Shown piece after piece: positions 1 through 64,000 of a stretch of DNA of 64,000 bases; within the stretch, counting starts at the first letter, position 1; each line of letters begins with the position of its first letter. Where the stretch lies: the NCBI RefSeq assembly GCF_016758195.1, contig NZ_QYAC01000007.1, positions 1 to 64,000 of the forward strand, given 5' to 3'. The stretch comes from Leucobacter chromiireducens subsp. solipictus (lineage in GTDB: Bacteria > Actinomycetota > Actinomycetes > Actinomycetales > Microbacteriaceae). Under the pieces are notes generated by a model. That model had not been told where the DNA came from and did not search any database. It was given only the letters and a program-made list of their open reading frames with translations. The position numbers and the translations under genes were made by a program.

Positions 1-249
1 CATCACGTCATGAAACACCACACCGGGTGGACCCTCACCCAACACGACGCCGGGGAGCTGTCCTGGAAAGACCCGACCGGACGCACATACCAGGACCGGC
101 CACCGAGCCGGGTCAGGTTCGTACCCGTCATCGAACCACCCAACGACGACACACGAAATCGAGCCGGGGGAACATCACCGGGTACGCCGCCACCCGACGG
201 TCACGGGAACTCGGGAACCGCCGACGATTCAGACGACCACCCGTTCTAA
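1..249 (+). CDS. HNH endonuclease / DUF222-family protein, C-terminal fragment
   Basis: The frame is open from the first base of the window and ends at TAA 247-249, so only the last 82 codons are present. The peptide (HHTGWTLTQHDAG, then SWKDPTGRTY and DRPPSRV) resembles the tail that follows the HNH zinc-finger nuclease motif in the abundant actinobacterial DUF222/13E12-repeat proteins. No catalytic residues lie in the visible part. The last 35 residues are a low-complexity Pro/Gly/Asp tail. The ATG at 10 is internal to this frame and probably not a start. The family call rests only on the tail pattern. Confidence 0.6.
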   Translation, partial: HHVMKHHTGWTLTQHDAGELSWKDPTGRTYQDRPPSRVRFVPVIEPPNDDTRNRAGGTSPGTPPPDGHGNSGTADDSDDHPF

Positions 250-331
250 CACGCAGCCGGGCTGGCACGCACGTTCCGGCGTCAACCCGCCCCCAAGCCG
301 GCCACGCTGTGGCACCGTCCTGGACTGCTAT

Positions 332-427
332 CGCCCCGATGCCAGTGCGCCCCGATGCGAGTGCGCCCCGATGCCGGCGCGCGCCGGTGCCAGTGCGCTC
401 CTGCGCCAGTGCGCACCGGTGCTCAGG
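332..427. repeat. 16-bp tandem repeat, six units
   Basis: Six consecutive 16-bp units (332-347, 348-363, 364-379, 380-395, 396-411, 412-427) with consensus CGCCCCGATGCCAGTG; the first three are nearly identical and the later ones diverge. They lie in the gene-free stretch 250-647. I see no convincing gene in the rest of that stretch, only a partial direct repeat of GATCGAAGGCT near 560-585. Confidence 0.8.
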
Positions 428-647
428 GAGTACAGCACGCCCAGGAAATCATGGACTCCGCGGCCTCGGCTGGCCCCCATCAGGCGACGAACGCATGACC
501 CGGTTGTGCGCCGCCGGAAGCTTGGGAGCGCATACCAGCCCACACCGGGGAACCCACGATCGAAGGCTGCAGATCGAAGGCTACAGGTTGGGGGCTTTCG
601 GCCGGGGATTCCGCGCGAGAGCACCGGTGCGAGAGGCCCCGGGCAGC

Positions 648-2330
648 CTATTCCTCCGTGTGGCGGTCGATGTCGTCACGAGACTCAATCAGTTGACGCC
701 GCCGCCAGGACACCAGAAGGGCTGGATCGCCGAGCATCACCGCGGTTGTGCCCGGGATGAATGCTTTCCCCATGGCGCGGAGCATGGTCTCGGCACGGCC
801 TAACGGTGAGGTGCGGGTCGCGAAGGCCGACATCAGGGACTTCGCGGTGCGCGCGGGGTCGTCTCGCTCAAACCACTGGTTGTTCTTCGCGGCGAGCCAG
901 CACAGTGCGACAGCGAGGTTCGCGTCTTTGATGCGCCCCCGGAAGCTGCCCGGGTCGACGAGTGCGAGGCGCTCGAGGAGCCGAGACGCGACCGCGACGA
1001 GCTCTGGGTCCCCGAAGAATTCCCCGCCGACCTCCGTGAGGAGCCTGGCTACCGCGCGCACCTGGTCGCGCGCGTCGTTCCGCATGCCCGCCAGTTTGAG
1101 TGGTTCGCTCGGGAGCGGACGGTCGTCGAGCGATTCGAGTTCTTCCGGCGTTCCGACCTCGGCGATGAGGTAGTCCCGGTACTGGGCCGGAGAGAATTCC
1201 GTGTATTGCCCACCCACCTCGTCGACGGGGGTGAATAGTTCGCCGGGGAACGCACTCGCTGCGGTCGTCTCCGCAATCAGGGCGAGGTAGCCGGGAACGA
1301 AGTACGCGAGCGCCTGGAGGGTCCGCGCCGTGGCCTCCTCCGGGAGGCCCGCTCGCCGATTCGCCCACGGAATCAACGCCATGAGGGCTTCGGGGAACTG
1401 TCGCAAGTACGTCGCGTCCGCCAGGACCTTCCGCGGGATGAGGTCCATGAGGACGCGCTCGACGAACTGGGGACCCCAGCGGAGCGGGTCCCCGCAGCCG
1501 TAGTCCACGTTGAACTCCATCAGGATTCGTGTGTGGTCCCGGAGAAGCTGGCCGTCCGCGCGCTCCGATGCCGTGGAGACGAACTCCGCGAGGAGCGCGC
1601 CGATCTCCTCGGGTGCCCACTCTCGCCGCCCGTAGCCGGCCCCGCCCTCCGGGAGCAGCCGCATCACCCATTCAAGAAGGGGGCGGTGGGACGGCCAGTC
1701 CGGGTCATCGTCTTCCGGGTCGGGGATAGTGGAATCGTGGAGCGCGAGTGCCTCGCGGAGCCGGGCACCGCCATCGGCGAGCGTCAGCTCGGTGAGCGTG
1801 GTCGGAGGAGCGGGCGCCGCGGCGATGTCCGCGAAAAGGGCATCCAGCGGCGCCTCGAGCGGATACGCCGATTCCAGGGTCGGAAGCCCGTGGAGGGCGA
1901 TGGGAGCGGCGATCGTGAAGACGTGGTCGCCGAGCAACAGCTCGACGAGCAGCGTTTCTTCCGCCCCGTACACGTCGCCGGCAGCCGCCACCCTGACGGG
2001 CCGCAGCTCGGCGAGTTGACCGAGCCACGCCGGTTCGGTGGCGGCGGGGAGGCCGAGCGCGCTTCGTCGCCGCAGCACGTCATCGCCCAGCATCACCGAC
2101 CACACGCTGAGCACGGCATCAAGTTCAGGCGCGCGATGCTCACCGAACATGTGGATCAGCTCGAGGAGCGTCGTTCGGGGCGCGCGTACGCCCACCAGGT
2201 GGCCGAGCGGTTGTGGGGTGGCGGATGCCGCAAGCGCGCTCGCGAGTGCGAGCAACGGGACGGGTGACGGCGCGGACCGCGCGCTCGCGAGGTCACGCAG
2301 CAGCGGAGGGGGCGGTCCGAAATCGGTCAT
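648..2330 (-). CDS. Conserved-looking hypothetical protein, 560 aa
   Basis: I do not recognise the family. The protein is soluble-looking (no signal peptide or clear membrane segment), acidic, and rich in Leu/Ala helices. It has a distinctive central segment (YGRREWAPEEIGALLAEF, then MEFNVDYGCGDPLRWGP) and a C-terminal alpha-helical half. The frame is open further upstream, but ATG at 2330 (MTDFGPPPPLL) is preferred because a TACCTT hexamer ends exactly 6 nt before it, the spacing of a leaderless promoter. The upstream extension would overlap the neighbouring lipoate ligase. It lies downstream of, and co-oriented with, the ligase gene. Function unknown. Confidence 0.75.
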   Translation of the reverse strand: MTDFGPPPPLLRDLASARSAPSPVPLLALASALAASATPQPLGHLVGVRAPRTTLLELIHMFGEHRAPELDAVLSVWSVMLGDDVLRRRSALGLPAATEPAWLGQLAELRPVRVAAAGDVYGAEETLLVELLLGDHVFTIAAPIALHGLPTLESAYPLEAPLDALFADIAAAPAPPTTLTELTLADGGARLREALALHDSTIPDPEDDDPDWPSHRPLLEWVMRLLPEGGAGYGRREWAPEEIGALLAEFVSTASERADGQLLRDHTRILMEFNVDYGCGDPLRWGPQFVERVLMDLIPRKVLADATYLRQFPEALMALIPWANRRAGLPEEATARTLQALAYFVPGYLALIAETTAASAFPGELFTPVDEVGGQYTEFSPAQYRDYLIAEVGTPEELESLDDRPLPSEPLKLAGMRNDARDQVRAVARLLTEVGGEFFGDPELVAVASRLLERLALVDPGSFRGRIKDANLAVALCWLAAKNNQWFERDDPARTAKSLMSAFATRTSPLGRAETMLRAMGKAFIPGTTAVMLGDPALLVSWRRRQLIESRDDIDRHTEE

Positions 2331-2336
2331 ACGGTC

Positions 2337-2342
2337 AAGGTA
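2337..2342 (-). promoter_or_regulatory. Leaderless -10 element (TACCTT) for the 560-aa hypothetical
   Basis: Hexamer TACCTT on the minus strand, 6 nt from the ATG at 2330; no ribosome binding site is visible. Confidence 0.45.
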
Positions 2343-2383
2343 CTGGCCTCGGCCGAGTGGGGGATGAGTTATCCACAGGGAGC

Positions 2384-3439
2384 TTACGGTACCCGGCGTA
2401 GCCACGCTTCCGTGTTGAACTTCTGCGCGACGAGCAGTTCGGCGGCATCCCACTCACCCTCCGTGACCTCGCCGTCGGTGCCGCCGTGCCGGCGCTTGAA
2501 CACCTCAATCATCTTCTCGATGATCGCCTCCCGCGTCAGCCCGGTCTGGCTGCGCAGCGGATCGACGCGCTTCTGCGCGCTCGTGGTGCCCTTGTCGGAG
2601 AGCTTCTCGCGCCCGATCCGGAGCACCTCGGTCATGGCACCGGCGTCCATGTCGTAGGCCATCGTGACGTGATGGAGGACCGCGCCGGATCCGAGGCGCT
2701 TCTGCGCCGCCCCGCCGATCTTGCCGTGCGGGCTCGTGATGTCGTTGAGTGGCTTGTACTGGGCGTTGATGCCGAGCGCCTGGAGCGCCTCGAGCACCCA
2801 CTCGTCGAGGTACGCGTAGGAGTCCGCAAAACTCATGCCGCGGACCAGCTCGCCCGGCACGTAGAGCGCGTAGGTGATGCTCGCCGCGGGTTCCATATAC
2901 ATGGCACCGCCACCCGAGATCCGGCGCACGATCTGTGCGCCGTGCGCAGCTGCCTGCTCCTCGTCGACCTCGTTGCGGACGGACTGGAAGCTGCCGATCA
3001 CCACGGCGGGCTCGTTCCACTCCCAGATCCGCAGCGTGGGACCGCGGAGGCCTTCGCCGACCGCGGTGGTGAGGACCTCGTCCAGCGCCGCGTTCATCAT
3101 GGGGGTGACGGGCGGCTCGTGCAGGATCTGCCAGTCGTAGTCGCGCCAGTGGGCCGCCCCGGTGATGGCGCGGCGGATCGCGATTCCGACCGAGTCGGGC
3201 GTGAAGCCGAGGAGATGCACCTCGCTCGGGAGGGCCTGCTGGATCGCCTCCCCGAACTCCTCAATCGTGCCGTTGGGGCTCAGGCCCTCGACCGCCTCGT
3301 TGATGCAGCCGAGCGCGTCGTCCGGTTCGAGGAAGAAATCGCCCGAGAGTCGGAAATCGCTGATCCGGCCGTCGAGCACGTCGAAGTCGACTACGACGAG
3401 CTTGCCGCCGGGTACCTTGTATTCGCCGTGCATGGTCAT
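2384..3439 (-). CDS. lplA: Lipoate-protein ligase A family
   Basis: ATP-dependent attachment of lipoate to E2/GcvH lipoyl domains. About 100 N-terminal residues resemble the small lipoate-ligase accessory domain that bacterial LplA usually carries at the C-terminus (KVPGGKLVVVDFD). The catalytic BPL/LplA domain follows, with RRISGGGAMY at residues 172-181 (the RRxSGGG(A/T)VxH signature) and the lysine loop HGKIGGAAQ with K240. The His usually ending the first signature is replaced by Met-Glu (MYMEP), as in some octanoyl/lipoyl-transferase relatives. ATG 3439 is supported by TACGCT ending 6 nt upstream; an in-frame ATG lies at 3433. An octanoyltransferase or amidotransferase role (LipM/LipL-like) cannot be excluded. 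Confidence 0.88.
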   Translation of the reverse strand: MTMHGEYKVPGGKLVVVDFDVLDGRISDFRLSGDFFLEPDDALGCINEAVEGLSPNGTIEEFGEAIQQALPSEVHLLGFTPDSVGIAIRRAITGAAHWRDYDWQILHEPPVTPMMNAALDEVLTTAVGEGLRGPTLRIWEWNEPAVVIGSFQSVRNEVDEEQAAAHGAQIVRRISGGGAMYMEPAASITYALYVPGELVRGMSFADSYAYLDEWVLEALQALGINAQYKPLNDITSPHGKIGGAAQKRLGSGAVLHHVTMAYDMDAGAMTEVLRIGREKLSDKGTTSAQKRVDPLRSQTGLTREAIIEKMIEVFKRRHGGTDGEVTEGEWDAAELLVAQKFNTEAWLRRVP

Positions 3440-3445
3440 AGTCTC

Positions 3446-3451
3446 AGCGTA
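3446..3451 (-). promoter_or_regulatory. Leaderless -10 element (TACGCT) for lplA
   Basis: TACGCT on the minus strand with a 6-nt gap to ATG 3439. Confidence 0.5.
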
Positions 3452-3503
3452 CGCCTCCGAGGCGAATTCGGGGAGAGGCGCGTGCGCGTCACGGGGCGCG
3501 CGG

Positions 3504-4373
3504 TTACTCCGTGGAGACGCGTTCGAGCATCCAGGTGGTCACGTCTGCGATGACCTCGTCGCGATTCGTCTCGTTGAGGATCTCGTGCCGCGCGCCGGGG
3601 TAGATCTTGACCGAGACATCGCGCAGGCCGCGAGCGCGATACGCGGCGGCGAGTCGCTGCAGGCCGTCGCCCCGGCTGAGGGGGTCTTCCGCGCCCGCCA
3701 CGATCAGGATCGGGAACTGGGCGGGGATGCCGGGACCGGGCTTGCCGAAGAGGCGCAGGCCGTCGGCCACCCCGAAGAGTTTGAGGATGTCCGCCTCGAA
3801 GCAGAGCGGGTCCGCGATGAACCGGTCGACCCGCTCGGGATCCCGGCTCAGCCACTCGAATCCGTTCGCGTCGGGGCCCGCCCACCGGGCATTGAGGTCG
3901 CCGCTCTCCATGAAGCGCGGCGTGCGGAACGCGGAGCCGGAGAGGACGAGCGCGTCCCACAGGAGCGGCCGCGCGTTGAGGATGCGCTGCGCCATGAGGG
4001 ATCCCCAGGAGTGGGCGAACATCACGACGGGCACGTCGGGGTAGCGCTCGCGCGCGATCCCGGTGAGCTGCGCGATGGCGTCCTCGGTGGCTTGGAGGCC
4101 GCCCGGCCCGAGCTTGCCGAGGCGCGCCAGCTCCCCGCCGTGCTGGCGGCGACCGGTCTCGCCGTGGCCGCGGTGGTCGTCGGCGAACACGGCGAAGCCC
4201 GCGCCGGTGAGGTGCTGCGCAAACTCGGCGTAGCGGGCCGAGTGGTCGCCGATCCCGTGCGCGATCTGCACGACGGCGATCGGCTCGGCCACGGGCCACT
4301 CGGTGGCCGAGATCTCGACGCGGTGGGCGTCAACGTAGCTGAACTCGCGGGGGGCCGTCGGTGCGCTGCTCAT
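3504..4373 (-). CDS. Alpha/beta hydrolase, monoacylglycerol lipase / serine aminopeptidase S33-like
   Basis: A 289-aa cytoplasmic hydrolase. Visible motifs are the oxyanion HG at residues 39-40 (IAHGIGDHSARY, typical of monoglyceride lipases and lysophospholipases), FADDHRGHGETG, nucleophile elbow FAHSWGS with Ser122, a late acid in AGAEDPLS, and catalytic His in PGARHEIL. It probably hydrolyses a lipid ester such as monoacylglycerol or lysophospholipid. ATG 4373 (MSSAPTAPREF) was chosen over an upstream ATG because CACAAT ends 6 nt before it. It is transcribed toward lplA, with a 64-nt gap. Confidence 0.85.
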   Translation of the reverse strand: MSSAPTAPREFSYVDAHRVEISATEWPVAEPIAVVQIAHGIGDHSARYAEFAQHLTGAGFAVFADDHRGHGETGRRQHGGELARLGKLGPGGLQATEDAIAQLTGIARERYPDVPVVMFAHSWGSLMAQRILNARPLLWDALVLSGSAFRTPRFMESGDLNARWAGPDANGFEWLSRDPERVDRFIADPLCFEADILKLFGVADGLRLFGKPGPGIPAQFPILIVAGAEDPLSRGDGLQRLAAAYRARGLRDVSVKIYPGARHEILNETNRDEVIADVTTWMLERVSTE

Positions 4374-4379
4374 TGCCCT

Positions 4380-4385
4380 ATTGTG
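4380..4385 (-). promoter_or_regulatory. Leaderless -10 element (CACAAT) for the alpha/beta hydrolase
   Basis: CACAAT on the minus strand, 6 nt from ATG 4373. Confidence 0.4.
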
Positions 4386-4434
4386 TCGGGTCCGGCTGAG
4401 CAGCGCCACCGAGGGGAGCGCCACGCGGGCAGTG

Positions 4435-4460
4435 CTGGCGGGCGGCGAGGCGCCCGCCAG
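4435..4460 (-). terminator. GC-rich hairpin downstream of the YtcJ-like amidohydrolase
   Basis: Perfect 10-bp arms CTGGCGGGCG / CGCCCGCCAG with a 6-nt loop, 10 nt beyond the amidohydrolase stop. No clear U-tract, as is common for actinobacterial terminators. Confidence 0.6.
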
Positions 4461-4469
4461 GCGGGGTCG

Positions 4470-6143
4470 TTACGCCTCGCGGCGGTGTGCGACGTCGCCA
4501 TCGACGAGGGTGAGCGCCGCGCCGGATCCGAGCAGCGCTTCGGGGGCGCCGGCGAGGGGATCCACCGCCCACACGGCGACGTTGGCGCGCGCTCCGGTGG
4601 CGATCCGGCCGAACTCGTGCTCGCGTCGCGTGGCTGTGGCCGCCCCGAGCGTGAGCGCTTCGAGCGCCTGCGCGGGCGTGAACACGCGTTCGGGCTGGTA
4701 CGGGGCGCGGCTGCGGTCGAGTGCCGACGCCGCGGTGAGCGCGATGAACAGGTTGTCCGGCGCGAAGTGCGGGGCCGTGGGCGCGTCCGTGCCGAGGGCG
4801 AGGAGCACCCCGGCCGCACGGAACTTGTGCCACGGGAAGCCGGTGTGGGCGCGCTCGTCACCGAGTACAGCCTGCCAGTTGTCAAGCACCGCGGGATCGC
4901 AGTGCACCGGCTGCATCGACGCGGTGACCCCCAGGGCGGCCATTCGGGCGATGGTGTCGTCCGCCACCGACTCGAGGTGCTCGACCCGGGGGCGGCGGTC
5001 GGCGCGGGCCCCGTTCACGCGGACGCACTCCTGCACCATGTCGAGGGCGATGGTGCTCGCCTCGTCGCCGATGGCGTGGAGGGCGAGCTGCAGGCCCGCC
5101 GCGTCGGCGGCGACGGCGACGGGCAGCGCGAACTCCCGCTCCCAGATCGGCCCGGGCAGCGCCCCGTTGGCGTACGGCGCGCGCATGGTGGCGGTGCACG
5201 CGTCGATCACGCCGTCGAGGATGAACTTGACGCCAACAATCTGCAGCCACTGGGTGCCGAACTCCGCGGCGAGCTCGTCCCGCGCCTGGGCGATGCGCGC
5301 GATCTGCGCCACGTCGGCGGCCACGTCCCCGGACGCGGTGAGCAGCCAGTGCGCGGTGATGGGGAAGGGGAGTCGCCCGTCCCGCGCAAGCCGGCGGCGG
5401 TACGTCGCGAGCTCGGCCTCGCCGAATGACATCTCGGTGGCGGCCGTGACCCCGGTCTCCAGGTAGGCGTCGAAGGCGGCGGAGAGGTAGCGATCCTGGT
5501 CGGCCTCGCTGCGAACGGAGTCCAAGTACCCCCACGCGAAGTGCATGGCCGCGGTCTCGAGCAAGAACCCGGTCGCGTTGCCCTCGGCGTCGCGCACGAT
5601 CTCGCCGCCCACGGGGTTCGGGGTGTCGCGGGTGATGCCCATCGCCTCGAGCGCGGCCGTGTTCACCCACACCGAGTGCAGGTCGTTGGCGTCGAGGATC
5701 ACGGGAACGTCGGAAATGACCGCGTCGATGACCGCCGCGGTCGGGCGCTCGCCGTTGGGAAAAATATCGAACATCCAACTGGTGCCGAGAATCCGCGGAG
5801 CGTCCGGGGCGGCCTGACGGGCGGCGGCGAGCCGCTCCTGAACCTCCGTGAGGGAGGCGGCGTCGCGCAGCTGAACCTTTGCGAGCGACTCGCCGAGCAT
5901 CAGCATGTGGGCGTGCCCCTCGACGATGCCGGGCGTCACCACGGCGCCGCCGAGCGACACCTCGGTGACCTCGGAGGCGCCATCGGTGCGGTCGGCACCA
6001 TCGGCGCCCGCCGCACGGCGCACCGCCGCCAGCTCACCGGCGGCGAGCACGCGCCCGTCGCGAACGGCGAAGCTCTCGCGCGGAGACACCGCGGCGTCCC
6101 CGGTGAAGACGGTGGCGTCGCGGTAGATGGTGGTGACGGACAT
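4470..6143 (-). CDS. YtcJ-like amidohydrolase (amidohydrolase 3 family)
   Basis: A 557-aa TIM-barrel metal hydrolase. The N-terminal beta-sandwich (DATVFTGD, then SFAVRDGRVLAAG) leads into the metal-binding GHAHM (HxH). Later come LALHAIGDEA, RVEHLE and LALGTDAPTAP, which supply the remaining His and Asp ligands; the C-terminus ends VDGDV. Natural substrates of YtcJ relatives are mostly unknown (N-acyl amino acids, formamides and cyclic amides have been reported). The true start is ATG 6143 (MSVTTIYRD), preceded by AGGAAAGCGAG; the frame continues upstream only because it runs antisense through the transporter. The neighbouring MFS gene has the same orientation with a 104-nt gap, so they may be co-transcribed. 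Confidence 0.85.
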   Translation of the reverse strand: MSVTTIYRDATVFTGDAAVSPRESFAVRDGRVLAAGELAAVRRAAGADGADRTDGASEVTEVSLGGAVVTPGIVEGHAHMLMLGESLAKVQLRDAASLTEVQERLAAARQAAPDAPRILGTSWMFDIFPNGERPTAAVIDAVISDVPVILDANDLHSVWVNTAALEAMGITRDTPNPVGGEIVRDAEGNATGFLLETAAMHFAWGYLDSVRSEADQDRYLSAAFDAYLETGVTAATEMSFGEAELATYRRRLARDGRLPFPITAHWLLTASGDVAADVAQIARIAQARDELAAEFGTQWLQIVGVKFILDGVIDACTATMRAPYANGALPGPIWEREFALPVAVAADAAGLQLALHAIGDEASTIALDMVQECVRVNGARADRRPRVEHLESVADDTIARMAALGVTASMQPVHCDPAVLDNWQAVLGDERAHTGFPWHKFRAAGVLLALGTDAPTAPHFAPDNLFIALTAASALDRSRAPYQPERVFTPAQALEALTLGAATATRREHEFGRIATGARANVAVWAVDPLAGAPEALLGSGAALTLVDGDVAHRREA

Positions 6144-6247
6144 GAGGCTCGCTTTCCTGGGCTGCGCTGGGGTGACTGAATGGAGGCTGGTGTGGCGGAT
6201 CGGGCCGGCCGGCCGGTGCCCTGCCACGCAGGCCCCGTCATTCGATG

Positions 6248-7543
6248 CTAGGGGGCTGGGGTGGGAGGTGCGGCGTCCACGGACGCGGCACCCACGGACG
6301 CGGCGGGCGCGGGCGCGGTCGCTGCCCGCGCCAGCGCGCGTTCGGCGCCGACGGAGACGCGCGCGATGAGCACGGTGGGGACGATCACCACGAAGCTGAT
6401 GACGCCCATGATGAGCGCGAAGCCGGTCACGCCCAACTGGGCGATGAGCGCGCCGCCGATCAGCGGCGCGAAGCTGGACCCCACGAGGTATGCGCCGAGG
6501 AGCGGGCCGGACCAGCGGCCGCGCGCGTCGAGTCCGGCGGCGGTCGCGATGAAGAGGGCAAACGCGAAGGCGTAGATCGTGTTGATCGCGATGATGAGCC
6601 CGGCGAGCAGCGCGGGGCTGTCCGCGAAGCCCAGCCAGATCTTCAGTGCCCCGCCCAGGCCGAGGGCGATCGCGAGGGGGACGGCGCGGCCGATCCGCGC
6701 GCCGAAGATCGTGACGGCGAGCATCCCGAGGATCCCGCCGGCGGCCGCAATGCTGAGCGCGAATCCGAGACTCTGCTCGCCGATGCCCACGGTCTCGCCG
6801 AGCACGGGCGCCATGGTCCAGATGGCGTCCTCGCTTGTTCCCCAGAGCGGGAACACGATGAGCACGGCGATGCCGGCGAGGGTGATGCGCCGCGGCTCCG
6901 CGATCTGCAGGCTCGTGGTCACGTCGACCGGGGCGGCGTGCTCGGGGGCGTCGGGTAGCCAGAGCGCGAGGGCGAGACCCGCGAGCGAGATCAGCGCGAG
7001 TGTGCCGAACACGCTGCCCTGCGTGATCCCGATGACGGGGATCACCGCGAGGATCACCGTGATCAGGATGCGGTTGACGAGACCGCTCGTGGCGGACACG
7101 CGGTTGGGGTTGCGGAGCGCGGCGAGCGCGGCACCGGAGGTGGAGATCGCGGCCCCGACGCCAGCGCCGCCGAGGATGAGCCCGACGGTCGCGAGCGTGG
7201 GGTTCGGGATGAGGGCGGCCGTCCCGAACGCGACGACGGCGAGGACGAGCCCGATCGCGGCGAGGCGGCGCCGGGCCGGGCCGGCTGCCAGGCGGGAGGT
7301 GCCCAGGCCGACGACGGCGGAGGCGAGGAGCGCCCACGTCAGGATGTTGCCGCTCGCGATGACGTCGAAGCCGAGGTGACCGAGCGCGGTCATGATGAAC
7401 GGTGCGAGGTTCGCCATCATCAGGCTGGCGAGGGCGATGATAAACGTCGCGCTGCCGTTGCGAAGGGTGAGGGGGTGGCGCGGATCGCCTTCGAGAAGCG
7501 GGGCGGCGCCCGGGGTGGCGGGGCGCGAGGCGGTGGTGTTCAC
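6248..7543 (-). CDS. MFS transporter, probable drug or metabolite efflux pump
   Basis: A 431-aa membrane protein with about twelve hydrophobic segments (for example FIIALASLMMANLAPFIM and VGLILGGAGVGAAIS), split by a hydrophilic central loop near WLPDAPEHAAP, the usual 6+6 MFS arrangement. The start is GTG 7543, with GGAG upstream on the minus strand. The ORF remains open far upstream antisense to tetR, so a longer protein is unlikely. It is divergent from the tetR gene with a palindrome between them, so it is probably repressed by that regulator. The C-terminal tail is Ala/Pro-rich. Substrate unknown. Confidence 0.85.
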   Translation of the reverse strand: MNTTASRPATPGAAPLLEGDPRHPLTLRNGSATFIIALASLMMANLAPFIMTALGHLGFDVIASGNILTWALLASAVVGLGTSRLAAGPARRRLAAIGLVLAVVAFGTAALIPNPTLATVGLILGGAGVGAAISTSGAALAALRNPNRVSATSGLVNRILITVILAVIPVIGITQGSVFGTLALISLAGLALALWLPDAPEHAAPVDVTTSLQIAEPRRITLAGIAVLIVFPLWGTSEDAIWTMAPVLGETVGIGEQSLGFALSIAAAGGILGMLAVTIFGARIGRAVPLAIALGLGGALKIWLGFADSPALLAGLIIAINTIYAFAFALFIATAAGLDARGRWSGPLLGAYLVGSSFAPLIGGALIAQLGVTGFALIMGVISFVVIVPTVLIARVSVGAERALARAATAPAPAASVGAASVDAAPPTPAP

Positions 7544-7589
7544 AGGGCTCTTCTCCGACGGCTCTGGCGGGTGCGGCCCGAGGCCGCGA

Positions 7590-7612
7590 TTAACCGAAAC
7601 GGTTTCGATTAA
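7590..7612. promoter_or_regulatory. TetR operator palindrome between MFS gene and tetR
   Basis: A 23-bp inverted repeat: arms CGAAAC / GTTTCG around a central G, flanked by TTAAC and ATTAA (four of five outer bases also pair). It sits 47 bp upstream of the MFS GTG and 61 bp before the tetR GTG, the standard place for a dual-control TetR operator. Confidence 0.75.
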
Positions 7613-7672
7613 CTGAGATTCATCGTGCCTCCTGTGAGAGGATCTGTCAAGCACACCCACCGAAGGAGTCCC

Positions 7673-8290
7673 GTGGCGAGACCGCGCACCGTTCTGCTCA
7701 GCCGAGAGATCATCGGCCGGGCGGCGATCGATCACGTCGCCGCGGGCCATGAACTCCAGCTGGTGCCGCTCGCCAAGCGGCTCGGGGTGAGCGTGTCCTC
7801 GCTCTACCACCACGTCGACGGGCGCGACGGCGTGATCCGGGCCATGCGCGCGGTGCTGGTCGAGCGCTACGTCGCGGCGGCACCGGACCTCCCGGACGGG
7901 AGCGGCTGGGAGCAGCGGATCCGCAGCGAGGTTGAGCTGACCTGGCGCATGTACGCCGACCACCCGGCCGTGCTGCAGCTCATGCTCACCGTCGTGATCG
8001 ACGAGCCCGACGTGCTCCGCTTCTACAGCGCCATCGCGGCCGCCCTCGGCGACGCTGGCCTCCCGGAGGAGGAGCTGTTGACGACGATCGAGGTGATCGA
8101 CGCGTTCACGTTTGGCGCGGCGCTCGACGCACTCTCGCCCGAGGCGATCCTCGACGCGGATCACACGGGGCCCGAACTCGGGGCGCTGATCCGGCGACAT
8201 CCGGTCGGTGCGGAGCGGAATCGCCGCGTGTTCGAGCGCGGCCTGGACTTCGTGATCGCGGGCGTGCGGTCGCGGTTGCCCGGGGCGTAG
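7673..8290 (+). CDS. TetR-family transcriptional regulator
   Basis: A 205-aa regulator. The N-terminal HTH is visible in LSREIIGRAAIDHVAAGHEL and RLGVSVSSLYHHVDGRDG (the SLYHHV recognition helix is typical of the TetR_C_1 subgroup). The C-terminal ligand domain is helical, with WRMYADHPAVLQLML. GTG 7673 is chosen because AAGGAG precedes it; an alternative in-frame start at 7625 would place the start close to the operator. It is divergent from the MFS pump and likely represses it until an inducer binds. Confidence 0.87.
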   Translation: MARPRTVLLSREIIGRAAIDHVAAGHELQLVPLAKRLGVSVSSLYHHVDGRDGVIRAMRAVLVERYVAAAPDLPDGSGWEQRIRSEVELTWRMYADHPAVLQLMLTVVIDEPDVLRFYSAIAAALGDAGLPEEELLTTIEVIDAFTFGAALDALSPEAILDADHTGPELGALIRRHPVGAERNRRVFERGLDFVIAGVRSRLPGA

Positions 8291-8300
8291 CCACCTCGCC

Positions 8301-8306
8301 TACACT
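8301..8306 (+). promoter_or_regulatory. Leaderless -10 element (TACACT)
   Basis: TACACT followed by six bases and the GTG at 8313; no Shine-Dalgarno sequence is present between them. Confidence 0.5.
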
Positions 8307-8312
8307 GGGGGC

Positions 8313-9350
8313 GTGACCGGACACCGCCCTCGGGGACGAGGCACTCGGGGGAGCAGTTCGCGGCCGCGCCGCGCGCTGGGCGTCTGGCTTGCCCTGGGTC
8401 TCACCGCGACGGTGCTCGGCTGCGTGCCGGCCGTCAGCGAGGCGGCCGCCACGGAGTCCCCGCAGAAGAGGAGCGCAGCTGTGCAGATCATGACGCTGGA
8501 CATCGCCGGACCGGCGGCGGATCGCACCCCCGGGGTTCCGAACCGCGTGGGATCCGAGCGGGTGCGGCTGCGGAGCTACGAACCCGCGCTCGAGGCGGGC
8601 GGGCAGCCGTGGGCCACCCTCGTGTGGGCGCACGGCGGGTCGTTTGTGCGCGGCACGCTCGACTGGCCGGAGGCCGATTGGGTCGCGCGCGAGTTCGCGG
8701 CGGCCGGGGTGCGCGTGTACTCCGTCGACTACGTGCTCGCGAGCGAGACGGTGAAAGCCCCCGCGCCCGCGAACGACGTGGCCGCCGTCCTCGCCTGGGC
8801 GGCGGATCGCGCGGAGCCCGGTGTGCCGCTGGTGGTCGGCGGGGCGAGCGCGGGGGCGCACCTGGCCACGCTCGCGGCACTGGGAGGCGCCGCGCAGGCG
8901 CTGGTGCTCGAATACCCCACGTTCCACCGGGCGCAGCGCCCGGACGCGGCGATCGCGGCGGCGACGGCGCAGCTTCCGGAACAGCGCCGCTTCGATGCAG
9001 CGCGGATCGCGGAGATGTACGCCTCCTACCTGGGCGACGACGTGGACGCCGTGGACGCCGTGGTCGGCGCGGGCGAGGAGCTCCCGCTCGTCGCCGGCGA
9101 GCTGCCTCCGGAGCGGCTGAGCGCCCTCCCGCCCACGGTGATGGTGCACGCGGACGCCGACGATCTGCGCGCCTCGGGAGAGCAGTTCGCGGAGCAGCTC
9201 CGGCTCGCGGGCGTGCCCGTCAGCGAGGCGATCCAGCCCGGCACGGTGCACGGCTACCTGAACCGACCGGAGGAGTCGCCGCAGGCGCTCGCTGACGCCG
9301 AGGCGACGATCGACCGCTTCGTGAGCGAGCTCCGCCGAGTGCTCGCCTGA
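8313..9350 (+). CDS. Exported alpha/beta hydrolase, HSL-like esterase
   Basis: A 345-aa protein. An Arg-rich N-terminus and hydrophobic stretch LGVWLALGLTATVLGC form a signal peptide with a possible lipobox (TVLGC), so it may be a surface lipoprotein esterase. The catalytic region has the oxyanion motif WAHGGSF, the nucleophile elbow GGASAGAHLA (GxSxG), an acid in MVHADADDLR and His in PGTVHGY. This order matches the hormone-sensitive-lipase / acetyl-esterase group. The GTG start appears leaderless. It is convergent with the flavin reductase gene; no obvious terminator lies in the 40-nt gap. Confidence 0.82.
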   Translation: MTGHRPRGRGTRGSSSRPRRALGVWLALGLTATVLGCVPAVSEAAATESPQKRSAAVQIMTLDIAGPAADRTPGVPNRVGSERVRLRSYEPALEAGGQPWATLVWAHGGSFVRGTLDWPEADWVAREFAAAGVRVYSVDYVLASETVKAPAPANDVAAVLAWAADRAEPGVPLVVGGASAGAHLATLAALGGAAQALVLEYPTFHRAQRPDAAIAAATAQLPEQRRFDAARIAEMYASYLGDDVDAVDAVVGAGEELPLVAGELPPERLSALPPTVMVHADADDLRASGEQFAEQLRLAGVPVSEAIQPGTVHGYLNRPEESPQALADAEATIDRFVSELRRVLA

Positions 9351-9390
9351 CCGCGTCCCGGCGATCGCGCACCCAGCGCCCAGACAACGC

Positions 9391-9960
9391 CTAGATCATG
9401 TACTCGAGCTCCCGGTACGCGCCGCGGTAAAACAGGAGCGGGGCCCGATCCGGGTCGGTTGAGATGCCGCTCACGCGCACGAGGAAGATCAGGTGGTCTC
9501 CCGCCTCGATCTCGCGCTCGATGTCGCCTGCGACCCAGCCGGTCACCCCGTCGAGGGTGGGAACGCCGTTGCTCACGGACGGGGTCCACGCGACCCCCTG
9601 CCATTTGTCGGTGCCGGATCGGGCGAACTGCCCACTGAGGTGCTGCTGCTGCGCGCTCAGGAAGTTGACGACGACGCGCCCGTGTGCGCGGACCGCGCTG
9701 AGGCTGCGGGAGGTACGCGCGATGGAGAACGAGACGAGCGGCGGGTCGATCGACACGCTGTAAAACGACTGGCAGGTGAAGCCGACGGGGCCGTCGGCGC
9801 CCTGCGTGGTGATGACGGTCACGCCGGAGGCGAAGCTTCCCATGACGTCGCGGTAGCTGCGGTCGTCGAACGCGCGGGGGACGGCGGCGGTGGTGGTCGC
9901 GGGGGCCGCCGGAGCTGCGGCCGCCGGAGCGGTCGTCGCCGCGGGCGTACGGGGGCTCAT
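9391..9960 (-). CDS. Flavin reductase (HpaC-like split-barrel domain)
   Basis: A 189-aa NAD(P)H:flavin oxidoreductase supplying reduced FMN to partner monooxygenases. After a low-complexity Ala/Thr/Pro linker (about residues 4-30) comes the flavin-reductase-like domain: YRDVMGSFASGVTVIT, GFTCQSFYSVSIDPPLVSFS and GDHLIFLVRV. The start ATG 9960 overlaps the stop of the upstream FMN reductase gene by 4 nt, so the two are translationally coupled. It lies divergently beside two luciferase-family monooxygenases, its probable partners. Confidence 0.85.
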   Translation of the reverse strand: MSPRTPAATTAPAAAAPAAPATTTAAVPRAFDDRSYRDVMGSFASGVTVITTQGADGPVGFTCQSFYSVSIDPPLVSFSIARTSRSLSAVRAHGRVVVNFLSAQQQHLSGQFARSGTDKWQGVAWTPSVSNGVPTLDGVTGWVAGDIEREIEAGDHLIFLVRVSGISTDPDRAPLLFYRGAYRELEYMI

Positions 9961-10478
9961 GCGGCGGCCTCCGCCCGGGCGGAGAAGCCGGAGATGGCGG
10001 GGCCCTGGCTCGCGAGCCACTCGTCGAGGAGCTCGTCGCGGCGGTCGAACTTCGGGGTGGGGAACGCGAGGCCGCGGGTGGGGACGCTCGCGCCGAGCTC
10101 GACGAGCAGCGGCCGGAGGGTGAACTCCACGGCGAGCGCGTGTTCGTCGGACGCGGTGGTGAAGAGCGGGATCGCGGTCACACCGTCGAGCGCCCGCGCC
10201 GGGTAGCGGTCGAGAAAGGACTTCAGGAGGCCGGTGTAGCTGGCCTTGTAGGTCGGTGTCGCGATCACCGCATAGCGGGAGGTGCGGAGCTGATCCAGCA
10301 GCGGATCGAGCGTGGGTGCCGGCCAGGCGAACAGCGAGCTCGCGTGGTCGATGAGGTCCACGGTGGGGTGCCGGGTGGCGCCGGTGTGGGCGGCGATCCG
10401 CTCGGCGAGCTCCTCGGCGATGTGGCGGGTGCGTGAGTGGGGTTTGGGGTTTCCGACGATGACGGAGATGGCGGACAC
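9957..10478 (-). CDS. NADPH-dependent FMN reductase, SsuE/MsuE-like
   Basis: A 173-aa flavodoxin-fold reductase. It begins VSAISVIVGNPKPHSRTRHIAEELAERI, with the GNPxPxSRT phosphate loop, and continues with YAVIATPTYKASYTGLLKSFLDRYP, the second FMN-binding loop of SsuE-type reductases. GTG 10478 has AAAGGG upstream; an earlier ATG at 10526 lacks an RBS. SsuE enzymes feed FMNH2 to alkanesulfonate-type monooxygenases, which fits the divergent genes at 10732-13472. Having both an SsuE-like and an HpaC-like reductase in one operon is unusual redundancy. Confidence 0.86.
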   Translation of the reverse strand: MSAISVIVGNPKPHSRTRHIAEELAERIAAHTGATRHPTVDLIDHASSLFAWPAPTLDPLLDQLRTSRYAVIATPTYKASYTGLLKSFLDRYPARALDGVTAIPLFTTASDEHALAVEFTLRPLLVELGASVPTRGLAFPTPKFDRRDELLDEWLASQGPAISGFSARAEAAA

Positions 10479-10661
10479 GGGGATCCCTTTCTGGCGCCGG
10501 GCGCAGAGCTGCGGTGCGGCGTGCATCTGTGGGTGGCGCGGAGCGCCACGGCAGGCGGGTCATGATCCACGGTGGGGTGTCGCGGAGTCGCCGCGGGATC
10601 TCATCTCGCGGAACTGGAGCCAGTGTAGGTCGCTCGGCCGGGGCCGCGAGGGGTCGTCGAC

Positions 10662-10691
10662 ATATGACGTAACGGTCATTCTTCGTCATAT
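10662..10691. promoter_or_regulatory. Inverted repeat in the divergent organosulfur promoter region
   Basis: Perfect 8-bp arms ATATGACG (10662-10669) and CGTCATAT (10684-10691) separated by 14 bp. The left arm also pairs with an inner GGTCA. It lies 41-70 bp upstream of the monooxygenase start, where a LysR- or GntR-type activator could bind. Confidence 0.55.
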
Positions 10692-10719
10692 TGCTGGACA
10701 GCCCCCGGCGGCATACTCA

Positions 10720-10725
10720 TAAGCT
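10720..10725 (+). promoter_or_regulatory. Leaderless -10 element (TAAGCT) for the monooxygenase operon
   Basis: TAAGCT ends 6 nt before ATG 10732. There is no RBS and no good -35, consistent with activator dependence. Confidence 0.45.
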
Positions 10726-10731
10726 CGCCGT

Positions 10732-12042
10732 ATGTCTCCCATAACTCAACCCACGGAATTCACGGTGGGGATCGCCCTTGACGCGGCCGGCTGGCACCCG
10801 GCCGCGTGGCGCGAACCCGACGCCCGCCCCGACGCACTGTTCACCGCGCCCTACTGGACCGAGCTCGTGCGGACCGCCGAGGCCGGTGGCCTCGATTACG
10901 TCACGATCGAAGACTCCCTGAGCGTGCCGGGCACCGGAGCGCTCGACGCGGCACCCGCGTCGCCCCGCCCAGACCGCGTCGCGGGGCGCCTCGACGCGCT
11001 CCTGACCGCGAGCTGGACCGCACCCCAGACGCGCACGATCGGGCTGATCCCCACCGTCACCGTCACCCACACCGAGCCCTTCCACGTCGCCACCGCGCTC
11101 CAGACCCTCGATCACGTCTCCGAGGGGCGCGGTGGGTGGCAGTTGCGGATCTCGCCCGAACCGGAGGCCGCGGCCGCATTCGGACGCCGCCCGGCCCCGA
11201 ACGTCGAGGCCGCACGCGTCATCGCGGGGGATACCGATCCCGGCCTCGACGCGCTCCTCGGCGAGGCCGCCGAGGCCGCCGCGGTGGCCCGGGGGCTGTG
11301 GACCAGCTGGGCCGCGGACGCCGAGATCCGCGACGCCGCCACGGGTCGCTTCCTCGACCGGGATCGCGTCCGCCACATCGGCTTCGCCGGCGAGCACTTC
11401 TCGGTGGTGGGGCCCTCGATCGTGCCGCGCTCGCCGCAGGGGGAGCTCCCCATCACCGTGCTCTCGCACTCGCCCCGCGTGCACCGATTCGCGGCCACGT
11501 CCGCCGACGTCGTGTTCATTACGCCCGACAGCGAGTCCGTGCGTGCCGGCGCATCGCGCGGGGCCTCGGCGGCCGAGCTCGTCGCCCAGGTGCGCGCCGC
11601 CGAGCGCGCCGTTGACCGCCCGGGACTCGGGCTCGCCCCGCTCCGGATTGTCGCTGACCTCGTCGTCGCGCTGGACACTGCGGCCCCGGGTGAGACGGGG
11701 GCGGCCCGGCTCGCCCGCCTGAACGCCCTCGCCGGCGAGCCGTTCGAGAGCGACGCTCGCGTCGTCGCCGGCTCGGCCGCCGAAGTCACCGAGCTGATCG
11801 CCGCGTGGCGCGCGGCGGGCGTTGAGGGGATCCGGCTTCTCCCGCTGACACTGCCGGGCGAGCTCGGCCGCATCGTCGCGGATCTGCTCCCGGCGCTCCG
11901 CGCGCGCGGCCTTGTCTCCGAGCAGCTCGACGCCGCCGGGGCCCCGCCGCGGTCCCTGCGCGAACGCTTCGGGCTGGCCCCCGTTCCGCCCCGCGCCCAC
12001 CGCACCGCCCGCACCGCCCGCACCGAGGAGACCGCCGCATGA
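10732..12042 (+). CDS. Luciferase-like (LLM) FMN-dependent monooxygenase
   Basis: A 436-aa bacterial-luciferase-fold oxidoreductase. Features include FTVGIALDAAGWHPAAW at the N-terminus, GLDYVTIEDS, RTIGLIPTVTVTHTEPFHVA, LDHVSEGRGGWQLRIS (the S(E/N)GR-GW motif of the NtaA/DszA branch) and the barrel return GEHFSVVGPSIVPRSPQGELP. The C-terminal ~80 residues form a helical extension. It is likely to oxidise an S-alkyl or C-S/C-N substrate using FMNH2 from the divergent reductases. The stop overlaps the next start by 4 nt. It differs from the following paralogue by lacking a clear VGS segment near the end. Confidence 0.84.
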   Translation: MSPITQPTEFTVGIALDAAGWHPAAWREPDARPDALFTAPYWTELVRTAEAGGLDYVTIEDSLSVPGTGALDAAPASPRPDRVAGRLDALLTASWTAPQTRTIGLIPTVTVTHTEPFHVATALQTLDHVSEGRGGWQLRISPEPEAAAAFGRRPAPNVEAARVIAGDTDPGLDALLGEAAEAAAVARGLWTSWAADAEIRDAATGRFLDRDRVRHIGFAGEHFSVVGPSIVPRSPQGELPITVLSHSPRVHRFAATSADVVFITPDSESVRAGASRGASAAELVAQVRAAERAVDRPGLGLAPLRIVADLVVALDTAAPGETGAARLARLNALAGEPFESDARVVAGSAAEVTELIAAWRAAGVEGIRLLPLTLPGELGRIVADLLPALRARGLVSEQLDAAGAPPRSLRERFGLAPVPPRAHRTARTARTEETAA

Positions 12043-13472
12043 GCACCGAGTCCGCCCGTCCCGCCGCGACCGCCCCGCGCCAGGTGCGCCTCGTGGCCCA
12101 CTTCCCGGGCGTCAACAGCGCCACCGTCTGGAGCGACCCCGCCGCCGGGAGCCAGATCGACTTCGCCTCGTTCCGGCACTTCGCGCAGACCGCGGAGCGC
12201 GGCCTCTTCGACTACGTGTTCCTCGCGGAGGGCTTGCGAGTGCGCGAGCACGGCGGTGAGATCCACGATCTCGACGTGGCCGGGCGCCCGGCCACGCTCG
12301 CGGTGATCACCGCGATGGCCTCCGTGACCCGCAATATCGGGGTCGTGGGCACCCTCACGAGCACCTTCAACGAGCCCTACGAGCTCGCCCGCCAGCTCGC
12401 CACCATCGACCACCTGTCGAACGGGCGCGTGGGCTGGAACGTGGTGACGACCTCCGACGCGTTCCACGGTGCCAACTTCCGGCGCGGCGCGTACCTCCCC
12501 CACGCCGAGCGGTACACCCGGGCCGAGGAGTTTGTCGCCGTCGCCAAAGCGCTCTGGAACTCGTGGGATGCCGCCGCGATCGTTGCGGATCGCGCCGGCG
12601 GCCGGTACATCGACCCCGAGCGGGTCCGCCGGGTCACACACGAGGGGCCCCAGTTCTCGGTAACCGCGACAAGCACGGTGCCGCGCAGCCCGCAGGGCTT
12701 CCCCGTGATCGTGCAGGCGGGGGATTCCCCGGCCGGTCGGGACTTCGCGGCGGCGAACGCCGAGATCATCTTCTCGCGACACACGAGTTTCGCCGAGGGG
12801 CAGGCCTTCTACCGTGACGTCAAGGGCCGCCTCCCCGGGGTGGGGCGCACGGAGGACTCGCTGCTGATCCTGCCCGGGGCGACGTTTGCGCTCGGGGACA
12901 CCGATGCGGACGCGGCGGAGCGGGCGCGCGCGATCTCGCTCGCGCAGACAACCCCGCAAACCGCGATCGCCTGGGTGGAGGCGATCTGGGGGCACGAACT
13001 GCCGGGGCTCGACCCCGACGGTGCCCTCCCGCGCACGGACCCGAGCGACGGCCAGCAGCGGCAAGGGCAGGTCTCCACGCAGGTGGCGGATCGCGTGGCG
13101 CGCGCCGAGCAGTTGCGGTCTCGGGCGGCGGCCGAGGGGCTCACTCTGCGCGAGCTCGTCGCCGCGGAAACAGCCCGCCATACCTTCGTCGGCTCACCGA
13201 ACACGATCGCGGCCGCGATCGACCACGCCGTGCAGGAGCGCGCCGCGGACGGCTTTGTGCTCGTGCCGCACCTCACCCCGGGCGGACTCGACGAGTTCGT
13301 GGACCGGGTGGTCCCGCTGCTCCAAGAACGCGGGGTGTTCCGCACCCGCTACGAGACCGACCCCGAGACCGGCGCGAACTCCACGCTGCGGCGCACCCTG
13401 GGATTGCCCCGGCCGCCGCACGTGGCGTGGCGACCGGCGGGGGAGCGCGTGCCCGCGGGGGTGGGGGCATGA
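12039..13472 (+). CDS. NtaA/SnaA/DszA-family FMN-dependent monooxygenase (YxeK-like)
   Basis: A 477-aa class C flavin monooxygenase. Motifs are LVAHFPGVNSATVW, LFDYVFLAEGLRVREHG, GVVGTLTSTFNEPYELARQLATIDHLSNGRVGWNVVTT, GPQFSVTATSTVPRSPQGFPVIVQAGDSPAGRDFAA and HTFVGSPNTIAAAIDHAVQ: the complete family pattern. Members include nitrilotriacetate, dibenzothiophene-sulfone and pristinamycin monooxygenases and Bacillus YxeK/YtnJ, which act on N-acetylated S-modified cysteines. Coupling to a GNAT and an amino-acid ABC transporter favours the YxeK/YtnJ role. ATGA overlaps occur at both ends. Confidence 0.88.
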   Translation: MSTESARPAATAPRQVRLVAHFPGVNSATVWSDPAAGSQIDFASFRHFAQTAERGLFDYVFLAEGLRVREHGGEIHDLDVAGRPATLAVITAMASVTRNIGVVGTLTSTFNEPYELARQLATIDHLSNGRVGWNVVTTSDAFHGANFRRGAYLPHAERYTRAEEFVAVAKALWNSWDAAAIVADRAGGRYIDPERVRRVTHEGPQFSVTATSTVPRSPQGFPVIVQAGDSPAGRDFAAANAEIIFSRHTSFAEGQAFYRDVKGRLPGVGRTEDSLLILPGATFALGDTDADAAERARAISLAQTTPQTAIAWVEAIWGHELPGLDPDGALPRTDPSDGQQRQGQVSTQVADRVARAEQLRSRAAAEGLTLRELVAAETARHTFVGSPNTIAAAIDHAVQERAADGFVLVPHLTPGGLDEFVDRVVPLLQERGVFRTRYETDPETGANSTLRRTLGLPRPPHVAWRPAGERVPAGVGA

Positions 13473-14029
13473 GCGCGGCACCGTTCGCCGACACCGTCGT
13501 GGCCCGGCTGGTGCGCCCGAGCGATCCGCTCGCCGCGCCGCTGCTTGCCGACCTCGAGCGCGAGTACGACGCCCGCTACGGCGTCGAGGTGTTCGGCGAA
13601 CCCGCCTCGGTGGAGCTGAATCGCTACCCGGAGGCGTCGTTTGTCGCCCCGCACGGCGGTTTCCTGCTCCTCCTCGCGGAGGGGGAAGCGATCTCCGGGG
13701 GTGCCTTCATGCGCTTCGACGAGCGGACCGCGGAGTTCAAGCGCATCTGGACCCGCGCAGACCGCCGCGGCCGCGGCCTCGCGAAGCGGGTCCTCCTCGA
13801 ACTGGAACGCGAGGCGAGCCGGCTCGGCTACGAGCGCGTCTTCCTCACGACCGGCCCGCGCCAGCCCGAGGCCGTGGCGCTCTACCTGGGCACCGGCTTC
13901 ACCCCGCACTTTGATCCCGCGCGCCCCGCGGCGGAGATCGGAGTGCACCCGTTCACGAAGGATCTCGTCCCGGGCTTCTCGAGCCCCCACGCCCACGATC
14001 CCGCACTCACGAAGGAGCGCCGCCCATGA
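13469..14029 (+). CDS. GNAT N-acetyltransferase (YxeL-like context)
   Basis: A 186-aa GNAT-fold enzyme. The acetyl-CoA pyrophosphate loop is visible as RIWTRADRRGRGLAKRVLLELE (the R-x-x-G-x-G/A site), followed by YERVFLTTGPRQPEAVALYLGTGF. ATG 13469 overlaps the previous stop by 4 nt, and its own stop overlaps the permease start by 4 nt. In Bacillus yxe and ytm operons the equivalent GNAT N-acetylates S-modified cysteine before the monooxygenase acts, so the same role is inferred here. No substrate is directly indicated by sequence. Confidence 0.84.
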   Translation: MSAAPFADTVVARLVRPSDPLAAPLLADLEREYDARYGVEVFGEPASVELNRYPEASFVAPHGGFLLLLAEGEAISGGAFMRFDERTAEFKRIWTRADRRGRGLAKRVLLELEREASRLGYERVFLTTGPRQPEAVALYLGTGFTPHFDPARPAAEIGVHPFTKDLVPGFSSPHAHDPALTKERRP

Positions 14030-15060
14030 CCGCGACACTCGACACCCCGCCGGCCGCGGTGGTGAACCGCTCTGCACCGAAGATCACGGAGCCGGTGGTG
14101 CCGCTGCGCCACTGGTGGCGCTGGGCGTTCAGCGCCGTGGCCGTGTTCCTGCTGGCCCAGCTCGTGTGGACGTTCTTCTCGAACCCGCAGTGGCGCTGGC
14201 CCGTGTTCGCCGAGTACTTCTTCAATGACGCCGTGCTGCGCGGGCTGTGGCTGACGCTGTGGCTCACCGCGGTGTCCGCCGTGATCGGCTTCGTGCTGGG
14301 CGGCGTGCTCGCGCTCGCCCGGCTCTCGGGCTCCGCACTCCTGAACTCCTTTGCGTGGGGCTTCATCTGGTTCTTCCGCTCCGTGCCGCTCGTGGTGCAG
14401 CTGGTCATCTGGTTCAATCTCGGCTACCTCTTCCCGACCCTCGGCATCGGCTGGCCCTTCAGCTACGACTTCTGGGTGGTCGAATTCGACACGGTGCGCC
14501 TGCTCTCCTCCACCGTCGCCGCGATCCTCGGGCTCTCGCTGCACCAGGCGGCGTATTCGGCCGAGATCATCCGCGGCGGGCTGCTGTCGGTGGACCAGGG
14601 GCAGATCGAGGCGGCGAAGGCGCTCGGGATCCCGCGCAGCCGCCGCTTCTTCCGCATCGTGCTGCCGCAGGCCGCCCGCGCGATCCTCCCGAACGCCTTC
14701 AACGAGGTGATCGGCCTGCTCAAGGGCACCTCGGTAGTGTTCATCGTCGCGCTGCCCGAGCTGTTCTACACGGTGCAGGTGATCTACAACCGCAATCAGC
14801 AGGTTGTCCCGCTGCTGCTCGTCGCCGCGGTCTGGTACACGATCTTCACCACCGTGCTGAGTATCGCGCAGTACTACATCGAGCGCCGCTTCTCGCGCGG
14901 CACCGCCCGCGAGCTGCCCCCGACGCCGCTGCAGAAACTCCGCCGCCGCCTGGGCACCGCCGCCGCCCGGCTGCGCGGCCCCGCCGACGCCCCGCCACCC
15001 GCGACCACCGGCGGCATCTCCACCCACACCGTTGCCGCGCTCCACACGAGCGCCCACTGA
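14026..15060 (+). CDS. Polar amino-acid ABC transporter permease (HisM/GlnP family)
   Basis: A 344-aa inner-membrane subunit with about five to six transmembrane helices. It carries the HisM-type EAA loop HQAAYSAEIIRGGLLSVDQG, then EAAKALGIPRSRRFFRIVLPQAARAILP, the ATPase-contact motif. About 35 hydrophilic residues precede the first helix, and a 45-residue basic and Ala/Pro-rich tail follows the last. It is a single permease gene, presumably homodimeric. Translationally coupled to the GNAT upstream; the ATPase gene follows after 11 nt. Homologues (YxeN, TcyL/M) import cystine and cysteine conjugates. Confidence 0.88.
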   Translation: MTATLDTPPAAVVNRSAPKITEPVVPLRHWWRWAFSAVAVFLLAQLVWTFFSNPQWRWPVFAEYFFNDAVLRGLWLTLWLTAVSAVIGFVLGGVLALARLSGSALLNSFAWGFIWFFRSVPLVVQLVIWFNLGYLFPTLGIGWPFSYDFWVVEFDTVRLLSSTVAAILGLSLHQAAYSAEIIRGGLLSVDQGQIEAAKALGIPRSRRFFRIVLPQAARAILPNAFNEVIGLLKGTSVVFIVALPELFYTVQVIYNRNQQVVPLLLVAAVWYTIFTTVLSIAQYYIERRFSRGTARELPPTPLQKLRRRLGTAAARLRGPADAPPPATTGGISTHTVAALHTSAH

Positions 15061-15071
15061 CAGGAGTCATG

Positions 15072-15968
15072 ATGGCACAGAACGCCACCGCAGCAGCCAC
15101 GCGCGACCGCGCCACCGCGGATCAGGATCCGGCGGTCGATGTGGCGGTCGCCCGAGCCGCCGATCCGGCACCCCAGGCGACCCCGGCGGCCACCGACCCC
15201 GGCCCCCGCACCGGGCTCGTCGAGATCACCGACGTGCACAAGTCCTACGGCGCCCAGGAGGTGCTGCACGGCATCTCGCTCCGCGTCGAACCCGGGCAGG
15301 TGATCACCCTGCTCGGCCCCTCGGGCTCGGGGAAATCCACGCTGCTGCGCGCGATCAACCACCTCGAGACCATCGACGCCGGATCGATCACGATCGACGG
15401 CGATCACATCGGCTACGAACGCCGCGGCGGGGTGCTCCACGAGCTGCCGGAGAAACAGGTGCTGCAGCGCCGCACCCGCGTCGGCATGGTGTTTCAGAAC
15501 TTCAATCTGTTCCCGCACCTCACGGCCCTCGAGAACATTATCGAGGCCCCCATCGGGCTCAAGCGCGCGAGTCGGGCCGCCGCGATCGCGCAGGCCCGCA
15601 CCCTGCTGGAGCGCGTCGGCCTTGCCGACCGCGCCGACCACTACCCGCGCCAGCTCTCCGGCGGCCAGCAGCAGCGCGTCGCAATTGCGCGGGCGCTGGC
15701 GCTGGCACCCGATGTGCTGCTCTTCGACGAACCCACGAGCGCGCTCGATCCGGAGCTCGTCGCGGAGGTCCTCAGCGTGATCCGCGACCTCGCGCACAGC
15801 GGCACCACCCTCATCATCGTGACCCACGAAATCGGCTTCGCCGCCGAGATCGCCGACCATGTGGTGTTCCTCGACGCGGGCCGCGTCGTCGAGCAGGGCC
15901 CGCCCGCCCAGGTGCTGCGCGCCCCGGAAGAGGCGCGCACCCAGGAGTTCCTCGACTGGGTGATCTGA
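15072..15968 (+). CDS. Polar amino-acid ABC transporter ATPase (GlnQ/HisP family)
   Basis: A 298-aa ATP-binding subunit. Walker A GPSGSGKST, Q-loop VFQNFNLFPHLT, signature LSGGQQQRVAIARAL, Walker B VLLFDEPTSALD and H-loop IIVTHE are all intact. About 45 Ala/Asp/Pro-rich residues precede the ABC domain, longer than in GlnQ. Two adjacent ATGs (15069, 15072) are possible; the second gives better spacing from AGGAG. It pairs with the upstream permease and the two downstream binding proteins. Confidence 0.9.
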   Translation: MAQNATAAATRDRATADQDPAVDVAVARAADPAPQATPAATDPGPRTGLVEITDVHKSYGAQEVLHGISLRVEPGQVITLLGPSGSGKSTLLRAINHLETIDAGSITIDGDHIGYERRGGVLHELPEKQVLQRRTRVGMVFQNFNLFPHLTALENIIEAPIGLKRASRAAAIAQARTLLERVGLADRADHYPRQLSGGQQQRVAIARALALAPDVLLFDEPTSALDPELVAEVLSVIRDLAHSGTTLIIVTHEIGFAAEIADHVVFLDAGRVVEQGPPAQVLRAPEEARTQEFLDWVI

Positions 15969-16037
15969 TCCGGCGCTGCTCCGGTGCCGCGCCCACGTCT
16001 GTCCGTCCCGAAGTCCCTCCCTAACGAAAGCGAAGCC

Positions 16038-17048
16038 ATGTACACCACTTCCCGACGACGCGCTCGCGTCGCCCTCCCCGCCCTCGCCGCGATCGCGCTG
16101 CTCGGCTTCACCGCGTGCAGCGCGGTGGTCGACGGCGACACCGCCGGGGCCATCGACCCGGGTGCCGCCCCGGTCGCGCAGGAATCCCCGTTCGACCTCA
16201 CGAGCGCCAACACGGATGAGCGGGTCCGGATCGACCCGATCCCCGAGGCCGTCGCGGCGCTCGAAGCGAGCGGATTCACGCCGATCCAGGCCGGCAAGTT
16301 GACGGTCGCCCACTCCGCCTACGAGCCGCCGCTCGGCTTCCTCGCCGAGGACGACAACCGGACCCTCCTCGGGATCGAACCCGATATCGCCCAGCTCGTG
16401 GCCGACGGGCTGGGTCTCGAGTATGCGCCCGAGAACGTGGCCTGGGCCGATTGGCCGCTCGGCGTGGAATCCGGGAAATACGACGCCGTGATCTCGAACG
16501 TCACGGTCACCGAGGAGCGCAAGGATCTGTTCGACTTTGCCACGCACCGCACCGATATCGTCGCCTTCTCGGTGCGCAGCGACAGCGACATCGATGCGAT
16601 CGGCGCGGCGCCGGACGTCGCCGGGCTGAAAGTGAGCGTCGGCAGCGGCACGAACCAGGAAAAGATCCTGCTTGACTGGTTCGCGGAGAACGAGCAGAAC
16701 GGACTCCCCGCCGGCGAGCCCGTCTACTTCGAGGACAACGCGGCGGCGCAGCTCGCGCTCGCGTCCGGCCGCATCGACGCGATCTTCGGCCCGAACCCGA
16801 CCGCGGCCTACGCGGCCGCCGTGACCGGGGAGTCGAAGGTCGTCGGCACCGTCAACGGAGGTTTCCCCGCGAACGCCGAGATCGGCGTGACCACGGCGAA
16901 GGGCAACGGGCTCATCGATCCCGTGGCGATCGTGCTGAACACCCTCATCGCCGACGGCCGCTACGACGACGCGCTCGACCGCTGGGACCTCAGCGACGAA
17001 CGTGTCGACGCATCGCGCGTCAACCCGCCCGGGCTCCCGCGCCCGTAA
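16038..17048 (+). CDS. Amino-acid ABC transporter substrate-binding lipoprotein, copy 1
   Basis: A 336-aa extracytoplasmic binding protein (SBP_bac_3 type). A twin-Arg-rich N-terminus and ALPALAAIALLGFTAC form a lipoprotein signal with Cys at the end of the lipobox. The mature part contains GKLTVAHSAYEPPLGF, IEPDIAQLVADGLGL, VTEERKDLFDFATH and VGSGTNQEKILLDWF. ATG 16038 is chosen with GAAAGCGAAG upstream. The next gene is a clear paralogue with the same motif order. Likely captures a cyst(e)ine-like or modified amino acid for the coupled ABC transporter. Confidence 0.86.
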   Translation: MYTTSRRRARVALPALAAIALLGFTACSAVVDGDTAGAIDPGAAPVAQESPFDLTSANTDERVRIDPIPEAVAALEASGFTPIQAGKLTVAHSAYEPPLGFLAEDDNRTLLGIEPDIAQLVADGLGLEYAPENVAWADWPLGVESGKYDAVISNVTVTEERKDLFDFATHRTDIVAFSVRSDSDIDAIGAAPDVAGLKVSVGSGTNQEKILLDWFAENEQNGLPAGEPVYFEDNAAAQLALASGRIDAIFGPNPTAAYAAAVTGESKVVGTVNGGFPANAEIGVTTAKGNGLIDPVAIVLNTLIADGRYDDALDRWDLSDERVDASRVNPPGLPRP

Positions 17049-17090
17049 CCCACCAGCATCCTGAGAACACCCGAGAAGAGGCCATCACCG

Positions 17091-18179
17091 ATGCCCACGA
17101 ACACTCCGCCCGTGTCTGTACCGCCCGTGTCGGCTCCGCATGTGTCTGTCCCGCCCGCGCCGGTCCCACCCGCGCCGGGCCGGTCCCGTGCCGCGCTGCG
17201 CCTCGCCGCCACCGCCGGGCTCGCGCTCGCCGTTGCCGGGCTCGTCGGCTGCAGCGCGGGCGCCCCCGGCACCCTGGACGCTCAGGCGGCACCGGCCGCC
17301 GGCCGCGCCGAGGCACCATTCGATCTGACGACCGGCAACCTCGACACTCGCCCGCACATCGATCCGGTTCCCGAAGCCGTCGCCGCACTGGAAGCGAGCG
17401 GCTTCACGCCCGCACAAGCGGGCAAGCTGACGGTCGCCCTGGGCGGCGCGGGATCCCCGCCGACCTCGTTCTTCGCGGAGGACGACGCCCAGACCATCAT
17501 CGGGAGCGACGCCGATTTCGCCTCGCTCATCGCCGAGGGGCTGGGCCTCGACTACGCGCCCGAGAACGTCGCCTGGGCGGACTGGCCGCTGGGCATCGAG
17601 TCCGGGAAATACGATCTCGCCCTCACCAACGTGGGCGTCACCGAGGAGCGCAAAGAGCTCTTCGACTTCGCGACCTACCGTGATGCGGTCATGGGCTTCT
17701 CCGTCGCGGCCGGTTCGGAGATCACCGAGATCGCCGAGCCGAACGACGTGTCGGGGCTGCGTGTGATCGTCGGCAGTGGCACGAATCAGGAAAAGTTCCT
17801 GCTCGACTGGTTCGCGCAGAACGAGGCGGCGGGCCTCGCGCCGGGCGAACCCGTGTACTACGAGGACTCGGCAGCCGGATCCCTCGCGCTGGCGTCCGGC
17901 CGCGCCGACGTGAGCATCGACCCGCACGCCCTCGCGAAGTTCCGGGAAACGACGCTCGGCGAGACCCGCGTCGTGGGGAGCTTCAACAGCGCCTATCCGG
18001 TCTCCGGGCAGGTGGGCGCGGTGACGGCGAAGGGGAACGGCCTCATCGAACCCGTGGCCCTCGTGATCCAGTCGCTCATCGACTCGGGGACGTACGACGA
18101 GGCGCTTGCACGGTGGGGGCAGGACGAAGAGGCCGTCTCCGAGTCGCTCATCAACCCACCCGGCCTGCCGAAGCCATGA
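17091..18179 (+). CDS. Amino-acid ABC transporter substrate-binding lipoprotein, copy 2
   Basis: A 362-aa paralogue of the preceding protein, co-linear through GKLTVA, YAPENVAWADWPLG, VTEERK, VGSGTNQEK, TAKGNGLI and NPPGLP. The lipobox VAGLVGC lies about residue 54. Before it is an unusual repeat-like segment (residues 6-30) of PPVS and PPAP units, which would project ahead of the signal helix; a later GTG could be the true start. Residues around the ligand differ from copy 1 (SPPTSF against EPPLGF), suggesting a related but different ligand. The stop overlaps the next start by 4 nt. Confidence 0.84.
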   Translation: MPTNTPPVSVPPVSAPHVSVPPAPVPPAPGRSRAALRLAATAGLALAVAGLVGCSAGAPGTLDAQAAPAAGRAEAPFDLTTGNLDTRPHIDPVPEAVAALEASGFTPAQAGKLTVALGGAGSPPTSFFAEDDAQTIIGSDADFASLIAEGLGLDYAPENVAWADWPLGIESGKYDLALTNVGVTEERKELFDFATYRDAVMGFSVAAGSEITEIAEPNDVSGLRVIVGSGTNQEKFLLDWFAQNEAAGLAPGEPVYYEDSAAGSLALASGRADVSIDPHALAKFRETTLGETRVVGSFNSAYPVSGQVGAVTAKGNGLIEPVALVIQSLIDSGTYDEALARWGQDEEAVSESLINPPGLPKP

Positions 18180-20401
18180 CGCACGAGAGCCTCCTTCCGG
18201 CCGGGGGCGCCGCGCCGGTCGAGATCGTGTGCGTGGGCGCCGGGCCGGGGGCCGCGATGCTGCTGGAGCGGATCATCGCGAACCACGCCGCGCACAGCCC
18301 CGCCCTGCCGCTGCACCTCACCCTCGTGGACCCGCACGCACCCGGCGGCGGCCGGATCTGGCGGCGCGATCAGTCGCCGCTCCTCAAACTGAACTCCATG
18401 CTGCGCGACGTCGCCTTCTTCACGGACCCCTCCTGCCGGATCGCGGGCCCGGTCGCCCCGGGCCCCTCGCTCGCCGAGTGGGTGCGCGGCGTCCGCGCGG
18501 GGCGCTTCCCCGCGCCGGCGTGGGCCGACGCCCAGCTCCGCCGCGAGATCGCCGAGATCGGTGAGGCCGACTTCCCCACGCGCCGCCTCAACCACGCGTA
18601 CCTGACGTGGGCGTTCGCCGAGATCCAGCGCCGGGCCGCGGACACGCTGCGCGTGAGCTGGCGGCCGGGGACCGCCGTCGCGGTCGAGGGTACCGGGGGC
18701 GGTCAGGCGGGCGACCCGGCCGCTGACTCGGCCGGCGGTTTGGTGGGCGACCCGGTGGCTGATCCGGCTGGCGGCACCGGCGGGTTCCGCGTGCGACTCG
18801 ATTCCGGCGAGGCGCTGCACGCGGATCTCGTGATCTACGCGCTGGGCCACAACGGAACGGCACCGTCGGACGACGCCCGCCAGCAGGCGGCGTTCGCGCG
18901 GCGGCACGGGCTGCACTACATCGCGCCGGCGTTTACCGCCGACGTCGACCTGTCCGCGGTGCCCGCCGGGGCGGACGTCATCGTCCGCGGCATGGGGCTC
19001 GCGGCGATCGACCTCAGCGTTCGGCTCGCCGAGGGGCGGGGCGGCCGCTTCCGCGAGACGCCGGAGGGGGCCCTCCGGTACACGCCGAGTGGCGAGGAGC
19101 CGATCCTGCACTTCGGCTCCCGCCGCGGCGTCCCGTATCGCTCCAAGATCACGAGCCAGGTGGTGGGGGAGCCGGTGCGGCTCGCCTATCTGGGGCCCGA
19201 GTTCCACGCGGCCGTCGCCGCGCGCACCGATCCCCTCGACTTCGACCGGGACGTGTGGCCGCTGCTCTCCGCCGAGCTGATCACCGGGTACTACCGGGAG
19301 CTCTTCACCGGCCACCCCGGTCGAGTCGTCGGGGACTGGGAACGCTTCGCGCCGCGGTTGCAGGACGCGCTCGCCGCCTCGTGTGGGATCTCGGGCGGTG
19401 CCGCCCGCGGCCCGAGTGCGGCCGGCCCCGGCGCGCCTGATCCGCTCGGGCAGCTGATCCGCGCGCACGTGCCGGATCCCGGCGATCGCTTCGATCTCGC
19501 CGCCTTCGACCGACCGCTCGCGTTCGGCCCCGAGCCGCGCGCCGCCGCGCCCCCGGCCGGGGCAGGATCCGGCACTGGATCTGGCACTGCGGTCCACGCG
19601 CGGGTGTGCGCGCACATCGCCGAGGACCTGCGGCTGCGCACCTCGCCCGAGCACAGCGCCACGCAGGCGCTGTTCCTCACGGGGCTGTACGCCTTCCTCG
19701 CGCTCGCGGAGATCGCGCCCGAGCGCTGGAACGCGCGCAGCCGGACGCACGCGCTGCCGCGCCGCTGGTTCAGCACCTTCAGCTACCTCGCGAGCGGCCC
19801 ACCCGGCCACCGGCTGCGCGAGCTGCTCGCCCTCGCCGAGGCCGGCGTGGTGCGGTTTCTCGGGGGCGACCTGGTGCTCGGGCACGACGAGACGCGGGGC
19901 GTCTTCACGGCAACCGGATCCGCGGTCACGGGAGAGACCGGGCCGCCCGCCGCCACGCGCGCCGAGGCGGGGATCCTGATCGACGCCTGGCTCCCGGAGG
20001 CGCGTGCCGCGCAGAGCGACAATCCGCTGCTCCGCCAACTCGTGCGGGACGGGCGGCTCCGGGAGCTCGCGGTGCCCGATCCCGCGACCGGCACCGTGGC
20101 GACCACCGGCCAGATCGAGGTCGACGGCGATGGGGGCGTGCCGGGCTCGGCGCGCGAGTTTGCGCTCGGCCCGTTCGTGGCCGGCCTCACCGGCGGGGCG
20201 TTCACCCGGCCCGGCATTAACTCGCTGCCCTTCCGGATCCACGACCGGTGCGCCCGGGCCGTTCTCGACGCCGCGAGTGCGGTGGCGGGCGCGGCCACGA
20301 ATGAGACCGCGAGCGCGGCCGGGTTCGAGGTTGCGCGCGAAGCGGCACCCGAACTTCGTGGCACCGACGTGGGCCTCGCGGCGAGTGGGGCGCGGCACTA
20401 G
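18176..20401 (+). CDS. FAD/NAD(P)-binding protein (PF13454-like)
   Basis: A 741-aa putative flavoprotein. It starts with a Rossmann dinucleotide motif (EIVCVGAGPGAAMLLERI) and the family pattern LTLVDPHAPGGGRIWR, followed by LLKLNSM. A second nucleotide-binding segment includes VIYALGHNGT and VIVRGMGLAAIDLSVRLAEGRGG. A 12-residue imperfect duplication (GDPAADSAGG / GDPVADPAGG, about residues 179-203) interrupts the fold. It is the last gene of the organosulfur operon, coupled by a 4-nt overlap. Such proteins accompany luciferase-type monooxygenases in actinobacteria; the reaction is unknown. Its 3' end lies inside an 18-bp tandem repeat. Confidence 0.8.
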   Translation: MTHESLLPAGGAAPVEIVCVGAGPGAAMLLERIIANHAAHSPALPLHLTLVDPHAPGGGRIWRRDQSPLLKLNSMLRDVAFFTDPSCRIAGPVAPGPSLAEWVRGVRAGRFPAPAWADAQLRREIAEIGEADFPTRRLNHAYLTWAFAEIQRRAADTLRVSWRPGTAVAVEGTGGGQAGDPAADSAGGLVGDPVADPAGGTGGFRVRLDSGEALHADLVIYALGHNGTAPSDDARQQAAFARRHGLHYIAPAFTADVDLSAVPAGADVIVRGMGLAAIDLSVRLAEGRGGRFRETPEGALRYTPSGEEPILHFGSRRGVPYRSKITSQVVGEPVRLAYLGPEFHAAVAARTDPLDFDRDVWPLLSAELITGYYRELFTGHPGRVVGDWERFAPRLQDALAASCGISGGAARGPSAAGPGAPDPLGQLIRAHVPDPGDRFDLAAFDRPLAFGPEPRAAAPPAGAGSGTGSGTAVHARVCAHIAEDLRLRTSPEHSATQALFLTGLYAFLALAEIAPERWNARSRTHALPRRWFSTFSYLASGPPGHRLRELLALAEAGVVRFLGGDLVLGHDETRGVFTATGSAVTGETGPPAATRAEAGILIDAWLPEARAAQSDNPLLRQLVRDGRLRELAVPDPATGTVATTGQIEVDGDGGVPGSAREFALGPFVAGLTGGAFTRPGINSLPFRIHDRCARAVLDAASAVAGAATNETASAAGFEVAREAAPELRGTDVGLAASGARH

Positions 20402-20475
20402 TGTGGGGCGCGGCGTGAGCCTGGGGTGCGGCGCGTGCCTGGCGCGCGGCGCGTGCCCGGCGCGCGCGGTGTGAG
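20386..20475. repeat. 18-bp tandem repeat across the stop codon
   Basis: Five 18-bp units (20386-20403, 20404-20421, 20422-20439, 20440-20457, 20458-20475) of form TGGGGCGCGGCGTGAGCC with drift. The TAG stop of the FAD/NAD(P) protein lies in the first unit; the rest fills the convergent gap with the DUF1684 gene. Confidence 0.75.
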
Positions 20476-20477
20476 GC

Positions 20478-21305
20478 CTACGCGGTGCGATCCTCATTCG
20501 GGCGCGGCACGCCGGGGCGCAGCTCGCCCGCCTCGATGCGCACGGGAAGCCGGTTTTCCGGGGGCGGGAAGGGGCACGTCGCGCTGGCGGAGTACGCGCA
20601 GGGCGGGTTCGTGGTGCGCGTGAAGTCGATGCGTACGGTCGACGCGTCGAGCGGCGTGACGTCCACGAAGCGTGCCGCCGGGAACGTCAGATCGGTGCCG
20701 GTCTCGTCGGCAAAGATCGCGCGCAGGTCACCGCCCTCCACGGAACCGAAGAGGGTGAGCGCGACCTCGGTGCCGGCGACCTGGAACACGGCGCGGCCCG
20801 GGGAATCGTAGTGCTGGGTGCGGTCGTTGCCCGCGGCGGAGGCGACCTCCACGCCGGTGCGGTCCGCGGGCTCGAAGCGTGCGGTGATCACCCACTCGCG
20901 GCGCGGCGGGAACGTTGCGGTCCCGGTGTAGGACGTGCGATCCGGCGACGCGGGATCCCGCGGCCGCACGATGACGCCGCCGCTCCGCGCGGCCACCTCC
21001 AGCTGCACGTCACCCCAGGCGAGCGCGGTTCCCGCGGTGCCCGTGAGCGGGCCCAGCTGCACGGTTCCGGCCACGGGTGAGCCGTCGCGGGTCACCCCGT
21101 CGGCGGCGTCGAGCTCGACCGTGACGAGGCCATCGGCCGTGACGCTCCACCGGCCCGGGATGCCGGGCAGGGCCGCCGGGTCACGGGAAAGCCAGTGCAG
21201 CGCGGTCGCGCTAAGGGGGCCGAACGGGGCAGTGCGCGCCCGCTCAACCTCCGCATGCCACACCGCGTGGGCATCGGCGAACGGGGTGGTGGTGCTCGTG
21301 GACAT
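20478..21305 (-). CDS. DUF1684 domain protein
   Basis: A 275-aa soluble protein. The C-terminal signature NPPCAYSASATCPFPPPENRL with IEAGE, and the central YDSPGRAVFQ, are characteristic of DUF1684, a widespread family of unknown biochemical role. The N-terminal HAEVERARTAPFGPLSATALHWL also fits. The start ATG 21305 has GAGGGAG upstream. It is divergent from the RimL-like gene at 21420. No function is assigned. Confidence 0.88.
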   Translation of the reverse strand: MSTSTTTPFADAHAVWHAEVERARTAPFGPLSATALHWLSRDPAALPGIPGRWSVTADGLVTVELDAADGVTRDGSPVAGTVQLGPLTGTAGTALAWGDVQLEVAARSGGVIVRPRDPASPDRTSYTGTATFPPRREWVITARFEPADRTGVEVASAAGNDRTQHYDSPGRAVFQVAGTEVALTLFGSVEGGDLRAIFADETGTDLTFPAARFVDVTPLDASTVRIDFTRTTNPPCAYSASATCPFPPPENRLPVRIEAGELRPGVPRPNEDRTA

Positions 21306-21407
21306 GGCGCTCCCTCAGCGTCGTCGGAAAGGACGCCTCCACACAATCATGCGGGGCCGAGAACCGGGTGAATGTGACCGGAAGTTTCGCGGAACCCACG
21401 GCCCGGG

Positions 21408-21413
21408 CAGAAT
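21408..21413 (+). promoter_or_regulatory. Leaderless -10 element (CAGAAT)
   Basis: CAGAAT ends 6 nt before ATG 21420. Confidence 0.4.
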
Positions 21414-21419
21414 ACTGCC

Positions 21420-22031
21420 ATGAGCCTCACACACCCCGGCACCCTGCGCGGCAGCCGCGTCACCCTCGAACCGCTCGCCGCAGCGCACCACGACGGCCTC
21501 GTCGACGCGGTACGCGACGGGGAGCTGTGGGACCTCTGGTACACCCTCGTCCCGCGACCCGAGGGCATGGCCGCGGAAATTGAGCGTCGGCTCGCACTCC
21601 AGGAGCGCGGCACCATGATCCCGTTCACCACGCGCCGCACCGACACCGGGCAGATCATCGGTATGACCACGTTCATGAACATCGAGGCCGAAACCCCGCG
21701 CGTCGAGATTGGTTCCACGTGGAACGCGCGCAGCGCGCAGGGCAGCGGCACCAACCCCGAATCGAAGCTCCTGATGCTCGGCCACGCGTTCGACGTGTGG
21801 GGCTGCACGGCGGTGGAATTCCGCACGGACTTCCACAACCACCAGTCGCGCGCCGCGATCGCCCGCCTCGGGGCCAAGCAGGACGGCGTGCTGCGCGCCC
21901 ACCGCCAGGGGGAAGGCTACCTGCGGGACACGGTCGTGTTCTCGATCACCCAGCCCGAGTGGCCGGGTGTGCGGCTCGGGCTCCAGCACCGCCTCGCGAG
22001 GCGCGAGGGCACCTCCCCGAGGGAGATGTAG
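21420..22031 (+). CDS. RimJ/RimL-type GNAT N-acetyltransferase
   Basis: A 203-aa acetyltransferase. It begins with the RimL-family pattern GTLRGSRVTLEPLAAAHHDGLVDA, continues with TGQIIGMTTFMNIEAETPRVEIGSTW and LLMLGHAFDVWGCTAVEFRTDFHNHQSRAAIARLGA, then RDTVVFSI near the C-terminus. This subgroup contains ribosomal-protein and small-molecule acetyltransferases; target unknown. Probably leaderless. Independent of its neighbours as far as the sequence shows. Confidence 0.86.
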   Translation: MSLTHPGTLRGSRVTLEPLAAAHHDGLVDAVRDGELWDLWYTLVPRPEGMAAEIERRLALQERGTMIPFTTRRTDTGQIIGMTTFMNIEAETPRVEIGSTWNARSAQGSGTNPESKLLMLGHAFDVWGCTAVEFRTDFHNHQSRAAIARLGAKQDGVLRAHRQGEGYLRDTVVFSITQPEWPGVRLGLQHRLARREGTSPREM

Positions 22032-22170
22032 CGCCTGCCCCTTGCCTCCCCGCGCCCCGAACCCCGTCGAGAACGCACTGACGCACGTTCTCGGTCGCCG
22101 TGGCGGTGTCACAGTGCGCGCTCGGTGGCCCGGCGTTCGAGCCTCGCCCACCGTGGATCACATTCCGGGC

Positions 22171-22201
22171 TTGACCTTGTCATGGTGACAAGGTGTTCAC
22201 T
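22171..22201 (+). promoter_or_regulatory. MerR-type promoter and operator
   Basis: -35 TTGACC (22171-22176) and -10 TTCACT (22196-22201) are separated by 19 bp, the extended spacing of MerR-controlled promoters. Within the spacer lies a perfect 9-bp dyad, ACCTTGTCA / TGACAAGGT (22174-22182, 22186-22194), with a 3-bp centre. It drives the HEAT gene and, downstream, the merR gene, so autoregulation is likely. Confidence 0.82.
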
Positions 22202-22221
22202 GGACGTGGAGGTGGTCACCC

Positions 22222-22896
22222 ATGACCCAGGAACACTCGTCAGCCCACGGGGACGCCGGGCTGCGCGCGGCGCTTGCCGCAGCGGACCCGTCGACGCGGC
22301 TGCAGGCGGCCCTCACCGCGGGCAGCCGGCCCGATCCGGCGTTCATCGCACCGCTGCTCGCCCGGTGCGCATCGGAACCCGATTTTTACGTGCGCGACAT
22401 GCTGACCTGGGCGCTGATCCAGCACGACCATGCCGAGGTGCTGACGCAGCTCCTCCCCGAACTGGAGGCGCCGACCGCGCAGGCCCGCAGCCAGGCCCTG
22501 CACACGCTCTCGAAGATCGGTGATCCGCGCACCTGGTCCGCGATCCGACCCCACCACCTCCGCGACGCCGACGATGACGTCGCCCGGGCTGCATGGCGGG
22601 CCGCCGCGGGCCTCGTGCCCGCGACGGACGCCGCTGCGCTCGCCGAGGAGCTTGCGCGCCAGTTCGGGCGCGGGGATCGCGACGTGCAACTCAGCCTCAG
22701 CCGGGCCTTCGCGGTGCTCGGCGCGGCCGCCGAGGGTGCCGTGGAGCGCGCGCAGCAGAGCCAGGACGCCGCGGTGCGCGTGCACGCGGCAGCGACCGAG
22801 CGCATCATGCAGGATCCCGAGGAGGGCTTTGACGCCGCGCTGCACGAGGCGCGCCGGGTCGTGGCGCTGCGCGATGCGCCGCGGGCGGAGGGGTGA
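22222..22896 (+). CDS. HEAT-repeat protein
   Basis: A 224-aa all-helical protein with repeating HEAT-like pairs (for example DMLTWALIQHDHAEVLTQLLPEL, QARSQALHTLSKIGDPRTWSAI, DDDVARAAWRAAAGLV). GGAGG lies 9 nt before the start. HEAT scaffolds usually bind proteins or, in AlkD-type glycosylases, DNA; no AlkD catalytic Asp context is evident. The merR gene begins 4 nt after its stop and is itself fused to HEAT repeats, so the two probably act together, perhaps as sensor and effector. Function unknown. Confidence 0.8.
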   Translation: MTQEHSSAHGDAGLRAALAAADPSTRLQAALTAGSRPDPAFIAPLLARCASEPDFYVRDMLTWALIQHDHAEVLTQLLPELEAPTAQARSQALHTLSKIGDPRTWSAIRPHHLRDADDDVARAAWRAAAGLVPATDAAALAEELARQFGRGDRDVQLSLSRAFAVLGAAAEGAVERAQQSQDAAVRVHAAATERIMQDPEEGFDAALHEARRVVALRDAPRAEG

Positions 22897-22900
22897 GGCG

Positions 22901-23899
22901 GTGCTGATCGGGGAAGTCGCCGCGCGGTCGGGGGTGAGCGCCCGCATGCTGCGCCACTACGACCGGATCGGGCTGGTGTCGCCGAGCGTGCGGACATCGG
23001 GCGGGTACCGCGACTACACGAACGCGGACATCCAGCGCCTGTTCCATGTGGAGGGCCTGCGCACGCTGGGCCTGGGACTCCCCGAGGTCGCGGCGGTGCT
23101 GGACGATCCCGCATTCCAGCCGCGCGACATGGTGGCGCAGCTGACGGCCCAGACGCGCGCGCGGATCGCCCGGGAGGAGGCGCTGCTTCGCACCCTGGAG
23201 CGGGTGCAGGCCAGCGCGCCGCGCGACTGGGCCGAGGTGCTGCAGACGATCGGGCTGCTCCGGGGCCTGGAATCGCCCGAAGCCTCCGAGCGACTCCGTG
23301 CGGCGCTCCGCCTGGACGGCGCGGACGCGGGTGGCCCCGACGTGGCCCCGGTCGTGGCGGCCGCGCTCGCGGAGACCGATCTCAACGCCGCGGGAGCGCT
23401 CGACTGGGCCCTCGCGCAGCGCGGTGACGCCGCGGTGCCGCTGCTCGCCGCTGCTCTGGAGGATCCCGCGCGCGCCCGCAGGCACCGCGCTGTCGAGGCG
23501 CTCCGAAAGATCGGATCGGGCCCCGCCCTGCGCGCGCTCGCCGCCGCGACCCGCCACCCCGACCCCGTGGTCCGGGCGCGAGCCGCCATCGCGGCCGGAA
23601 TGCTGGGAAACCTCGAGGCCGTGCCGGATCTGCTCGCGCTCGTGGCGGCGGGGCGCGACGACGTCGAAGCGGGGGATGTCCTCGCCGAGCGTGCGGCCGC
23701 CGCGCCGCACGCTGCCGAACGGATCGCGGCGGACCTAGCGGCGGCCCTGACGCGTGCCGACGACGCCGGCCGATACCGGCTCGTGGCGCTCCTCGCCGAC
23801 CTGCCCGGCGACGCGGCCGCGGAGATCCTGCGCGCCCGGGTGTCGGATCCGGCACCCCGCGTGGCCCGCACGGCGCAGGCGCTGCTCGACCGCCGCTGA
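22901..23899 (+). CDS. MerR-family regulator with C-terminal HEAT repeats
   Basis: A 332-aa regulator. Residues 1-70 form the MerR winged helix: LIGEVAARSGVSARMLRHYDRIGLVSPSVRTSGGYRDY. A coiled dimerisation helix follows (about 75-115). The remaining ~210 residues are HEAT repeats (ALEDPARARRHRAVEALRKIGSG, HPDPVVRARAAIAAGMLGNLEAV) in place of a small ligand domain. GTG 22901 has GGAGGGG upstream. Promoter geometry upstream of the operon matches MerR action. What the HEAT domain senses is unknown; a protein or DNA-damage ligand is possible. Confidence 0.83.
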   Translation: MLIGEVAARSGVSARMLRHYDRIGLVSPSVRTSGGYRDYTNADIQRLFHVEGLRTLGLGLPEVAAVLDDPAFQPRDMVAQLTAQTRARIAREEALLRTLERVQASAPRDWAEVLQTIGLLRGLESPEASERLRAALRLDGADAGGPDVAPVVAAALAETDLNAAGALDWALAQRGDAAVPLLAAALEDPARARRHRAVEALRKIGSGPALRALAAATRHPDPVVRARAAIAAGMLGNLEAVPDLLALVAAGRDDVEAGDVLAERAAAAPHAAERIAADLAAALTRADDAGRYRLVALLADLPGDAAAEILRARVSDPAPRVARTAQALLDRR

Positions 23900-23959
23900 G
23901 GTGCCCGGGTGTGCGCGGGGCGCGCTCGGTGGGGACGCCGGCTGACCGCGCCCGGCCGG

Positions 23960-25204
23960 CTAGTCGGCGTGCACGCTGACCGGGCCGAGCCGCCGCAGCT
24001 GCGTGACGTGCCCCGGGTCGAGTTCCGCGAGCGACGACACCCCGAGCAGGCGCATGGTGCGCTCGATCTCGCTGCGCAGGATCGCGATCGTGCGATCCAC
24101 CCCCGCGCGACCGCCCGCCATCAGGCCGTACAGGTAGGCCCGCCCGATGAGCGTGAAGTCGGCCCCGAGCGCGATGGCCGCGACGATGTCGGCGCCGTTC
24201 ATGATGCCGGTGTCGATCATCACGGTGAAGTCGTCGCCCACCGTCCGGCGCACGCTGGGCAAGAGGTGGAACGGGACGGGCGCGCGGTCGAGCTGGCGAC
24301 CGCCGTGGTTGGAGAGCACGATCCCGTCGACGCCGGCGTCGCGGAGCCGCAGCGAATCCTCAAGCGTCTGCACGCCCTTCACCACGATCTTGCCGGGCCA
24401 CAGTTCGCGAATCACCGCGAGATCGTCGAAGCTGATCGTCGGATCCATCGCGGCGTCGAGCAGCTCACCCACGGTCCCGCCGGTGGTGGCGAGCGACGCG
24501 AACTCGAGCTTCGGAGTCGTGAGGAAATCGACCCACCACCACGGCCGCGGCAGCGCGTTGATGACCGTGCCGAGGCTGAGCTGCGGGGGAATCGAGAAAC
24601 CATTGCGCTTGTCGCGCAGGCGCGCGCCGGACACCGGGGTGTCGACCGTGAAGTGCAGGGTGTCGTAGCCCGCCGCCGCGGCGCGGCGCACCAGCCCGTA
24701 GGAGATCTCGCGATCCCGCATCACGTACAGCTGGAACCAGTTGCGACCGTCCGGGTTCGTGGCCCGCACATCCTCGATCGAGGTCGTGCCGAGCGTGGAC
24801 AGGGTGAACGGGATCCCCGCCGCCGCCGCTGCGCCCGCGCCCGCAACCTCGCCCTCGGTCTGCATCAGCCGGGTGAAGCCCGTCGGGGCGATGCCGAATG
24901 GCAGCGCGCTGGGCCCGCTGAGAATCTCGACGCTCGTGTCTACCTCGGGGGCCGGGCGCAAGATGCTCGGGTGGAACTCGATGTCTGCGAAGGCCTGGCG
25001 GGCGCGCGCCAGCGAGAGCTCGCCCTCGGCCGCGCCGTCGGTGTAATCGAACGCGGCCTTCGGGGTGCGCCGCTTCGCGATCGTCCGCAGGTCGTTGATG
25101 GTCAGGGCCCCCGTCAAGCGACGACGTTTCCCGTTGAAGTCGGGGCGCTTGAACTGCATGAGCTCGAGCAGTTCGGTGGGCTTCGGCAACTGGCGGGTAA
25201 CCAT
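23960..25204 (-). CDS. lldD: FMN-dependent L-lactate dehydrogenase / alpha-hydroxy-acid oxidase
   Basis: A 414-aa TIM-barrel flavoenzyme that oxidises L-lactate to pyruvate. Motifs are [83 protein letters not shown] (catalytic His in SNHGGRQ) and a final [15 protein letters not shown]. Members acting on other 2-hydroxy acids look similar, but the position next to rhaB and rhaEW gives the lactate role clear sense: rhamnose breakdown yields L-lactaldehyde, then L-lactate. ATG 25204 (MVTRQLPKP) is the start; 38 nt separate it from rhaB, so it is likely co-transcribed. Confidence 0.88.
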
Positions 25205-25242
25205 GGGGCTCTCTTCGGGTCGGGGTGCGTTCACTGTCGACG

Positions 25243-26709
25243 TTAGCGCTGAGCGGGAGTTGAATGGGGGTGATATTTCAGCAGCGGCGTGGATCTGGCA
25301 ACCACGGCCCGCAGATCGGCAAGTTCCGGGCCGAGCTGGCCCAGGGCCTGCGCCTGCAGAAGCAGGTTGCCCATTGCGGTGGCCTCGACGGGGCCGGCGA
25401 ATACCGGCAGGCCGGAGCGGTCGGCGATCCGCTGGCATAGCAGCGTGTTCTGCGATCCGCCGCCGATGATGTGGATGGCGGACACGTCGCGATCTGCGAG
25501 CGCCGCCCCGGTCGCGACGGCCTCAGCAAATGCGACCGCGAGGCTTTCGATGATCGAGCGCACGATCTCGGCGGGACCCTCGGGGGCGCGTTCGCCGCGA
25601 TCGGCGAACCAGCGCAGGATCCGGCCGGGGATATCGCCCGGCGGCAGGAACATCGGGTCGTTGACGTCAAACACGGGCACGTGGCCCGGCACGCGAGCCG
25701 CTTCGCCCAGAAGGACGTGCAGCGCGTTCGTGTCGCTCGCCGAAATGTCCCCGCGCCGTTCCCACACCCGGAGGGACTCGGAGAGCAGCCACATGCCCAT
25801 GACGTTGTGCAGGAACCGGGTGGTCCCCAACACCCCGCCCTCATTCGTGAAATTCGCGGTGCGGGCCGCCTCGCTGAGGACTGGCGCCTCGAGCTCGAGC
25901 CCGACGAGGCCCCAGGTGCCGCACGAAATGTATGCCACGTCGGGGTGGGCGCTCGGGATCGCGGCAACAGCCGATGCGGTGTCGTGCGAGGCGACGGCCA
26001 GGACATCGAGCGGTCGTCCCACCATCTTGGCCACGTCTGGGGTGAGCTGGCCGAGCCGGGTCCCCGCGTCGACCAGCGGAGCGAAGATCCGGCGGGGAAT
26101 CCCAGCCCGGTCCGCGAGGTGCAGATCCCACTCCAGGGTGTGCGGGTCCAGGAGCCCGGTCGTTGACGCGTTGGTGCGCTCGGCGGCTTCGGTTCCCGTG
26201 AGCCAAAAGTTCAACAGGTCCGGCACGAGCAGCATGCGATCGGCAAGCGCGAGGAGTTCCCCCTCGGTAGCAAGCTGAAACACCGTATTGAAGGCGAGGT
26301 GCTGGAGCCCGTTCCGGGCGTACAGCTCCTCGGCAGTCACCCGCGCGTGCACGGTAGCAACCCCGGCTTCGGTCCGGGAATCCCGATAGTGATAGGGCAC
26401 CCCAAGCAGGCGACCGTTGCGAAACAGGCCATAGTCGACAGCCCACGAGTCGATACCGAGCGATGCAATTTCGCCCGGCGCACTCCGCTCCGCCGCGGTC
26501 AGTCCGGCGAGAGTCTGGCGATACAGCTCAAGCAGATTCCAGTGCAACCCGTCCCGGGTGCGCACCGGGTCATTCGCGAAGCGGGCGACGTGTTGGGTGC
26601 GAAGCACCCCACCGTCGCGGCCAGCCTCGACGCGGCCAACGATCACGCGGCCGCTCGTCGCCCCGAGATCGACCGCGGCGACGGCTCCGTGCGCTCGGTG
26701 CCCGGTCAT
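25243..26709 (-). CDS. rhaB: L-rhamnulokinase (FGGY kinase)
   Basis: A 488-aa sugar kinase that phosphorylates L-rhamnulose at O1. FGGY features: [19 protein letters not shown] (phosphate-1 loop with the rhamnulokinase-type DLGATSGR), [28 protein letters not shown] and [37 protein letters not shown]. The ATG 26709 overlaps the rhaEW stop by 4 nt. The frame stays open upstream through rhaEW, which would give a spurious 555-aa protein. Confidence 0.92.
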
Positions 26710-28745
26710 CGCAGGAACGCGGCGGCGACGCCGGAGTCGACCGGGATGTGCAATCCCGTGGTGCGGCTGAGTTCGGGGCCGGTCAAGACGTACACGGCGT
26801 CTGCGACGTTTTCGGGGACTACCTCGCGCTTCAGGATCGTGCGGTTCGCGTAGAACTGCCCCAGATCTTCTTCGTCGACACCGTAGGTCGCGGCACGGTT
26901 TGCGCCCCACCCCGAAGCGAAGATTCCCGAGCCCCGCACCACACCGTCGGGATTAATGCCGTTGACGCGGATGCCGTGCTCGCCGAGCTCGACGGCGAGC
27001 AGCCGCACCTGGTGTGCCTGGTCCGCCTTGGTCGCTGAGTACGCGATGTTATTGGGGCCGGCAAAGACGCTGTTCTTCGAGGAAATGTAGATGATGTCGC
27101 CGCCCATTCCCTGCGCGATCATGGCTCGGGCAGCGGCCTGGGACACGAGGAAGGATCCCTTCGCCATGACGTCGTGCTGCAGGTTCCAGTCGTCCTCCGT
27201 TGTGTCGAGCAGGGATTTCGAGAGGGACAGCCCGGCGTTGTTGACGATGAGATCGACGCCGCCGAAGGCGAGCACCGCCGTGTCGATCGCCTGACGCACG
27301 GCGTCCGCATCGGCGACATTCGCGGCGACGCCGATGGCAACGTCGGTGCCCCCGAGTTCGGCGGCCGCGGCGTGCGCGGTGGCGAGGTCGAGGTCGGCAA
27401 CGACCACGCATGCGCCCTCTGCCGCGAGGCGGGTCGCGATGGCCTTCCCGATTCCCGAGGCCGCGCCGGTGACCACCGCGATCCGGCCCTGATGCGACTT
27501 TGGCTGCGGAAGCCGCTGCAACTTTGCTTCCTCGAGCGCCCAGTATTCGATCCGGAACTTCTCTGCATCGCTGATCGGCGCATAGCTGGAGAGCGCTTCG
27601 GCACCCCGCATCACGTTGATCGCGTTGACATAGAACTCGCCGGCGACGCGCGCTGTCTGTTTGTTCGCCCCGTAACTGAACATGCCGACACCGGGGATCA
27701 ACACGATGAGGGGGTCGGCACCGCGCATCGCGGGGCTGGTCTCGTCGGCGTGCGCTTCATAGTAGGCGCGGTAGTCGGCGCGGTAGGCCTCGTGGAGCTC
27801 GTGGAGGCGCGCGATCTGCTCGTCGACCGTCGCGGTGGTCGGCAGATCGAGCACCATCGGCTTGACCTTGGTGCGGAGGAAGTGGTCGGGGCAACTGGTG
27901 CCGAGAGCCGCGAGCGGTGCGAGCTTTTCGCGCGCCATGAAGTCGAGGACGGCCTCGCTGTCGGTGAAGTGGCCGACCATCGGCTTGTCGCGGCTCGCGA
28001 TCCCCCGGATCACGGGTGCAAGTTGCGCGGCGCGGCTGCGGCGCTCGGCGTCCGGGAGCGCCGTGAAGTCGGGGACCACCGCGCCGAAGGGTTCGGCCGT
28101 GCCGTGCTCGGCGATGTACGCAGCGGCGGTATCGATGATCCAGAGCGAGTGCTCCTCAGCTTCTGCGCTGGTGTCTCCCCACGCCGTGATCCCGTGCCCG
28201 CCGAGGATGCACCCGATAGCGTTCGGATTCGCTTCCTTGATCGCGGCGATGTCCAGGCCGAGCTGGAAGCCGGGCCGACGCCACGGCACCCACACCACGC
28301 GATCGCCGAAGATCTGGGCGGTCAATGCCTCGCCATCCGCTGCAGTGGCGATCGCGATGCCCGCGTCCGGGTGCAGGTGGTCCACGTGGGCGGCATCGAC
28401 GAGGCCGTGCATGGCCGTGTCGATGGACGGGGTCGCACCTCCCTTGCCATGCAGGCAGTATTCGAGGGCGGCCACCATCTCGTCTTCGTGGTCCACGCCG
28501 GTGTAGACCGCGGTAAGGGCGCGAAGCCGGTCGACGCGCAGCGCGGAGAGGCCTGCTGCGGTCAGCGTGCCGAGATCCCCGCCGGACCCTTTCACCCACA
28601 TGAGCTCGATGGTCTCGCCGGTGACCGGATCGATCGCCGGGCCCTTTGCCGAGGTGTTCCCGCCAGCGAAGTTCGTATTCTTCGTGTCGGCACCCAGGCG
28701 GTGAGAGCGAGCGAGTAAGTCCTCGACGGTGAGGGGGAGAGTCAT
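26706..28745 (-). CDS. rhaEW: Bifunctional rhamnulose-1-phosphate aldolase / lactaldehyde dehydrogenase
   Basis: A 679-aa fusion. Residues 1 to ~410 are a class II aldolase (KNTNFAGGNTSAKG, then HVDHLHPDAGIAIA metal/substrate segment) that splits L-rhamnulose-1-phosphate to DHAP and L-lactaldehyde. Residues ~418-679 are a short-chain dehydrogenase: VVTGAASGIGKAIA cofactor motif, NNAG, and catalytic YSATK near 568-572, thought to oxidise L-lactaldehyde to L-lactate. Such fusions are the standard non-RhaD route in Gram-positives and alphaproteobacteria. AGGAG precedes ATG 28745. The 35-bp DeoR-type palindrome lies 20 bp upstream. Confidence 0.92.
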   Translation of the reverse strand: MTLPLTVEDLLARSHRLGADTKNTNFAGGNTSAKGPAIDPVTGETIELMWVKGSGGDLGTLTAAGLSALRVDRLRALTAVYTGVDHEDEMVAALEYCLHGKGGATPSIDTAMHGLVDAAHVDHLHPDAGIAIATAADGEALTAQIFGDRVVWVPWRRPGFQLGLDIAAIKEANPNAIGCILGGHGITAWGDTSAEAEEHSLWIIDTAAAYIAEHGTAEPFGAVVPDFTALPDAERRSRAAQLAPVIRGIASRDKPMVGHFTDSEAVLDFMAREKLAPLAALGTSCPDHFLRTKVKPMVLDLPTTATVDEQIARLHELHEAYRADYRAYYEAHADETSPAMRGADPLIVLIPGVGMFSYGANKQTARVAGEFYVNAINVMRGAEALSSYAPISDAEKFRIEYWALEEAKLQRLPQPKSHQGRIAVVTGAASGIGKAIATRLAAEGACVVVADLDLATAHAAAAELGGTDVAIGVAANVADADAVRQAIDTAVLAFGGVDLIVNNAGLSLSKSLLDTTEDDWNLQHDVMAKGSFLVSQAAARAMIAQGMGGDIIYISSKNSVFAGPNNIAYSATKADQAHQVRLLAVELGEHGIRVNGINPDGVVRGSGIFASGWGANRAATYGVDEEDLGQFYANRTILKREVVPENVADAVYVLTGPELSRTTGLHIPVDSGVAAAFLR

Positions 28746-28764
28746 GGGTGCTCCTGATCCAGAG

Positions 28765-28799
28765 GTGTTATTTTATGTGAACATAACATGAAATAACAC
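28765..28799. promoter_or_regulatory. DeoR-type operator upstream of rhaEW
   Basis: A 35-bp nested palindrome. Outer arms GTGTTATTTTATGT and ACATGAAATAACAC pair at 13 of 14 positions; nested inside is the perfect TTATGT-ga-ACATAA. AT-rich in a GC-rich window. It lies between the deoR stop and the rhaEW start, so it marks an internal promoter that can be repressed by the neighbouring DeoR protein. Confidence 0.78.
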
Positions 28800-28832
28800 G
28801 CCCGACAAGTGGCGTCGCGTACGGCCTGGTGC

Positions 28833-29594
28833 CTAGTGGATCTCCAGGTGGTTTCGGTATGGATCGAGCTTGGGGTCGCCCGGATCCAGCTCCGTGACGA
28901 TCGCAGAGATTCGGGCGAGGGGCAGTGCCATTCCCGTCGCGCGCTTGCCCAGTTTCGAGGAATCGATGCACAGGACGGTTCGGTCGGCGGCGTTGGCGAG
29001 GTGGCGCTTCACCTCGGCCTCTGCAAGTGAGGTCTCGGAGCTGCCAGCTTCGGGGGTGATGCCGATTGCTGAGGTGAAGAACGTGCGAGTGTGCAGGAGT
29101 TGCGCGCCAGCGTGGGCAATGGGGCCAACGAGGCTGCCGGTGACGGGCTCGGGTGTCCCCCCGGTGAGGTGTACGGTGAGGTTGCTCAGCCTGGCGAGGC
29201 GGTCGAACGTCTGCAGCGAGTTGGTGCATGCAGTGAGCGCGCCGCGCTCCCCGAGCAGCTCTGCGAGGGCGTTGACGGTCGTTGAGGCATCGAGTGCGAT
29301 CGTGCCCTCGTGCGGCACGAGCTTAAGCGCTTTTCGGGCAATGACGCGCTTTGCGGTGCCGTGCGTCGCCAAGCGATCGTCGTAGCTTCGTGGGCCGAGA
29401 GCGCTGACGGCCCCGCCGCGCACGCGTTTCAATGCGCCGTCGATCTCGAGAATCTCGAGATCGCGTCTGATCGTCATGGTCGAGACCGCGAACTGGCGAG
29501 CGGCCTGCTCGAGGGTGATCTCGCCAGTGCGCTGAATGTGCTCGACGAGCTCACGTCGCCTGCGTTCGCCGTCGAGGCTGCTGTTTACGGCCAT
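28833..29594 (-). CDS. DeoR-family transcriptional regulator
   Basis: A 253-aa repressor. The N-terminal winged helix shows the DeoR signature (RRRELVEHIQRTGEITLEQAA, VSTMTIRRDLEILEIDGALKRVRGGAV). The C-terminal sensor is a DeoRC phosphosugar-binding fold (IALDASTTVNALAELL, CTNSLQTFD, LTGGTPEPVTGSLVGP). It probably responds to a rhamnose pathway phosphorylated intermediate and represses rhaEW-rhaB-lldD through the palindrome just downstream. ATG 29594 is chosen because TATGCT ends 6 nt upstream; longer starts lack support. Confidence 0.87.
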   Translation of the reverse strand: MAVNSSLDGERRRRELVEHIQRTGEITLEQAARQFAVSTMTIRRDLEILEIDGALKRVRGGAVSALGPRSYDDRLATHGTAKRVIARKALKLVPHEGTIALDASTTVNALAELLGERGALTACTNSLQTFDRLARLSNLTVHLTGGTPEPVTGSLVGPIAHAGAQLLHTRTFFTSAIGITPEAGSSETSLAEAEVKRHLANAADRTVLCIDSSKLGKRATGMALPLARISAIVTELDPGDPKLDPYRNHLEIH

Positions 29595-29600
29595 GCCCCG

Positions 29601-29606
29601 AGCATA
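29601..29606 (-). promoter_or_regulatory. Leaderless -10 element (TATGCT) for deoR
   Basis: TATGCT on the minus strand, 6 nt from ATG 29594; close to the TATAAT consensus. Confidence 0.55.
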
Positions 29607-29700
29607 CTGATGTGCGGAGTGGGTGCGGCGGTCAGCGTCGCTCGGGGATTGAGCTGCCTGACGGGCGTCGCCCTTGCGCTGGGATCGTGCGTCTGTTAGC

Positions 29701-29730
29701 TTCATTGAAACATTTAGGGTTCAATGAACC
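29701..29730. promoter_or_regulatory. Paired LacI-type operators at the cupin/epimerase/ABC operon
   Basis: TTCATTGAA (29701-29709) and GGTTCAATGAACC (29718-29730) are each near-palindromic and are inverted relative to one another. The same core, GTTCATTGAAC, occurs at 37757-37767 upstream of the lacI gene at the far end of this operon, linking regulator and target. Confidence 0.75.
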
Positions 29731-29783
29731 AAAATATGTGCGGCGGACCCCATGCGTCCGCGACCAACACAAAGGAGTGGAAG

Positions 29784-31043
29784 ATGGCGAAGGCCGGACC
29801 GTACGAGGGTGTCACCGGATCCGAGGCCGCGATCGAGCGGGCGATGAACGCGGGCGACGGTATTCTCCGTCTTGCACCGACCTGGGTCCCCCGCGCGTTC
29901 TGCACCCCCGGGCGGCGGATTCGGCTCCACCCCGACGACTACTTCCCGCTGGGGAAGGAGCGCGGCGGGATTGATGAGCGCTGGCTCGCCAGCGCCGTCC
30001 GTGCCGAAAATGGGCCGCGCACCGACCCGTTCGAAGGTCTCAGCCTCGTGCTGGATCCGGACGGTGGCGTGATCCCGCTCGACGAGTTCATCGCCCACGT
30101 CAAGGGCGATGCGATCGGTGGACTGTGGGAGAGCCACGGCCTGTGGCCCATGTATTCAAAGTTCTTCGACAACGAGTTCCCGCTCCCATTCCACATTCAC
30201 CACCGCGATGAACACGCAGCACTGGTCGGGAAGCCGGGAAAGCCGGAGGCGTATTACTTCCCGCCTCAGATGAACAACCACGGAGGCCAGTTCCCGTACA
30301 CATTTTTTGGGTTGCACCCCGAGGTCACCAAGGACCAGCTGCGGGAAAAACTTGCGGCGTTTCTCTCCGGCGGCGACAATCGGATCACGGATCTCTCGAA
30401 GGCGTATCGAATCACTCCCGGTACCGGATGGGACGTCCCCGCGGGAATTCTGCACGCCCCGGCGAGCATGTGCACCTACGAACCACAGGCTGCGTGCGAC
30501 GTGTTTGCGATGACCGAATCCTGGTCGAACAACCGCGAGGTGCCGGATGACCTTCTCTGGAAAGACGTACCCGCCGACCGCGTCGGTGACCTCGATTTCA
30601 TCGTCGACCTCGTCGACTGGGAACGCAATGTAGACCCAGAGTTCTGGAGTCACCGTTTCACCCCGCCGGTCGAAACGAGCGCAAGTCGCACCGGGTCCAC
30701 CGAATACATCGAACGCTGGATCACCTACCGTGCCACCGCGTTCAGCGCAAAGGAACTCACCGTGGCCCCGGGAGGCGTGGCTCGGATCGCCGAACGCGAT
30801 GCGTACGGGCTCATCGCCGTCGCGGGACATGGCCGATTGAACGACGCGCCGATTGCCGCGATCTCAAGCATCCGCTACGGTCAACTCTCGAGCGACGAGT
30901 TCTTCGTGACCGCGGCGGCGGCACGGAACGGAGTCACCGTGACCAACACTTCGGGCACTGAGGATCTCGTGATCTTGAAGCACTTCGGACCGGCCAACGA
31001 GCAGCTCGCGGCCGAGCGCGAGGAACTGGGGTTCGATCGATGA
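29784..31043 (+). CDS. Cupin protein resembling class I mannose-6-phosphate isomerase
   Basis: A 419-aa protein. The segment LPFHIHHRDEHAALVGKPGKPEAYYFPPQ resembles the metal-binding block of type I phosphomannose isomerases (His pair, then K-P-E), and GTGWDVPAGILHAPASM resembles the second cupin block. AAAGGAG lies 7 nt before ATG 29784; a longer ORF start at 29724 lies inside the operator and is unlikely. It heads a six-gene operon with a DUF4432 epimerase and a ribose-type ABC importer. An aldose-ketose isomerase role for the imported sugar is plausible, but the substrate is unknown. Confidence 0.72.
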   Translation: MAKAGPYEGVTGSEAAIERAMNAGDGILRLAPTWVPRAFCTPGRRIRLHPDDYFPLGKERGGIDERWLASAVRAENGPRTDPFEGLSLVLDPDGGVIPLDEFIAHVKGDAIGGLWESHGLWPMYSKFFDNEFPLPFHIHHRDEHAALVGKPGKPEAYYFPPQMNNHGGQFPYTFFGLHPEVTKDQLREKLAAFLSGGDNRITDLSKAYRITPGTGWDVPAGILHAPASMCTYEPQAACDVFAMTESWSNNREVPDDLLWKDVPADRVGDLDFIVDLVDWERNVDPEFWSHRFTPPVETSASRTGSTEYIERWITYRATAFSAKELTVAPGGVARIAERDAYGLIAVAGHGRLNDAPIAAISSIRYGQLSSDEFFVTAAAARNGVTVTNTSGTEDLVILKHFGPANEQLAAEREELGFDR

Positions 31044-32092
31044 CCGGCGCTCCTCTCCTATACGGCCGCACACGCGCAGAGGCCACGCGCAGGGTTGGCC
31101 ACCTGAAACAACTCGCTGGGATTGACGATCTCGTTGAGACGCAAGGGAGCGCGCGCGGTGCCCGCCGCCTTATCCTGACCTCCGGCGGGGGACTCACCGT
31201 GGAGATCCATCCGGATCGCGCGCTCGATGTGGGCGCGGTCACCTTCCGCGGCGTTCCGATCGCCTGGCACTCACCCACGGGATTCACCGCACCAGGACTG
31301 AGCGTGAACGCCGAGACGGAGTGGCTGCGTGGGTTCGGCGGCGGGTTGCTCGCGACCTGCGGACTCGATGCGTTTGGGCCCGCGAGCCTCGACGACGGGG
31401 TGGCGTATCCGATGCACGGACGCGTGGGAAGTGTGCCCGCAACCGTCACGCGCACCGAGGTCACCGAGACGGAATTGGTGGTGACCGGCGAGGTGCGCCA
31501 GGCCGCAGTGTTCGGTGAAAACCTGGTGCTGCGGCGGCGGATCAGTGTCCCCCTCGGTGGCAGCAGCGTGGTCGTGGAGGATCGCGTCACGAACGAGTCA
31601 CCGAGTGCCGCGGGGCATATGGTGCTGTATCACGCGAACATCGGCTGGCCGTTGCTGGATGAGGCCGCAGTGCTCGAGATCCCGTCGACCTCGGTGACCC
31701 CGCGTGACCCCGCAGCGGAGTCTGGGATGGTCGACTGGTTCCAGATCTCAGGCCCGGTCCCGGGTTACGCGGAGCAAGTGTTTAAGCACGACTTCAGCGG
31801 GCGCGGGATCGCCAAGGTCGCCGTGGACAACCCGGGGCGTGACCTTCGGCTCACTCTCGCGTTCGATTCCGCGACGCTTCCCGCACTCCACCAATGGAAG
31901 ATGCTGGGTGAGGGACACTACGTGCTTGGCCTCGAACCCACCAACGTCGACTGGAGCTGGGGCCGCGCAGCGGCTCGCACCGCCGGGGTGTTGCCCACGC
32001 TCGAGCCGGGCGAGAGCGTGGACTATCGGCTCGAGTTTCATTGCGGTCCGAGCAGCCGACTGGCTGCGTCCAATGAAGGGAGTGCAGCATGA
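31040..32092 (+). CDS. DUF4432 / aldose 1-epimerase-like protein
   Basis: A 350-aa beta-rich protein of the galactose-mutarotase fold. Distinctive DUF4432 features are RLILTSGGGLTVEIHPDRALDVGAVTFRGVPIAW, GGLLATCGLDAFG, AYPMHGRVG and MVLYHANIGWPLLDE, with YVLGLEPTN near the end. Family members accompany sugar catabolic operons and probably interconvert anomers. It overlaps its neighbours by 4 nt on both sides. Likely handles the same sugar as the adjacent cupin protein. Confidence 0.82.
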   Translation: MTGAPLLYGRTRAEATRRVGHLKQLAGIDDLVETQGSARGARRLILTSGGGLTVEIHPDRALDVGAVTFRGVPIAWHSPTGFTAPGLSVNAETEWLRGFGGGLLATCGLDAFGPASLDDGVAYPMHGRVGSVPATVTRTEVTETELVVTGEVRQAAVFGENLVLRRRISVPLGGSSVVVEDRVTNESPSAAGHMVLYHANIGWPLLDEAAVLEIPSTSVTPRDPAAESGMVDWFQISGPVPGYAEQVFKHDFSGRGIAKVAVDNPGRDLRLTLAFDSATLPALHQWKMLGEGHYVLGLEPTNVDWSWGRAAARTAGVLPTLEPGESVDYRLEFHCGPSSRLAASNEGSAA

Positions 32093-33582
32093 GCGCTGTG
32101 CTTGAGATGCGTGGCATTTCCAAGTCGTTCCCGGGTATCCGCGCGCTCTCCGGCGTCGATCTGGTGGTTGACGCGGGTGAGGTGCACGCGATCGTCGGCG
32201 AGAACGGGGCGGGGAAATCGACGCTGATGAAGATCCTTGCCGGGGTGTACCAGCCCGACGAGGGAGAGATCTTGCTGGGGGGTGCCCCAGCGCGGATTTC
32301 CGGCCCGATTGACGCCCGCAAACGCGGGATCGGCATGGTGTACCAGGAGCTGAACCTGGTGCCCGATCTCACTGTTGCTGAGAACATCACGCTCGGTGCT
32401 CCCCCATCCAGGTTTGGCCTGGTGCAGCGACGCCGGTTGCACGAAGAAGCCGTGGCGGTGCTCGACGCGCTCGACGCGCGGATCAGCCCGACGGCGCTCC
32501 TGGGCTCCCTCACCGTGAGTCAGCAGCAAATCGTGGAGATCGCGAAGGCTTACGCGCAGCGACCGAGCATCATCGTGCTCGACGAGCCCACCTCTTCGCT
32601 CAGTGAACACGAGTCGCAAGCGCTGTTCCAGGTGGTGAGGCGCATGCGAGAGGATGGGATCGCAATCGTCTACATCAGTCATCGGCTGCGCGAAGTTCTC
32701 GATCTCGCCGACCGAGTCACCGTGCTCAGAGACGGGAGACAGATCGAAACGCGTGACTCTGCCGGGCTCACCGCAGGTGAGATGATCCGACTCATGGTCG
32801 GCCGGGACCTCACCGACGTGTTCCCGAAGCGCGAGGTACCGATCGGTGGGACCGTTCTTGAGGTGCAGGGTCTTTCCCGGCAGGGCGCGTTCGAGAATGT
32901 CAGCTTCGATGTGCGCGCGGGGGAAATTGTTGGCCTTGCCGGGCTCGTCGGAGCCGGCCGCACCGAGGTGGCGCGCGCGATCTTTGGACTTGACCGCGCG
33001 CAGACGGGCGTCGTGCGCGTCGATGGCGCTCAGGTGCACGCGCGCACCCCGGGACAGGGAGTCGCCGCCGGGATCGCGTATGTGCCAGAGGATCGCAAAC
33101 GCGACGGCATCATTCCGTCGGCAGCGATCAAGGACAACATTTCACTTCCGGTACTCGGGCGGATTTCCACAGGGGGCTGGATCTCCCGGGCACGCGAAAC
33201 CGAGCTCGCGAACACACAGGTGGCAGCGCTCGGCGTCTCGCCGCCGGTGATCGACCGTCCAGTTGACACGCTCAGCGGAGGCAATCAGCAGAAGGTTGTG
33301 ATTGCGAAGTGGCTCGCGGCGCAGCCGAGAGTCCTGATCCTCGACGAGCCAACGCGTGGGGTCGATGTCGGAGCGAAGGCTGACATCCACGAGATCATCG
33401 GGGAGCTCGCGGCGTCAGGGACTGCGATCTTGCTCATCTCCTCGGAGCTGCCGGAAGTGCTCGCCGTGAGCGACCGGATTTTCGTGCTGCACGAGGGCAA
33501 AGTCTCTGCGGAGTTGAGCCGAGCAGACGCAAACGAAACCACCGTCATGCAGGCGGCAACAGGGGAGGTGGTGGCGGCATGA
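32089..33582 (+). CDS. Sugar ABC transporter ATPase (RbsA-like, two ABC domains)
   Basis: A 497-aa duplicated ATPase. The first domain has Walker [10 protein letters not shown], signature-region LTVSQQQIVEIAKAYAQ and Walker B IIVLDEPTSSL. The second has a modified Walker A (GLVGAGRTE), [15 protein letters not shown] and VLILDEPTRGVD. This asymmetric pattern is standard for RbsA/MglA. Translationally coupled to the epimerase and the first permease. Pairs with two permeases and one lipoprotein. Confidence 0.93.
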   Translation: MSAVLEMRGISKSFPGIRALSGVDLVVDAGEVHAIVGENGAGKSTLMKILAGVYQPDEGEILLGGAPARISGPIDARKRGIGMVYQELNLVPDLTVAENITLGAPPSRFGLVQRRRLHEEAVAVLDALDARISPTALLGSLTVSQQQIVEIAKAYAQRPSIIVLDEPTSSLSEHESQALFQVVRRMREDGIAIVYISHRLREVLDLADRVTVLRDGRQIETRDSAGLTAGEMIRLMVGRDLTDVFPKREVPIGGTVLEVQGLSRQGAFENVSFDVRAGEIVGLAGLVGAGRTEVARAIFGLDRAQTGVVRVDGAQVHARTPGQGVAAGIAYVPEDRKRDGIIPSAAIKDNISLPVLGRISTGGWISRARETELANTQVAALGVSPPVIDRPVDTLSGGNQQKVVIAKWLAAQPRVLILDEPTRGVDVGAKADIHEIIGELAASGTAILLISSELPEVLAVSDRIFVLHEGKVSAELSRADANETTVMQAATGEVVAA

Positions 33583-34586
33583 GCGACACCAAGCTCGATA
33601 CGACCCACACTGGGGTGCCGGGCACCAGTCGTGTGACCCGGGCGAATTTGACCGCGCGCATGGGTCCGCTCGTCGGTATGCCGCTCGGGATCGTGCTGCT
33701 GCTCGTGGTGGGAGCGATCCTTTCCGACCGTTTTCTCACCGTCGGCAACCTCGTCAACGTACTCATCAACATCTCAATCCTCGGGGTGATCGTGGTCGGG
33801 ATGACGTTCGTCTTCATCACCCGCGGCCTTGCGGACCTCTCGGTGCCGGCCACCGTCGCGGTCGGCGCGATTCTGACCCTGGCTCTGCAACCCGCGATCG
33901 GCACGGTGCCAGCGGCGCTCGTAGCGATCCTCGTTGCGCTCGCCGCAGGCTGTATCAACGGCCTGCTCATCGGCTACGCGCGCATCAACCCGGTGATCAC
34001 CACGCTCGCCGTGAGCACGATCGTGCTCGGCGTCGCGCAGTGGAGCGTCGGCGGCGTGATCGTGTACGGCTCCGACCCCGCTGCCCAGGCGTTCTTGAAC
34101 GGCAGAGTGTTCGGGATCCCGATGATCGTGCTCGTGTTCCTGGTCGTTGCGATTGCCGGTCATCTGGTCCTCTCGCGCACCACGCTTGGCCGCTGGGTGT
34201 ACGCGGCGGGCAGCAACCCTGACGCGACGCGAGCGAGTGCGGTCCCCGTTGCCCGGACCCGAGCCACGGCGTTTGTGCTGACCGCGGGTCTGAGCGGGCT
34301 CGCTGGGGTACTCCTCGGCGTCACCTTGCAGACCGCGCGGCCCGGGATCGGCGTCGGTTATGAGTTCGACGCGATTACCGCAGTCGTGGTCGGTGGGATC
34401 AGTCTCCTCGGCGGAACCGGCAGCGTGCCGCGTGCCCTCGGCGGACTTCTCTTTGTGGCGTTGCTCAACAACATTCTCGTGCTGCAGGGGGTGCCCACTC
34501 CGGTGCAGGGCATCGCGAAGGGCCTCCTCATCATTGGCGCCGTTTCGCTCGATATCTATCTCCGACGGAAAGGAGGCCGCGCATGA
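33579..34586 (+). CDS. Sugar ABC transporter permease (RbsC-like), first
   Basis: A 335-aa membrane protein of the BPD_transp_2 family. About eight to ten hydrophobic helices (LVGMPLGIVLLLVVGAILSD, VNVLINISILGVIVVGMTFV, GCINGLLIGYARINPVITTL). LGRWVYAAGSNPDATRASAV is the typical RbsC cytoplasmic loop that docks on the ATPase. Four-nt overlaps at both ends. Forms a heterodimer with the next permease. Confidence 0.92.
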   Translation: MSDTKLDTTHTGVPGTSRVTRANLTARMGPLVGMPLGIVLLLVVGAILSDRFLTVGNLVNVLINISILGVIVVGMTFVFITRGLADLSVPATVAVGAILTLALQPAIGTVPAALVAILVALAAGCINGLLIGYARINPVITTLAVSTIVLGVAQWSVGGVIVYGSDPAAQAFLNGRVFGIPMIVLVFLVVAIAGHLVLSRTTLGRWVYAAGSNPDATRASAVPVARTRATAFVLTAGLSGLAGVLLGVTLQTARPGIGVGYEFDAITAVVVGGISLLGGTGSVPRALGGLLFVALLNNILVLQGVPTPVQGIAKGLLIIGAVSLDIYLRRKGGRA

Positions 34587-35638
34587 ACACCTCGTCAGTG
34601 ACGCCGAACGGCTGGACGCTCGTGCTGCTCGGGCTGGTGCGGTACCGCGTGATCGTGATCCTCGTTGCCACACTCGGGATCGCTGCAACGTTTGTGCCAG
34701 GCTTCCTCGAGATAGGAACCCTCAGCCTCGGGCTCGATCGTGCTGCCACAATGGGCCTGATCGCCATCGGGCTCACCGTGGTCCTCATCGCCGGTCAGCT
34801 TGATCTCTCCGGTGGCGCGATCCTTGCCCTCTCGAGTATCGCAGCGGTGGGACTGCAGGGAGAGCTCGGGCAGGTGCCCGCCGCGCTCGTGGGGCTCGGC
34901 GTCGGTGTGGCTGCCGGGTGTTTCAACGGGTTCTTGGTGGTGGTGCTCAGGATCAACTCCCTCGTCGCGACACTTGCCTCCATGCTGCTGTTTCGCGCGA
35001 TCTGCCACCTGATTACCGACTCGCGCCCGGTCAGTGGGATCGATCCATTCTTTGGGATCCCGCTCACGCAGCCGCTGGTATGGACGTTCTCGGCCAGGGT
35101 GATGGTGTTCTTGGTGCTGATCCTCCTGTTGCACCTGTGGCTCACGCGCTTCGTTGCGGGCCGGAATCTCTTCGCCGTGGGCAGCAACGCCACGAGCGCC
35201 TCGGCGAGCGGGATCCGCTCGCGCTGGTATCTCTTCGGGGCGTTTGTCTGTAGCGGGCTCATGGCTGGAATCGCCGGCGTCACTTTCGGGGTCGCCTCGA
35301 ACACCGGTTCGCCGGTGTTCGGGGACACGATCGTGCTGACCGCGATCGCCGCTGTCGTGATCGGTGGCACCCGGCTTGAGGGTGGCATCGGATCCGCACT
35401 CGGCACGCTCGGCGGCATCCTCACGCTCGCTTCGCTCACGACCGCTATGGAATACCAGAGCGTCCCGGCGTACGTGCAGGACATCGTCACCGGGGTGACG
35501 CTCCTGCTCCTGATTTTGCTCGACCGACTCACCCATTCCAAACGGGGTGTTGACCTCTCACTGACCACTCTCGTGCGCCGGCTCTCACCGACGAAAACCG
35601 GCTCTCAACCGAAAGAAACCGAAAGGACGATCGCATGA
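34583..35638 (+). CDS. Sugar ABC transporter permease (RbsC-like), second
   Basis: A 351-aa paralogue of the preceding permease, with the same helix pattern and the loop FVAGRNLFAVGSNATSASASGI. A GG-rich coupling region appears at VIGGTRLEGGIGSALGTLGG. The C-terminal ~25 residues are a basic hydrophilic tail. The stop overlaps the binding-protein start by 4 nt. Confidence 0.92.
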   Translation: MNTSSVTPNGWTLVLLGLVRYRVIVILVATLGIAATFVPGFLEIGTLSLGLDRAATMGLIAIGLTVVLIAGQLDLSGGAILALSSIAAVGLQGELGQVPAALVGLGVGVAAGCFNGFLVVVLRINSLVATLASMLLFRAICHLITDSRPVSGIDPFFGIPLTQPLVWTFSARVMVFLVLILLLHLWLTRFVAGRNLFAVGSNATSASASGIRSRWYLFGAFVCSGLMAGIAGVTFGVASNTGSPVFGDTIVLTAIAAVVIGGTRLEGGIGSALGTLGGILTLASLTTAMEYQSVPAYVQDIVTGVTLLLLILLDRLTHSKRGVDLSLTTLVRRLSPTKTGSQPKETERTIA

Positions 35639-36624
35639 TCAAGAAGGTACTGTTCACGGGAACAGCGCTTGCAGCGGCGCTGCTGCTCGCATCGTGTGCA
35701 ACAGGCGGCGGTGCACCTGCCGAAGGCTCTGGCAACGCGGAAGCTGGGGGGAGTGGCAAAGAAATTTGTTACATCACCGCGGCCGAGTCACACGCGTACG
35801 CTACTCCGGCAAACAAGGCGTTCCAGGAGGCCGCTGACGCGGCCGGTGCCCAGGTAACGATGCTGAGCCAGGACTTCGATGTGCAGACCGGTACCGAGCA
35901 ACTCACCACCTGTATCGGGCGCAACCCGGACGGGATCGTGCTGTGGCCGCTCGACCCGCAGGCCTACATTCCGGGACTGATTCAGGCTCAGACCGCCCAG
36001 ATTCCGGTCGTGCTTATCAATACCCCGATGGACGAGGAAGCGATGAAGCTCGTGGCGAGTTTCACGGGCCCCGACGTCTACGAGGAGGGCAAGCTCTCCG
36101 CTGAGGCAATGACGGAGGCACTCGGTGGATCCGGCAAGGTCGTCATCATCGCCGGTCAGGCGGGCAACGGCACGACGATCGGTCGTACCGATGGCTTCAC
36201 GGACGAGCTGAAGGCAACCGGCGCAGACATCGAGGTGTTGCAGACGGTGAACGCCGACTTCGACCAGCAAAAGGCGCTCGTCGCCAGCCGAGATCTCATC
36301 ACGCGTTTCGGAGACGACATCGGCGGCGTCTATGCCAACGACGACACCATGGCGCGCGGCTTCATCGATGCCTGGGCCGAGGCAGGCAAGGATCCGCAGG
36401 CGATCCCGCCGATCATCGGCATCAACGGCCAGAAGGACGCGTTTGAGTCCATTAAGGCCGGCCAGTTCTACGCGACGATCGTGCAGTCGCCCGTCGAAGA
36501 CGGCAAGCTCGCGCTCGACACGATTCTCCAGGCCGCCGCCGGTGAGAAGGTCGATGCTCGCCTCCCGATCCCGCTCACGGTTGTGACGGCAGAGAACGTC
36601 GACTCCGAGGAGCCCGCCTTCTAG
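35635..36624 (+). CDS. Sugar ABC transporter substrate-binding lipoprotein (periplasmic-binding 4 family)
   Basis: A 329-aa lipoprotein. The signal peptide TGTALAAALLLASC ends in a lipobox Cys about residue 22, followed by a Gly/Ala linker. The mature domain carries YITAAESHAYATPANKAFQEAADAAG, IGRNPDGIVLWPLDPQAYIPGL and VYANDDTMARGFIDAWAEAG, typical of ribose/xylose-type binding proteins. Last gene of the operon, followed by a strong terminator. The ligand cannot be read from the sequence. Confidence 0.92.
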   Translation: MIKKVLFTGTALAAALLLASCATGGGAPAEGSGNAEAGGSGKEICYITAAESHAYATPANKAFQEAADAAGAQVTMLSQDFDVQTGTEQLTTCIGRNPDGIVLWPLDPQAYIPGLIQAQTAQIPVVLINTPMDEEAMKLVASFTGPDVYEEGKLSAEAMTEALGGSGKVVIIAGQAGNGTTIGRTDGFTDELKATGADIEVLQTVNADFDQQKALVASRDLITRFGDDIGGVYANDDTMARGFIDAWAEAGKDPQAIPPIIGINGQKDAFESIKAGQFYATIVQSPVEDGKLALDTILQAAAGEKVDARLPIPLTVVTAENVDSEEPAF

Positions 36625-36664
36625 TTACGCACTGCAGACCCCTTCCCCGGGGGCAGGGACACGT

Positions 36665-36699
36665 GCATCGGGTCCTCACCGCTCGTGAGGACCCGATGC
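36665..36699. terminator. Bidirectional terminator between sugar operon and lacI
   Basis: Perfect 15-bp arms (36665-36679 and 36685-36699; start GCATCGGGTCC) with a 5-nt loop, placed between convergent genes. Confidence 0.85.
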
Positions 36700-36724
36700 G
36701 CGTCTGTGTAACCGGGAGCCGACG

Positions 36725-37726
36725 CTATGCAGACTCCCGGATGACGAGTTCTGGTTTCAGAATGATGTGGTTTGCCTCGGGGAGCGGTCCCGACCGATTG
36801 ATCAAGCGAATCATCATCTCGACGGCGGTTCGACCGAGCAGCGTGCGCGGCTGAGAGACGGTCGTGAGCGGAACCGCGCCAACGCCAGCCCACTCAATGT
36901 CGTCATAGCCCATCACGGCGATGTCTCCTGGGACGCTGAGGCCGTTGCGGAGCAACTCCTGGGTGAGCCCAAGTGCGAGCATGTCATTGGCGCAGAAGAC
37001 AGCGGTGGGGCGTTTGTCTGTGGGGCGCGCAGCGAGCGATACTCCGACTCGGCGGCCTTCCTCGAGGGTCCAAGACGTTGTGCTGACGAGTTCGAGAGTG
37101 ATATCGCCGTCGGATTGATTCACGATTTCCCGTGCGCCCTGATAGCGCAGTTTCACCTTGGGGGAGTGATGCGGATGCCCGAGGAAAGCGATCCTGCGAT
37201 GACCGCGGTCGATGAGGTGCCGTACGGCGAGCCTGCCGCCCTCACGGTCGTCGACGCCCACGGACCACACGTCATGATCATCGCCGACGCGGTCGACAAA
37301 GATCATGGGTACTCCGCGGTCTTTGAGCGACTCGAGGCGCGAGCTGTTTTCGTCGACGGGCGTGATGATGATGCCCTGGACACGCTGCTGCACGAGCAGA
37401 TCGAGGTTGTGTGATTCGCGCACGGGATCATAGCCGCTATTGCACAGTACGACTCCGAGGTCGTTCTCACGGCACACCTCTTCTGCCCCCAGGGCAACAT
37501 CGACAAAGAACGGGTTTCCGAGCTCGGCAACGGAGATCCCAATGGTGCGGGTGCGGCCTGGACGGAACTGCCGGGAGCGCTGATCGGGAACGAACTCGAG
37601 CTCTGCGATTGCCTGCATCACGCGCTCTCGCGTTTCGGCGCGCACGTAGGACGGGCGGTTGAGAACGTTGCTCACGGTGCCGGCGGAGACACCGGCGAGC
37701 GTTGCGACATCGCGAATCGTAGCCAA
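36725..37726 (-). CDS. LacI-family regulator of the cupin/epimerase/ABC operon
   Basis: A 333-aa repressor. HTH and hinge: ATIRDVATLAGVSAGTVSNVLNRPSYVRAETRERVMQAI. The sensor domain is periplasmic-binding-like (RTIGISVAELGNPFFVDVALGAEEVC, FCANDMLALGLTQELL, DIAVMGYDDIEWAGVG). The start is TTG 37726, as no suitable ATG or GTG lies at the expected position; AAGG/TAGGA lies just upstream. The GTTCATTGAAC site upstream matches those at the cupin operon, so autoregulation and control of 29784-36624 are inferred. Confidence 0.88.
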   Translation of the reverse strand: MATIRDVATLAGVSAGTVSNVLNRPSYVRAETRERVMQAIAELEFVPDQRSRQFRPGRTRTIGISVAELGNPFFVDVALGAEEVCRENDLGVVLCNSGYDPVRESHNLDLLVQQRVQGIIITPVDENSSRLESLKDRGVPMIFVDRVGDDHDVWSVGVDDREGGRLAVRHLIDRGHRRIAFLGHPHHSPKVKLRYQGAREIVNQSDGDITLELVSTTSWTLEEGRRVGVSLAARPTDKRPTAVFCANDMLALGLTQELLRNGLSVPGDIAVMGYDDIEWAGVGAVPLTTVSQPRTLLGRTAVEMMIRLINRSGPLPEANHIILKPELVIRESA

Positions 37727-37756
37727 ATCCTACCGCCTTGCACTGTTCGAACTTGG

Positions 37757-37767
37757 GTTCATTGAAC
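37757..37767. promoter_or_regulatory. LacI operator upstream of lacI (GTTCATTGAAC)
   Basis: Palindromic GTTCATTGAAC, 31 bp before the TTG start; a partial second copy TGTTCGAAC lies at 37744-37752. Matches the pair at 29701-29730. Confidence 0.7.
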
Positions 37768-37817
37768 AATGCTACCGCCTTAGACCCTCGGGCGCGTGCG
37801 GCGGTGAGACCGTCGCG

Positions 37818-38987
37818 CTACGCGCCCCACCCCGCCTGCGCGCCGCCGACACGCTCGGCGGCGATGCGTTCCTGGTACCCGGAAGCGGCGTACGCGGCCA
37901 TCGGGTTGCCGGCGAGGCCGCGCGATTCCCGCCATCCGGCGAGTGCTGGCCGCACGTCGTGCTGGAACGCGTCCATGAAGATCTCGTTGGCTCCGAGGAC
38001 ATCGTTTGCTGACTGCGCGGCCGCGAGAGCCTCTCGATCGAGCAAGAGCGCCCGGGCGGTCATCTCCTGGACATTCAGCACCGAACGGATTTGGCCGGGG
38101 ATCTTGTCCTCAATGTTGTGGCACTGATCGAGCATGAACGTGACGTCCGGGTGATTGAGTCCGCCCCCGCGCACCACCTCCACGAGAATGCGGAACAGCT
38201 GGAACGGATCGGCGGCCCCGACGATCAGGTCATCATCCGCATAGAACCGGCTGTTGAAGTCGAACGCCCCGAGCTTGCCGAGCCGGAGCAGTTGCATCAC
38301 GATGAACTCGATGTTCGTCCCGGGGGCGTGGTGGCCTGTGTCCAGGCACACCTGGGCGCGTTCGCCCAGTGATGAGACCTGAGCGAAGGCGGTGCCCCAG
38401 TCGGGAACATCGGTGTGGTAGAACGCAGGCTCGAAGAACTTGTATTCCAAGACGAGGCGCTGTTCGTCCGAGAGGCGATCGTAAATCTGCTGCAGCGAAT
38501 CCTGCAGCCGATCCTGGCGGGCGCGCATGTCATTTTGACCGGGGTAGTTGGACCCCTCGGCGAGCCAGATCTTCAGATCTCGGGAGCCTGTCGCATCCAT
38601 CACGTCGATGCACTCAAGATGGTGGTTGATGGCTTTCTGGCGAATCGCGGGGTCTTCGTGAGTCAGCGCCCCGAACTTGAAGTCGTCATCCTGGAACGTG
38701 TTGGAGTTGATCGTGCCGATCACCACGCCCAGCGACTCCGCATGATCCCGGAGCGCAGCGTAGTCCTCGACACGGTCCCACGGGATATGGAGGGCGACTC
38801 GAGGGGCCAAACCGGTGAAGCGTTGCACCTGAGCTGCGTCGGCAATCTTCTCGAACGGGTCCCGAGGGGTGCCCGGCGTACCGAACACCTTGAAGCGGGT
38901 CCCGGAGTTACCGTAGGCCCAGGAGGGGACCTCGACGGCCTGCAGCGCGAGGGCGTCCAGGATGTCGGGAGTCAGCGTGGTGCTCAT
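37818..38987 (-). CDS. rhaI: L-rhamnose isomerase (RhaI type)
   Basis: A 389-aa TIM-barrel metal isomerase converting L-rhamnose to L-rhamnulose. Diagnostic segments are PSWAYGNSGTRFKVFG, HIPWDRVEDY, LKIWLAEGSNYPGQNDMRARQDRL, LEYKFFEPAFYHTDVPDWGTA, CLDTGHHAPGTNIEFIV and FDFNSRFYADDDLIVGAADPFQLFRI, providing the Glu, Asp and His metal ligands. It belongs to the Pseudomonas stutzeri-type isomerase group rather than E. coli RhaA. ATG 38987 overlaps the rhaM stop by 4 nt. It is the last gene of the rha transport operon. Confidence 0.93.
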   Translation of the reverse strand: MSTTLTPDILDALALQAVEVPSWAYGNSGTRFKVFGTPGTPRDPFEKIADAAQVQRFTGLAPRVALHIPWDRVEDYAALRDHAESLGVVIGTINSNTFQDDDFKFGALTHEDPAIRQKAINHHLECIDVMDATGSRDLKIWLAEGSNYPGQNDMRARQDRLQDSLQQIYDRLSDEQRLVLEYKFFEPAFYHTDVPDWGTAFAQVSSLGERAQVCLDTGHHAPGTNIEFIVMQLLRLGKLGAFDFNSRFYADDDLIVGAADPFQLFRILVEVVRGGGLNHPDVTFMLDQCHNIEDKIPGQIRSVLNVQEMTARALLLDREALAAAQSANDVLGANEIFMDAFQHDVRPALAGWRESRGLAGNPMAAYAASGYQERIAAERVGGAQAGWGA

Positions 38988-39364
38988 GGTTCCGTGCTTT
39001 CTGTTGTGGTGCGTGCGGGTGCGGTGCCCTCCGAAATCTCGGCGAGCTGGTCTTCGAGGTGGAACACCTCGGTGAGTCGTGGGGCCTCTTGATCGGGGCG
39101 GCCGGCGGAGGCGATGAAGAACTCGCTCATCTCCGCTTCCCACGCGGCGGTGCGGGGGTCCGCTTCGAGTGCGCGCTGCGCGGCGGCGTCATCGTCGGTT
39201 TCGTAGACGCCGATGAGCAGTCCATCGGGGCGCAGGAAGAGGGAGTAATTGCGGCGGCCGGCGTCGCGGATCGCGCACAGCATCTCGGGCCAAACGGCCG
39301 CGTGGCGGGCCGCGTATTCAGCGATCCGGTCGGGCCGAAGCTGCATTTCGAAACAGACGCGCAT
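38984..39364 (-). CDS. rhaM: L-rhamnose mutarotase
   Basis: A 126-aa ferredoxin-like alpha/beta barrel enzyme. It interconverts alpha and beta L-rhamnose. MRVCFEMQLRPDRIAEYAARHAAVWPEML places His21 where E. coli RhaM has its catalytic His22; NYSLFLRPDGLLIGVYE and FFIASAGRPD follow. It is ~20 residues longer than E. coli RhaM at the C-terminus. GGAGGG precedes ATG 39364. Overlaps rhaI by 4 nt. Confidence 0.92.
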   Translation of the reverse strand: MRVCFEMQLRPDRIAEYAARHAAVWPEMLCAIRDAGRRNYSLFLRPDGLLIGVYETDDDAAAQRALEADPRTAAWEAEMSEFFIASAGRPDQEAPRLTEVFHLEDQLAEISEGTAPARTTTESTEP

Positions 39365-39409
39365 GGTCCCTCCGATCGGGCGTGAGGTCTGCGATGAGGT
39401 GGGTGGTGC

Positions 39410-39442
39410 GGGGATCCCGAACGAGAACGGCTCGGGATCCCC
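39410..39442 (-). terminator. Hairpin between rhaS and rhaM
   Basis: Perfect 11-bp arms GGGGATCCCGA / TCGGGATCCCC with an 11-nt loop, in the gap between the rhaS stop and rhaM start. Probably a partial terminator or mRNA stabiliser that raises binding-protein mRNA over downstream enzymes. Confidence 0.7.
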
Positions 39443-39449
39443 GTGGCGC

Positions 39450-40496
39450 TTAGAAGTCGAAGTCGCCGATGTTGTCGGTGTTGAAGCGGTACGGGTCGCC
39501 GAGCAGGACGACGCCGTCCTTTTCGACGGTGTACTCGCCGAGATCGCCGGCCTCGAAGGTGTCGCCCTCGGCACCGGTGATATCGCCCGCCGCGAGCGCG
39601 TTCGCCGCGTACGCGGTGAGGTAGCCGAGCTCCTCCGGGTTCCAGAGTGCGAACTCGGTGACGGTGCCGTCCTCGACGTACTCGCGCATCTGGTTCGGGG
39701 TGCCGAGACCGGTCAGCGCGACCTTGCCCTTGGCGTCAGAGGTGGAGAGGTAGCGCGCGGCGGCCGCGATACCGACCGTGGTCGGCGACACGATGCCCTT
39801 GAGCTCCGGGTAGGTCTGCAGGAGTGCCGCGGTCTTGTCGAATGAGGTCTGGTCGTCGTCGTCGCCGTAGACCACCTCGACGAGCTCAACATCGGGATGG
39901 TTCGCCGCGAGCTCTTCCTTCATGAGGTCGATCCAGGCGTTCTGGTTCGTCGCGTTGGCGGCGGCAGAGAGCACCGCGATCTGACCCTTGTCGGCGATCT
40001 GCTCCGTAATCATGTCGACCTGCACCTTGGCGATGCCAGCGGCGTCCGCCTGATTCACGAACAGGTCGCGGCAGTCGGTGTTCGTGTCTGAGTCGAAGGT
40101 GACGACCTTGACTCCCGCGTCGCGCGCCTCGTTCAGGGCGTCGCAGATCGCTTTCGGGTCGTTTGCCGAGACGGCAAGCGCGTCGGCACCCTGCTGGGCG
40201 ACGGTGTTGATGAAGCTCACCTGGGCGTCCGGAGTGGCTTCGGCGGGTCCCACCTCGGTGAACGTCCCGCCGAGGGCCTCAATGGCGGCCTTGCCGCCCT
40301 TGCTGGAAGTGTCGAAGTAGGGGTTGCCCAGGTTCTTCGGGAGGAACGTGATGCTGGCACCGGAGTCGGATCCGCCCGCGTCGGATCCGGCACTACCGGT
40401 GTCCGCAGCGCCGCCGGAACAGCCGGTCAGTAGGAGTGCGGCGCTCGCCGCGATGGCGACGAGCCCGCCGGCCTTTTTCTTCGTTGAGAACCTCAT
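39450..40496 (-). CDS. rhaS: L-rhamnose ABC transporter substrate-binding lipoprotein
   Basis: A 348-aa lipoprotein. The signal KKKAGGLVAIAASAALLLTGC ends in a lipobox, followed by a Gly/Ser/Asp linker. The mature sequence, ITFLPKNLGNPYFDTSSKGGKAAIEALGG, FINTVAQQGADALAVSANDP, KVVTFDSDTNTDCRDLFVNQA and the ending DPYRFNTDNIGDFDF, fits RhaS of rhamnose ABC systems. Gene order with rhaM and rhaI supports rhamnose as ligand. GAAAGGAAACGAAC precedes the ATG. Confidence 0.88.
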   Translation of the reverse strand: MRFSTKKKAGGLVAIAASAALLLTGCSGGAADTGSAGSDAGGSDSGASITFLPKNLGNPYFDTSSKGGKAAIEALGGTFTEVGPAEATPDAQVSFINTVAQQGADALAVSANDPKAICDALNEARDAGVKVVTFDSDTNTDCRDLFVNQADAAGIAKVQVDMITEQIADKGQIAVLSAAANATNQNAWIDLMKEELAANHPDVELVEVVYGDDDDQTSFDKTAALLQTYPELKGIVSPTTVGIAAAARYLSTSDAKGKVALTGLGTPNQMREYVEDGTVTEFALWNPEELGYLTAYAANALAAGDITGAEGDTFEAGDLGEYTVEKDGVVLLGDPYRFNTDNIGDFDF

Positions 40497-40569
40497 TGTT
40501 CGTTTCCTTTCAGTCCCCGCGGTGCGGGAGTGTGTCGAGTCGTGTCGAGCGGATGGGGGAGGGTGAAAA

Positions 40570-41634
40570 TCAGGATGTGGGAGTGCCAGCGAGCGTGAGT
40601 TTCGGGCCGGACCGGCGGCGGTGCTTGGCGGCGGCGAACACGCTGGAGGAGACCACCGCAGCGATGAGGAGCACACCGGTGATGATGTTGATCACATCGG
40701 AGGTCACGTTTGCGAGGCGCAGCGCGCTCGCGAGGACACCGATCAGGAGCACGCCCGCGATGACGCCGTGGAGTGCGCCACGGCCGCCGAAGATCGAGAC
40801 GCCGCCGAGCAGCACCGCCGCGATCACCTGCATCTCCATGCCGGTCGCGTTGTCGCCGCGGGCGGAGCCGTAGCGCAGGGTGTAGTAGATCCCGGCGAGC
40901 GCGGCCACCGCTCCGCTGAGCGCGAAGAGCACCAGCTTGGTGCGGGCGACATTCACTCCGGAGAATCGTGCGGCCTCCGACGACAGGCCGATCGAGAAGA
41001 TGCCGCGGCCAAACTTCGTGAAGTGCAGCAGCACCGCAAACACCAGCGCGAGCGCCACGAACAGCAGCATCACCACGGGGATGCCTGTGGACCCCAGCTT
41101 GGCTTTCGCGAGCCCCGTCCACCACTCGGGGAAGTCCGTGACCGCGGTGGTGCCGAGGAGACCAACCGCGAGGCCTCGATACAGCGCCATGGTGCCGATC
41201 GTCACGGCGAGCGAGGGGAGGCCGACCTGGGTGATGAGGAAGCCGTTGATGAGTCCGCAGACCAGGCCAGCCAGAATCGCGATGATGATGGTCGTACCGA
41301 ACGGGACCCCAGCCTGCGTGAGCACGCCGGTCAGCACGCTCGAGAACCCGACCACGCTCGCCACCGACAGATCGATCTCCCCGGTCACAATGATCGCGGT
41401 CATGGGCAGTGCGATGATCAGGATCGGAAACATGTCGAGCAGCAGATACGTCATGGTGATCTGGCTGCCGAAGTTCGGGATGACCGCCGCGGCAACCGCG
41501 ACAACGAGCACGAATAGGCCGATAATGGCCGCTTCGCGGGTGAGGATCAGTCGCTGCCAGAGCGGCCGATCGTACTCTGCGATGTGGCGGACCGTCGTGG
41601 TGTTCGTTGCGGTTCCCGTGAGTGTGGCGGTCAT
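40570..41634 (-). CDS. rhaQ: Rhamnose ABC transporter permease
   Basis: A 354-aa RbsC-type permease. About ten helices (EAAIIGLFVLVVAVAAAVIP, YLLLDMFPILIIALPMTAIIVTGEIDLSVASVVGFSS) with the GEIDLS motif and GRGIFSIGLSSEAARFSGV docking loop. The ATG overlaps the stop of the preceding permease gene by 4 nt. The assignment of rhaP against rhaQ between the two permeases is arbitrary. Confidence 0.88.
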   Translation of the reverse strand: MTATLTGTATNTTTVRHIAEYDRPLWQRLILTREAAIIGLFVLVVAVAAAVIPNFGSQITMTYLLLDMFPILIIALPMTAIIVTGEIDLSVASVVGFSSVLTGVLTQAGVPFGTTIIIAILAGLVCGLINGFLITQVGLPSLAVTIGTMALYRGLAVGLLGTTAVTDFPEWWTGLAKAKLGSTGIPVVMLLFVALALVFAVLLHFTKFGRGIFSIGLSSEAARFSGVNVARTKLVLFALSGAVAALAGIYYTLRYGSARGDNATGMEMQVIAAVLLGGVSIFGGRGALHGVIAGVLLIGVLASALRLANVTSDVINIITGVLLIAAVVSSSVFAAAKHRRRSGPKLTLAGTPTS

Positions 41635-42686
41635 CGCTCCGTCTCCCGTCCCTCAATCAGTTTTCGATGTTGTCTGACGGCGAGCACCCGATCGAGAACG
41701 ATCGCGCCGATGATGAGTACGCCGACCACGGCGCGCTGCCAGAAGTCGGGGACCCCCAGAACGGGAAGGGCGCGGTTGATGGTGAGCAAGAGCAGCGCGC
41801 CGATGGCGGCCCCCCACACGGATCCGACGCCGCCAAAGATCGCGACGCCGCCGATCACCGCCGCACCGATCGCGTCCAGCTCCCAGCCGGATCCGGCCTG
41901 CGAGTTGATCGTGCCGTAGCGCGCGGCGTACAGCACGCCCGCGAAACCGGAGAGCGCGCCGGAGAGCACAAAGGCGGTGATGATTCGCCGGGTGACGGGC
42001 AACCCGTAGAGCTGAGCCGCATCGGGGTCTGAGCCGATCGCGTAGTTTTCGCGACCCGCACGGGTGTTGCGCATCCACCAGGCCACCACGAGCAGGACCA
42101 GCACCGCGATGATGGTGAGCACCGGGATCGAGAAGACCTGAGCGGTGCCGAGCCCAAGGAACTCGCGGGGCATGTCCGAGGCGTTGATGCGGTCCGATCC
42201 CGTCCACCAGACATTCACGCCGCGGAACGCGTACATCGTGCCGAGCGTGATCACCAGCGCCGGGACCTTCGCGAATGCGACGAGCGCGCCGTTGATGAGG
42301 CCGAGCAGGCCACCAAATGCCACGGCGAGCAGCACCACCACGACGAGAGGCAGCCCCGGCACGTCGATGAAGAGGCGGCCAGTGAGGTAGGCGCTGAGTC
42401 CCAATATCGAGCCGACGGAGAGGTCAACATTGCGGGTGATCAGCACGACCGCCTGCCCCACCGCGACGAGCATGAGCAGCGACGGCGTGAGCCAAAGATC
42501 GCGGTACCCGTCGACCGAGAAGAGGAAGTTGGGGTTCTTGATTGTGGCCGCGGCAACCACGAGGAGAACGGCGAGCAGGATGCTCGCCTCTCGGGCACGG
42601 GTCAGGCGACCGAGCCCCGCGCGGAACGCGTTCCGGGGCGGGGTGGCCGGGTCCACGGGTGCCGGGACCGTGATCTGGGCGGTCAT
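41631..42686 (-). CDS. rhaP: Rhamnose ABC transporter permease
   Basis: A 351-aa RbsC-type permease, paralogous to the next. TM-rich sequence with [26 protein letters not shown] and [21 protein letters not shown] docking loop, ending in a short basic tail. Overlaps the ATPase stop upstream and the next permease start by 4 nt each. Confidence 0.88.
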
Positions 42687-44221
42687 GCGGCCTGCTCCGT
42701 CTCAGTGTGTGCGTGCTGGGTGGCGGCGCGCATCACGTTCTCCTGTGTCGCCTCTGCGCGGTCAATCGTGGCGGTGATCCTGCCCTCGCGCATCACGACG
42801 ACGCGGTCGGCCATGCCGAGTACCTCGGGCAGCTCGCTCGAGATCATGAGCACCGCCATTCCCTGGCTCGCGAGTGTGGAAAGTAGGCGGTGTACCTCTG
42901 ACTTGGTACCCACGTCAATGCCGCGGGTGGGCTCGTCGATGATGAGGACGCGTGGATCCGTGGCGAGCCACTTCCCGAGCACCACCTTCTGCTGGTTTCC
43001 GCCGGACAGCGTGCCCGCGAGGGTGCTGAGGGCGTTCGCTTTGACCTCGAGCTGCTCGGACCAGGGTCGTGCAGCGCGGTGCTCGGCGCGAGTGGTGACG
43101 AGGCCCAGGCGGGCGATCGAGTCGAGGATCACGGCGGCGGTGTTGCGGGCGACGCTCTCCTCGAGGACGAGTCCCTGTTTGCGCCGATCCTCGGGTACGA
43201 GGGCGAGGCCGGCCTTCATCGCAGCCGTCGGGACCCCTTTCCGCACGCGCTTGCCGGCGAGTCGAACCTCACCGCTGCGATAGCTGTCGACGCCGAACAC
43301 TGCGCGTGCGACCTCGCTGCGCCCCGCACCGACCAGCCCTGCGAGACCTACGATCTCGCCCGCCCGCACGGTGAAGCTGATGTCGGTGAAGACCCCGGGA
43401 CTCGTGAGGCCGGTCACCTCGAGCAGCGGTTCGCCAATCGTGGTCTCGAGCTTCGGGAAGAGCTCCGTGACTTCGCGCCCCACCATCTCGGCCACGACGC
43501 TGTCGGGATCGGTGTCCGTGATTGCCCGGGTGGAAACGTAGCTCCCGTCCCGCATCACGGTGATGGTGTCGCAGAGGGCAAAGACCTCATCGAATCGGTG
43601 CGAGATGAAGACGAGCGCGCGCCCCTCGTCCCGGAGTGCGCGGGCGACGGTGAAGAGTCGCTCGACCTCGACGCCCGACAGCGCCGCTGTGGGCTCGTCC
43701 ATGATGAGGATCCGCGCATCGAGCGAAATGGCTTTCGCGATTTCAATCATTTGCTGATCGGCGATCGAGAGTCCGTCGGCGGTGCGCTCAGGGTCCATGC
43801 GCAGCCCCAGACGCGCGAACAACGCGTCGGTTTCCACACGCATCCGGCTGCGGTCGATGCGTCCGAATCGGCCGAGCGGCTGCCGGCCCATAAAGATGTT
43901 CTCGATGACCGAGAGATCGGGGAAGAGGGTGGGCTCTTGATAGATCACCGCAATCCCGGCGGCTTTCGCCTCGGCGGTGTTCGTGAAATCGACAGGCGTT
44001 CCGGCGAGCCGGATGTCTCCGGCATCGCGACGATACAGTCCGGCGATGATCTTCACGATCGTCGACTTGCCCGCGCCGTTTTCGCCGACGAGCGCGTGAA
44101 TGGACCCCTCATGGAGGGCGATGGTGCCATCGCGAAGCGCCACGACGGGGCCGAACGACTTCGTGACACGGTCGAGTTCGAGCAGCGGCTCGGAATCGGG
44201 TGATCTCTTCATTGAACTCAC
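42683..44221 (-). CDS. rhaT: Rhamnose ABC transporter ATPase (two ABC domains)
   Basis: A 512-aa duplicated ATPase. Domain 1: [37 protein letters not shown]. Domain 2: modified Walker [37 protein letters not shown]. Two starts are possible: GTG 44221 (AAGAGA three bases upstream) or ATG 44212; the choice changes three residues. It is the first gene of the rhaT-rhaP-rhaQ-rhaS-rhaM-rhaI operon, divergent from lacI, with two palindromic operators in between. Confidence 0.9.
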
Positions 44222-44288
44222 GGGTCTCTTGCCGCGACGGGCAGCAGGTTGAGCGGAATCGGGATGCAGTGAGAAACGCTCACATGTA

Positions 44289-44301
44289 TGAATCGTTTCA
44301 A
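44289..44301. promoter_or_regulatory. LacI operator, rha site 1 (TGAATCGTTTCAA)
   Basis: TGAA-TCGT-TTCA palindrome, 68-80 bp upstream of the rhaT GTG. Same core as the second site at 44375-44390. Confidence 0.75.
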
Positions 44302-44374
44302 TTGTGCTGTGGTGAGTCTATGCATCCTTGATTTCAAGAGTCAAGCGAATGTTGGCACGCGACACCACACCGTT

Positions 44375-44390
44375 ATTGAAGCGTTTCAAT
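44375..44390. promoter_or_regulatory. LacI operator, rha site 2 (ATTGAAGCGTTTCAAT)
   Basis: ATTGAA-GCGT-TTCAAT, a LacI-type 16-bp palindrome with perfect 6-bp arms, about 60 bp before the lacI start. The ~87-bp spacing between sites 1 and 2 allows looping and dual control. Confidence 0.8.
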
Positions 44391-44448
44391 TCTGGTGGAG
44401 TGTCGCATAGGATCGGTGCATCAGACGTCTGGACGGAAGGAGCACATC

Positions 44449-45468
44449 GTGGCCGCCAGTATTCGCGACGTTGCCCGTGAAGCGGGCGTCTCCGTCGGGA
44501 CGGTCTCCAATGTGCTGAACCGGCCCGAACGGGTCGCCCCCGCAACGGTGGCGCGGGTCACCGCGGCGATCGAGGGACTCGGGTTCGTGCGTAACGACGC
44601 GGCGCGGCAGCTGCGTGCCGGCCGGAGCCGGAGCCTGGGCCTTGTCGTCCTCGACACACGGAACCCCTTTTTCATGGATGTGGCCCACGGGGCGCAGAGC
44701 CGCGCGCTGGAAGACGGGTACACCGTGCTCATGGGCGGGAGCGATGATTCACGCGATCGTGAGGTGAGCCTGCTCGAGATGTTTGAAGAGCACCGGGTCG
44801 CCGGGGTGCTCATTTCTCCGGTCCACACGGACCTCCGGCAGCTGAACACGCTGCGGAGCATGGGGATCCCGGTAGTGCTCGTTGACCGCGGCTCCCGGGA
44901 CCGGTCCTTTCCTTCCGTCTCCGTAGACGACGTCGAGGGCGGGCGTATCGCCGCACGCCACCTCCTCGAGGGCGGGCGCCGGCGCATCGCCTTTGTCGGC
45001 GGGCCGCGCAGCATTGAGCAGGTGGCCGACCGTTTCTCCGGCGCGTCCGAGGTCGTCGCAGGGGCGTCGGGCGCCACGCTCACGGAGTTCCCGACGACGG
45101 CGCTGAGCGTGCTGGAAGGCCGCCGCGTGGGGGAGGAGCTCGCGCAGCTCCCCGCAGCGCACCGGCCCGATGCCGTGTTCGCGGCCAATGATCTGCTCGC
45201 GCTCGGGGTGCTGCAGGCGCTCGTGATGACGGGCTCGCTCCGGGTCCCCGAGGACGTCGCACTCGTCGGCTACGACGACATCGACTTCACCCGCTCCGCC
45301 GTGGTGCCGATTACCTCCGTGCGGCAGCCCGCCACGGAGATCGGGAGCACGGCCGTGGACTTGGTGCTGCGTGAGGCTGACGCGGACCTCGACGCGCTGC
45401 GTGAACAAGTGGTGTTCCAGCCGGAGCTCGTGGTGCGTGCCTCGTCCGCCCCGGTGCGCGAAGGCTGA
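44449..45468 (+). CDS. LacI-family regulator of the rhamnose transport/isomerase operon
   Basis: A 339-aa repressor. HTH: ASIRDVAREAGVSVGTVSNVLNRPERVAPATVARVTAAIE. Sensor: RSLGLVVLDTRNPFFMDVAHGAQS, FAANDLLALGVLQALV, DVALVGYDDIDFTRSAVVP. GTG 44449 has AAGGAG at a suitable distance; the upstream ATG at 44395 is ignored. It is divergent from rhaT. It and the cupin-operon LacI are paralogues, yet their candidate operators differ (TTGAA-GCGT-TTCAA against TTCATTGAA). Confidence 0.9.
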   Translation: MAASIRDVAREAGVSVGTVSNVLNRPERVAPATVARVTAAIEGLGFVRNDAARQLRAGRSRSLGLVVLDTRNPFFMDVAHGAQSRALEDGYTVLMGGSDDSRDREVSLLEMFEEHRVAGVLISPVHTDLRQLNTLRSMGIPVVLVDRGSRDRSFPSVSVDDVEGGRIAARHLLEGGRRRIAFVGGPRSIEQVADRFSGASEVVAGASGATLTEFPTTALSVLEGRRVGEELAQLPAAHRPDAVFAANDLLALGVLQALVMTGSLRVPEDVALVGYDDIDFTRSAVVPITSVRQPATEIGSTAVDLVLREADADLDALREQVVFQPELVVRASSAPVREG

Positions 45469-45469
45469 C

Positions 45470-45556
45470 TCACCAACCCCTCGGAGATTCACGAACGCGC
45501 AGGAGATTTTTCGTCGGAATGGGGACGCGGCGCGTGAATCTCCGCCGCGTTCGTGA
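45470..45556. repeat. REP-like repeat, copy 1
   Basis: TCACCAACccctCGGAGATTCACGAAC begins the unit and is shared almost exactly with 50366-50393. A downstream inverted echo, CGCGTGAATCTCCG, lies at 45531-45544, followed by CCGCGTTCGTGA (to 45556), so the whole can fold. Located between convergent genes. Confidence 0.65.
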
Positions 45557-45620
45557 CAGCGGTGCCGGATCCGGCAGTCTGGGGCGGCAGCTGGACCCGC
45601 CAACCTGCGGCGGCGGAACG

Positions 45621-46367
45621 CTAGGCGCCCGCGCCGCGCGTGTGCGCCCAGACGACCGCCTGGATCCGGTCGCGAACCCCGAGCTTCTGCAGCACGTTCG
45701 ACACGTGCGTCTTGACGGTGGCCTCCCCGAGGAACAGGGCCGCGGCGATCTCCGCGTTGGAACGCCCCTGCGCGATCAGCGTGAGGACTTCGCGCTCCCG
45801 GTCGGTGAGCCCGGCCGCTGCGTAGTGATCCTGCGCGGCGTCGGAACGCCCGGAGCGCCCGGAGTGCCCTGCGAGGTCGGAGCGCCCGGAGCGCCCGGAG
45901 GGCTCGGGGCGCTCGGGTTCGCGCGCGGTGTCGGCGGCCACGCGCTCCAGCACCGCCCGGGTGACGTCGGGCCCGAGCAGCGCGTGGCCCGCGGCCAACG
46001 CCCGCACCGCGTCGATGAGCTGCTCGGCGCGTGAGGTTTTCAACAGGAACCCGCTGACCCCGGCCGCCAGTGCCGCAAACAGGTACTGCTCGTGCCCGAA
46101 CGTCGTGAGGATCAGGATCGCGGGCACCCGCTCGGGGCACCGCGGGCCCGCGGCAAGGATCTGCCGAGACGCCTCGATGCCGTCCATGCCGGGCATTTCG
46201 ACGTCCATGCAGATCACGTCTGGCGCGAGCTCACGTGCCAGGGTGACGGCCTCCGCCCCGGTGGCCGCTTCCCCGACGACCTCGAGGTCGGATTCGGACT
46301 CCAGAATGATGCGGAACCCTGAGCGGACCAGGGCCTGGTCGTCGACGAGCAGGATCCGGATGGTCAT
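45621..46367 (-). CDS. NarL/FixJ-family response regulator (DesR-like)
   Basis: A 248-aa regulator. Receiver: acidic pocket Asp9/Asp10 (LLVDDQ), phosphoacceptor Asp55 in ICMDVEMPGMDG, Lys in FLLKTS. Output: LuxR-type HTH LTDREREVLTLIAQGRSNAEIAAALFLGEATVKTHVSNVLQKLGV. The linker is unusually long and contains an SGRSGRSD repeat caused by a GC-rich DNA repeat (about 45848-45903). ATG 46367 overlaps the kinase stop by 4 nt. The adjacent divergent NatAB-type exporter is a plausible target. Confidence 0.9.
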   Translation of the reverse strand: MTIRILLVDDQALVRSGFRIILESESDLEVVGEAATGAEAVTLARELAPDVICMDVEMPGMDGIEASRQILAAGPRCPERVPAILILTTFGHEQYLFAALAAGVSGFLLKTSRAEQLIDAVRALAAGHALLGPDVTRAVLERVAADTAREPERPEPSGRSGRSDLAGHSGRSGRSDAAQDHYAAAGLTDREREVLTLIAQGRSNAEIAAALFLGEATVKTHVSNVLQKLGVRDRIQAVVWAHTRGAGA

Positions 46368-47701
46368 GGGGTCTCCGTTTCTGCGGCGGGGAGCGGCGCT
46401 CGCGCATCGGCGGCTGCGGCGCCCAGGGGAACGTGCGCCCGGACGAGGAAGCCGCCCCGCTCGCGGGGCCCGGCCCACACGGTCCCGCCGACGGCGCCGA
46501 GCCGCTCACGCATGCCGCGGATCCCGAGCCCGGAGCCCCGCGATCCGCCGGAGGATCCGCTGCGTGAGATCCCGGTGGCCCCCACGCGCATGGCCACGCC
46601 GTCGTCGCTCACCTCGACCTCGACGGCGTCCGCGAGGAACCGGAGCCGAACGGTTGCGGCCGCCCCGCGCCCCGCGTGCTTCCTGACGTTGGTCAGGGCC
46701 TCCTGCGCGACCCGGTACAGGGCGACGTCGACGAGCAGCGGCACCGGGCGCGCGTCGCCGGTGACAATCAGCGTGACGGGCACCCCGGCGTCCTGCGACT
46801 CGGCGAGCAGCCCCGACAGCTGCGCGATCCCGACCGTGCTGGATCCGGCGTCCGCGTCGGGCATGCGGAGGGTGTGCACGAGCCGCTGCAGCTCCGCGAC
46901 GGCGGAGCGGGCGCTCTCCTCCACGATCTCGAGCGACGCCACCGCGCGGTCCGGATCCTGCGTGAGGCTGCGTCGGGCCGCCCCGGCTTGAATCCCCATC
47001 ACCGAGACGTGGTGGGCCACGACGTCGTGCAGTTCGCGGGCGATGGCGATCCGATCGAGCGCGACGGCCTGCTCCGCGCTGGTGCGCCGCTCGCGTTCCA
47101 ACTCGTGCCCCTGCGCCTCGAGCGCGGCCTGGGTGCGGGCCGCCCGCCACGACCGCAGGCCGAACCAGGTCGCGGCCCCGAAGTACAGGAGATTGGTGAT
47201 GATCTGGATCACGGCGAACGTGGCGTACTCGGAGAACAGCCCGGAGCGGGGCATCCCGAGGAAGTCGCTGTCGTCCGAGGCTGAGATGATGAGGGATACG
47301 ATCAGCCAGATCAGGAGGGCGGCGGTCGTGCCGAGGACCGTCCACACGGCCGCGACACGGTTCGGCTCCCAGGCACCCACCGTGTAGATCGCGAGGAACA
47401 GGGCGACGTTGGTGATCAAGAGCTCGGGCACCGCGAACTGGCCGCACACGAAAAACCCGATCGACACGAGGATCGCGACGGGAATCGGGGCAACGCGGCG
47501 GAACACGAGCGGCAGGGTGCACGCGGCGAGTCCGAGCACGGACACCCAGAGTGGTGCCGGATCGGGGATCACGCCGGTGCGCGTGTAGAGCAGCGCCGTC
47601 ACCACGCTCCCGAATGCCAGGGCCACCGCGATCCCGGCGTCCGTCCGCAGTTCCGCGCGCCCGGCCCGCGGGCGGGACCACTCGGCCGGATGCGCTGTCA
47701 T
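46364..47701 (-). CDS. Sensor histidine kinase (DesK/NarX-type HisKA_3)
   Basis: A 445-aa membrane kinase. About five to six N-terminal helices (residues 20-180), then the HisKA_3 dimerisation helix IAIARELHDVVAHHVSVMGIQAG with phosphorylatable His225, and a HATPase with ALTNVRKHAGRGAAATVRL and GLGIRGMRERLGAVGG. No extracytoplasmic sensor domain, so it may sense membrane or cell-envelope state. ATG 47701 is preceded by TACGCT with a 7-nt gap and no RBS. Coupled to the response regulator. Confidence 0.9.
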   Translation of the reverse strand: MTAHPAEWSRPRAGRAELRTDAGIAVALAFGSVVTALLYTRTGVIPDPAPLWVSVLGLAACTLPLVFRRVAPIPVAILVSIGFFVCGQFAVPELLITNVALFLAIYTVGAWEPNRVAAVWTVLGTTAALLIWLIVSLIISASDDSDFLGMPRSGLFSEYATFAVIQIITNLLYFGAATWFGLRSWRAARTQAALEAQGHELERERRTSAEQAVALDRIAIARELHDVVAHHVSVMGIQAGAARRSLTQDPDRAVASLEIVEESARSAVAELQRLVHTLRMPDADAGSSTVGIAQLSGLLAESQDAGVPVTLIVTGDARPVPLLVDVALYRVAQEALTNVRKHAGRGAAATVRLRFLADAVEVEVSDDGVAMRVGATGISRSGSSGGSRGSGLGIRGMRERLGAVGGTVWAGPRERGGFLVRAHVPLGAAAADARAPLPAAETETP

Positions 47702-47708
47702 GGCTTCC

Positions 47709-47714
47709 AGCGTA
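47709..47714 (-). promoter_or_regulatory. Leaderless -10 element (TACGCT) for the histidine kinase
   Basis: TACGCT on the minus strand, 7 nt from ATG 47701. Confidence 0.45.
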
Positions 47715-47746
47715 AACGGTCACCCTCCCGCGCACCTCCGTCGCGT

Positions 47747-47764
47747 GGCGGAGCGCTTTCCGCC
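47747..47764. promoter_or_regulatory. Inverted repeat between kinase and ABC exporter genes
   Basis: GGCGGA-gcgctt-TCCGCC, a perfect 6-bp dyad in the 123-bp divergent intergenic region. Candidate binding site for the adjacent response regulator; GC-rich context makes chance possible. Confidence 0.35.
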
Positions 47765-47824
47765 GTGCGGGGGAGGTGAACGGTCGCGGCACCGCCGTAG
47801 CGTGGGAGCAACGAAAGGATCGCG

Positions 47825-48724
47825 ATGATTGAGATTGCAGGCGTCACCCGCAGCTACGGCGCGCGCCGGGTGCTTGACGACGTGAACTTCACCGTGGAGA
47901 GCGGCCGGATGACCGGCTTTGTCGGCGGCAACGGCGCGGGCAAGACCACGACCATGCGCATCATCTTGGGCGTGCTCGCCGCTGACTCGGGGTCGGTGCG
48001 CCTGAACGGGGCGCCGATCACCGCCGCGGACCGGGCGCGATTCGGCTACATGCCCGAGGAGCGGGGACTGTACCCGAAGATGCCCGTGATCGACCAGCTC
48101 GTGTACCTCGCGCGGCTCCACGGGATGGAGGCGGGAGCGGCCCGTTCCTCGGCGACGGCGCTGCTGGAGCGACTGGGGCTGGCGGAGCGCGCAAAGGACA
48201 CGCTCGAGAGCCTCTCCCTCGGCAACCAACAGCGCGCCCAAATCGCCGCCGCCCTGGTGCACGACCCGATCGCCCTGGTCCTCGATGAACCGTTCTCGGG
48301 GTTGGACCCGATGGCGGTCGAGGTGGTGCTGGGGGTGCTGCGCGACTACGCGGACCGTGGCGCGCCCGTCCTGTTCTCCTCCCACCAGCTCGACATCGTG
48401 GAGCGGCTCTGCGACGACGTGGTGGTGATCGGCGATGGCCGGATCCGGGCGCAGGGCTCCCGTGAGGCGCTGCGTGCCGCACACGCGGGCAGCACCTTCG
48501 AGCTCGAACTTGTGGGGCCGAGCGCCGACGCGGGCTGGGTGCGCGAGTTGCCGAGCATCGCCGTGACTCACCTCGACGGGGGCTTCGCCCGCTTCGACGC
48601 AGATTCCACTGAGGCGGCGCAGGCCGTGCTCGCCCGCGCGGTCGCGGAGCCCGGCACCACGGTGCGCAGCTTCAGCCCCGTCACCCCATCCCTCGCCGAG
48701 ATTTTCACGGAGGTCGTCCGATGA
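47825..48724 (+). CDS. ABC exporter ATPase (NatA-like)
   Basis: A 299-aa ATP-binding protein. Walker A GGNGAGKTT, FGYMPEERGLYPKM, signature LSLGNQQRAQIAAAL, Walker B IALVLDEPFSGLD, and H-loop VLFSSHQ. The MPEERGLYP segment is typical of NatA-type ATPases linked to ABC-2 permeases. A C-terminal regulatory region of ~70 residues follows. AAAGG precedes the ATG. The stop overlaps the permease start by 4 nt. Likely controlled by the divergent two-component system. Confidence 0.9.
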   Translation: MIEIAGVTRSYGARRVLDDVNFTVESGRMTGFVGGNGAGKTTTMRIILGVLAADSGSVRLNGAPITAADRARFGYMPEERGLYPKMPVIDQLVYLARLHGMEAGAARSSATALLERLGLAERAKDTLESLSLGNQQRAQIAAALVHDPIALVLDEPFSGLDPMAVEVVLGVLRDYADRGAPVLFSSHQLDIVERLCDDVVVIGDGRIRAQGSREALRAAHAGSTFELELVGPSADAGWVRELPSIAVTHLDGGFARFDADSTEAAQAVLARAVAEPGTTVRSFSPVTPSLAEIFTEVVR

Positions 48725-49845
48725 GCGCCACCAGCAGCCCCGCATCCGCGGGAACGTATCAGCGACCGAGCGCCGCACAGGGCACCTGGATCGTTGCCGA
48801 GCGTGAGATCACCACGCGCCTGCGGTCCAAGTCGTTCCTCGTGTCGACCGGGGTGCTCCTCCTGTTTGTGCTCGCCGGCGTCCTCTTCAGCGGGTTCATG
48901 GCACACAGCGGCGGTTTTGGCGGGCCCACCCGGGTCGCGGTCATGGGGAACGCTGCGACGGATCTCGCCGCGGCCGGCTTCGAGGTCGAATCGGTGCCGG
49001 ATCGCGCGTCTGCCGAGCAGCTCGTTCGTGGCGGCGACGTTGACGCGGCCGTGGTGCCCGGCGGTGACACCCCGGTCGAACTGACGGTGCTCGCGAATGA
49101 CAGCGCCCCCGGGGACGTGCTGCAGGCGCTCTCCGCCGCACCCACCGTGGAACTGCTCGACCCGGTCACGAGCAATCCCGGGCTTGCCTACCTCATCGCC
49201 ATCGCCTTCGGGGTGGTGTTCATGATGAGCGCCATCACCTTCGGCACCACGATCGCGCAGAGCGTGGTCGAGGAGAAGCAGACCCGCATCGTCGAGATCC
49301 TGCTCGCCACGATCTCGGCCCGCACCCTGCTCGCGGGCAAGATCCTCGGCAACAGCATCCTCGCGCTCGCCCAGGTCGTCGCGATTGTGGCGCTCGCCTG
49401 CGTCGGGATTCTCGCGACCGGCCAGGACCTGTTGCTTGGCGAGCTCGGGACCGCGCTGATCTGGTTCGGGATCCTCTTCGCCTTCGGCTTCGTGCTGCTG
49501 GCCACCCTGTATGCGGCGCTCGCCGCGCTGGTGTCCCGGCAGGAGGACGTGGCCTCCGCGGTCAGCCCGGTGATGTGGCTCGTGATGATCCCCTACGTGG
49601 CGATCATCTTCTTCTTCGATAACCCGGGGGCGCTCGCCGTGATGAGCTACATCCCGTTCTCCGCCCCGATCGGGATGCCGATGCGGCTGTACCTCGGCAC
49701 CGCCGAGTGGTGGGAGCCGTTCCTCGCGCTCGCGATCCTGCTCGTCACGATCGCGGTGGCCGTGTGGGTGGGATCCCGGATCTACACGCACTCGATCCTG
49801 CGCACCGGCACGCGTGTGAAGCTCGGCGAGGCCTTGAAGGGCTGA
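48721..49845 (+). CDS. ABC exporter permease (NatB-like, ABC-2 family)
   Basis: A 374-aa membrane protein. One N-terminal helix (FLVSTGVLLLFVLAGVLFSGF) is followed by a ~110-residue external domain and about five C-terminal helices. VVEEKQTRIVEILLATISARTLLAGKILGNSIL is the cytoplasmic signature of the NatB/ABC-2 family. Substrate may be Na+, an antibiotic or a lipid; the sequence does not decide. Confidence 0.9.
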   Translation: MSATSSPASAGTYQRPSAAQGTWIVAEREITTRLRSKSFLVSTGVLLLFVLAGVLFSGFMAHSGGFGGPTRVAVMGNAATDLAAAGFEVESVPDRASAEQLVRGGDVDAAVVPGGDTPVELTVLANDSAPGDVLQALSAAPTVELLDPVTSNPGLAYLIAIAFGVVFMMSAITFGTTIAQSVVEEKQTRIVEILLATISARTLLAGKILGNSILALAQVVAIVALACVGILATGQDLLLGELGTALIWFGILFAFGFVLLATLYAALAALVSRQEDVASAVSPVMWLVMIPYVAIIFFFDNPGALAVMSYIPFSAPIGMPMRLYLGTAEWWEPFLALAILLVTIAVAVWVGSRIYTHSILRTGTRVKLGEALKG

Positions 49846-49877
49846 GCGCCGGGGTCCCGCAGCTCGGGCGCTGCGCC

Positions 49878-49883
49878 TACGCT
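49878..49883 (+). promoter_or_regulatory. Leaderless -10 element (TACGCT) for cdd
   Basis: TACGCT ends 6 nt before ATG 49890, with no RBS between. Confidence 0.5.
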
Positions 49884-49889
49884 GGAGCC

Positions 49890-50318
49890 ATGACCGACGC
49901 GAACCCGACCGACGCGATTGCGCCCGGTGAGATGCCGATCGACTGGGCTGCCCTGCGCGCCGCCGCGCTCGCCGCAACCGAGCACTCCTACGCCCCCTAC
50001 TCCGGCCTGGCGGTCGGCTGCGCCGCGCTCGTCACAGATGGCCGGATCGTCACCGGCTGCAACGTGGAGAACGCGAGCTACGGCCTCACGCTCTGCGCCG
50101 AGTGCACGATGCTCGGCGCGCTCCACCTGGGCGGAGGCGGTCAGCTGCGCGCATTCGTGTGCGTGGACGGCGCGAACGCCCTGCTCACGCCGTGCGGGCG
50201 TTGCCGGCAACTGCTGCACGAGGCCGCCGCCCCGGGCATGCTGTTGGCTACCGCGCGCGGCGAGCGCACCATCGACGAGCTGCTCCCCGACGCCTTCGGG
50301 CCCGCCGCGCTCCCGTAA
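49890..50318 (+). CDS. cdd: Cytidine deaminase
   Basis: A 142-aa tetrameric-type pyrimidine salvage enzyme converting (deoxy)cytidine to (deoxy)uridine. The zinc site is Cys69-Ala-Glu71 in GLTLCAECTM (Glu71 catalytic) and Cys102/Cys105 in TPCGRCRQ. HSYAPYSGLAVGCAAL and GCNVENASYG form the substrate pocket. ATG 49890 is supported by the leaderless -10; the longer ORF overlaps the permease gene. Confidence 0.93.
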   Translation: MTDANPTDAIAPGEMPIDWAALRAAALAATEHSYAPYSGLAVGCAALVTDGRIVTGCNVENASYGLTLCAECTMLGALHLGGGGQLRAFVCVDGANALLTPCGRCRQLLHEAAAPGMLLATARGERTIDELLPDAFGPAALP

Positions 50319-50365
50319 GACGGTGGGCGGGCGCCTCGACCCCGCGCTCCGCGTCGTCCGCGCTC

Positions 50366-50445
50366 TCACCAACGCACCGGAGATTCACGAACACCTCGGA
50401 GAGAACGCCCCCGACGGGGGCCGGGGGTCGAGGATCTCCGGTGCG
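50366..50445. repeat. REP-like repeat, copy 2
   Basis: TCACCAACgcacCGGAGATTCACGAAC matches the element at 45470. Its own 12-bp perfect inverted repeat is CGCACCGGAGAT (50373-50384) with ATCTCCGGTGCG (50434-50445), enclosing CCCCCGACGGGGG. Lies between convergent cdd and the dioxygenase gene and could double as a terminator. Confidence 0.65.
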
Positions 50446-50478
50446 TCGATGCGTGGAGCGCGCTCGGGGCCGGGGCAC

Positions 50479-51474
50479 CTAGTGAAGGCCGAGATATGTC
50501 TCGAGCGTTTCGGGAGAGGCCTGCAGCAGGGGATCGTTCACGGGTTCGCCCGGGAACTCACTCGCCTCGAAGAACCAGCGGTTCGACGCCGGCATTCCCC
50601 ACAGCTGTGCGCGGCGCGGATTGCTGATGTCCCAGCGGATCGGGGGTGCTTCGAGATCGATGAACTGGTAGTGCGTGTTGAAGAGTTCGACCCGGTGCTG
50701 ATCGGGATCCCGGAGGTAGAGGAACAAGGCGTTGCTGATGCCGTGTCGACCGGGGCCACGGTCGATCTCATCACCGAAGCCCAGCGCTCCGGCAACGTCG
50801 GCGGCATGCAGGAGCGATGCCCCGTCGGGAACGGCAAAGGCGAAGTGGTGCAGACGCGGGCCCCGACCATTCGTAAACACGAGGTCGTGCGTGTTCCCCT
50901 TCACCTCCATCCAGGACCCCCAGAGCTCGTCGGTATGGTCTTTCGCGGTGTACTCCGAGAGTCGCATGCCAAGCCCCGTCCAGAAGTCTGTCGCGGTCTG
51001 CACGTCATAGGTGACGACTTGGTAGTGGTCGAGTCGCTGCGGGGCGCCGGCGACGAATTCGTTGTAGTTCTGCATCTTGCGGTCGACCACGTCCATAGAA
51101 GAGGTGAACTCCATGAGCGTGCCCACCGGATCGCGGAACTGCAGCGTGGGGCCCTGATGGTCCCGTTCGACCCGCTGGTGCTCGATCCCGGCGGCAGCGA
51201 AGAACTTCTCCGCGGCGAAGATGTCGGCGTCAGTGCGCACGCGCAGGCCGACTCTGTGGGCCTGCGCCGTGTCCGCACGCTCAAGCACGAGGCTGTGATG
51301 CGCGGCTTCCTCGAGGCCGCGGAGGTATACCGTGTCGTCGGTTTCGGCGGTCACGACGAGCCCGACCACGTCGCGGTAGAAGTCTCGGCTGCGCTCCAGG
51401 TCGGTGACGCCCAGCGAGACGTGACTGGCCCGCGTGATCTGAAATGCAGGATTCATGTTGGTGACGGGGAGCAT
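50479..51474 (-). CDS. Type I extradiol ring-cleavage dioxygenase (HpaD / homoprotocatechuate 2,3-dioxygenase-like)
   Basis: A 331-aa VOC-fold dioxygenase opening a catechol ring next to the hydroxyls. Metal ligands are His150 (RLDHYQ), His210 (RLHHFAF) and Glu263 (HRVELFN); His196 (NTHD) and Tyr253 (LYLRDPD) match the second-shell His200 and Tyr257 of Brevibacterium homoprotocatechuate 2,3-dioxygenase. N-terminal SHVSLGVTDLERSRDFYRDVVGL and RGPGRHGISNA also match that enzyme. AGAGAGG precedes ATG 51474. Divergent from LysR, with a T-N11-A-type dyad between them. The natural substrate may differ from homoprotocatechuate. Confidence 0.86.
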   Translation of the reverse strand: MLPVTNMNPAFQITRASHVSLGVTDLERSRDFYRDVVGLVVTAETDDTVYLRGLEEAAHHSLVLERADTAQAHRVGLRVRTDADIFAAEKFFAAAGIEHQRVERDHQGPTLQFRDPVGTLMEFTSSMDVVDRKMQNYNEFVAGAPQRLDHYQVVTYDVQTATDFWTGLGMRLSEYTAKDHTDELWGSWMEVKGNTHDLVFTNGRGPRLHHFAFAVPDGASLLHAADVAGALGFGDEIDRGPGRHGISNALFLYLRDPDQHRVELFNTHYQFIDLEAPPIRWDISNPRRAQLWGMPASNRWFFEASEFPGEPVNDPLLQASPETLETYLGLH

Positions 51475-51566
51475 GGTGGCCTCTCTGGCAGAAACGGTGG
51501 CTTGTGGATCCCTCCACAGTCTTGAGGCGAACGCGAGTGACGGGAAGTCTTGAATCGCCTAGAGTT

Positions 51567-51587
51567 GCCATAGCTCTGAACTATGGC
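51567..51587. promoter_or_regulatory. LysR-type operator between dioxygenase and lysR
   Basis: Perfect 7-bp arms GCCATAG / CTATGGC with a 7-bp centre (contains ATAG-N7-CTAT, the T-N11-A pattern), midway between divergent starts. Confidence 0.72.
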
Positions 51588-51605
51588 GCTCGATTGGATA
51601 TTGAC

Positions 51606-52514
51606 ATGATGGATCTTCGCGCCCTGCGGTACTTCGTAGCTGTCGTCGAAGCGGGATCGCTCACGGCCGCGGCACAGGGCCTCCGGCTGTCGCAGCCATC
51701 GCTCAGCGTGGCGATCTCACGATTGGAGACCGAGGTCGGTGTGCAACTGCTGACACGCTCACCTCGGGGAGTCGAACCCACGAGCGCGGGCCGATTCTTG
51801 CTCGATGCGTCATCGCGGGTGCTGGGGGAGGTCGACGAGATCGGGACTACGCTGCGCCGGTTTGGCGCGGGACTCGTGGGCACCATTTCGATCGCTGCGG
51901 TCCCCGTGCTGATGTGGTCTCGAATCCCGCGATTGTTGCGGGAGTTTTCGCGGGTGGTGCCGGACGTTGAGGTTCGGCCCGTGGATCCGCCGCCCTGGAA
52001 AGCGCTCGAGTTGCTTCAGCAGCGGCGCGTCGACGTGGCGGCGATCCTTGTATCGGACCCCGAGCGCTTCGCGCAGCGGCACGAGGAGGCGTTCGACATC
52101 GCCGATTGGGGTGAGGTGCCGCTGGTCGCGGCACTTCCGCCCGAGCAGGCACCGGCCTCCGCCGACATGGAGCTGCGCGAGTTTGAGCGTGCCACGCTGG
52201 TGCTGCCGCATCGAACGGCGGCGGTGCCGAGCCTGCCGGAGGCGGTCGAAGAGGCGCTCCGTCGCCAGGCGATCACGCCGCGCGCCATCAGGAGCGTCGA
52301 GACGATTCAGAGCGGAATGCCGCTGATTGAAGCGGGCTTGGCATGGGGGATCTTGCCGGACCCGGATGGGGAGAGCCTGGCGCGCTTCGGGGTCGCCGTG
52401 CGGCAACTCGTGCCGTCAGCGCCGCCGCTCCGGGCGCTTGTGCTGAGCCGAAAGGGTGGGGTTCAGCGGCCGGAAGTTGCCCGGTTGCTCGCGTTTATTT
52501 CCGAGAATCGATAG
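51606..52514 (+). CDS. LysR-family transcriptional regulator
   Basis: A 302-aa activator/repressor. HTH: MDLRALRYFVAVVEAGSLTAAAQGLRLSQPSLSVAISRLETEVGVQLLTR. The LysR substrate domain begins VGTISIAAVPVLMWSRIPRLLREF. ATG 51606 or the adjacent ATG 51609 is the start; the longer ORF from 51504 crosses the operator. Likely regulates the divergent extradiol dioxygenase. Confidence 0.9.
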   Translation: MMDLRALRYFVAVVEAGSLTAAAQGLRLSQPSLSVAISRLETEVGVQLLTRSPRGVEPTSAGRFLLDASSRVLGEVDEIGTTLRRFGAGLVGTISIAAVPVLMWSRIPRLLREFSRVVPDVEVRPVDPPPWKALELLQQRRVDVAAILVSDPERFAQRHEEAFDIADWGEVPLVAALPPEQAPASADMELREFERATLVLPHRTAAVPSLPEAVEEALRRQAITPRAIRSVETIQSGMPLIEAGLAWGILPDPDGESLARFGVAVRQLVPSAPPLRALVLSRKGGVQRPEVARLLAFISENR

Positions 52515-52538
52515 ATCGTGTGTGAAATCCGATAGGAT
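52515..52538. promoter_or_regulatory. GntR box 1, upstream of gntR
   Basis: 24-bp site beginning ATCGTGTGTGAAATC and ending GGAT; the first 11 bases are identical in boxes 2 and 3. It abuts the lysR stop codon and precedes gntR by 61 bp. Confidence 0.7.
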
Positions 52539-52548
52539 TTTGGTGATT

Positions 52549-52578
52549 CCTTCCCCGCGCTGCGCTGCACGGGGAAGG
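52549..52578 (+). terminator. Hairpin between lysR and gntR
   Basis: Perfect 9-bp arms CCTTCCCCG / CGGGGAAGG with a 12-nt loop. It may terminate lysR transcripts or form an attenuator in the gntR leader, since it lies after GntR box 1. Confidence 0.55.
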
Positions 52579-52598
52579 GCTCCCGGAGAAAGGCAAAG

Positions 52599-53270
52599 AT
52601 GGCCAAGAGCAAGTCCGAGCAGTGTTACGACATCTTGAAGACCAACATCATGGATGGCACCTACGGGCCTGGCTTCCGTCTCGTGATCGACCAGCTTGGG
52701 CGCGAACACGGCATCAGCTCTGTCCCGTGGCGGGAGTCGCTCCGTCGGCTCGAGGCTGAGGGCTGGGTCGACATCATCCCGAACTCGGGTGCCGTCGTGA
52801 AAACGTTTGACACCGGTGAGTGGAAGCGGTCGATCCGAATTCTCGCTCGCCTCGAGGGGCTGGCGACCGCGCTCGCGGCCGAACGCATGACGCCGGAAGA
52901 CGTGGCGGCCGCCCGGGCGTTGAACGCGGAGATGCGTGACGCGATTGCAAACTTTGACACGATTCGATTCGGGCGCCTGAACCGCCGCTTCCACCAGTTC
53001 ATCTGTTCGCACTGCGGTGACGACCGACTGATCGCGATGGTCGAGGCCGAGTGGACGCGCATGGACATTATTCGTCGGTCCGCGTTTTGGTACGCGCCAG
53101 GCCGGGCGGTCGCCTCGCTGTCCGAGCACGATGCCATCCTCGATCTCATCGAGGCCCGCGAAGACGCGGAGACGATCGAGACGGCGGCCCGCAAACACGA
53201 GGTCAACACGTTGAACGCCGTGCTCGAACACGACGAGAGTCGTCATGCGGAGGATCCCACCCTCCCGTAA
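52599..53270 (+). CDS. GntR-family regulator, FadR/FCD subgroup
   Basis: A 223-aa regulator. N-terminal wHTH: CYDILKTNIMDGTYGPGFRLVIDQLGREHGISSVPWRESLRRLEAEGWVD. C-terminal FCD helical domain with candidate metal-binding residues: Arg-Arg-x-x-His (LNRRFHQF), His in LSEHDAI and His in RKHEVNTL. GGAGAAAGG precedes the ATG. Three similar 24-bp boxes (at this gene and both divergent catabolic operons) suggest it controls the island, including itself. Confidence 0.9.
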   Translation: MAKSKSEQCYDILKTNIMDGTYGPGFRLVIDQLGREHGISSVPWRESLRRLEAEGWVDIIPNSGAVVKTFDTGEWKRSIRILARLEGLATALAAERMTPEDVAAARALNAEMRDAIANFDTIRFGRLNRRFHQFICSHCGDDRLIAMVEAEWTRMDIIRRSAFWYAPGRAVASLSEHDAILDLIEAREDAETIETAARKHEVNTLNAVLEHDESRHAEDPTLP

Positions 53271-53287
53271 GTCTTCGGTGACGTGGT

Positions 53288-53316
53288 GGGGGACAGCGCG
53301 CACGCACGCTGCCCCC
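53288..53316. terminator. Bidirectional hairpin between gntR and DUF3500 gene
   Basis: Arms GGGGGACAGCG and CGCTGCCCCC (one bulged A), 8-nt loop, between convergent genes. Confidence 0.78.
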
Positions 53317-53332
53317 TCTGCCGCGGCTCCCG

Positions 53333-54670
53333 CTACTCGGTTGACGGTGCGGCGGCCTCCCGCTCGCGCCACTGCGCAAGGTAGGCCTTCCCGTAGTCGT
53401 TGCCGTTCGGGAGTCGCAGGGTGGTGTGCACGTGGAATCGCGCCGGCAGCCGGTTGTTGAGCCACACACCGGCGTGGTGATCGAGTTCCGCGAGGATCGT
53501 CGGACCGTGCACGCGGAAGTAGAATGGCTGCGATCCGTCGGTGGCACCGTACCAAGAGAAGAAGGTCTCCTCCGGGAATGCGATGGCCTCCGCCAGGGCC
53601 GCGGCGCGCTGCGCCGGGCGGAGGAGCAGGAGGAAGTCCTCGACGATCCGTAGGAGTGTGCGTTGCTGCGACGCATCCAGCTCACTCATCGGGATCCCCT
53701 CGGACGTGATCACCCGATTGTCGCGGAAGGCTCCGGCGACGTGGCGCTCGTCAGCCGGATGCAGACGGCCCTCGGGCATCGCCGGATCGAGCACCGAATC
53801 GAAGACGATCGCGCGCGAACGCTGTTCTGCGGTGAGAGATTCCGCAAGTTCGAGCGCCCACCGCTCACGAGACGCGAAGAGCGGTGGGCGCTCTCCGTCG
53901 GAGAGCGCCGGTTCCGCGCCGAGGAATACGGGAGCGATCACGTTCCGGCCGCCGACGGTCACGAAGTTCAGCGCGACATGATGGCCGAAGAGTTGCCAGC
54001 CCCACGGCTCGTCGGACCCGGGAGCCCCAAACAGGGCGAACCAGTAGCTTTCCGGATTCATGATGCGCGGGAGCTCGACGAGCTCCCCCAAGTGTCCGTT
54101 GAGTTCCATGGCCTCACGCACGCGGTCGTAGCCGTCGTCGCTCAGCGATGCGCGGAGCACCTCGTGCACCGCGGCGACCACATCCGGGCTCTGATCTTCC
54201 AGGCGCAGCCCGGTCCGGAAGAACACGAATTCAGGGTTGCTCCAACCGCGCCACTCGGGGGCGTCAATGGGGTACGAAACCGATTTCAGCTGCGCGTCGG
54301 AGAGGAGCGTCAGGAGTGCCGAGGCGGCCGCTGCGGGCTGGGGATCCCAGCCCGCAGGAGGCGCAGCGGCAGACGCGGGGAGGCGATAGAGGTGTGAGCG
54401 GACACTCCCGTCAGTGGTGATGCCGACATACGGCTCGTCGTAGAGCCGCCGCCAGGAGTCGAGCAGCTCGCGCAGAAACGGAGCCTGGTACCGATCGGCC
54501 GTGAACTCCTCGTAGCTCATCTCCCGGTAGGGAGCGAGCACAGGATCCTGCAGCTCGTACAGGTGCTCCCGGTAGCTGCCGGAGGAGAGGGTGACGCCTT
54601 CGGAGCGTCCGCTCGTCCGATCGCTCGAGAAGAACTCGTCGATGTCGTTCGATTGTGCGTCCTGTGACAT
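53333..54670 (-). CDS. DUF3500 family protein
   Basis: A 445-aa soluble protein. The segments WGWQLFGHHVALNFVTVGGRNVIAPVFLGAEP, FREN-like FRDNRVITSEGIP, and FYFRVHGPTILAELDHHAGV with HVHTTLRLPNGNDYG match the DUF3500 family, whose biochemical role is unknown. Multiple conserved His residues suggest a metal site. No signal peptide. GGGGAGG precedes ATG 54670. It lies 23 nt downstream of the degenerate amidohydrolase and is probably co-transcribed with it. Confidence 0.82.
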   Translation of the reverse strand: MSQDAQSNDIDEFFSSDRTSGRSEGVTLSSGSYREHLYELQDPVLAPYREMSYEEFTADRYQAPFLRELLDSWRRLYDEPYVGITTDGSVRSHLYRLPASAAAPPAGWDPQPAAAASALLTLLSDAQLKSVSYPIDAPEWRGWSNPEFVFFRTGLRLEDQSPDVVAAVHEVLRASLSDDGYDRVREAMELNGHLGELVELPRIMNPESYWFALFGAPGSDEPWGWQLFGHHVALNFVTVGGRNVIAPVFLGAEPALSDGERPPLFASRERWALELAESLTAEQRSRAIVFDSVLDPAMPEGRLHPADERHVAGAFRDNRVITSEGIPMSELDASQQRTLLRIVEDFLLLLRPAQRAAALAEAIAFPEETFFSWYGATDGSQPFYFRVHGPTILAELDHHAGVWLNNRLPARFHVHTTLRLPNGNDYGKAYLAQWREREAAAPSTE

Positions 54671-54693
54671 GGTGTGATGCCTCCCCGTCGCGG

Positions 54694-55743
54694 CTAGATC
54701 GGCAGGTTGAAGAGGCGCTTCGCGTTGCCCGACAGCACCAGTTCTCGGTCTGCGTCGCTGATCTCCAATTCGTTCTTCACGAAATCAACGCCCTGGCCCA
54801 TCCAGCTGTAGAACACGGGGAAGGAGGAACCGAACAGGTAGTGATCCGCGCCGTTGATTTCGAGCGCGGCCTCGACCTGGGTTTTTCCCCAGGAATGCGG
54901 GTGGGTCATGTCGAAGAAGATGTTCTCGTCGAGGTACTGCTTGATCTTCTCGCCGCCCGTCGGATCCAAGCGCTGCATCGCCTCGGTCTTGTTGGTCCGG
55001 TGCGGGGTGAGGAGCGCAGTATTTGCGAACCAGTTGCCGCCCATCATCGTGTGGATAAAGCGGAGCCCGGGCATCCGATCGAACATGCCGCTGAAGAGTT
55101 CGCGGCCGACGGCAACACCCTGGTCCACGATGCGGCCGTACTCGCGTCGGAGGTTCGTGTAATCAATCACAGACTTGTACTCGACCGGGAGGGGCGTGTG
55201 GTGCACGACGACCGGGATGTTGAGCTTCTCAATTACCTTGAGGTAGGGCTCAAACACCTCGTCGTCGAGGTAGAGCTGACCGTAGTGGCAGGCGAGCTGC
55301 ACCCCGACGGCGCCGAGTTCGCCCACGCAGCGCTCCAGCTCGTAGATGTTTTCCTTGCCACCCCACGGCGGAACGCACGCTGTGGAGAAGAGCCGCCCGC
55401 CGGATCGTGCGACGATGTCGGCCGCGTTGTCGTTGACCGCGCGACAGGTCTCCACGTCAAGCCATTCCTGCCAGACGGGGACTCGCATCACGCCGTAGTC
55501 GACGCCGGCCTCGTCCATCGCGGCAAGCTTGGACTCAACCGAATAGTCGCCCTCGACGTAGTTGAGGTTCTGGTAGCCCTTGGGTTTCTCCAGGACTAGC
55601 TGCTTCTTCCCGTTGTCCATGGTGATGACGCTCGCGATCTCCCCAAAGCCGCGCGGTGCGCTGTTGAGGAAGCCGTTCAGGATCTTTTCATTGGTGAAGA
55701 GATCCTCGGGGAGGTGGTGGATGTTGATATCGACGACGGTCAT
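54694..55743 (-). CDS. ACMSD-like amidohydrolase (amidohydrolase 2 family) with altered metal ligands
   Basis: A 349-aa TIM-barrel protein. Relatives include aminocarboxymuconate-semialdehyde decarboxylase, resorcylate decarboxylase and LigW/LigY enzymes. The usual HxH after strand 1 reads Asn7-Ile-His9 (DINIHHLP), and the late metal-ligand Asp in FGSDxP is Ser307 (FGSSFP). VVVHHTP and IHTMMGG retain the middle His residues. It may be metal-free, use a changed metal site, or be non-catalytic. AAAGGAG precedes ATG 55743. A GntR box lies 67 bp upstream. Confidence 0.83.
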   Translation of the reverse strand: MTVVDINIHHLPEDLFTNEKILNGFLNSAPRGFGEIASVITMDNGKKQLVLEKPKGYQNLNYVEGDYSVESKLAAMDEAGVDYGVMRVPVWQEWLDVETCRAVNDNAADIVARSGGRLFSTACVPPWGGKENIYELERCVGELGAVGVQLACHYGQLYLDDEVFEPYLKVIEKLNIPVVVHHTPLPVEYKSVIDYTNLRREYGRIVDQGVAVGRELFSGMFDRMPGLRFIHTMMGGNWFANTALLTPHRTNKTEAMQRLDPTGGEKIKQYLDENIFFDMTHPHSWGKTQVEAALEINGADHYLFGSSFPVFYSWMGQGVDFVKNELEISDADRELVLSGNAKRLFNLPI

Positions 55744-55810
55744 GTCGGTGCTCCTTTATGGTGCTGCTTCGTTGCGGTCCTGGTGAGCACTCTCACAGAC
55801 GTGAGAGGTG

Positions 55811-55834
55811 ATCGTGTGTGAAATCATACGCGAT
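55811..55834. promoter_or_regulatory. GntR box 2, amidohydrolase/DUF3500 promoter
   Basis: 24-bp ATCGTGTGTGAA...CGAT with inner half-sites GTGTGTGA / TCATACGC (6 of 8 pair). Rest of the 296-bp divergent region 55744-56039 holds box 3 and no visible gene. Confidence 0.78.
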
Positions 55835-55986
55835 CTTGCAACTTTGCGGGAACCCCGAGTGCCGCGGTGTTCCGCGGAAGGTCGGAAGAGTTCCAGTTCA
55901 GGACGTATTTAGCGGCATTCTCCGCGCTCGAGTGGGGTGCGGGGGCGCTCCGGGAATCGTCGGCAAACTCGGGAATCGCACTTGAA

Positions 55987-56010
55987 ATCGTGTGTGATTC
56001 TGCGTACGAT
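55987..56010. promoter_or_regulatory. GntR box 3, dienelactone hydrolase promoter
   Basis: 24-bp site starting ATCGTGTGTGA and ending CGTACGAT; same length and ends as box 2. 30 bp before the dienelactone hydrolase start. Confidence 0.75.
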
Positions 56011-56039
56011 ACGAAGCAGCGTTCGAAGGGGAATGGGAC

Positions 56040-56828
56040 ATGATGGACGAGCTCACTACACGAGATATTGCCTACCGCCACGGTGGTACGGAGATGCTCG
56101 GGGTCTTGTGCGCGCCAGCCGGTGCCCGGGAACTTCCCGCTGTGCTGCTCGTTCACGACGCCTTCGGGCTTGGCGGCGACACCATTGCGCTTGCCCGGGA
56201 GCTCGCGGCTCTGGGACTCGCGGTGTTTGCCGCTGATGTGTGGTCGCACAGGTACGCCCCGACCGAAGCAGCGGAACTCGGGTCGCTGATCGACGCGATG
56301 GTCGCAGATCGCGCGGAATGGCTGGGGCGAATTGCCGCTGCCCATGCTGCCGCAGCGGCGCAGCCAGAAATTGATGCCCAGGCACTCGTCGGCCTCGGCC
56401 ACTGCTTTGGCGGATCGTCAGTGCTCGAACATCTTCGAGTGGGAGGGCAGCTTCGCGGTGTGGTTGCCATCCACGCCGGGCTCGACCTCCTCGCGCCAGG
56501 GTGGGAGTCCGCGCTGGGGGACTCCGAGGGCGGGTGCGCGCCGCGCGTGCTGCTCTGCACCGGAGCGGACGATCCGATGGCGACAGCAGCGCAGCGAGCC
56601 GAGCTCCAAGCGGGCCTTGACCAGGCAGCAATCGAGTGGGAGACACACCTCTACAGCGGCACCGTTCACGGGTTTACTAGCCCGCATAGTGCCCAATCAC
56701 CCCGTCCAGACGTGGTGATGTATCACCCGGGCAACGCCGCGCGGGCCAGGCAGGCGACGCTTCGCTTTCTCGCGGAGGCGTTCCCCGGCCGCCTCGCTTT
56801 CCCGACCCCCGAGAACGAATTCGCCTAG
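56040..56828 (+). CDS. Dienelactone hydrolase family protein
   Basis: A 262-aa alpha/beta hydrolase. Nucleophile elbow GLGHCFGGSS with Cys122, the hallmark of true dienelactone hydrolases; VLLVHDAFGLGGDT oxyanion region; CTGADDPMA acid; YSGTVHGFTSP with catalytic His. Hydrolyses enol-lactones such as those from (modified) ortho cleavage. Adjacent ATGs at 56040/56043; GAAGGGGA precedes. First gene of the plus-strand operon. Confidence 0.88.
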   Translation: MMDELTTRDIAYRHGGTEMLGVLCAPAGARELPAVLLVHDAFGLGGDTIALARELAALGLAVFAADVWSHRYAPTEAAELGSLIDAMVADRAEWLGRIAAAHAAAAAQPEIDAQALVGLGHCFGGSSVLEHLRVGGQLRGVVAIHAGLDLLAPGWESALGDSEGGCAPRVLLCTGADDPMATAAQRAELQAGLDQAAIEWETHLYSGTVHGFTSPHSAQSPRPDVVMYHPGNAARARQATLRFLAEAFPGRLAFPTPENEFA

Positions 56829-56876
56829 CCAATACCGGCCACGAATCGTCGCGAGCACCTCGCGGATACGCATGAC

Positions 56877-56883
56877 AAAGGAG
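56877..56883 (+). promoter_or_regulatory. Shine-Dalgarno AAAGGAG deciding the TTG start
   Basis: AAAGGAG lies just after an upstream ATG (56872) and 6 nt before TTG 56890, so TTG is the probable initiation codon. Confidence 0.7.
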
Positions 56884-56889
56884 TACAGC

Positions 56890-58182
56890 TTGAATATCGC
56901 CATTATTGGTGCCGGCCCCGGCGGGCTGATCACCGCATTGCGTCTGCAGCAGCAGGGCTTTGCGCCCACCATCTACGAGACGGTGCCTGAGCTGAAGCCC
57001 CTGGGGGTCGGCGTCGACATTAAGGTCTATGGACTCAAAGAGATCGAGGAGATCGGGCTTCTCGAGGAGTTCCGTGCGCTGTCCGTCGACGCGGTTGATT
57101 CCGTGTTCTACAACCACTACGGACAGGAAATTTACGCCGAGAAGTGCGGCGTGCACATGGGTTATGAGCATGAACAGCGATTCGTGCACCGGGGGGAACT
57201 GCAGATGCTGTTCTATCGCACCGTGCTCGAACGCCTGGGGAAGGACTCCATCGTGTTGGGGGCCCGCGTCGTCTCATACGAGCAGGACGCCACCGGCGTG
57301 ACGCTGCACCTGGAACACCGCGATGGGCGCTCCGAGACGGTACGGCACGACGCCGTGATCGCCGCCGACGGCATCAACTCCGCGGTTCGCAAGCAGATGC
57401 ACCCCGAGCTGTCCGAACCGCACTACTCCGGCATCACGATGTACCGCGGAACCACGCTGCGTGACCCGTTCCGTGACGGCCACACGATCCTGCACATCGG
57501 CGACCCGAGGATCTCGTCGATGATCGTGTACCCCATCGCGGACAACTTCGAGGGCACCGGTAAAACCCTGGTGAACTGGGTGGTCGAAGCGGAACGTGAC
57601 GAGACCGTCGAGGACTGGAACCAGCTCGGTTCGGTCGAGGAAATTCTGCCCTACTACGCCGACACCAACATCGACTTCATCGACATCCAGCAGCTCATCG
57701 CCGATGCCCGGGAGGTCTATCTGTTCCCGCTGATCCGTCACGAGCCGCTCGACACCTGGGTGGATGGGCGGGTGGTCCTGCTGGGCGACGCGGCGCACGC
57801 GATGTATCCGCGGGGCGGCAATGGCGTCTGCCAGGCATTTCTCGATGCGAGGGTTGTTGCCGAGCAGCTCGCGGCCCACGCCGACCCACACGCGGCATTC
57901 GTGGCATACGACGAAGAGCGCCGCGTCCCCGTGAATCGGATCGTGATGAACATGCGTGGAGAGGGGTACGAGGTGATCCGGCGCATGGTCGCGGAGCGCA
58001 CGGACGGCAAACCATTCGTGGACAAAACCGACATCGAAGCGGTGCTCCCACTCGCTGAGGCCGACGAGCTGTTCTCGAACTACCACCGGCTTGTCGGGCA
58101 ACCGCTCCGACCCGGACACCACACCTATTCCAGCGGCTTCCGTACCTGGGACACGGCACACCCCGTGGAAGTGGTCGCATGA
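56890..58182 (+). CDS. PhzS-like FAD-dependent monooxygenase
   Basis: A 430-aa class A flavoprotein hydroxylase. From the TTG the protein reads MNIAIIGAGPGGL, placing the GxGxxG FAD motif at the extreme N-terminus, as usual. PLGVGVDIK, FVHRGELQMLFYR, AADGINSAVR, GITMYRGTT, TLVNWVVEAERD and VVLLGDAAHAMYPRGGNGVCQAFLD closely follow the order in PhzS (phenazine carboxylate monooxygenase). It probably hydroxylates, possibly with decarboxylation, an aromatic acid. The stop overlaps the NTF2-like gene by 4 nt. Confidence 0.87.
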   Translation: MNIAIIGAGPGGLITALRLQQQGFAPTIYETVPELKPLGVGVDIKVYGLKEIEEIGLLEEFRALSVDAVDSVFYNHYGQEIYAEKCGVHMGYEHEQRFVHRGELQMLFYRTVLERLGKDSIVLGARVVSYEQDATGVTLHLEHRDGRSETVRHDAVIAADGINSAVRKQMHPELSEPHYSGITMYRGTTLRDPFRDGHTILHIGDPRISSMIVYPIADNFEGTGKTLVNWVVEAERDETVEDWNQLGSVEEILPYYADTNIDFIDIQQLIADAREVYLFPLIRHEPLDTWVDGRVVLLGDAAHAMYPRGGNGVCQAFLDARVVAEQLAAHADPHAAFVAYDEERRVPVNRIVMNMRGEGYEVIRRMVAERTDGKPFVDKTDIEAVLPLAEADELFSNYHRLVGQPLRPGHHTYSSGFRTWDTAHPVEVVA

Positions 58183-58649
58183 GCCGGATCACCGCGGCCG
58201 CCGCCGAGATCGAGACTCAGCTGCGCGAAACCGAATCGCGCCGTCAGCGAGCACTGATTGCCGGGGATATCGAGACCCTACGCGACCTCTTCGACGAGTC
58301 GATCGTGCACGTTCACGCCCCGGGCGTCGTGCAGCACAAGGCGGAGTTGATCGAGCACGTTGAGGTGCGCAGGCCCTACCTGGAGATCACGCGGGGTGAG
58401 CTTGAGTTTCGCGTCGTGGGCGAGGACGGGCGCGGCGACGTCGCAATTGTAACGGGTGCCCTGACGAACCGGATGCGTGCCCCCGGGGGCGGAGAACGTA
58501 CCCTGAGTGGGCCCGTGACGCAGGTGCTCCACCGCGCCGACGATGGCGTTTGGCGCTTCGTGAGCTTTCACATGACCCCGTTCGGTGAGAAGGTCTGGGG
58601 TGAGCTGCCCTCGGAGCAGCGGAGCAACGACGCGGGGGTGGCACGATGA
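58179..58649 (+). CDS. SnoaL/NTF2-like (DUF4440-type) protein
   Basis: A 156-aa cone-fold protein. RALIAGDIETLRDLFDESIVHVHAPGVVQHKAELIEHV and GALTNRMRAPGGGERTLSGPVTQVLHRADDGVWRFVSFHMTPF fit the DUF4440/SnoaL group. Such proteins are small isomerases, dehydratases or hydrolases in catabolic pathways; no catalytic assignment is possible. Four-nt overlaps with both neighbours imply coordinated expression with the monooxygenase and FAH enzyme. Confidence 0.82.
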   Translation: MSRITAAAAEIETQLRETESRRQRALIAGDIETLRDLFDESIVHVHAPGVVQHKAELIEHVEVRRPYLEITRGELEFRVVGEDGRGDVAIVTGALTNRMRAPGGGERTLSGPVTQVLHRADDGVWRFVSFHMTPFGEKVWGELPSEQRSNDAGVAR

Positions 58650-59500
58650 AACTCGCGCGATTTGACACGGGCGACGGCCAGATCCGGCTCGGCAGGGTCG
58701 ACGGGGAGACCGTGATTGAGCTCTCCTCAGTGACCGGCGGGCACGCATCGCTCCGGGAGATCCTGCCGCGACTCGACGCCCTCCGCGACGCGATCCTCGC
58801 AGCTGAGGGGGAGTCGTTTTCGCTCGCAGCTGTCACCCTTGAGGCACCGATCGACGCGCCCCAGAAATACCTTGCGATCGGGATGAATTACAAGGAACAT
58901 GCGGCGGAGGCCCGGCTAGCCGGGATCCCCACCCCCGTGAATCAACTCTGGTTCAACAAGCAAGTGTCGTGCATCGTGGGGCCGAATGCGGACATCGAAA
59001 AACCCCGGGTCTCCGATGCACTCGACTATGAAATCGAACTCGGCGTCGTGATCGGGCAGCGGTGTCGCCACGTGAGCGTCGAAGACGCATACTCGGTCAT
59101 CGCGGGGTACGTGGTCGCCAACGACGTTTCAGTGCGCGACTGGTTGCAGAAGCGATCGCCGACCTTCACCCTGGGCAAGTCCTTCGACACGCACGGACCG
59201 ATCGGCCCCTGGCTCACCACCGCCGACGAGATCCCGGATCCGCAGAACTTGCGCATGCGGCTCACCGTCAACGGTGAGGTACGCCAAGACTGGGGTACTG
59301 ACGACATGATCTACGACATCGCGGCCCAAATCGCCGAGTTGTCGACGGTGATGACCTTGATGCCCGGTGACATTCTCGCCACGGGGACCCCGGCCGGGAT
59401 CGGTGCCCCCACCGGGAACTTCCTATGCGTCGGTGACGTGGTGCGGGCTGAGATCGAGGGCCTTGGCGCGCTCGAGAACACCGTGGTTCAGGAGGCATGA
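58646..59500 (+). CDS. Fumarylacetoacetate hydrolase (FAH) family enzyme
   Basis: A 284-aa FAH-fold protein. YLAIGMNYKEHAAEA, the metal-binding DYEIELGVVIG (Glu-x-Glu), then VANDVSVRDWLQKR, TLGKSFDTHGPIGPWL and LMPGDILATGTPAGIGA. Members include 2-oxo-hept-3-ene-dioate hydratase/isomerase, oxaloacetate decarboxylase and acylpyruvate hydrolases, all acting on ring-cleavage products or beta-dicarbonyls. Likely processes the product downstream of the extradiol enzyme. RBS not obvious; coupled to the preceding gene. Confidence 0.88.
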   Translation: MKLARFDTGDGQIRLGRVDGETVIELSSVTGGHASLREILPRLDALRDAILAAEGESFSLAAVTLEAPIDAPQKYLAIGMNYKEHAAEARLAGIPTPVNQLWFNKQVSCIVGPNADIEKPRVSDALDYEIELGVVIGQRCRHVSVEDAYSVIAGYVVANDVSVRDWLQKRSPTFTLGKSFDTHGPIGPWLTTADEIPDPQNLRMRLTVNGEVRQDWGTDDMIYDIAAQIAELSTVMTLMPGDILATGTPAGIGAPTGNFLCVGDVVRAEIEGLGALENTVVQEA

Positions 59501-59501
59501 C

Positions 59502-59936
59502 ATGAGTCCCCGAGTCAGCGTGTATCTCGAAGGGTTTGCCCACGAGAACCCCGTTCCGGTGGCCAGCCGGATCGGGCCGTTCGTGCACTCCGGAGTATTG
59601 ACCGGTCGCGATCCCGATACCGGAGAGATGCCGGAGGGGATGGACGCGCAGTGCGCCAATGTGTTTGCGCACGTGCGTGAACTCCTGGCCGCCGTGGGAG
59701 GCGGGCCCGATGACATTGCGAAGCTGACCTGCTACCTCGTGAATTATCGAGACCGAACCGCACTCAACCGCGAGTGGGACGCGCTGTTTCCGGACCCGGA
59801 CAATCGACCTGCGCGCCAGGTGATGTCGACGGTGCTTGACCGAGGCGCGCTCATACACTGCGATCTGGTCGCGATCCTCGGAGACGCATACGCGGGATCG
59901 GGAGCACCAGCCGAACAATCTTCATCCCTGACGTGA
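59502..59936 (+). CDS. RidA/YjgF-family protein with altered active site
   Basis: A 144-aa RidA-fold protein. GPFVHSGVLTGRDP, then CANVFAHVRELLAAVGGGPDDIAKLTCYLVNYRDR, and the signature RPARQVMSTVLDRGALIHCDLVAIL. The enamine-binding Arg (Arg105) is present, but the position of the catalytic Glu120 of E. coli RidA is His119. Could be a 2-aminomuconate-type deaminase or other divergent activity. GGAGG precedes ATG 59502, 1 nt after the FAH stop. Confidence 0.84.
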   Translation: MSPRVSVYLEGFAHENPVPVASRIGPFVHSGVLTGRDPDTGEMPEGMDAQCANVFAHVRELLAAVGGGPDDIAKLTCYLVNYRDRTALNREWDALFPDPDNRPARQVMSTVLDRGALIHCDLVAILGDAYAGSGAPAEQSSSLT

Positions 59937-60018
59937 CCGCGTAATTTCTGATCCCCAAAGTTCGCAATAATGTGCAGCGGTCGCTGCCGCTCGCACGATA
60001 CGACGCAAGGAGGCGTCC

Positions 60019-61557
60019 ATGTCCAAGAAATCATTCCTCATCAAGTCCCTCGTCCCGCTCAGCATCGCCGGGCTGCTCCTCACCGGGTGCTCTGGTGGCT
60101 CGGGTAATACCGGTGATTCATCTGCGCAGGCGCGAGACACCCTGCGGGTCAACTGGGGAGGGTTCCCGGAAACCTGGGAGCCGGGCTCGCAGGCGATGGA
60201 GCCCGGCTACATGCGGGTGCCGTACGAGACACTGGTGCTGCGGGAGAAGGACGGGACCATCCTGCCGAATCTGGCCACCGAATGGGAGTTCGGTGACGGT
60301 GGGAAATCACTGACGCTGACGCTGCGTGAAGGGGTCACATTCCACGACGGCACGGCGTTCAACGCCGCGGCAGTCAAGACGAACGTCGAGTACGTTCGCG
60401 ACGTGGTGGGGGGCCAATTCGGGGGGCCGCTCTCGTCGGGCGTGGAATCGGTCGAAGCGATCGATGAGACGCACGTGGCGTTCGTCTTCAGTCGTCCCTT
60501 CAGTACGTTCCTCGATCTGCTCAGTCAACGAAACCTGCCGATGGCGTCGCCAGCGGCAATTGCCGACGGCAGCATTAAGACGGCACCGGTCGGGACGAGC
60601 CCGTGGGCCTACGATCCCGAGAAGTCGATCGACGGCACCAAGATGAGCTTCGTTGAGTACGCCGACTACTGGGGCGAGAAGCCCGGATTCCCAAATATCG
60701 AGCTGTTCGGCATTGCGGATGACACCGCCGCGACGGCCGCGCTCCTCAGCGGCGACCTGGACATCACAGACACCGAACTTGACGAGTTCCCGCGGCTCGA
60801 ATCCGCGGGTAACGTTGAGACCTTTGACTACCCGGCCATCCGCGTGAATCTCAACTTCTTTGACCGAGGTGAGGGCGGCCTGTTTGCGGACCAGCAGGTG
60901 CGAGAGGCGCTGTGCTACGCGATCGACGGCGACGTGATCGCCAGCCTGAGTGAAGACCGCGTCGGCGAAACGCAACACTTCACCGAGGGAGAATCCGGGC
61001 ACAATCCCGACATCGTCGGATACAACGGGAACCTCAAGAAGGCCACCGAGATCTGGGCAGAGCTCGGAAACCCCGCGATCACCGCGCAGATCGGGGCCGC
61101 GCCGTTCAACAAGCAAGAGATCACGGTGCGGGCCGAGCAGATGAGCCAACTCCCGAACGTGAACATCACCGTTCAGGAACTCACAGCACCGCAGTACTTC
61201 TCGACGTGGAACAACGGCAGCTACGCCCTCGGCGTCGGGAATAACGCGCAGATCACCCCCGCGGACTGGTACGGCAGTTGGTTCTCGGAGAACGCCCCCC
61301 TGAATAGCTCAAAGGTCGTCAGCGAGCAGCTCTCGGGACTGGCGGGGAAGGCTCTGGGGTCCACGGGGACCCCGGCGGCTGAGGCAAACTGGCAGGCCGT
61401 CATGAAGGAGATCTCCGACGAGGCGCTCGCGTGCAGCCACTCCATCAACATGGAGACGATCGCCTACAACACTGACACAGTCGCCGACGTGCAGCCCGCC
61501 TCGCAGGTCTGGGAACAGAACCTGATCGACTACGCCGCGGTGAAGCCCGCGCAGTAG
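60019..61557 (+). CDS. Oligopeptide-type ABC transporter substrate-binding lipoprotein (family 5)
   Basis: A 512-aa binding protein (SBP_bac_5). Signal LVPLSIAGLLLTGC with lipobox Cys about residue 24; mature domain with EPGSQAMEPGYMRVPYETLV, LATEWEFGDGGKSLTLTLREGVTFHDGTAFNAAAVKTN and REALCYAIDGDVI. AAGGAGG precedes ATG 60019. Such proteins bind peptides, nickel chelates, opines or aromatic acids; catabolic context favours a small organic substrate. Followed by a hairpin, then the permease genes. Confidence 0.9.
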   Translation: MSKKSFLIKSLVPLSIAGLLLTGCSGGSGNTGDSSAQARDTLRVNWGGFPETWEPGSQAMEPGYMRVPYETLVLREKDGTILPNLATEWEFGDGGKSLTLTLREGVTFHDGTAFNAAAVKTNVEYVRDVVGGQFGGPLSSGVESVEAIDETHVAFVFSRPFSTFLDLLSQRNLPMASPAAIADGSIKTAPVGTSPWAYDPEKSIDGTKMSFVEYADYWGEKPGFPNIELFGIADDTAATAALLSGDLDITDTELDEFPRLESAGNVETFDYPAIRVNLNFFDRGEGGLFADQQVREALCYAIDGDVIASLSEDRVGETQHFTEGESGHNPDIVGYNGNLKKATEIWAELGNPAITAQIGAAPFNKQEITVRAEQMSQLPNVNITVQELTAPQYFSTWNNGSYALGVGNNAQITPADWYGSWFSENAPLNSSKVVSEQLSGLAGKALGSTGTPAAEANWQAVMKEISDEALACSHSINMETIAYNTDTVADVQPASQVWEQNLIDYAAVKPAQ

Positions 61558-61571
61558 CCCGCGTCCAGAGC

Positions 61572-61613
61572 CACGTGGATGCTGGCCCCGCGCATCGGGC
61601 CGGCATCCACGTG
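61572..61613 (+). terminator. Hairpin after the binding-protein gene
   Basis: Arms CACGTGGATGC (61572-61582) and GCATCCACGTG (61603-61613) with further inner pairing. Likely a partial terminator that raises binding-protein mRNA relative to the permeases. Confidence 0.72.
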
Positions 61614-61657
61614 ATGGTGCCCCACGCATTCGACCCAATCCTGAGGAGACAGAACTG

Positions 61658-61699
61658 ATGGCCTTTCGCATGAACAGAACGGGGGAAGGAACATGCTGA
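61658..61699 (+). CDS. Possible 13-aa leader peptide overlapping the permease start
   Basis: ATG 61658 encodes MAFRMNRTGEGTC then TGA 61697-61699, overlapping the permease ATG 61693 in another frame. GAGGAG lies ~10 nt upstream. It may couple translation into the permease, or be chance. Confidence 0.3.
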   Translation: MAFRMNRTGEGTC

Positions 61700-62640
61700 A
61701 GCTCATCGGGACGCGGCTCGCCCTCGTCGTACCCCAGCTCCTGCTCATCTCCGCGCTGGTGTTCCTGCTGGTGTATCTCGTGCCGGGCAGCGCAGCCTCG
61801 CTTGTCCTGGGAGATGCAGCCGCGAGTCCGGAAGACATCGCGCGCGTCGAGGCCCAGCTGGGCCTCGACCGACCATTCTTCGTGCGACTGTTCGACTGGG
61901 TTGGATCCGCGATCCAGGGGGACCTCGGTACCTCCCTGCAGAGCGGTCGTCCCGTGGCCGCGATGATCGGCGAGAGGCTCCCCGCGACGCTGTCACTGAT
62001 CGGTGGCGGCCTCATCGTCGCGATGCTCGTGGGCATCGGTCTGGGCGTGCTCGCCGGTACGCATGCTCGTCGCCCGATCGATCGCGGCGTGACCGCCCTG
62101 ACGTCGCTGCTGCAGGCGATTCCCGAGTTTTGGTTGGGTCTACTGCTCGTCCTCGTCTTTGTGATTCAGCTGCACGTTGCTCCGGTCGTTGCGTGGGTAC
62201 CGCCCGAACAGGACTTCGGTGGCTGGCTTCGCGGGTTGATCCTCCCGTCCCTCGCGCTCGGTGCCGGGGCCTCCGCGCTGATCGCGCGCCAAACCCGCAC
62301 CGCGGTTGCCGCGGCGCTGGCGTCCCGTTACGCCGACACTCTCACGGCGGCGGGAGTGCCGCGCCACCGAATCATCTGGGTGTACGCCCTCAAGAACGCG
62401 ATGGTTCCGGTGCTGGCGGCATCCGCGCTGGCGGTTTCGATTCTGTTCGGCACGAGTCTCGTGATGGAACGAGTATTCGCGTTCCCCGGGGTCGGCTCCA
62501 TGCTCGTCAACGCCGTCATCGGCAAAGACTTCCCGCTCGTCCAGGGCACCGTGCTCGTCGTCGCGATCATCATCATCGCCGTCAACCTCGTCGTGGATAT
62601 TGGCTACGGCGTCATCAACCCGAAGGCGAGGCCCCAGTGA
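61693..62640 (+). CDS. Oligopeptide-type ABC transporter permease (DppB-like)
   Basis: A 315-aa membrane protein. Six helices with the DppB N-terminus LIGTRLALVVPQLLLISALVFLLVYLVPGSAA, QLGLDRPFFVRLFDWVGSAIQGDLGTSLQSGRPV, and the EAA loop RYADTLTAAGVPRHRIIWVYALKNAMVPVL. GAAGGA precedes the ATG. The stop overlaps the GTG of the following fusion gene by 4 nt. Confidence 0.92.
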   Translation: MLKLIGTRLALVVPQLLLISALVFLLVYLVPGSAASLVLGDAAASPEDIARVEAQLGLDRPFFVRLFDWVGSAIQGDLGTSLQSGRPVAAMIGERLPATLSLIGGGLIVAMLVGIGLGVLAGTHARRPIDRGVTALTSLLQAIPEFWLGLLLVLVFVIQLHVAPVVAWVPPEQDFGGWLRGLILPSLALGAGASALIARQTRTAVAAALASRYADTLTAAGVPRHRIIWVYALKNAMVPVLAASALAVSILFGTSLVMERVFAFPGVGSMLVNAVIGKDFPLVQGTVLVVAIIIIAVNLVVDIGYGVINPKARPQ

Positions 62641-64000
62641 CTCACCCAACTCCTCCCAAGACGCAGGTGTTTCGTGTCGCCCACGCGACGGCCCCGCAGC
62701 GCGGAAGCAGCGTGTTCCTCCGCCGCCTCGTGAGACAACCCGCCACGATCCTGTCGCTCAGCTGGCTTGCCGTGGTCCTGATCTGCGCCGTGTTCGCCAG
62801 CGCCCTCGCCCCGTACGATCCACTGCAGAACACCTTTGCCGCGGATGCCCTCTTGCAGGGGCCGAGCGCGGAGCACTGGTTCGGTACCGACGACAACGGG
62901 CGGGATGTGCTCAGCCGCATGATCTACGGCGCACGCATCGCACTCCTTGTCGGACTGGGCTCGGTACTGATCGCCATGCTCATCGGTGTCCCGATCGGCC
63001 TGCTCCTCGGATACCGAGGCGGGTGGTGGGACCGGATCGGCACCCGGTTCGTTGACATTCTCGACGCGCTCCCCGGACTGCTTGTCGCCGTCGCAGTGAT
63101 CGCAATTCTCGGCCGCGGACTTCCCGCCCTCATGCTCGCCATCGGCCTGATTTTTGCCATGAACTTCGCGCGGATGACGCGCGCGATCACGCTCACCGAA
63201 CGCGGAAAAATGTACATCGATGCCGCGAAGGTCTCAGGGCTTCGCGAGGCTGCGATCCTGTTCAAACAGATTCTTCCCAACCTCGTCGGGCCGCTCGTGA
63301 TTCAGGGCGCGATCCTCACGGGGTCCGCGATCATTATCGAATCAATGCTGAGCTTCCTGGGATTGGGGCTGCAGTCGGCCGTTCCATCGTGGGGCGGACT
63401 GCTGGGGCTCGCTGCCACCAAGCTGGCGGTGCAACCGTTCCTCGCGATCCCGCCAGGCATTGCGATCGTGCTCACGGTGCTCTCTTTCAATATGATCGGC
63501 GACGGCATCAACGATGCGCTTGCCGGAGAAAAGCGCAAGCTCATCAAGCCAGTGAAGCGCGTGACTCCGGCGATTCCTGCCGACCGTGAAACCGCGAATC
63601 CTGCCGTGGACGGGCCGCAGCCGGTGCTCGATATCCGTGATCTCGAGATCGCGCTGAATACTCCAACGGGCACGCGCTCACTGGTTCGCGATGTCACTCT
63701 GACCGTCGGGCGCGGTGAGATCGTAGGCCTGATCGGCGAGTCGGGATCGGGGAAATCGACGCTCGCGCGGGCGATTCTGGGGCTCATGCAGCCGGGGATC
63801 GGCGTCTCGCGGGGGCAGATTCTGCTCGACGGTGAAGACATCGCTGGGCTGGGGGAAAAGGATCTTCGGAGCATCCGGGGGACCCGCATGGCCGCCGTCT
63901 TCCAGGATCCGATGGCCTCGCTTTCGCCCGTGCACACCGTGGGCAAACAGCTCACCGAGACGTTGCGCACGCACGCCACACTCACGAAAGCCGAGGCTCG
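62637..64000 (+). CDS. DppC-DppD fusion: ABC permease plus ATPase, truncated by window end
   Basis: GTG 62637 opens a frame with no stop through 64000 (454 codons seen). Residues 1 to ~300 are a DppC-like permease: APYDPLQNTF, HWFGTDDNGRDVLSRMIYGARIAL, DAAKVSGLREAAILFKQILPNLVGPLV, and SFLGLGLQ. After a ~35-residue linker (GEKRKLIKPVKRVTPAIPAD) an ABC ATPase starts: VLDIRDLEIAL, Walker A GESGSGKST, Q-loop FQDPMASLSP. The signature and Walker B lie beyond the window. Such permease-ATPase fusions occur in actinobacterial oligopeptide-type importers. Completes the importer with the two genes upstream. Confidence 0.9.
   Translation, partial: MTHPTPPKTQVFRVAHATAPQRGSSVFLRRLVRQPATILSLSWLAVVLICAVFASALAPYDPLQNTFAADALLQGPSAEHWFGTDDNGRDVLSRMIYGARIALLVGLGSVLIAMLIGVPIGLLLGYRGGWWDRIGTRFVDILDALPGLLVAVAVIAILGRGLPALMLAIGLIFAMNFARMTRAITLTERGKMYIDAAKVSGLREAAILFKQILPNLVGPLVIQGAILTGSAIIIESMLSFLGLGLQSAVPSWGGLLGLAATKLAVQPFLAIPPGIAIVLTVLSFNMIGDGINDALAGEKRKLIKPVKRVTPAIPADRETANPAVDGPQPVLDIRDLEIALNTPTGTRSLVRDVTLTVGRGEIVGLIGESGSGKSTLARAILGLMQPGIGVSRGQILLDGEDIAGLGEKDLRSIRGTRMAAVFQDPMASLSPVHTVGKQLTETLRTHATLTKAEA

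Follow-up and report, generated by a model that had tools for sequence, protein, structure and literature searches.

Gene content and layout of the block

The analysed window comprises positions 1-64,000 of the forward strand of contig NZ_QYAC01000007.1 from Leucobacter chromiireducens subsp. solipictus (assembly GCF_016758195.1), and its last part (50479..64000) holds a block of catabolic, regulatory and transport genes. Every named gene of the block is an intact open reading frame at its place and falls into its family by Pfam and NCBIfam; the solute-binding protein was assigned from its own sequence and its importer neighbours instead of a library scan. The enzymes, two regulators and oligopeptide-type importer that an earlier note on this DNA had listed as one block are thereby confirmed.

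On the minus strand, the HpaD-type extradiol dioxygenase (50479..51474), assigned by its TIGR02295 score, is the second, diverged HpaD paralogue of the genome. A LysR regulator (51609..52514, plus strand; HTH_1, LysR_substrate), whose start was chosen at the LysR N-terminus, diverges from it, and a CCATAG-N7-CTATGG inverted repeat (51568..51586), a probable LysR box, lies between the two. Beyond a GntR/FCD regulator (52599..53270, plus strand; Pfam and NCBIfam), the minus strand carries a DUF3500 protein (53333..54670; PF12006, 306.5 bits), predicted to be a probable ring-opening enzyme, and directly upstream of it an Amidohydro_2 amidohydrolase with an altered metal site (54694..55743; PF04909). 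A plus-strand series comprises a dienelactone-hydrolase-family enzyme (DLH) with a Cys nucleophile (56040..56828; PF01738), a PhzS-like FAD-dependent hydroxylase (56872..58182; PF01494, NF005720), a DUF4440/SnoaL/NTF2-like protein (58179..58649; PF14534), an FAH-family acylpyruvase or hydratase-decarboxylase (58646..59500; PF01557, 239 bits) and a RidA-family protein (59502..59936; PF01042, scanned within a longer frame before the exact one was fixed). The DUF4440 gene overlaps both neighbouring genes, which points to co-transcription. The Dpp/Opp-type importer follows on the same strand, with a lipoprotein-like solute-binding protein (60019..61557), a permease (61693..62640; PF00528, PF19300) and a fused permease-ATPase-ATPase of 890 residues (from 62637 to the window end at 64000; PF00528, PF12911, two ABC_tran stretches, oligo_HPY). 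The fused gene ends at contig position 65309, so that the block extends beyond the 64-kb window, and an MFS gene follows at contig 65515-67041.

Three GntR-type operators, all on the plus strand, precede gntR (52515..52538), the amidohydrolase (55811..55834) and DLH (55987..56010), and thus gntR and both divergent enzyme operons. The pattern search finds these three in 64 kb against 0.00 expected, with a pattern that was written after the sites had been seen.

Conservation and operator sites in relatives

Orthologues of the hydroxylase, the dioxygenase and the DUF3500 protein (at least 58% identity) occur in an identical set of 13 among 299 genomes of the family; the chance of such agreement is about 5e-23 if genomes are taken as independent, which these are not. 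This shared distribution makes a chance grouping not credible. The amidohydrolase is present in 12 of the 13, with no match in the remaining genome (G242). The island genes are one functional unit and very probably serve one shared pathway, in keeping with the earlier note's aromatic catabolic island of cooperating parts, and the combination of DUF3500, degenerate amidohydrolase and PhzS-like genes that it had singled out does recur. HpaH, the homoprotocatechuate meta-cleavage hydratase, is found in all 13 cluster genomes versus 96 of 299 overall (chance 2e-7, on the same assumption of independent genomes, which does not hold), and by coordinates it lies less than 1 kb from the dioxygenase in six of them.

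A comparison of 37 loci of this cluster's kind (type A) with 44 other DUF3500 loci gives the same association: HpaH, HpaI and HpaG-like genes occur in 25, 24 and 23 of the type A loci and in none of the other 44, which also contain no HpaD-type match. On a Thioclava plasmid, DUF3500 stands in line with FAH, hpaH and HpaI, adjoined by hpaD, DLH, SDR, NTF2, hydroxylase, amidohydrolase and RidA genes. A head-to-tail run in Microbacterium oryzae starts with an alpha-L-rhamnosidase and continues with the amidohydrolase, DUF3500 and the dioxygenase, with gaps of approximately 29, 2 and 10 bases between them. The importer varies among relatives, being of the monosaccharide type (AraG/AraH-like) or MFS there and of the Dpp type in L. 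chromiireducens; orthologues of its solute-binding protein occur in 11 of the 37 type A loci, and GntR/FCD orthologues in 23.

Counting sites that score in the top 2% of background, a GntR site precedes gntR in 15 of 22 loci, the amidohydrolase in 11 of 31 and DLH in 16 of 21, versus none of 20 for the dioxygenase. The earlier note had named separate regulation of the dioxygenase and the plus-strand operon as grounds for rejecting its reading; the operator sites do show such a split, but the dioxygenase remains linked to the cluster by its shared distribution and by the gene order in M. oryzae. Of 14 loci with lysR, 7 have an ATAG-N6-8-CTAT motif ahead of the dioxygenase; the 7 loci without lysR have none.

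Properties of the key enzymes

The dioxygenase scores 337 bits against the HpaD model TIGR02295, above the cut-off of 321.4, and matches homoprotocatechuate 2,3-dioxygenase in the PDB (E 3.6e-69). Its His196, His210, Tyr253 and Glu263 are kept in 24 of 24 sequences and His150 in 23, with one gap; we take these to be the 2-His-1-Glu metal site and the catalytic His and Tyr. Among Arg243, His248 and Arg293 of the homoprotocatechuate enzyme HPCD, presumably its substrate-carboxylate ligands, the first two positions are retained as Arg239 and His244, and Ala289 occupies the third in all 24 sequences. The genome's other HpaD, a canonical enzyme on contig C8 (435 bits, 40% identical), keeps this Arg. 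Plain homoprotocatechuate may therefore not be the substrate of the diverged enzyme, which would be redundant if it were. The remaining homoprotocatechuate-pathway genes also lie on contig C8, none of HpaEGHI being in the window: HpaE (634.6 bits, cut-off 638.35), HpaH (348.4, cut-off 351.5) and HpaI (298.6, cut-off 368.8), all below their cut-offs, and an HpaG-like match. The dioxygenase product is likely to pass to these enzymes. The system thus resembles the HpaDEGHI pathway in its HpaD score and in the HpaG/H/I genes that adjoin the dioxygenase in many relatives, and differs from it in that the diverged HpaD sits with DUF3500, hydroxylase and amidohydrolase genes and HpaEGHI lie outside the window.

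In the DUF3500 protein, His230 and His231 are invariant across 35 sequences, and His398, His399, His413 and His415 are nearly so. Its only significant fold match, and the sole solved relative, is 9x86 (Amc20/ApmL), titled a dehydratase, which leaves a role as an oxygenase uncertain. In Aspergillus, a DUF3500 protein (AN10530) is reportedly encoded together with an FAH-like enzyme and an FAD monooxygenase in a 1,2,3,5-tetrahydroxybenzene cluster, in which a conserved short protein is said to act on 5-hydroxydienelactone. The L. chromiireducens block has the same three kinds of protein and, as known from its genes alone, adds a PhzS-like hydroxylase, DLH, DUF4440, RidA and a homoprotocatechuate-type arm. 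PMC12388069 proposes that a fungal DUF3500 protein opens 1,2,3,5-tetrahydroxybenzene to a hydroxydienelactone, in a route beginning at gallate. The earlier note's view that the mix of genes matches no known pathway is largely overtaken by this proposed fungal route, which offers an explanation for the apparently odd lactone-type gene set. A tetrahydroxybenzene-type arm is somewhat favoured for the cluster.

The 44 other DUF3500 loci often have another hydroxylase nearby, and include quercetin 2,3-dioxygenase in 22 (identified by a match to PDB 2h0v, E 3e-64), an esterase in 30 and a rhamnosidase in 10. The Arthrobacter-type quercetinase (depside) loci share DUF3500, an FAH-family gene and an FAD hydroxylase with the present block, and in some cases a Dpp-type importer and rhamnosidase; unlike them, type A loci contain neither quercetinase nor the matching esterase (0 of 37 each). 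Consequently, a two-arm flavonoid route here would need to follow another path than the depside one. As described in the accessible part of PMC11069340, flavonoid A-ring cleavage by fde/ifc systems (Herbaspirillum, Variovorax) uses an FAD monooxygenase and then a glyoxalase-type dioxygenase, both kinds of which the block has; that part names the cupins IfcD1/D2 and no DUF3500, DLH or amidohydrolase, whereas the block has all three of the latter and Pfam finds no cupin among its 10 scanned proteins.

The best PDB matches of the amidohydrolase are gamma-resorcylate and 5-carboxyvanillate decarboxylases, fellow Amidohydro_2 enzymes that come ahead of ACMSD; the family and degenerate site noted earlier hold, but the likeness to ACMSD is not the closest. 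Its metal-site pattern across 36 homologues is Asn7, His9, His181 and Ser307. Positions 7 and 307 presumably correspond to canonical metal positions (HxH ... Asp) of ACMSD-type decarboxylases, and unlike the decarboxylases it resembles, the protein has Ser in place of Asp in 36 of 36 and Asn in place of the first His in 35 of 36, with one gap. Identity is 81-97% among the matches listed. The subfamily is a candidate for a new activity; action as a C-C hydrolase is doubtful. Enterococcus raffinosus carries a homologue alone, apart from other cluster genes; this and the amidohydrolase-free genome G242 sit uneasily with a two-arm reading.

The hydroxylase scores 428 bits against NF005720 (cut-off 400), and its best solved relatives are 2rgj (E 6e-73) and 3c96, which we take to be PhzS. 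DLH has Cys122 in GHCFGG, Asp177 and His210. PDB relatives of the FAH enzyme are HpaG, L-2,4-diketo-3-deoxyrhamnonate hydrolase and acylpyruvase. RidA is confirmed by Pfam, with curated NCBIfam models scoring below cut-off.

Possible degradation of a two-ring polyphenol

Much carbon flows through flavonoids and other plant polyphenols in soils and the gut, and to our knowledge few complete aerobic bacterial routes have been described. What the analysis shows are the gene families, their shared distribution and order, the operator-like sites and the conserved residues; from these we infer a substrate, an order of steps, all intermediates and the roles of the regulators. The cluster probably opens two different rings with two kinds of enzyme, and the chances that it degrades, through two arms, a plant polyphenol in which both of two rings are oxygenated are just short of even. 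A flavonoid carrying a catechol B ring is the likeliest such compound; that the substrate is a flavonoid is itself an even call. The importer would take up the polyphenol or its glycoside, and the amidohydrolase and hydroxylase would act early, splitting the molecule. In the first arm, a catechol ring, released in the form of homoprotocatechuate (3,4-dihydroxyphenylacetate) or a similar compound, would be opened by the dioxygenase and finished by HpaE/G/H/I. In the second, a phloroglucinol-type ring would be hydroxylated to 1,2,3,5-tetrahydroxybenzene, or to another ring oxygenated at the same four positions, which DUF3500 would open to a hydroxydienelactone; DLH would hydrolyse this to 2,4-dioxoadipate, and the FAH enzyme would split it into pyruvate and malonate, helped by DUF4440 and RidA and, in relatives, also by an SDR. 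GntR would govern the second arm and the early enzymes, and LysR the dioxygenase.

According to PMC11170127, gut bacteria convert quercetin through taxifolin and alphitonin to 3,4-dihydroxyphenylacetate. A bolder and rather speculative version is an undescribed aerobic route, spread over Actinomycetota and Pseudomonadota, that splits flavonols or flavanonols at the taxifolin/alphitonin stage and yields a phloroglucinol-type ring besides a homoprotocatechuate-type catechol. In it, the altered-site amidohydrolase would be a new kind of C-C hydrolase acting on aryl ketones, and DUF3500 would form a new ring-opening class. The cluster is a defined, widely shared gene set that would unite two ring-opening chemistries, and its quercetinase-associated counterparts and the tetrahydroxybenzene precedent hint at the function of bacterial DUF3500 proteins.

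A rhamnosidase lies near only 1 of 37 type A clusters and is absent from the window and from loci L002 and L003. In Pseudomonas helleri and Raoultella, second-arm genes are present, and the stretch examined contains none for the hydroxylase, the amidohydrolase or the dioxygenase. Both observations, and the missing GntR site at the dioxygenase, count against the two-arm reading, as do the dehydratase title of 9x86, the lack of quercetinase in type A loci and the canonical HpaD on contig C8. The Ala at the place of a presumed ligand Arg in the dioxygenase slightly reduces the odds of the first arm and of the reading as a whole.

A less favoured, fairly unlikely alternative is a linear single-ring pathway, in which the hydroxylase adds a hydroxyl group to a phenylacetate-type acid, the dioxygenase opens the ring, and DUF3500 (dehydratase-like), DLH, DUF4440, FAH and RidA act as lyases or hydrolases that deal with the additional oxygen once the ring is open. 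The dehydratase title of 9x86 and the diverged HpaD, whose Ala suggests a substrate other than homoprotocatechuate, fit it; the dioxygenase-free sets of P. helleri and Raoultella, the company kept by DUF3500 at the other 44 loci and the ring-opening role proposed in the fungus do not. Breakdown of only gallate or 2,4,6-trihydroxybenzoate, with the dioxygenase as a side-product helper, is improbable: gallate starts the fungal route, and lower-scoring PDB kin of the hydroxylase include salicylate hydroxylase and decarboxylating vanillate and 4-hydroxybenzoate enzymes, but the dioxygenase and HpaH accompany the cluster in all 13 genomes, and the M. oryzae dioxygenase begins 10 bases past the DUF3500 stop codon.

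The earlier note had favoured a nitrogen-containing aromatic degraded through 2-aminophenol or 3-hydroxyanthranilate meta-cleavage, and the hydroxylase, extradiol, FAH, ACMSD-like and RidA-like proteins are indeed all present, 2-aminomuconate deaminases being RidA-like. This is very unlikely, since NCBIfam matches of the HpaD-type dioxygenase include no aminophenol or hydroxyanthranilate dioxygenase model, many relatives carry HpaG/H/I instead, and the amidohydrolase has neither the Asp nor the first His of a canonical metal site. Equally remote is a sugar-acid pathway of the deoxy-rhamnonate type, built on FAH, SDR, an HpaI-like aldolase and a monosaccharide-type importer: the FAH enzyme's top NCBIfam match is 2,4-didehydro-3-deoxy-L-rhamnonate hydrolase and relatives have the AraG/AraH-like importer, but that match (224.6 bits) is far under the cut-off of 500, the 10 scanned block proteins include no sugar dehydrogenase or dehydratase, and the aromatic hydroxylase and extradiol dioxygenase are present in 13 of 13 cluster genomes of the family sample.

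Gene content and conservation of the cluster

The block at 50479..64000 is real: its genes form one conserved unit for aromatic catabolism, read here as having two arms. The genes that the earlier note named in it are all intact ORFs and all belong to the families given there, among them an extradiol dioxygenase, of HpaD type, a DUF3500 protein, an amidohydrolase, a dienelactone hydrolase (DLH), a PhzS-like hydroxylase and an FAH enzyme. The block extends beyond the window edge: a fused permease-ATPase-ATPase gene reaches contig position 65309, with an MFS gene 205 bases further on; the genome itself comprises 11 contigs and 3.5 Mb. Upstream of the block, at window positions 47825-50318, an ABC transporter ATPase and permease pair looks unrelated, and a cytidine-deaminase-like ORF adjoins it (both read by eye).

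Close orthologues of the hydroxylase, the dioxygenase and DUF3500 occur in the identical 13 of 299 genomes of the family sample. The hydroxylase and dioxygenase were counted at E up to 1e-100; for DUF3500, 25 genomes match at E up to 1e-60, and the 13 with at least 58% identity were counted. The amidohydrolase (E up to 1e-60) accompanies them in 12 of the 13, with G242 as the sole absence, so that the co-occurrence of DUF3500, amidohydrolase and PhzS-like genes raised in the earlier note is borne out; chance figures for it assume independent genomes, which related genomes are not. In one genome, G317, the dioxygenase is present at a distance of ~70 kb. The background frequency of the amidohydrolase is 7 of 179 genomes in the order sample.

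Neighbourhoods were compared at 81 DUF3500 loci, namely the best 80 of at least 565 confirmed places (L018-L097) plus a Thioclava plasmid locus (L113), a selection and not a census. L113 was reached via its amidohydrolase, which therefore gives no independent count there, and two other Thioclava matches were left out. Gene counts denote tblastn presence at identity thresholds set after viewing the data, and are lower bounds at the several loci that run out at contig ends. Loci with at least one of hydroxylase, amidohydrolase and dioxygenase, here called type A, number 37 of these 81; hydroxylase and amidohydrolase occur together in 31 of the 37, and all three in 19. The FAH genes of the remaining loci (~33-40% identity) fall below the FAH threshold used. 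Related gene sets extend to the Pseudomonadota (Gemmobacter, Cedecea and Thioclava). The components are of known kinds; their combination seems new, since a search of open-licence papers gave no prior description of this bacterial cluster. The cluster is also carried by Candidatus Leucobacter sulfamidivorax (L021), whose name alludes to sulfonamides. In the cluster on Thioclava plasmid p3, RidA is directly preceded by a gene of the arginase family (L113:17791-18831) that bears the annotation agmatinase.

The two proposed arms and their probable regulators

The dioxygenase of the first arm scores over the HpaD cut-off. A separate homoprotocatechuate gene set on another contig of the same genome (C8:128949-136521) holds a canonical HpaD (435 bits) with HpaE, HpaI and HpaH; the two HpaD proteins share 40% identity, and the second looks redundant beside the canonical one unless substrate or timing differs. 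The window-type dioxygenase shows 53-94% identity among 23 relatives, with metal and catalytic residues conserved. In homoprotocatechuate 2,3-dioxygenase (HPCD), three residues, one of them Arg293, bind the substrate carboxylate. Two of these three are kept in the window enzyme (Arg239 and His244), whereas Ala289 takes the place of Arg293 in 24 of 24 window-type dioxygenases and the C8 HpaD retains Arg; because of this replacement, the substrate may be an analogue of homoprotocatechuate. Among the 81 loci (the best 80 of at least 565, plus L113), HpaH, HpaI and an HpaG-like gene are found by tblastn in 25, 24 and 23 of the 37 type A loci, respectively, and each in 0 of the other 44; HpaH is in 17 of the 23 loci having the dioxygenase. 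Within the family sample, all 13 cluster genomes have HpaH, as against 96 of the 299 overall, and in 6 of the 13 it lies <1 kb from the dioxygenase.

For the second arm, passages of a review (PMC12388069) describe the conversion of gallate to 1,2,3,5-tetrahydroxybenzene in Aspergillus nidulans and a DUF3500 protein proposed to convert this product to 5-hydroxydienelactone. Judged from the chemistry, DLH would hydrolyse this lactone to 2,4-dioxoadipate, an acylpyruvate, which FAH would split into pyruvate and malonate. Acylpyruvates are typical FAH-family substrates, so the lactone-type enzymes, whose mixture with meta-cleavage enzymes the earlier note found unusual, would form one arm together with FAH, and the extradiol enzyme the other. 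Against the two-arm reading, arm-2 sets stand alone in two of the best 80 of at least 565 loci (L064 and L090).

The fungal report and the gene neighbours suggest a ring-opening role for DUF3500. Against this role, a single solved structure matches its predicted fold (mean pLDDT 85) significantly, namely 9x86 (E 5.4e-16), titled as the dehydratase ApmL of amipurimycin (antibiotic) biosynthesis and the only solved DUF3500 relative found. A GHH motif is common to both sequences; the chemistry may nevertheless differ, because the later His398/399 pair is not shared and the HxH at 413/415 falls beyond the aligned region. The alignment of the family (A1) holds 35 DUF3500 sequences and excludes L046 (in-frame stop), L081 and L094. 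Four further DUF3500 matches, G368:C9:1665568-1666836, G287:C14:96381-97634, G239:C1:128973-130241 and G238:C1:2613450-2614700, each contain one in-frame stop codon, which may reflect a pseudogene, a sequencing error or alignment beyond the gene end.

A 24-base GntR-type motif occurs in 3 copies in 64 kb, before gntR, the amidohydrolase and DLH; none is expected, a chance figure that is post hoc, as the pattern was written after the sites were spotted by eye. With a matrix built from these three sites and a background of 150 random pieces per locus, which other true sites within a locus raise, the best upstream match of DLH reaches the background top 2% in 16 of 21 loci within L018-L049; the figures are 15 of 22 for gntR, 11 of 31 for the amidohydrolase, 8 of 28 for the hydroxylase, 2 of 32 for DUF3500 and 0 of 20 for the dioxygenase, one site being counted for both genes of divergent DLH/amidohydrolase pairs. 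Strict 6-bp inverted repeats before the dioxygenase gave few sites; the looser ATAG-N6-8-CTAT box used instead is present upstream of it at 7 of the 14 loci that have lysR and at none of the 7 that lack it. Since the motif precedes DLH, gntR and the amidohydrolase, and the dioxygenase has a lysR-linked box, the two regulators probably run the two arms.

The amidohydrolase and routes judged unlikely

The nearest solved relatives of the amidohydrolase are gamma-resorcylate and carboxyvanillate decarboxylases. Its metal site is altered at two positions: the HxH motif has Asn in place of its first His in 35 of 36 homologues (one gap), and Ser replaces the catalytic Asp in 36 of 36, with His9 kept in 35 and His181 in all 36. 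The protein is among the most conserved of the set (81-97% identity in the relatives compared), equalled by the dioxygenase at several loci and exceeded by FAH in Gemmobacter. One guess is an altered chemistry such as aryl-ketone C-C hydrolysis. On an Enterococcus raffinosus plasmid (L114, 13998-19460), a homologue (42%) adjoins a beta-glucoside PTS, with a LysR and a ceramidase-like protein and, as a point against the two-arm reading, without the rest of the cluster; this may be a related anaerobic polyphenol set.

The earlier note had proposed a nitrogen-containing or carboxylated aromatic and pointed to 2-aminophenol/3-hydroxyanthranilate meta-cleavage, in which several of these enzyme types occur together. 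This route is rejected on the altered metal site and the gene neighbours, and a nitrogen-aromatic pathway is not upheld on present evidence. The naringenin fde/ifc route is disfavoured, with no cupin among the block proteins scanned and no DUF3500 partner named in the published passages on it; searching the text of PMC4440368 for fde gave no hit. A sugar-acid route is dismissed, as the FAH and HpaI-like matches are under cut-off and the block proteins scanned include no sugar enzymes.

A flavonoid as candidate substrate

Among the best 80 of at least 565 DUF3500 loci, the 44 outside type A have a quercetin 2,3-dioxygenase nearby in 22 cases (one with best PDB match 2h0v, E 3e-64), a BD-FAE-type esterase in 30, an FAD hydroxylase in 33 and a GH78 alpha-L-rhamnosidase in 10. 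These are the genes expected for converting rutin or quercetin to 2,4,6-trihydroxybenzoate and protocatechuate; a decarboxylating hydroxylase would then yield 1,2,3,5-tetrahydroxybenzene from the former. Loci within L050-L097 that combine DUF3500 with the quercetin 2,3-dioxygenase, esterase, FAD hydroxylase, FAH and at times rhamnosidase (for example L061:6499-12707) are a probable rutin/quercetin cluster, a type for which the open-licence papers searched yielded no description.

Within type A, the rhamnosidase link is a single locus among the best 80 of at least 565 plus L113, which counts against a flavonoid. In this locus, from Microbacterium oryzae (L036), rhamnosidase, amidohydrolase, DUF3500 and dioxygenase lie in tandem, separated by about 29, 2 and 10 bases, and are followed by HpaH and HpaI. 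PMC11170127 describes gut anaerobes that form 3,4-dihydroxyphenylacetate from quercetin, taxifolin and alphitonin. Given this route, the DUF3500 neighbours and the L036 gene order, a flavonoid with a catechol B-ring would supply both arms, and it is the best-fitting, though unproven, substrate class for the cluster.
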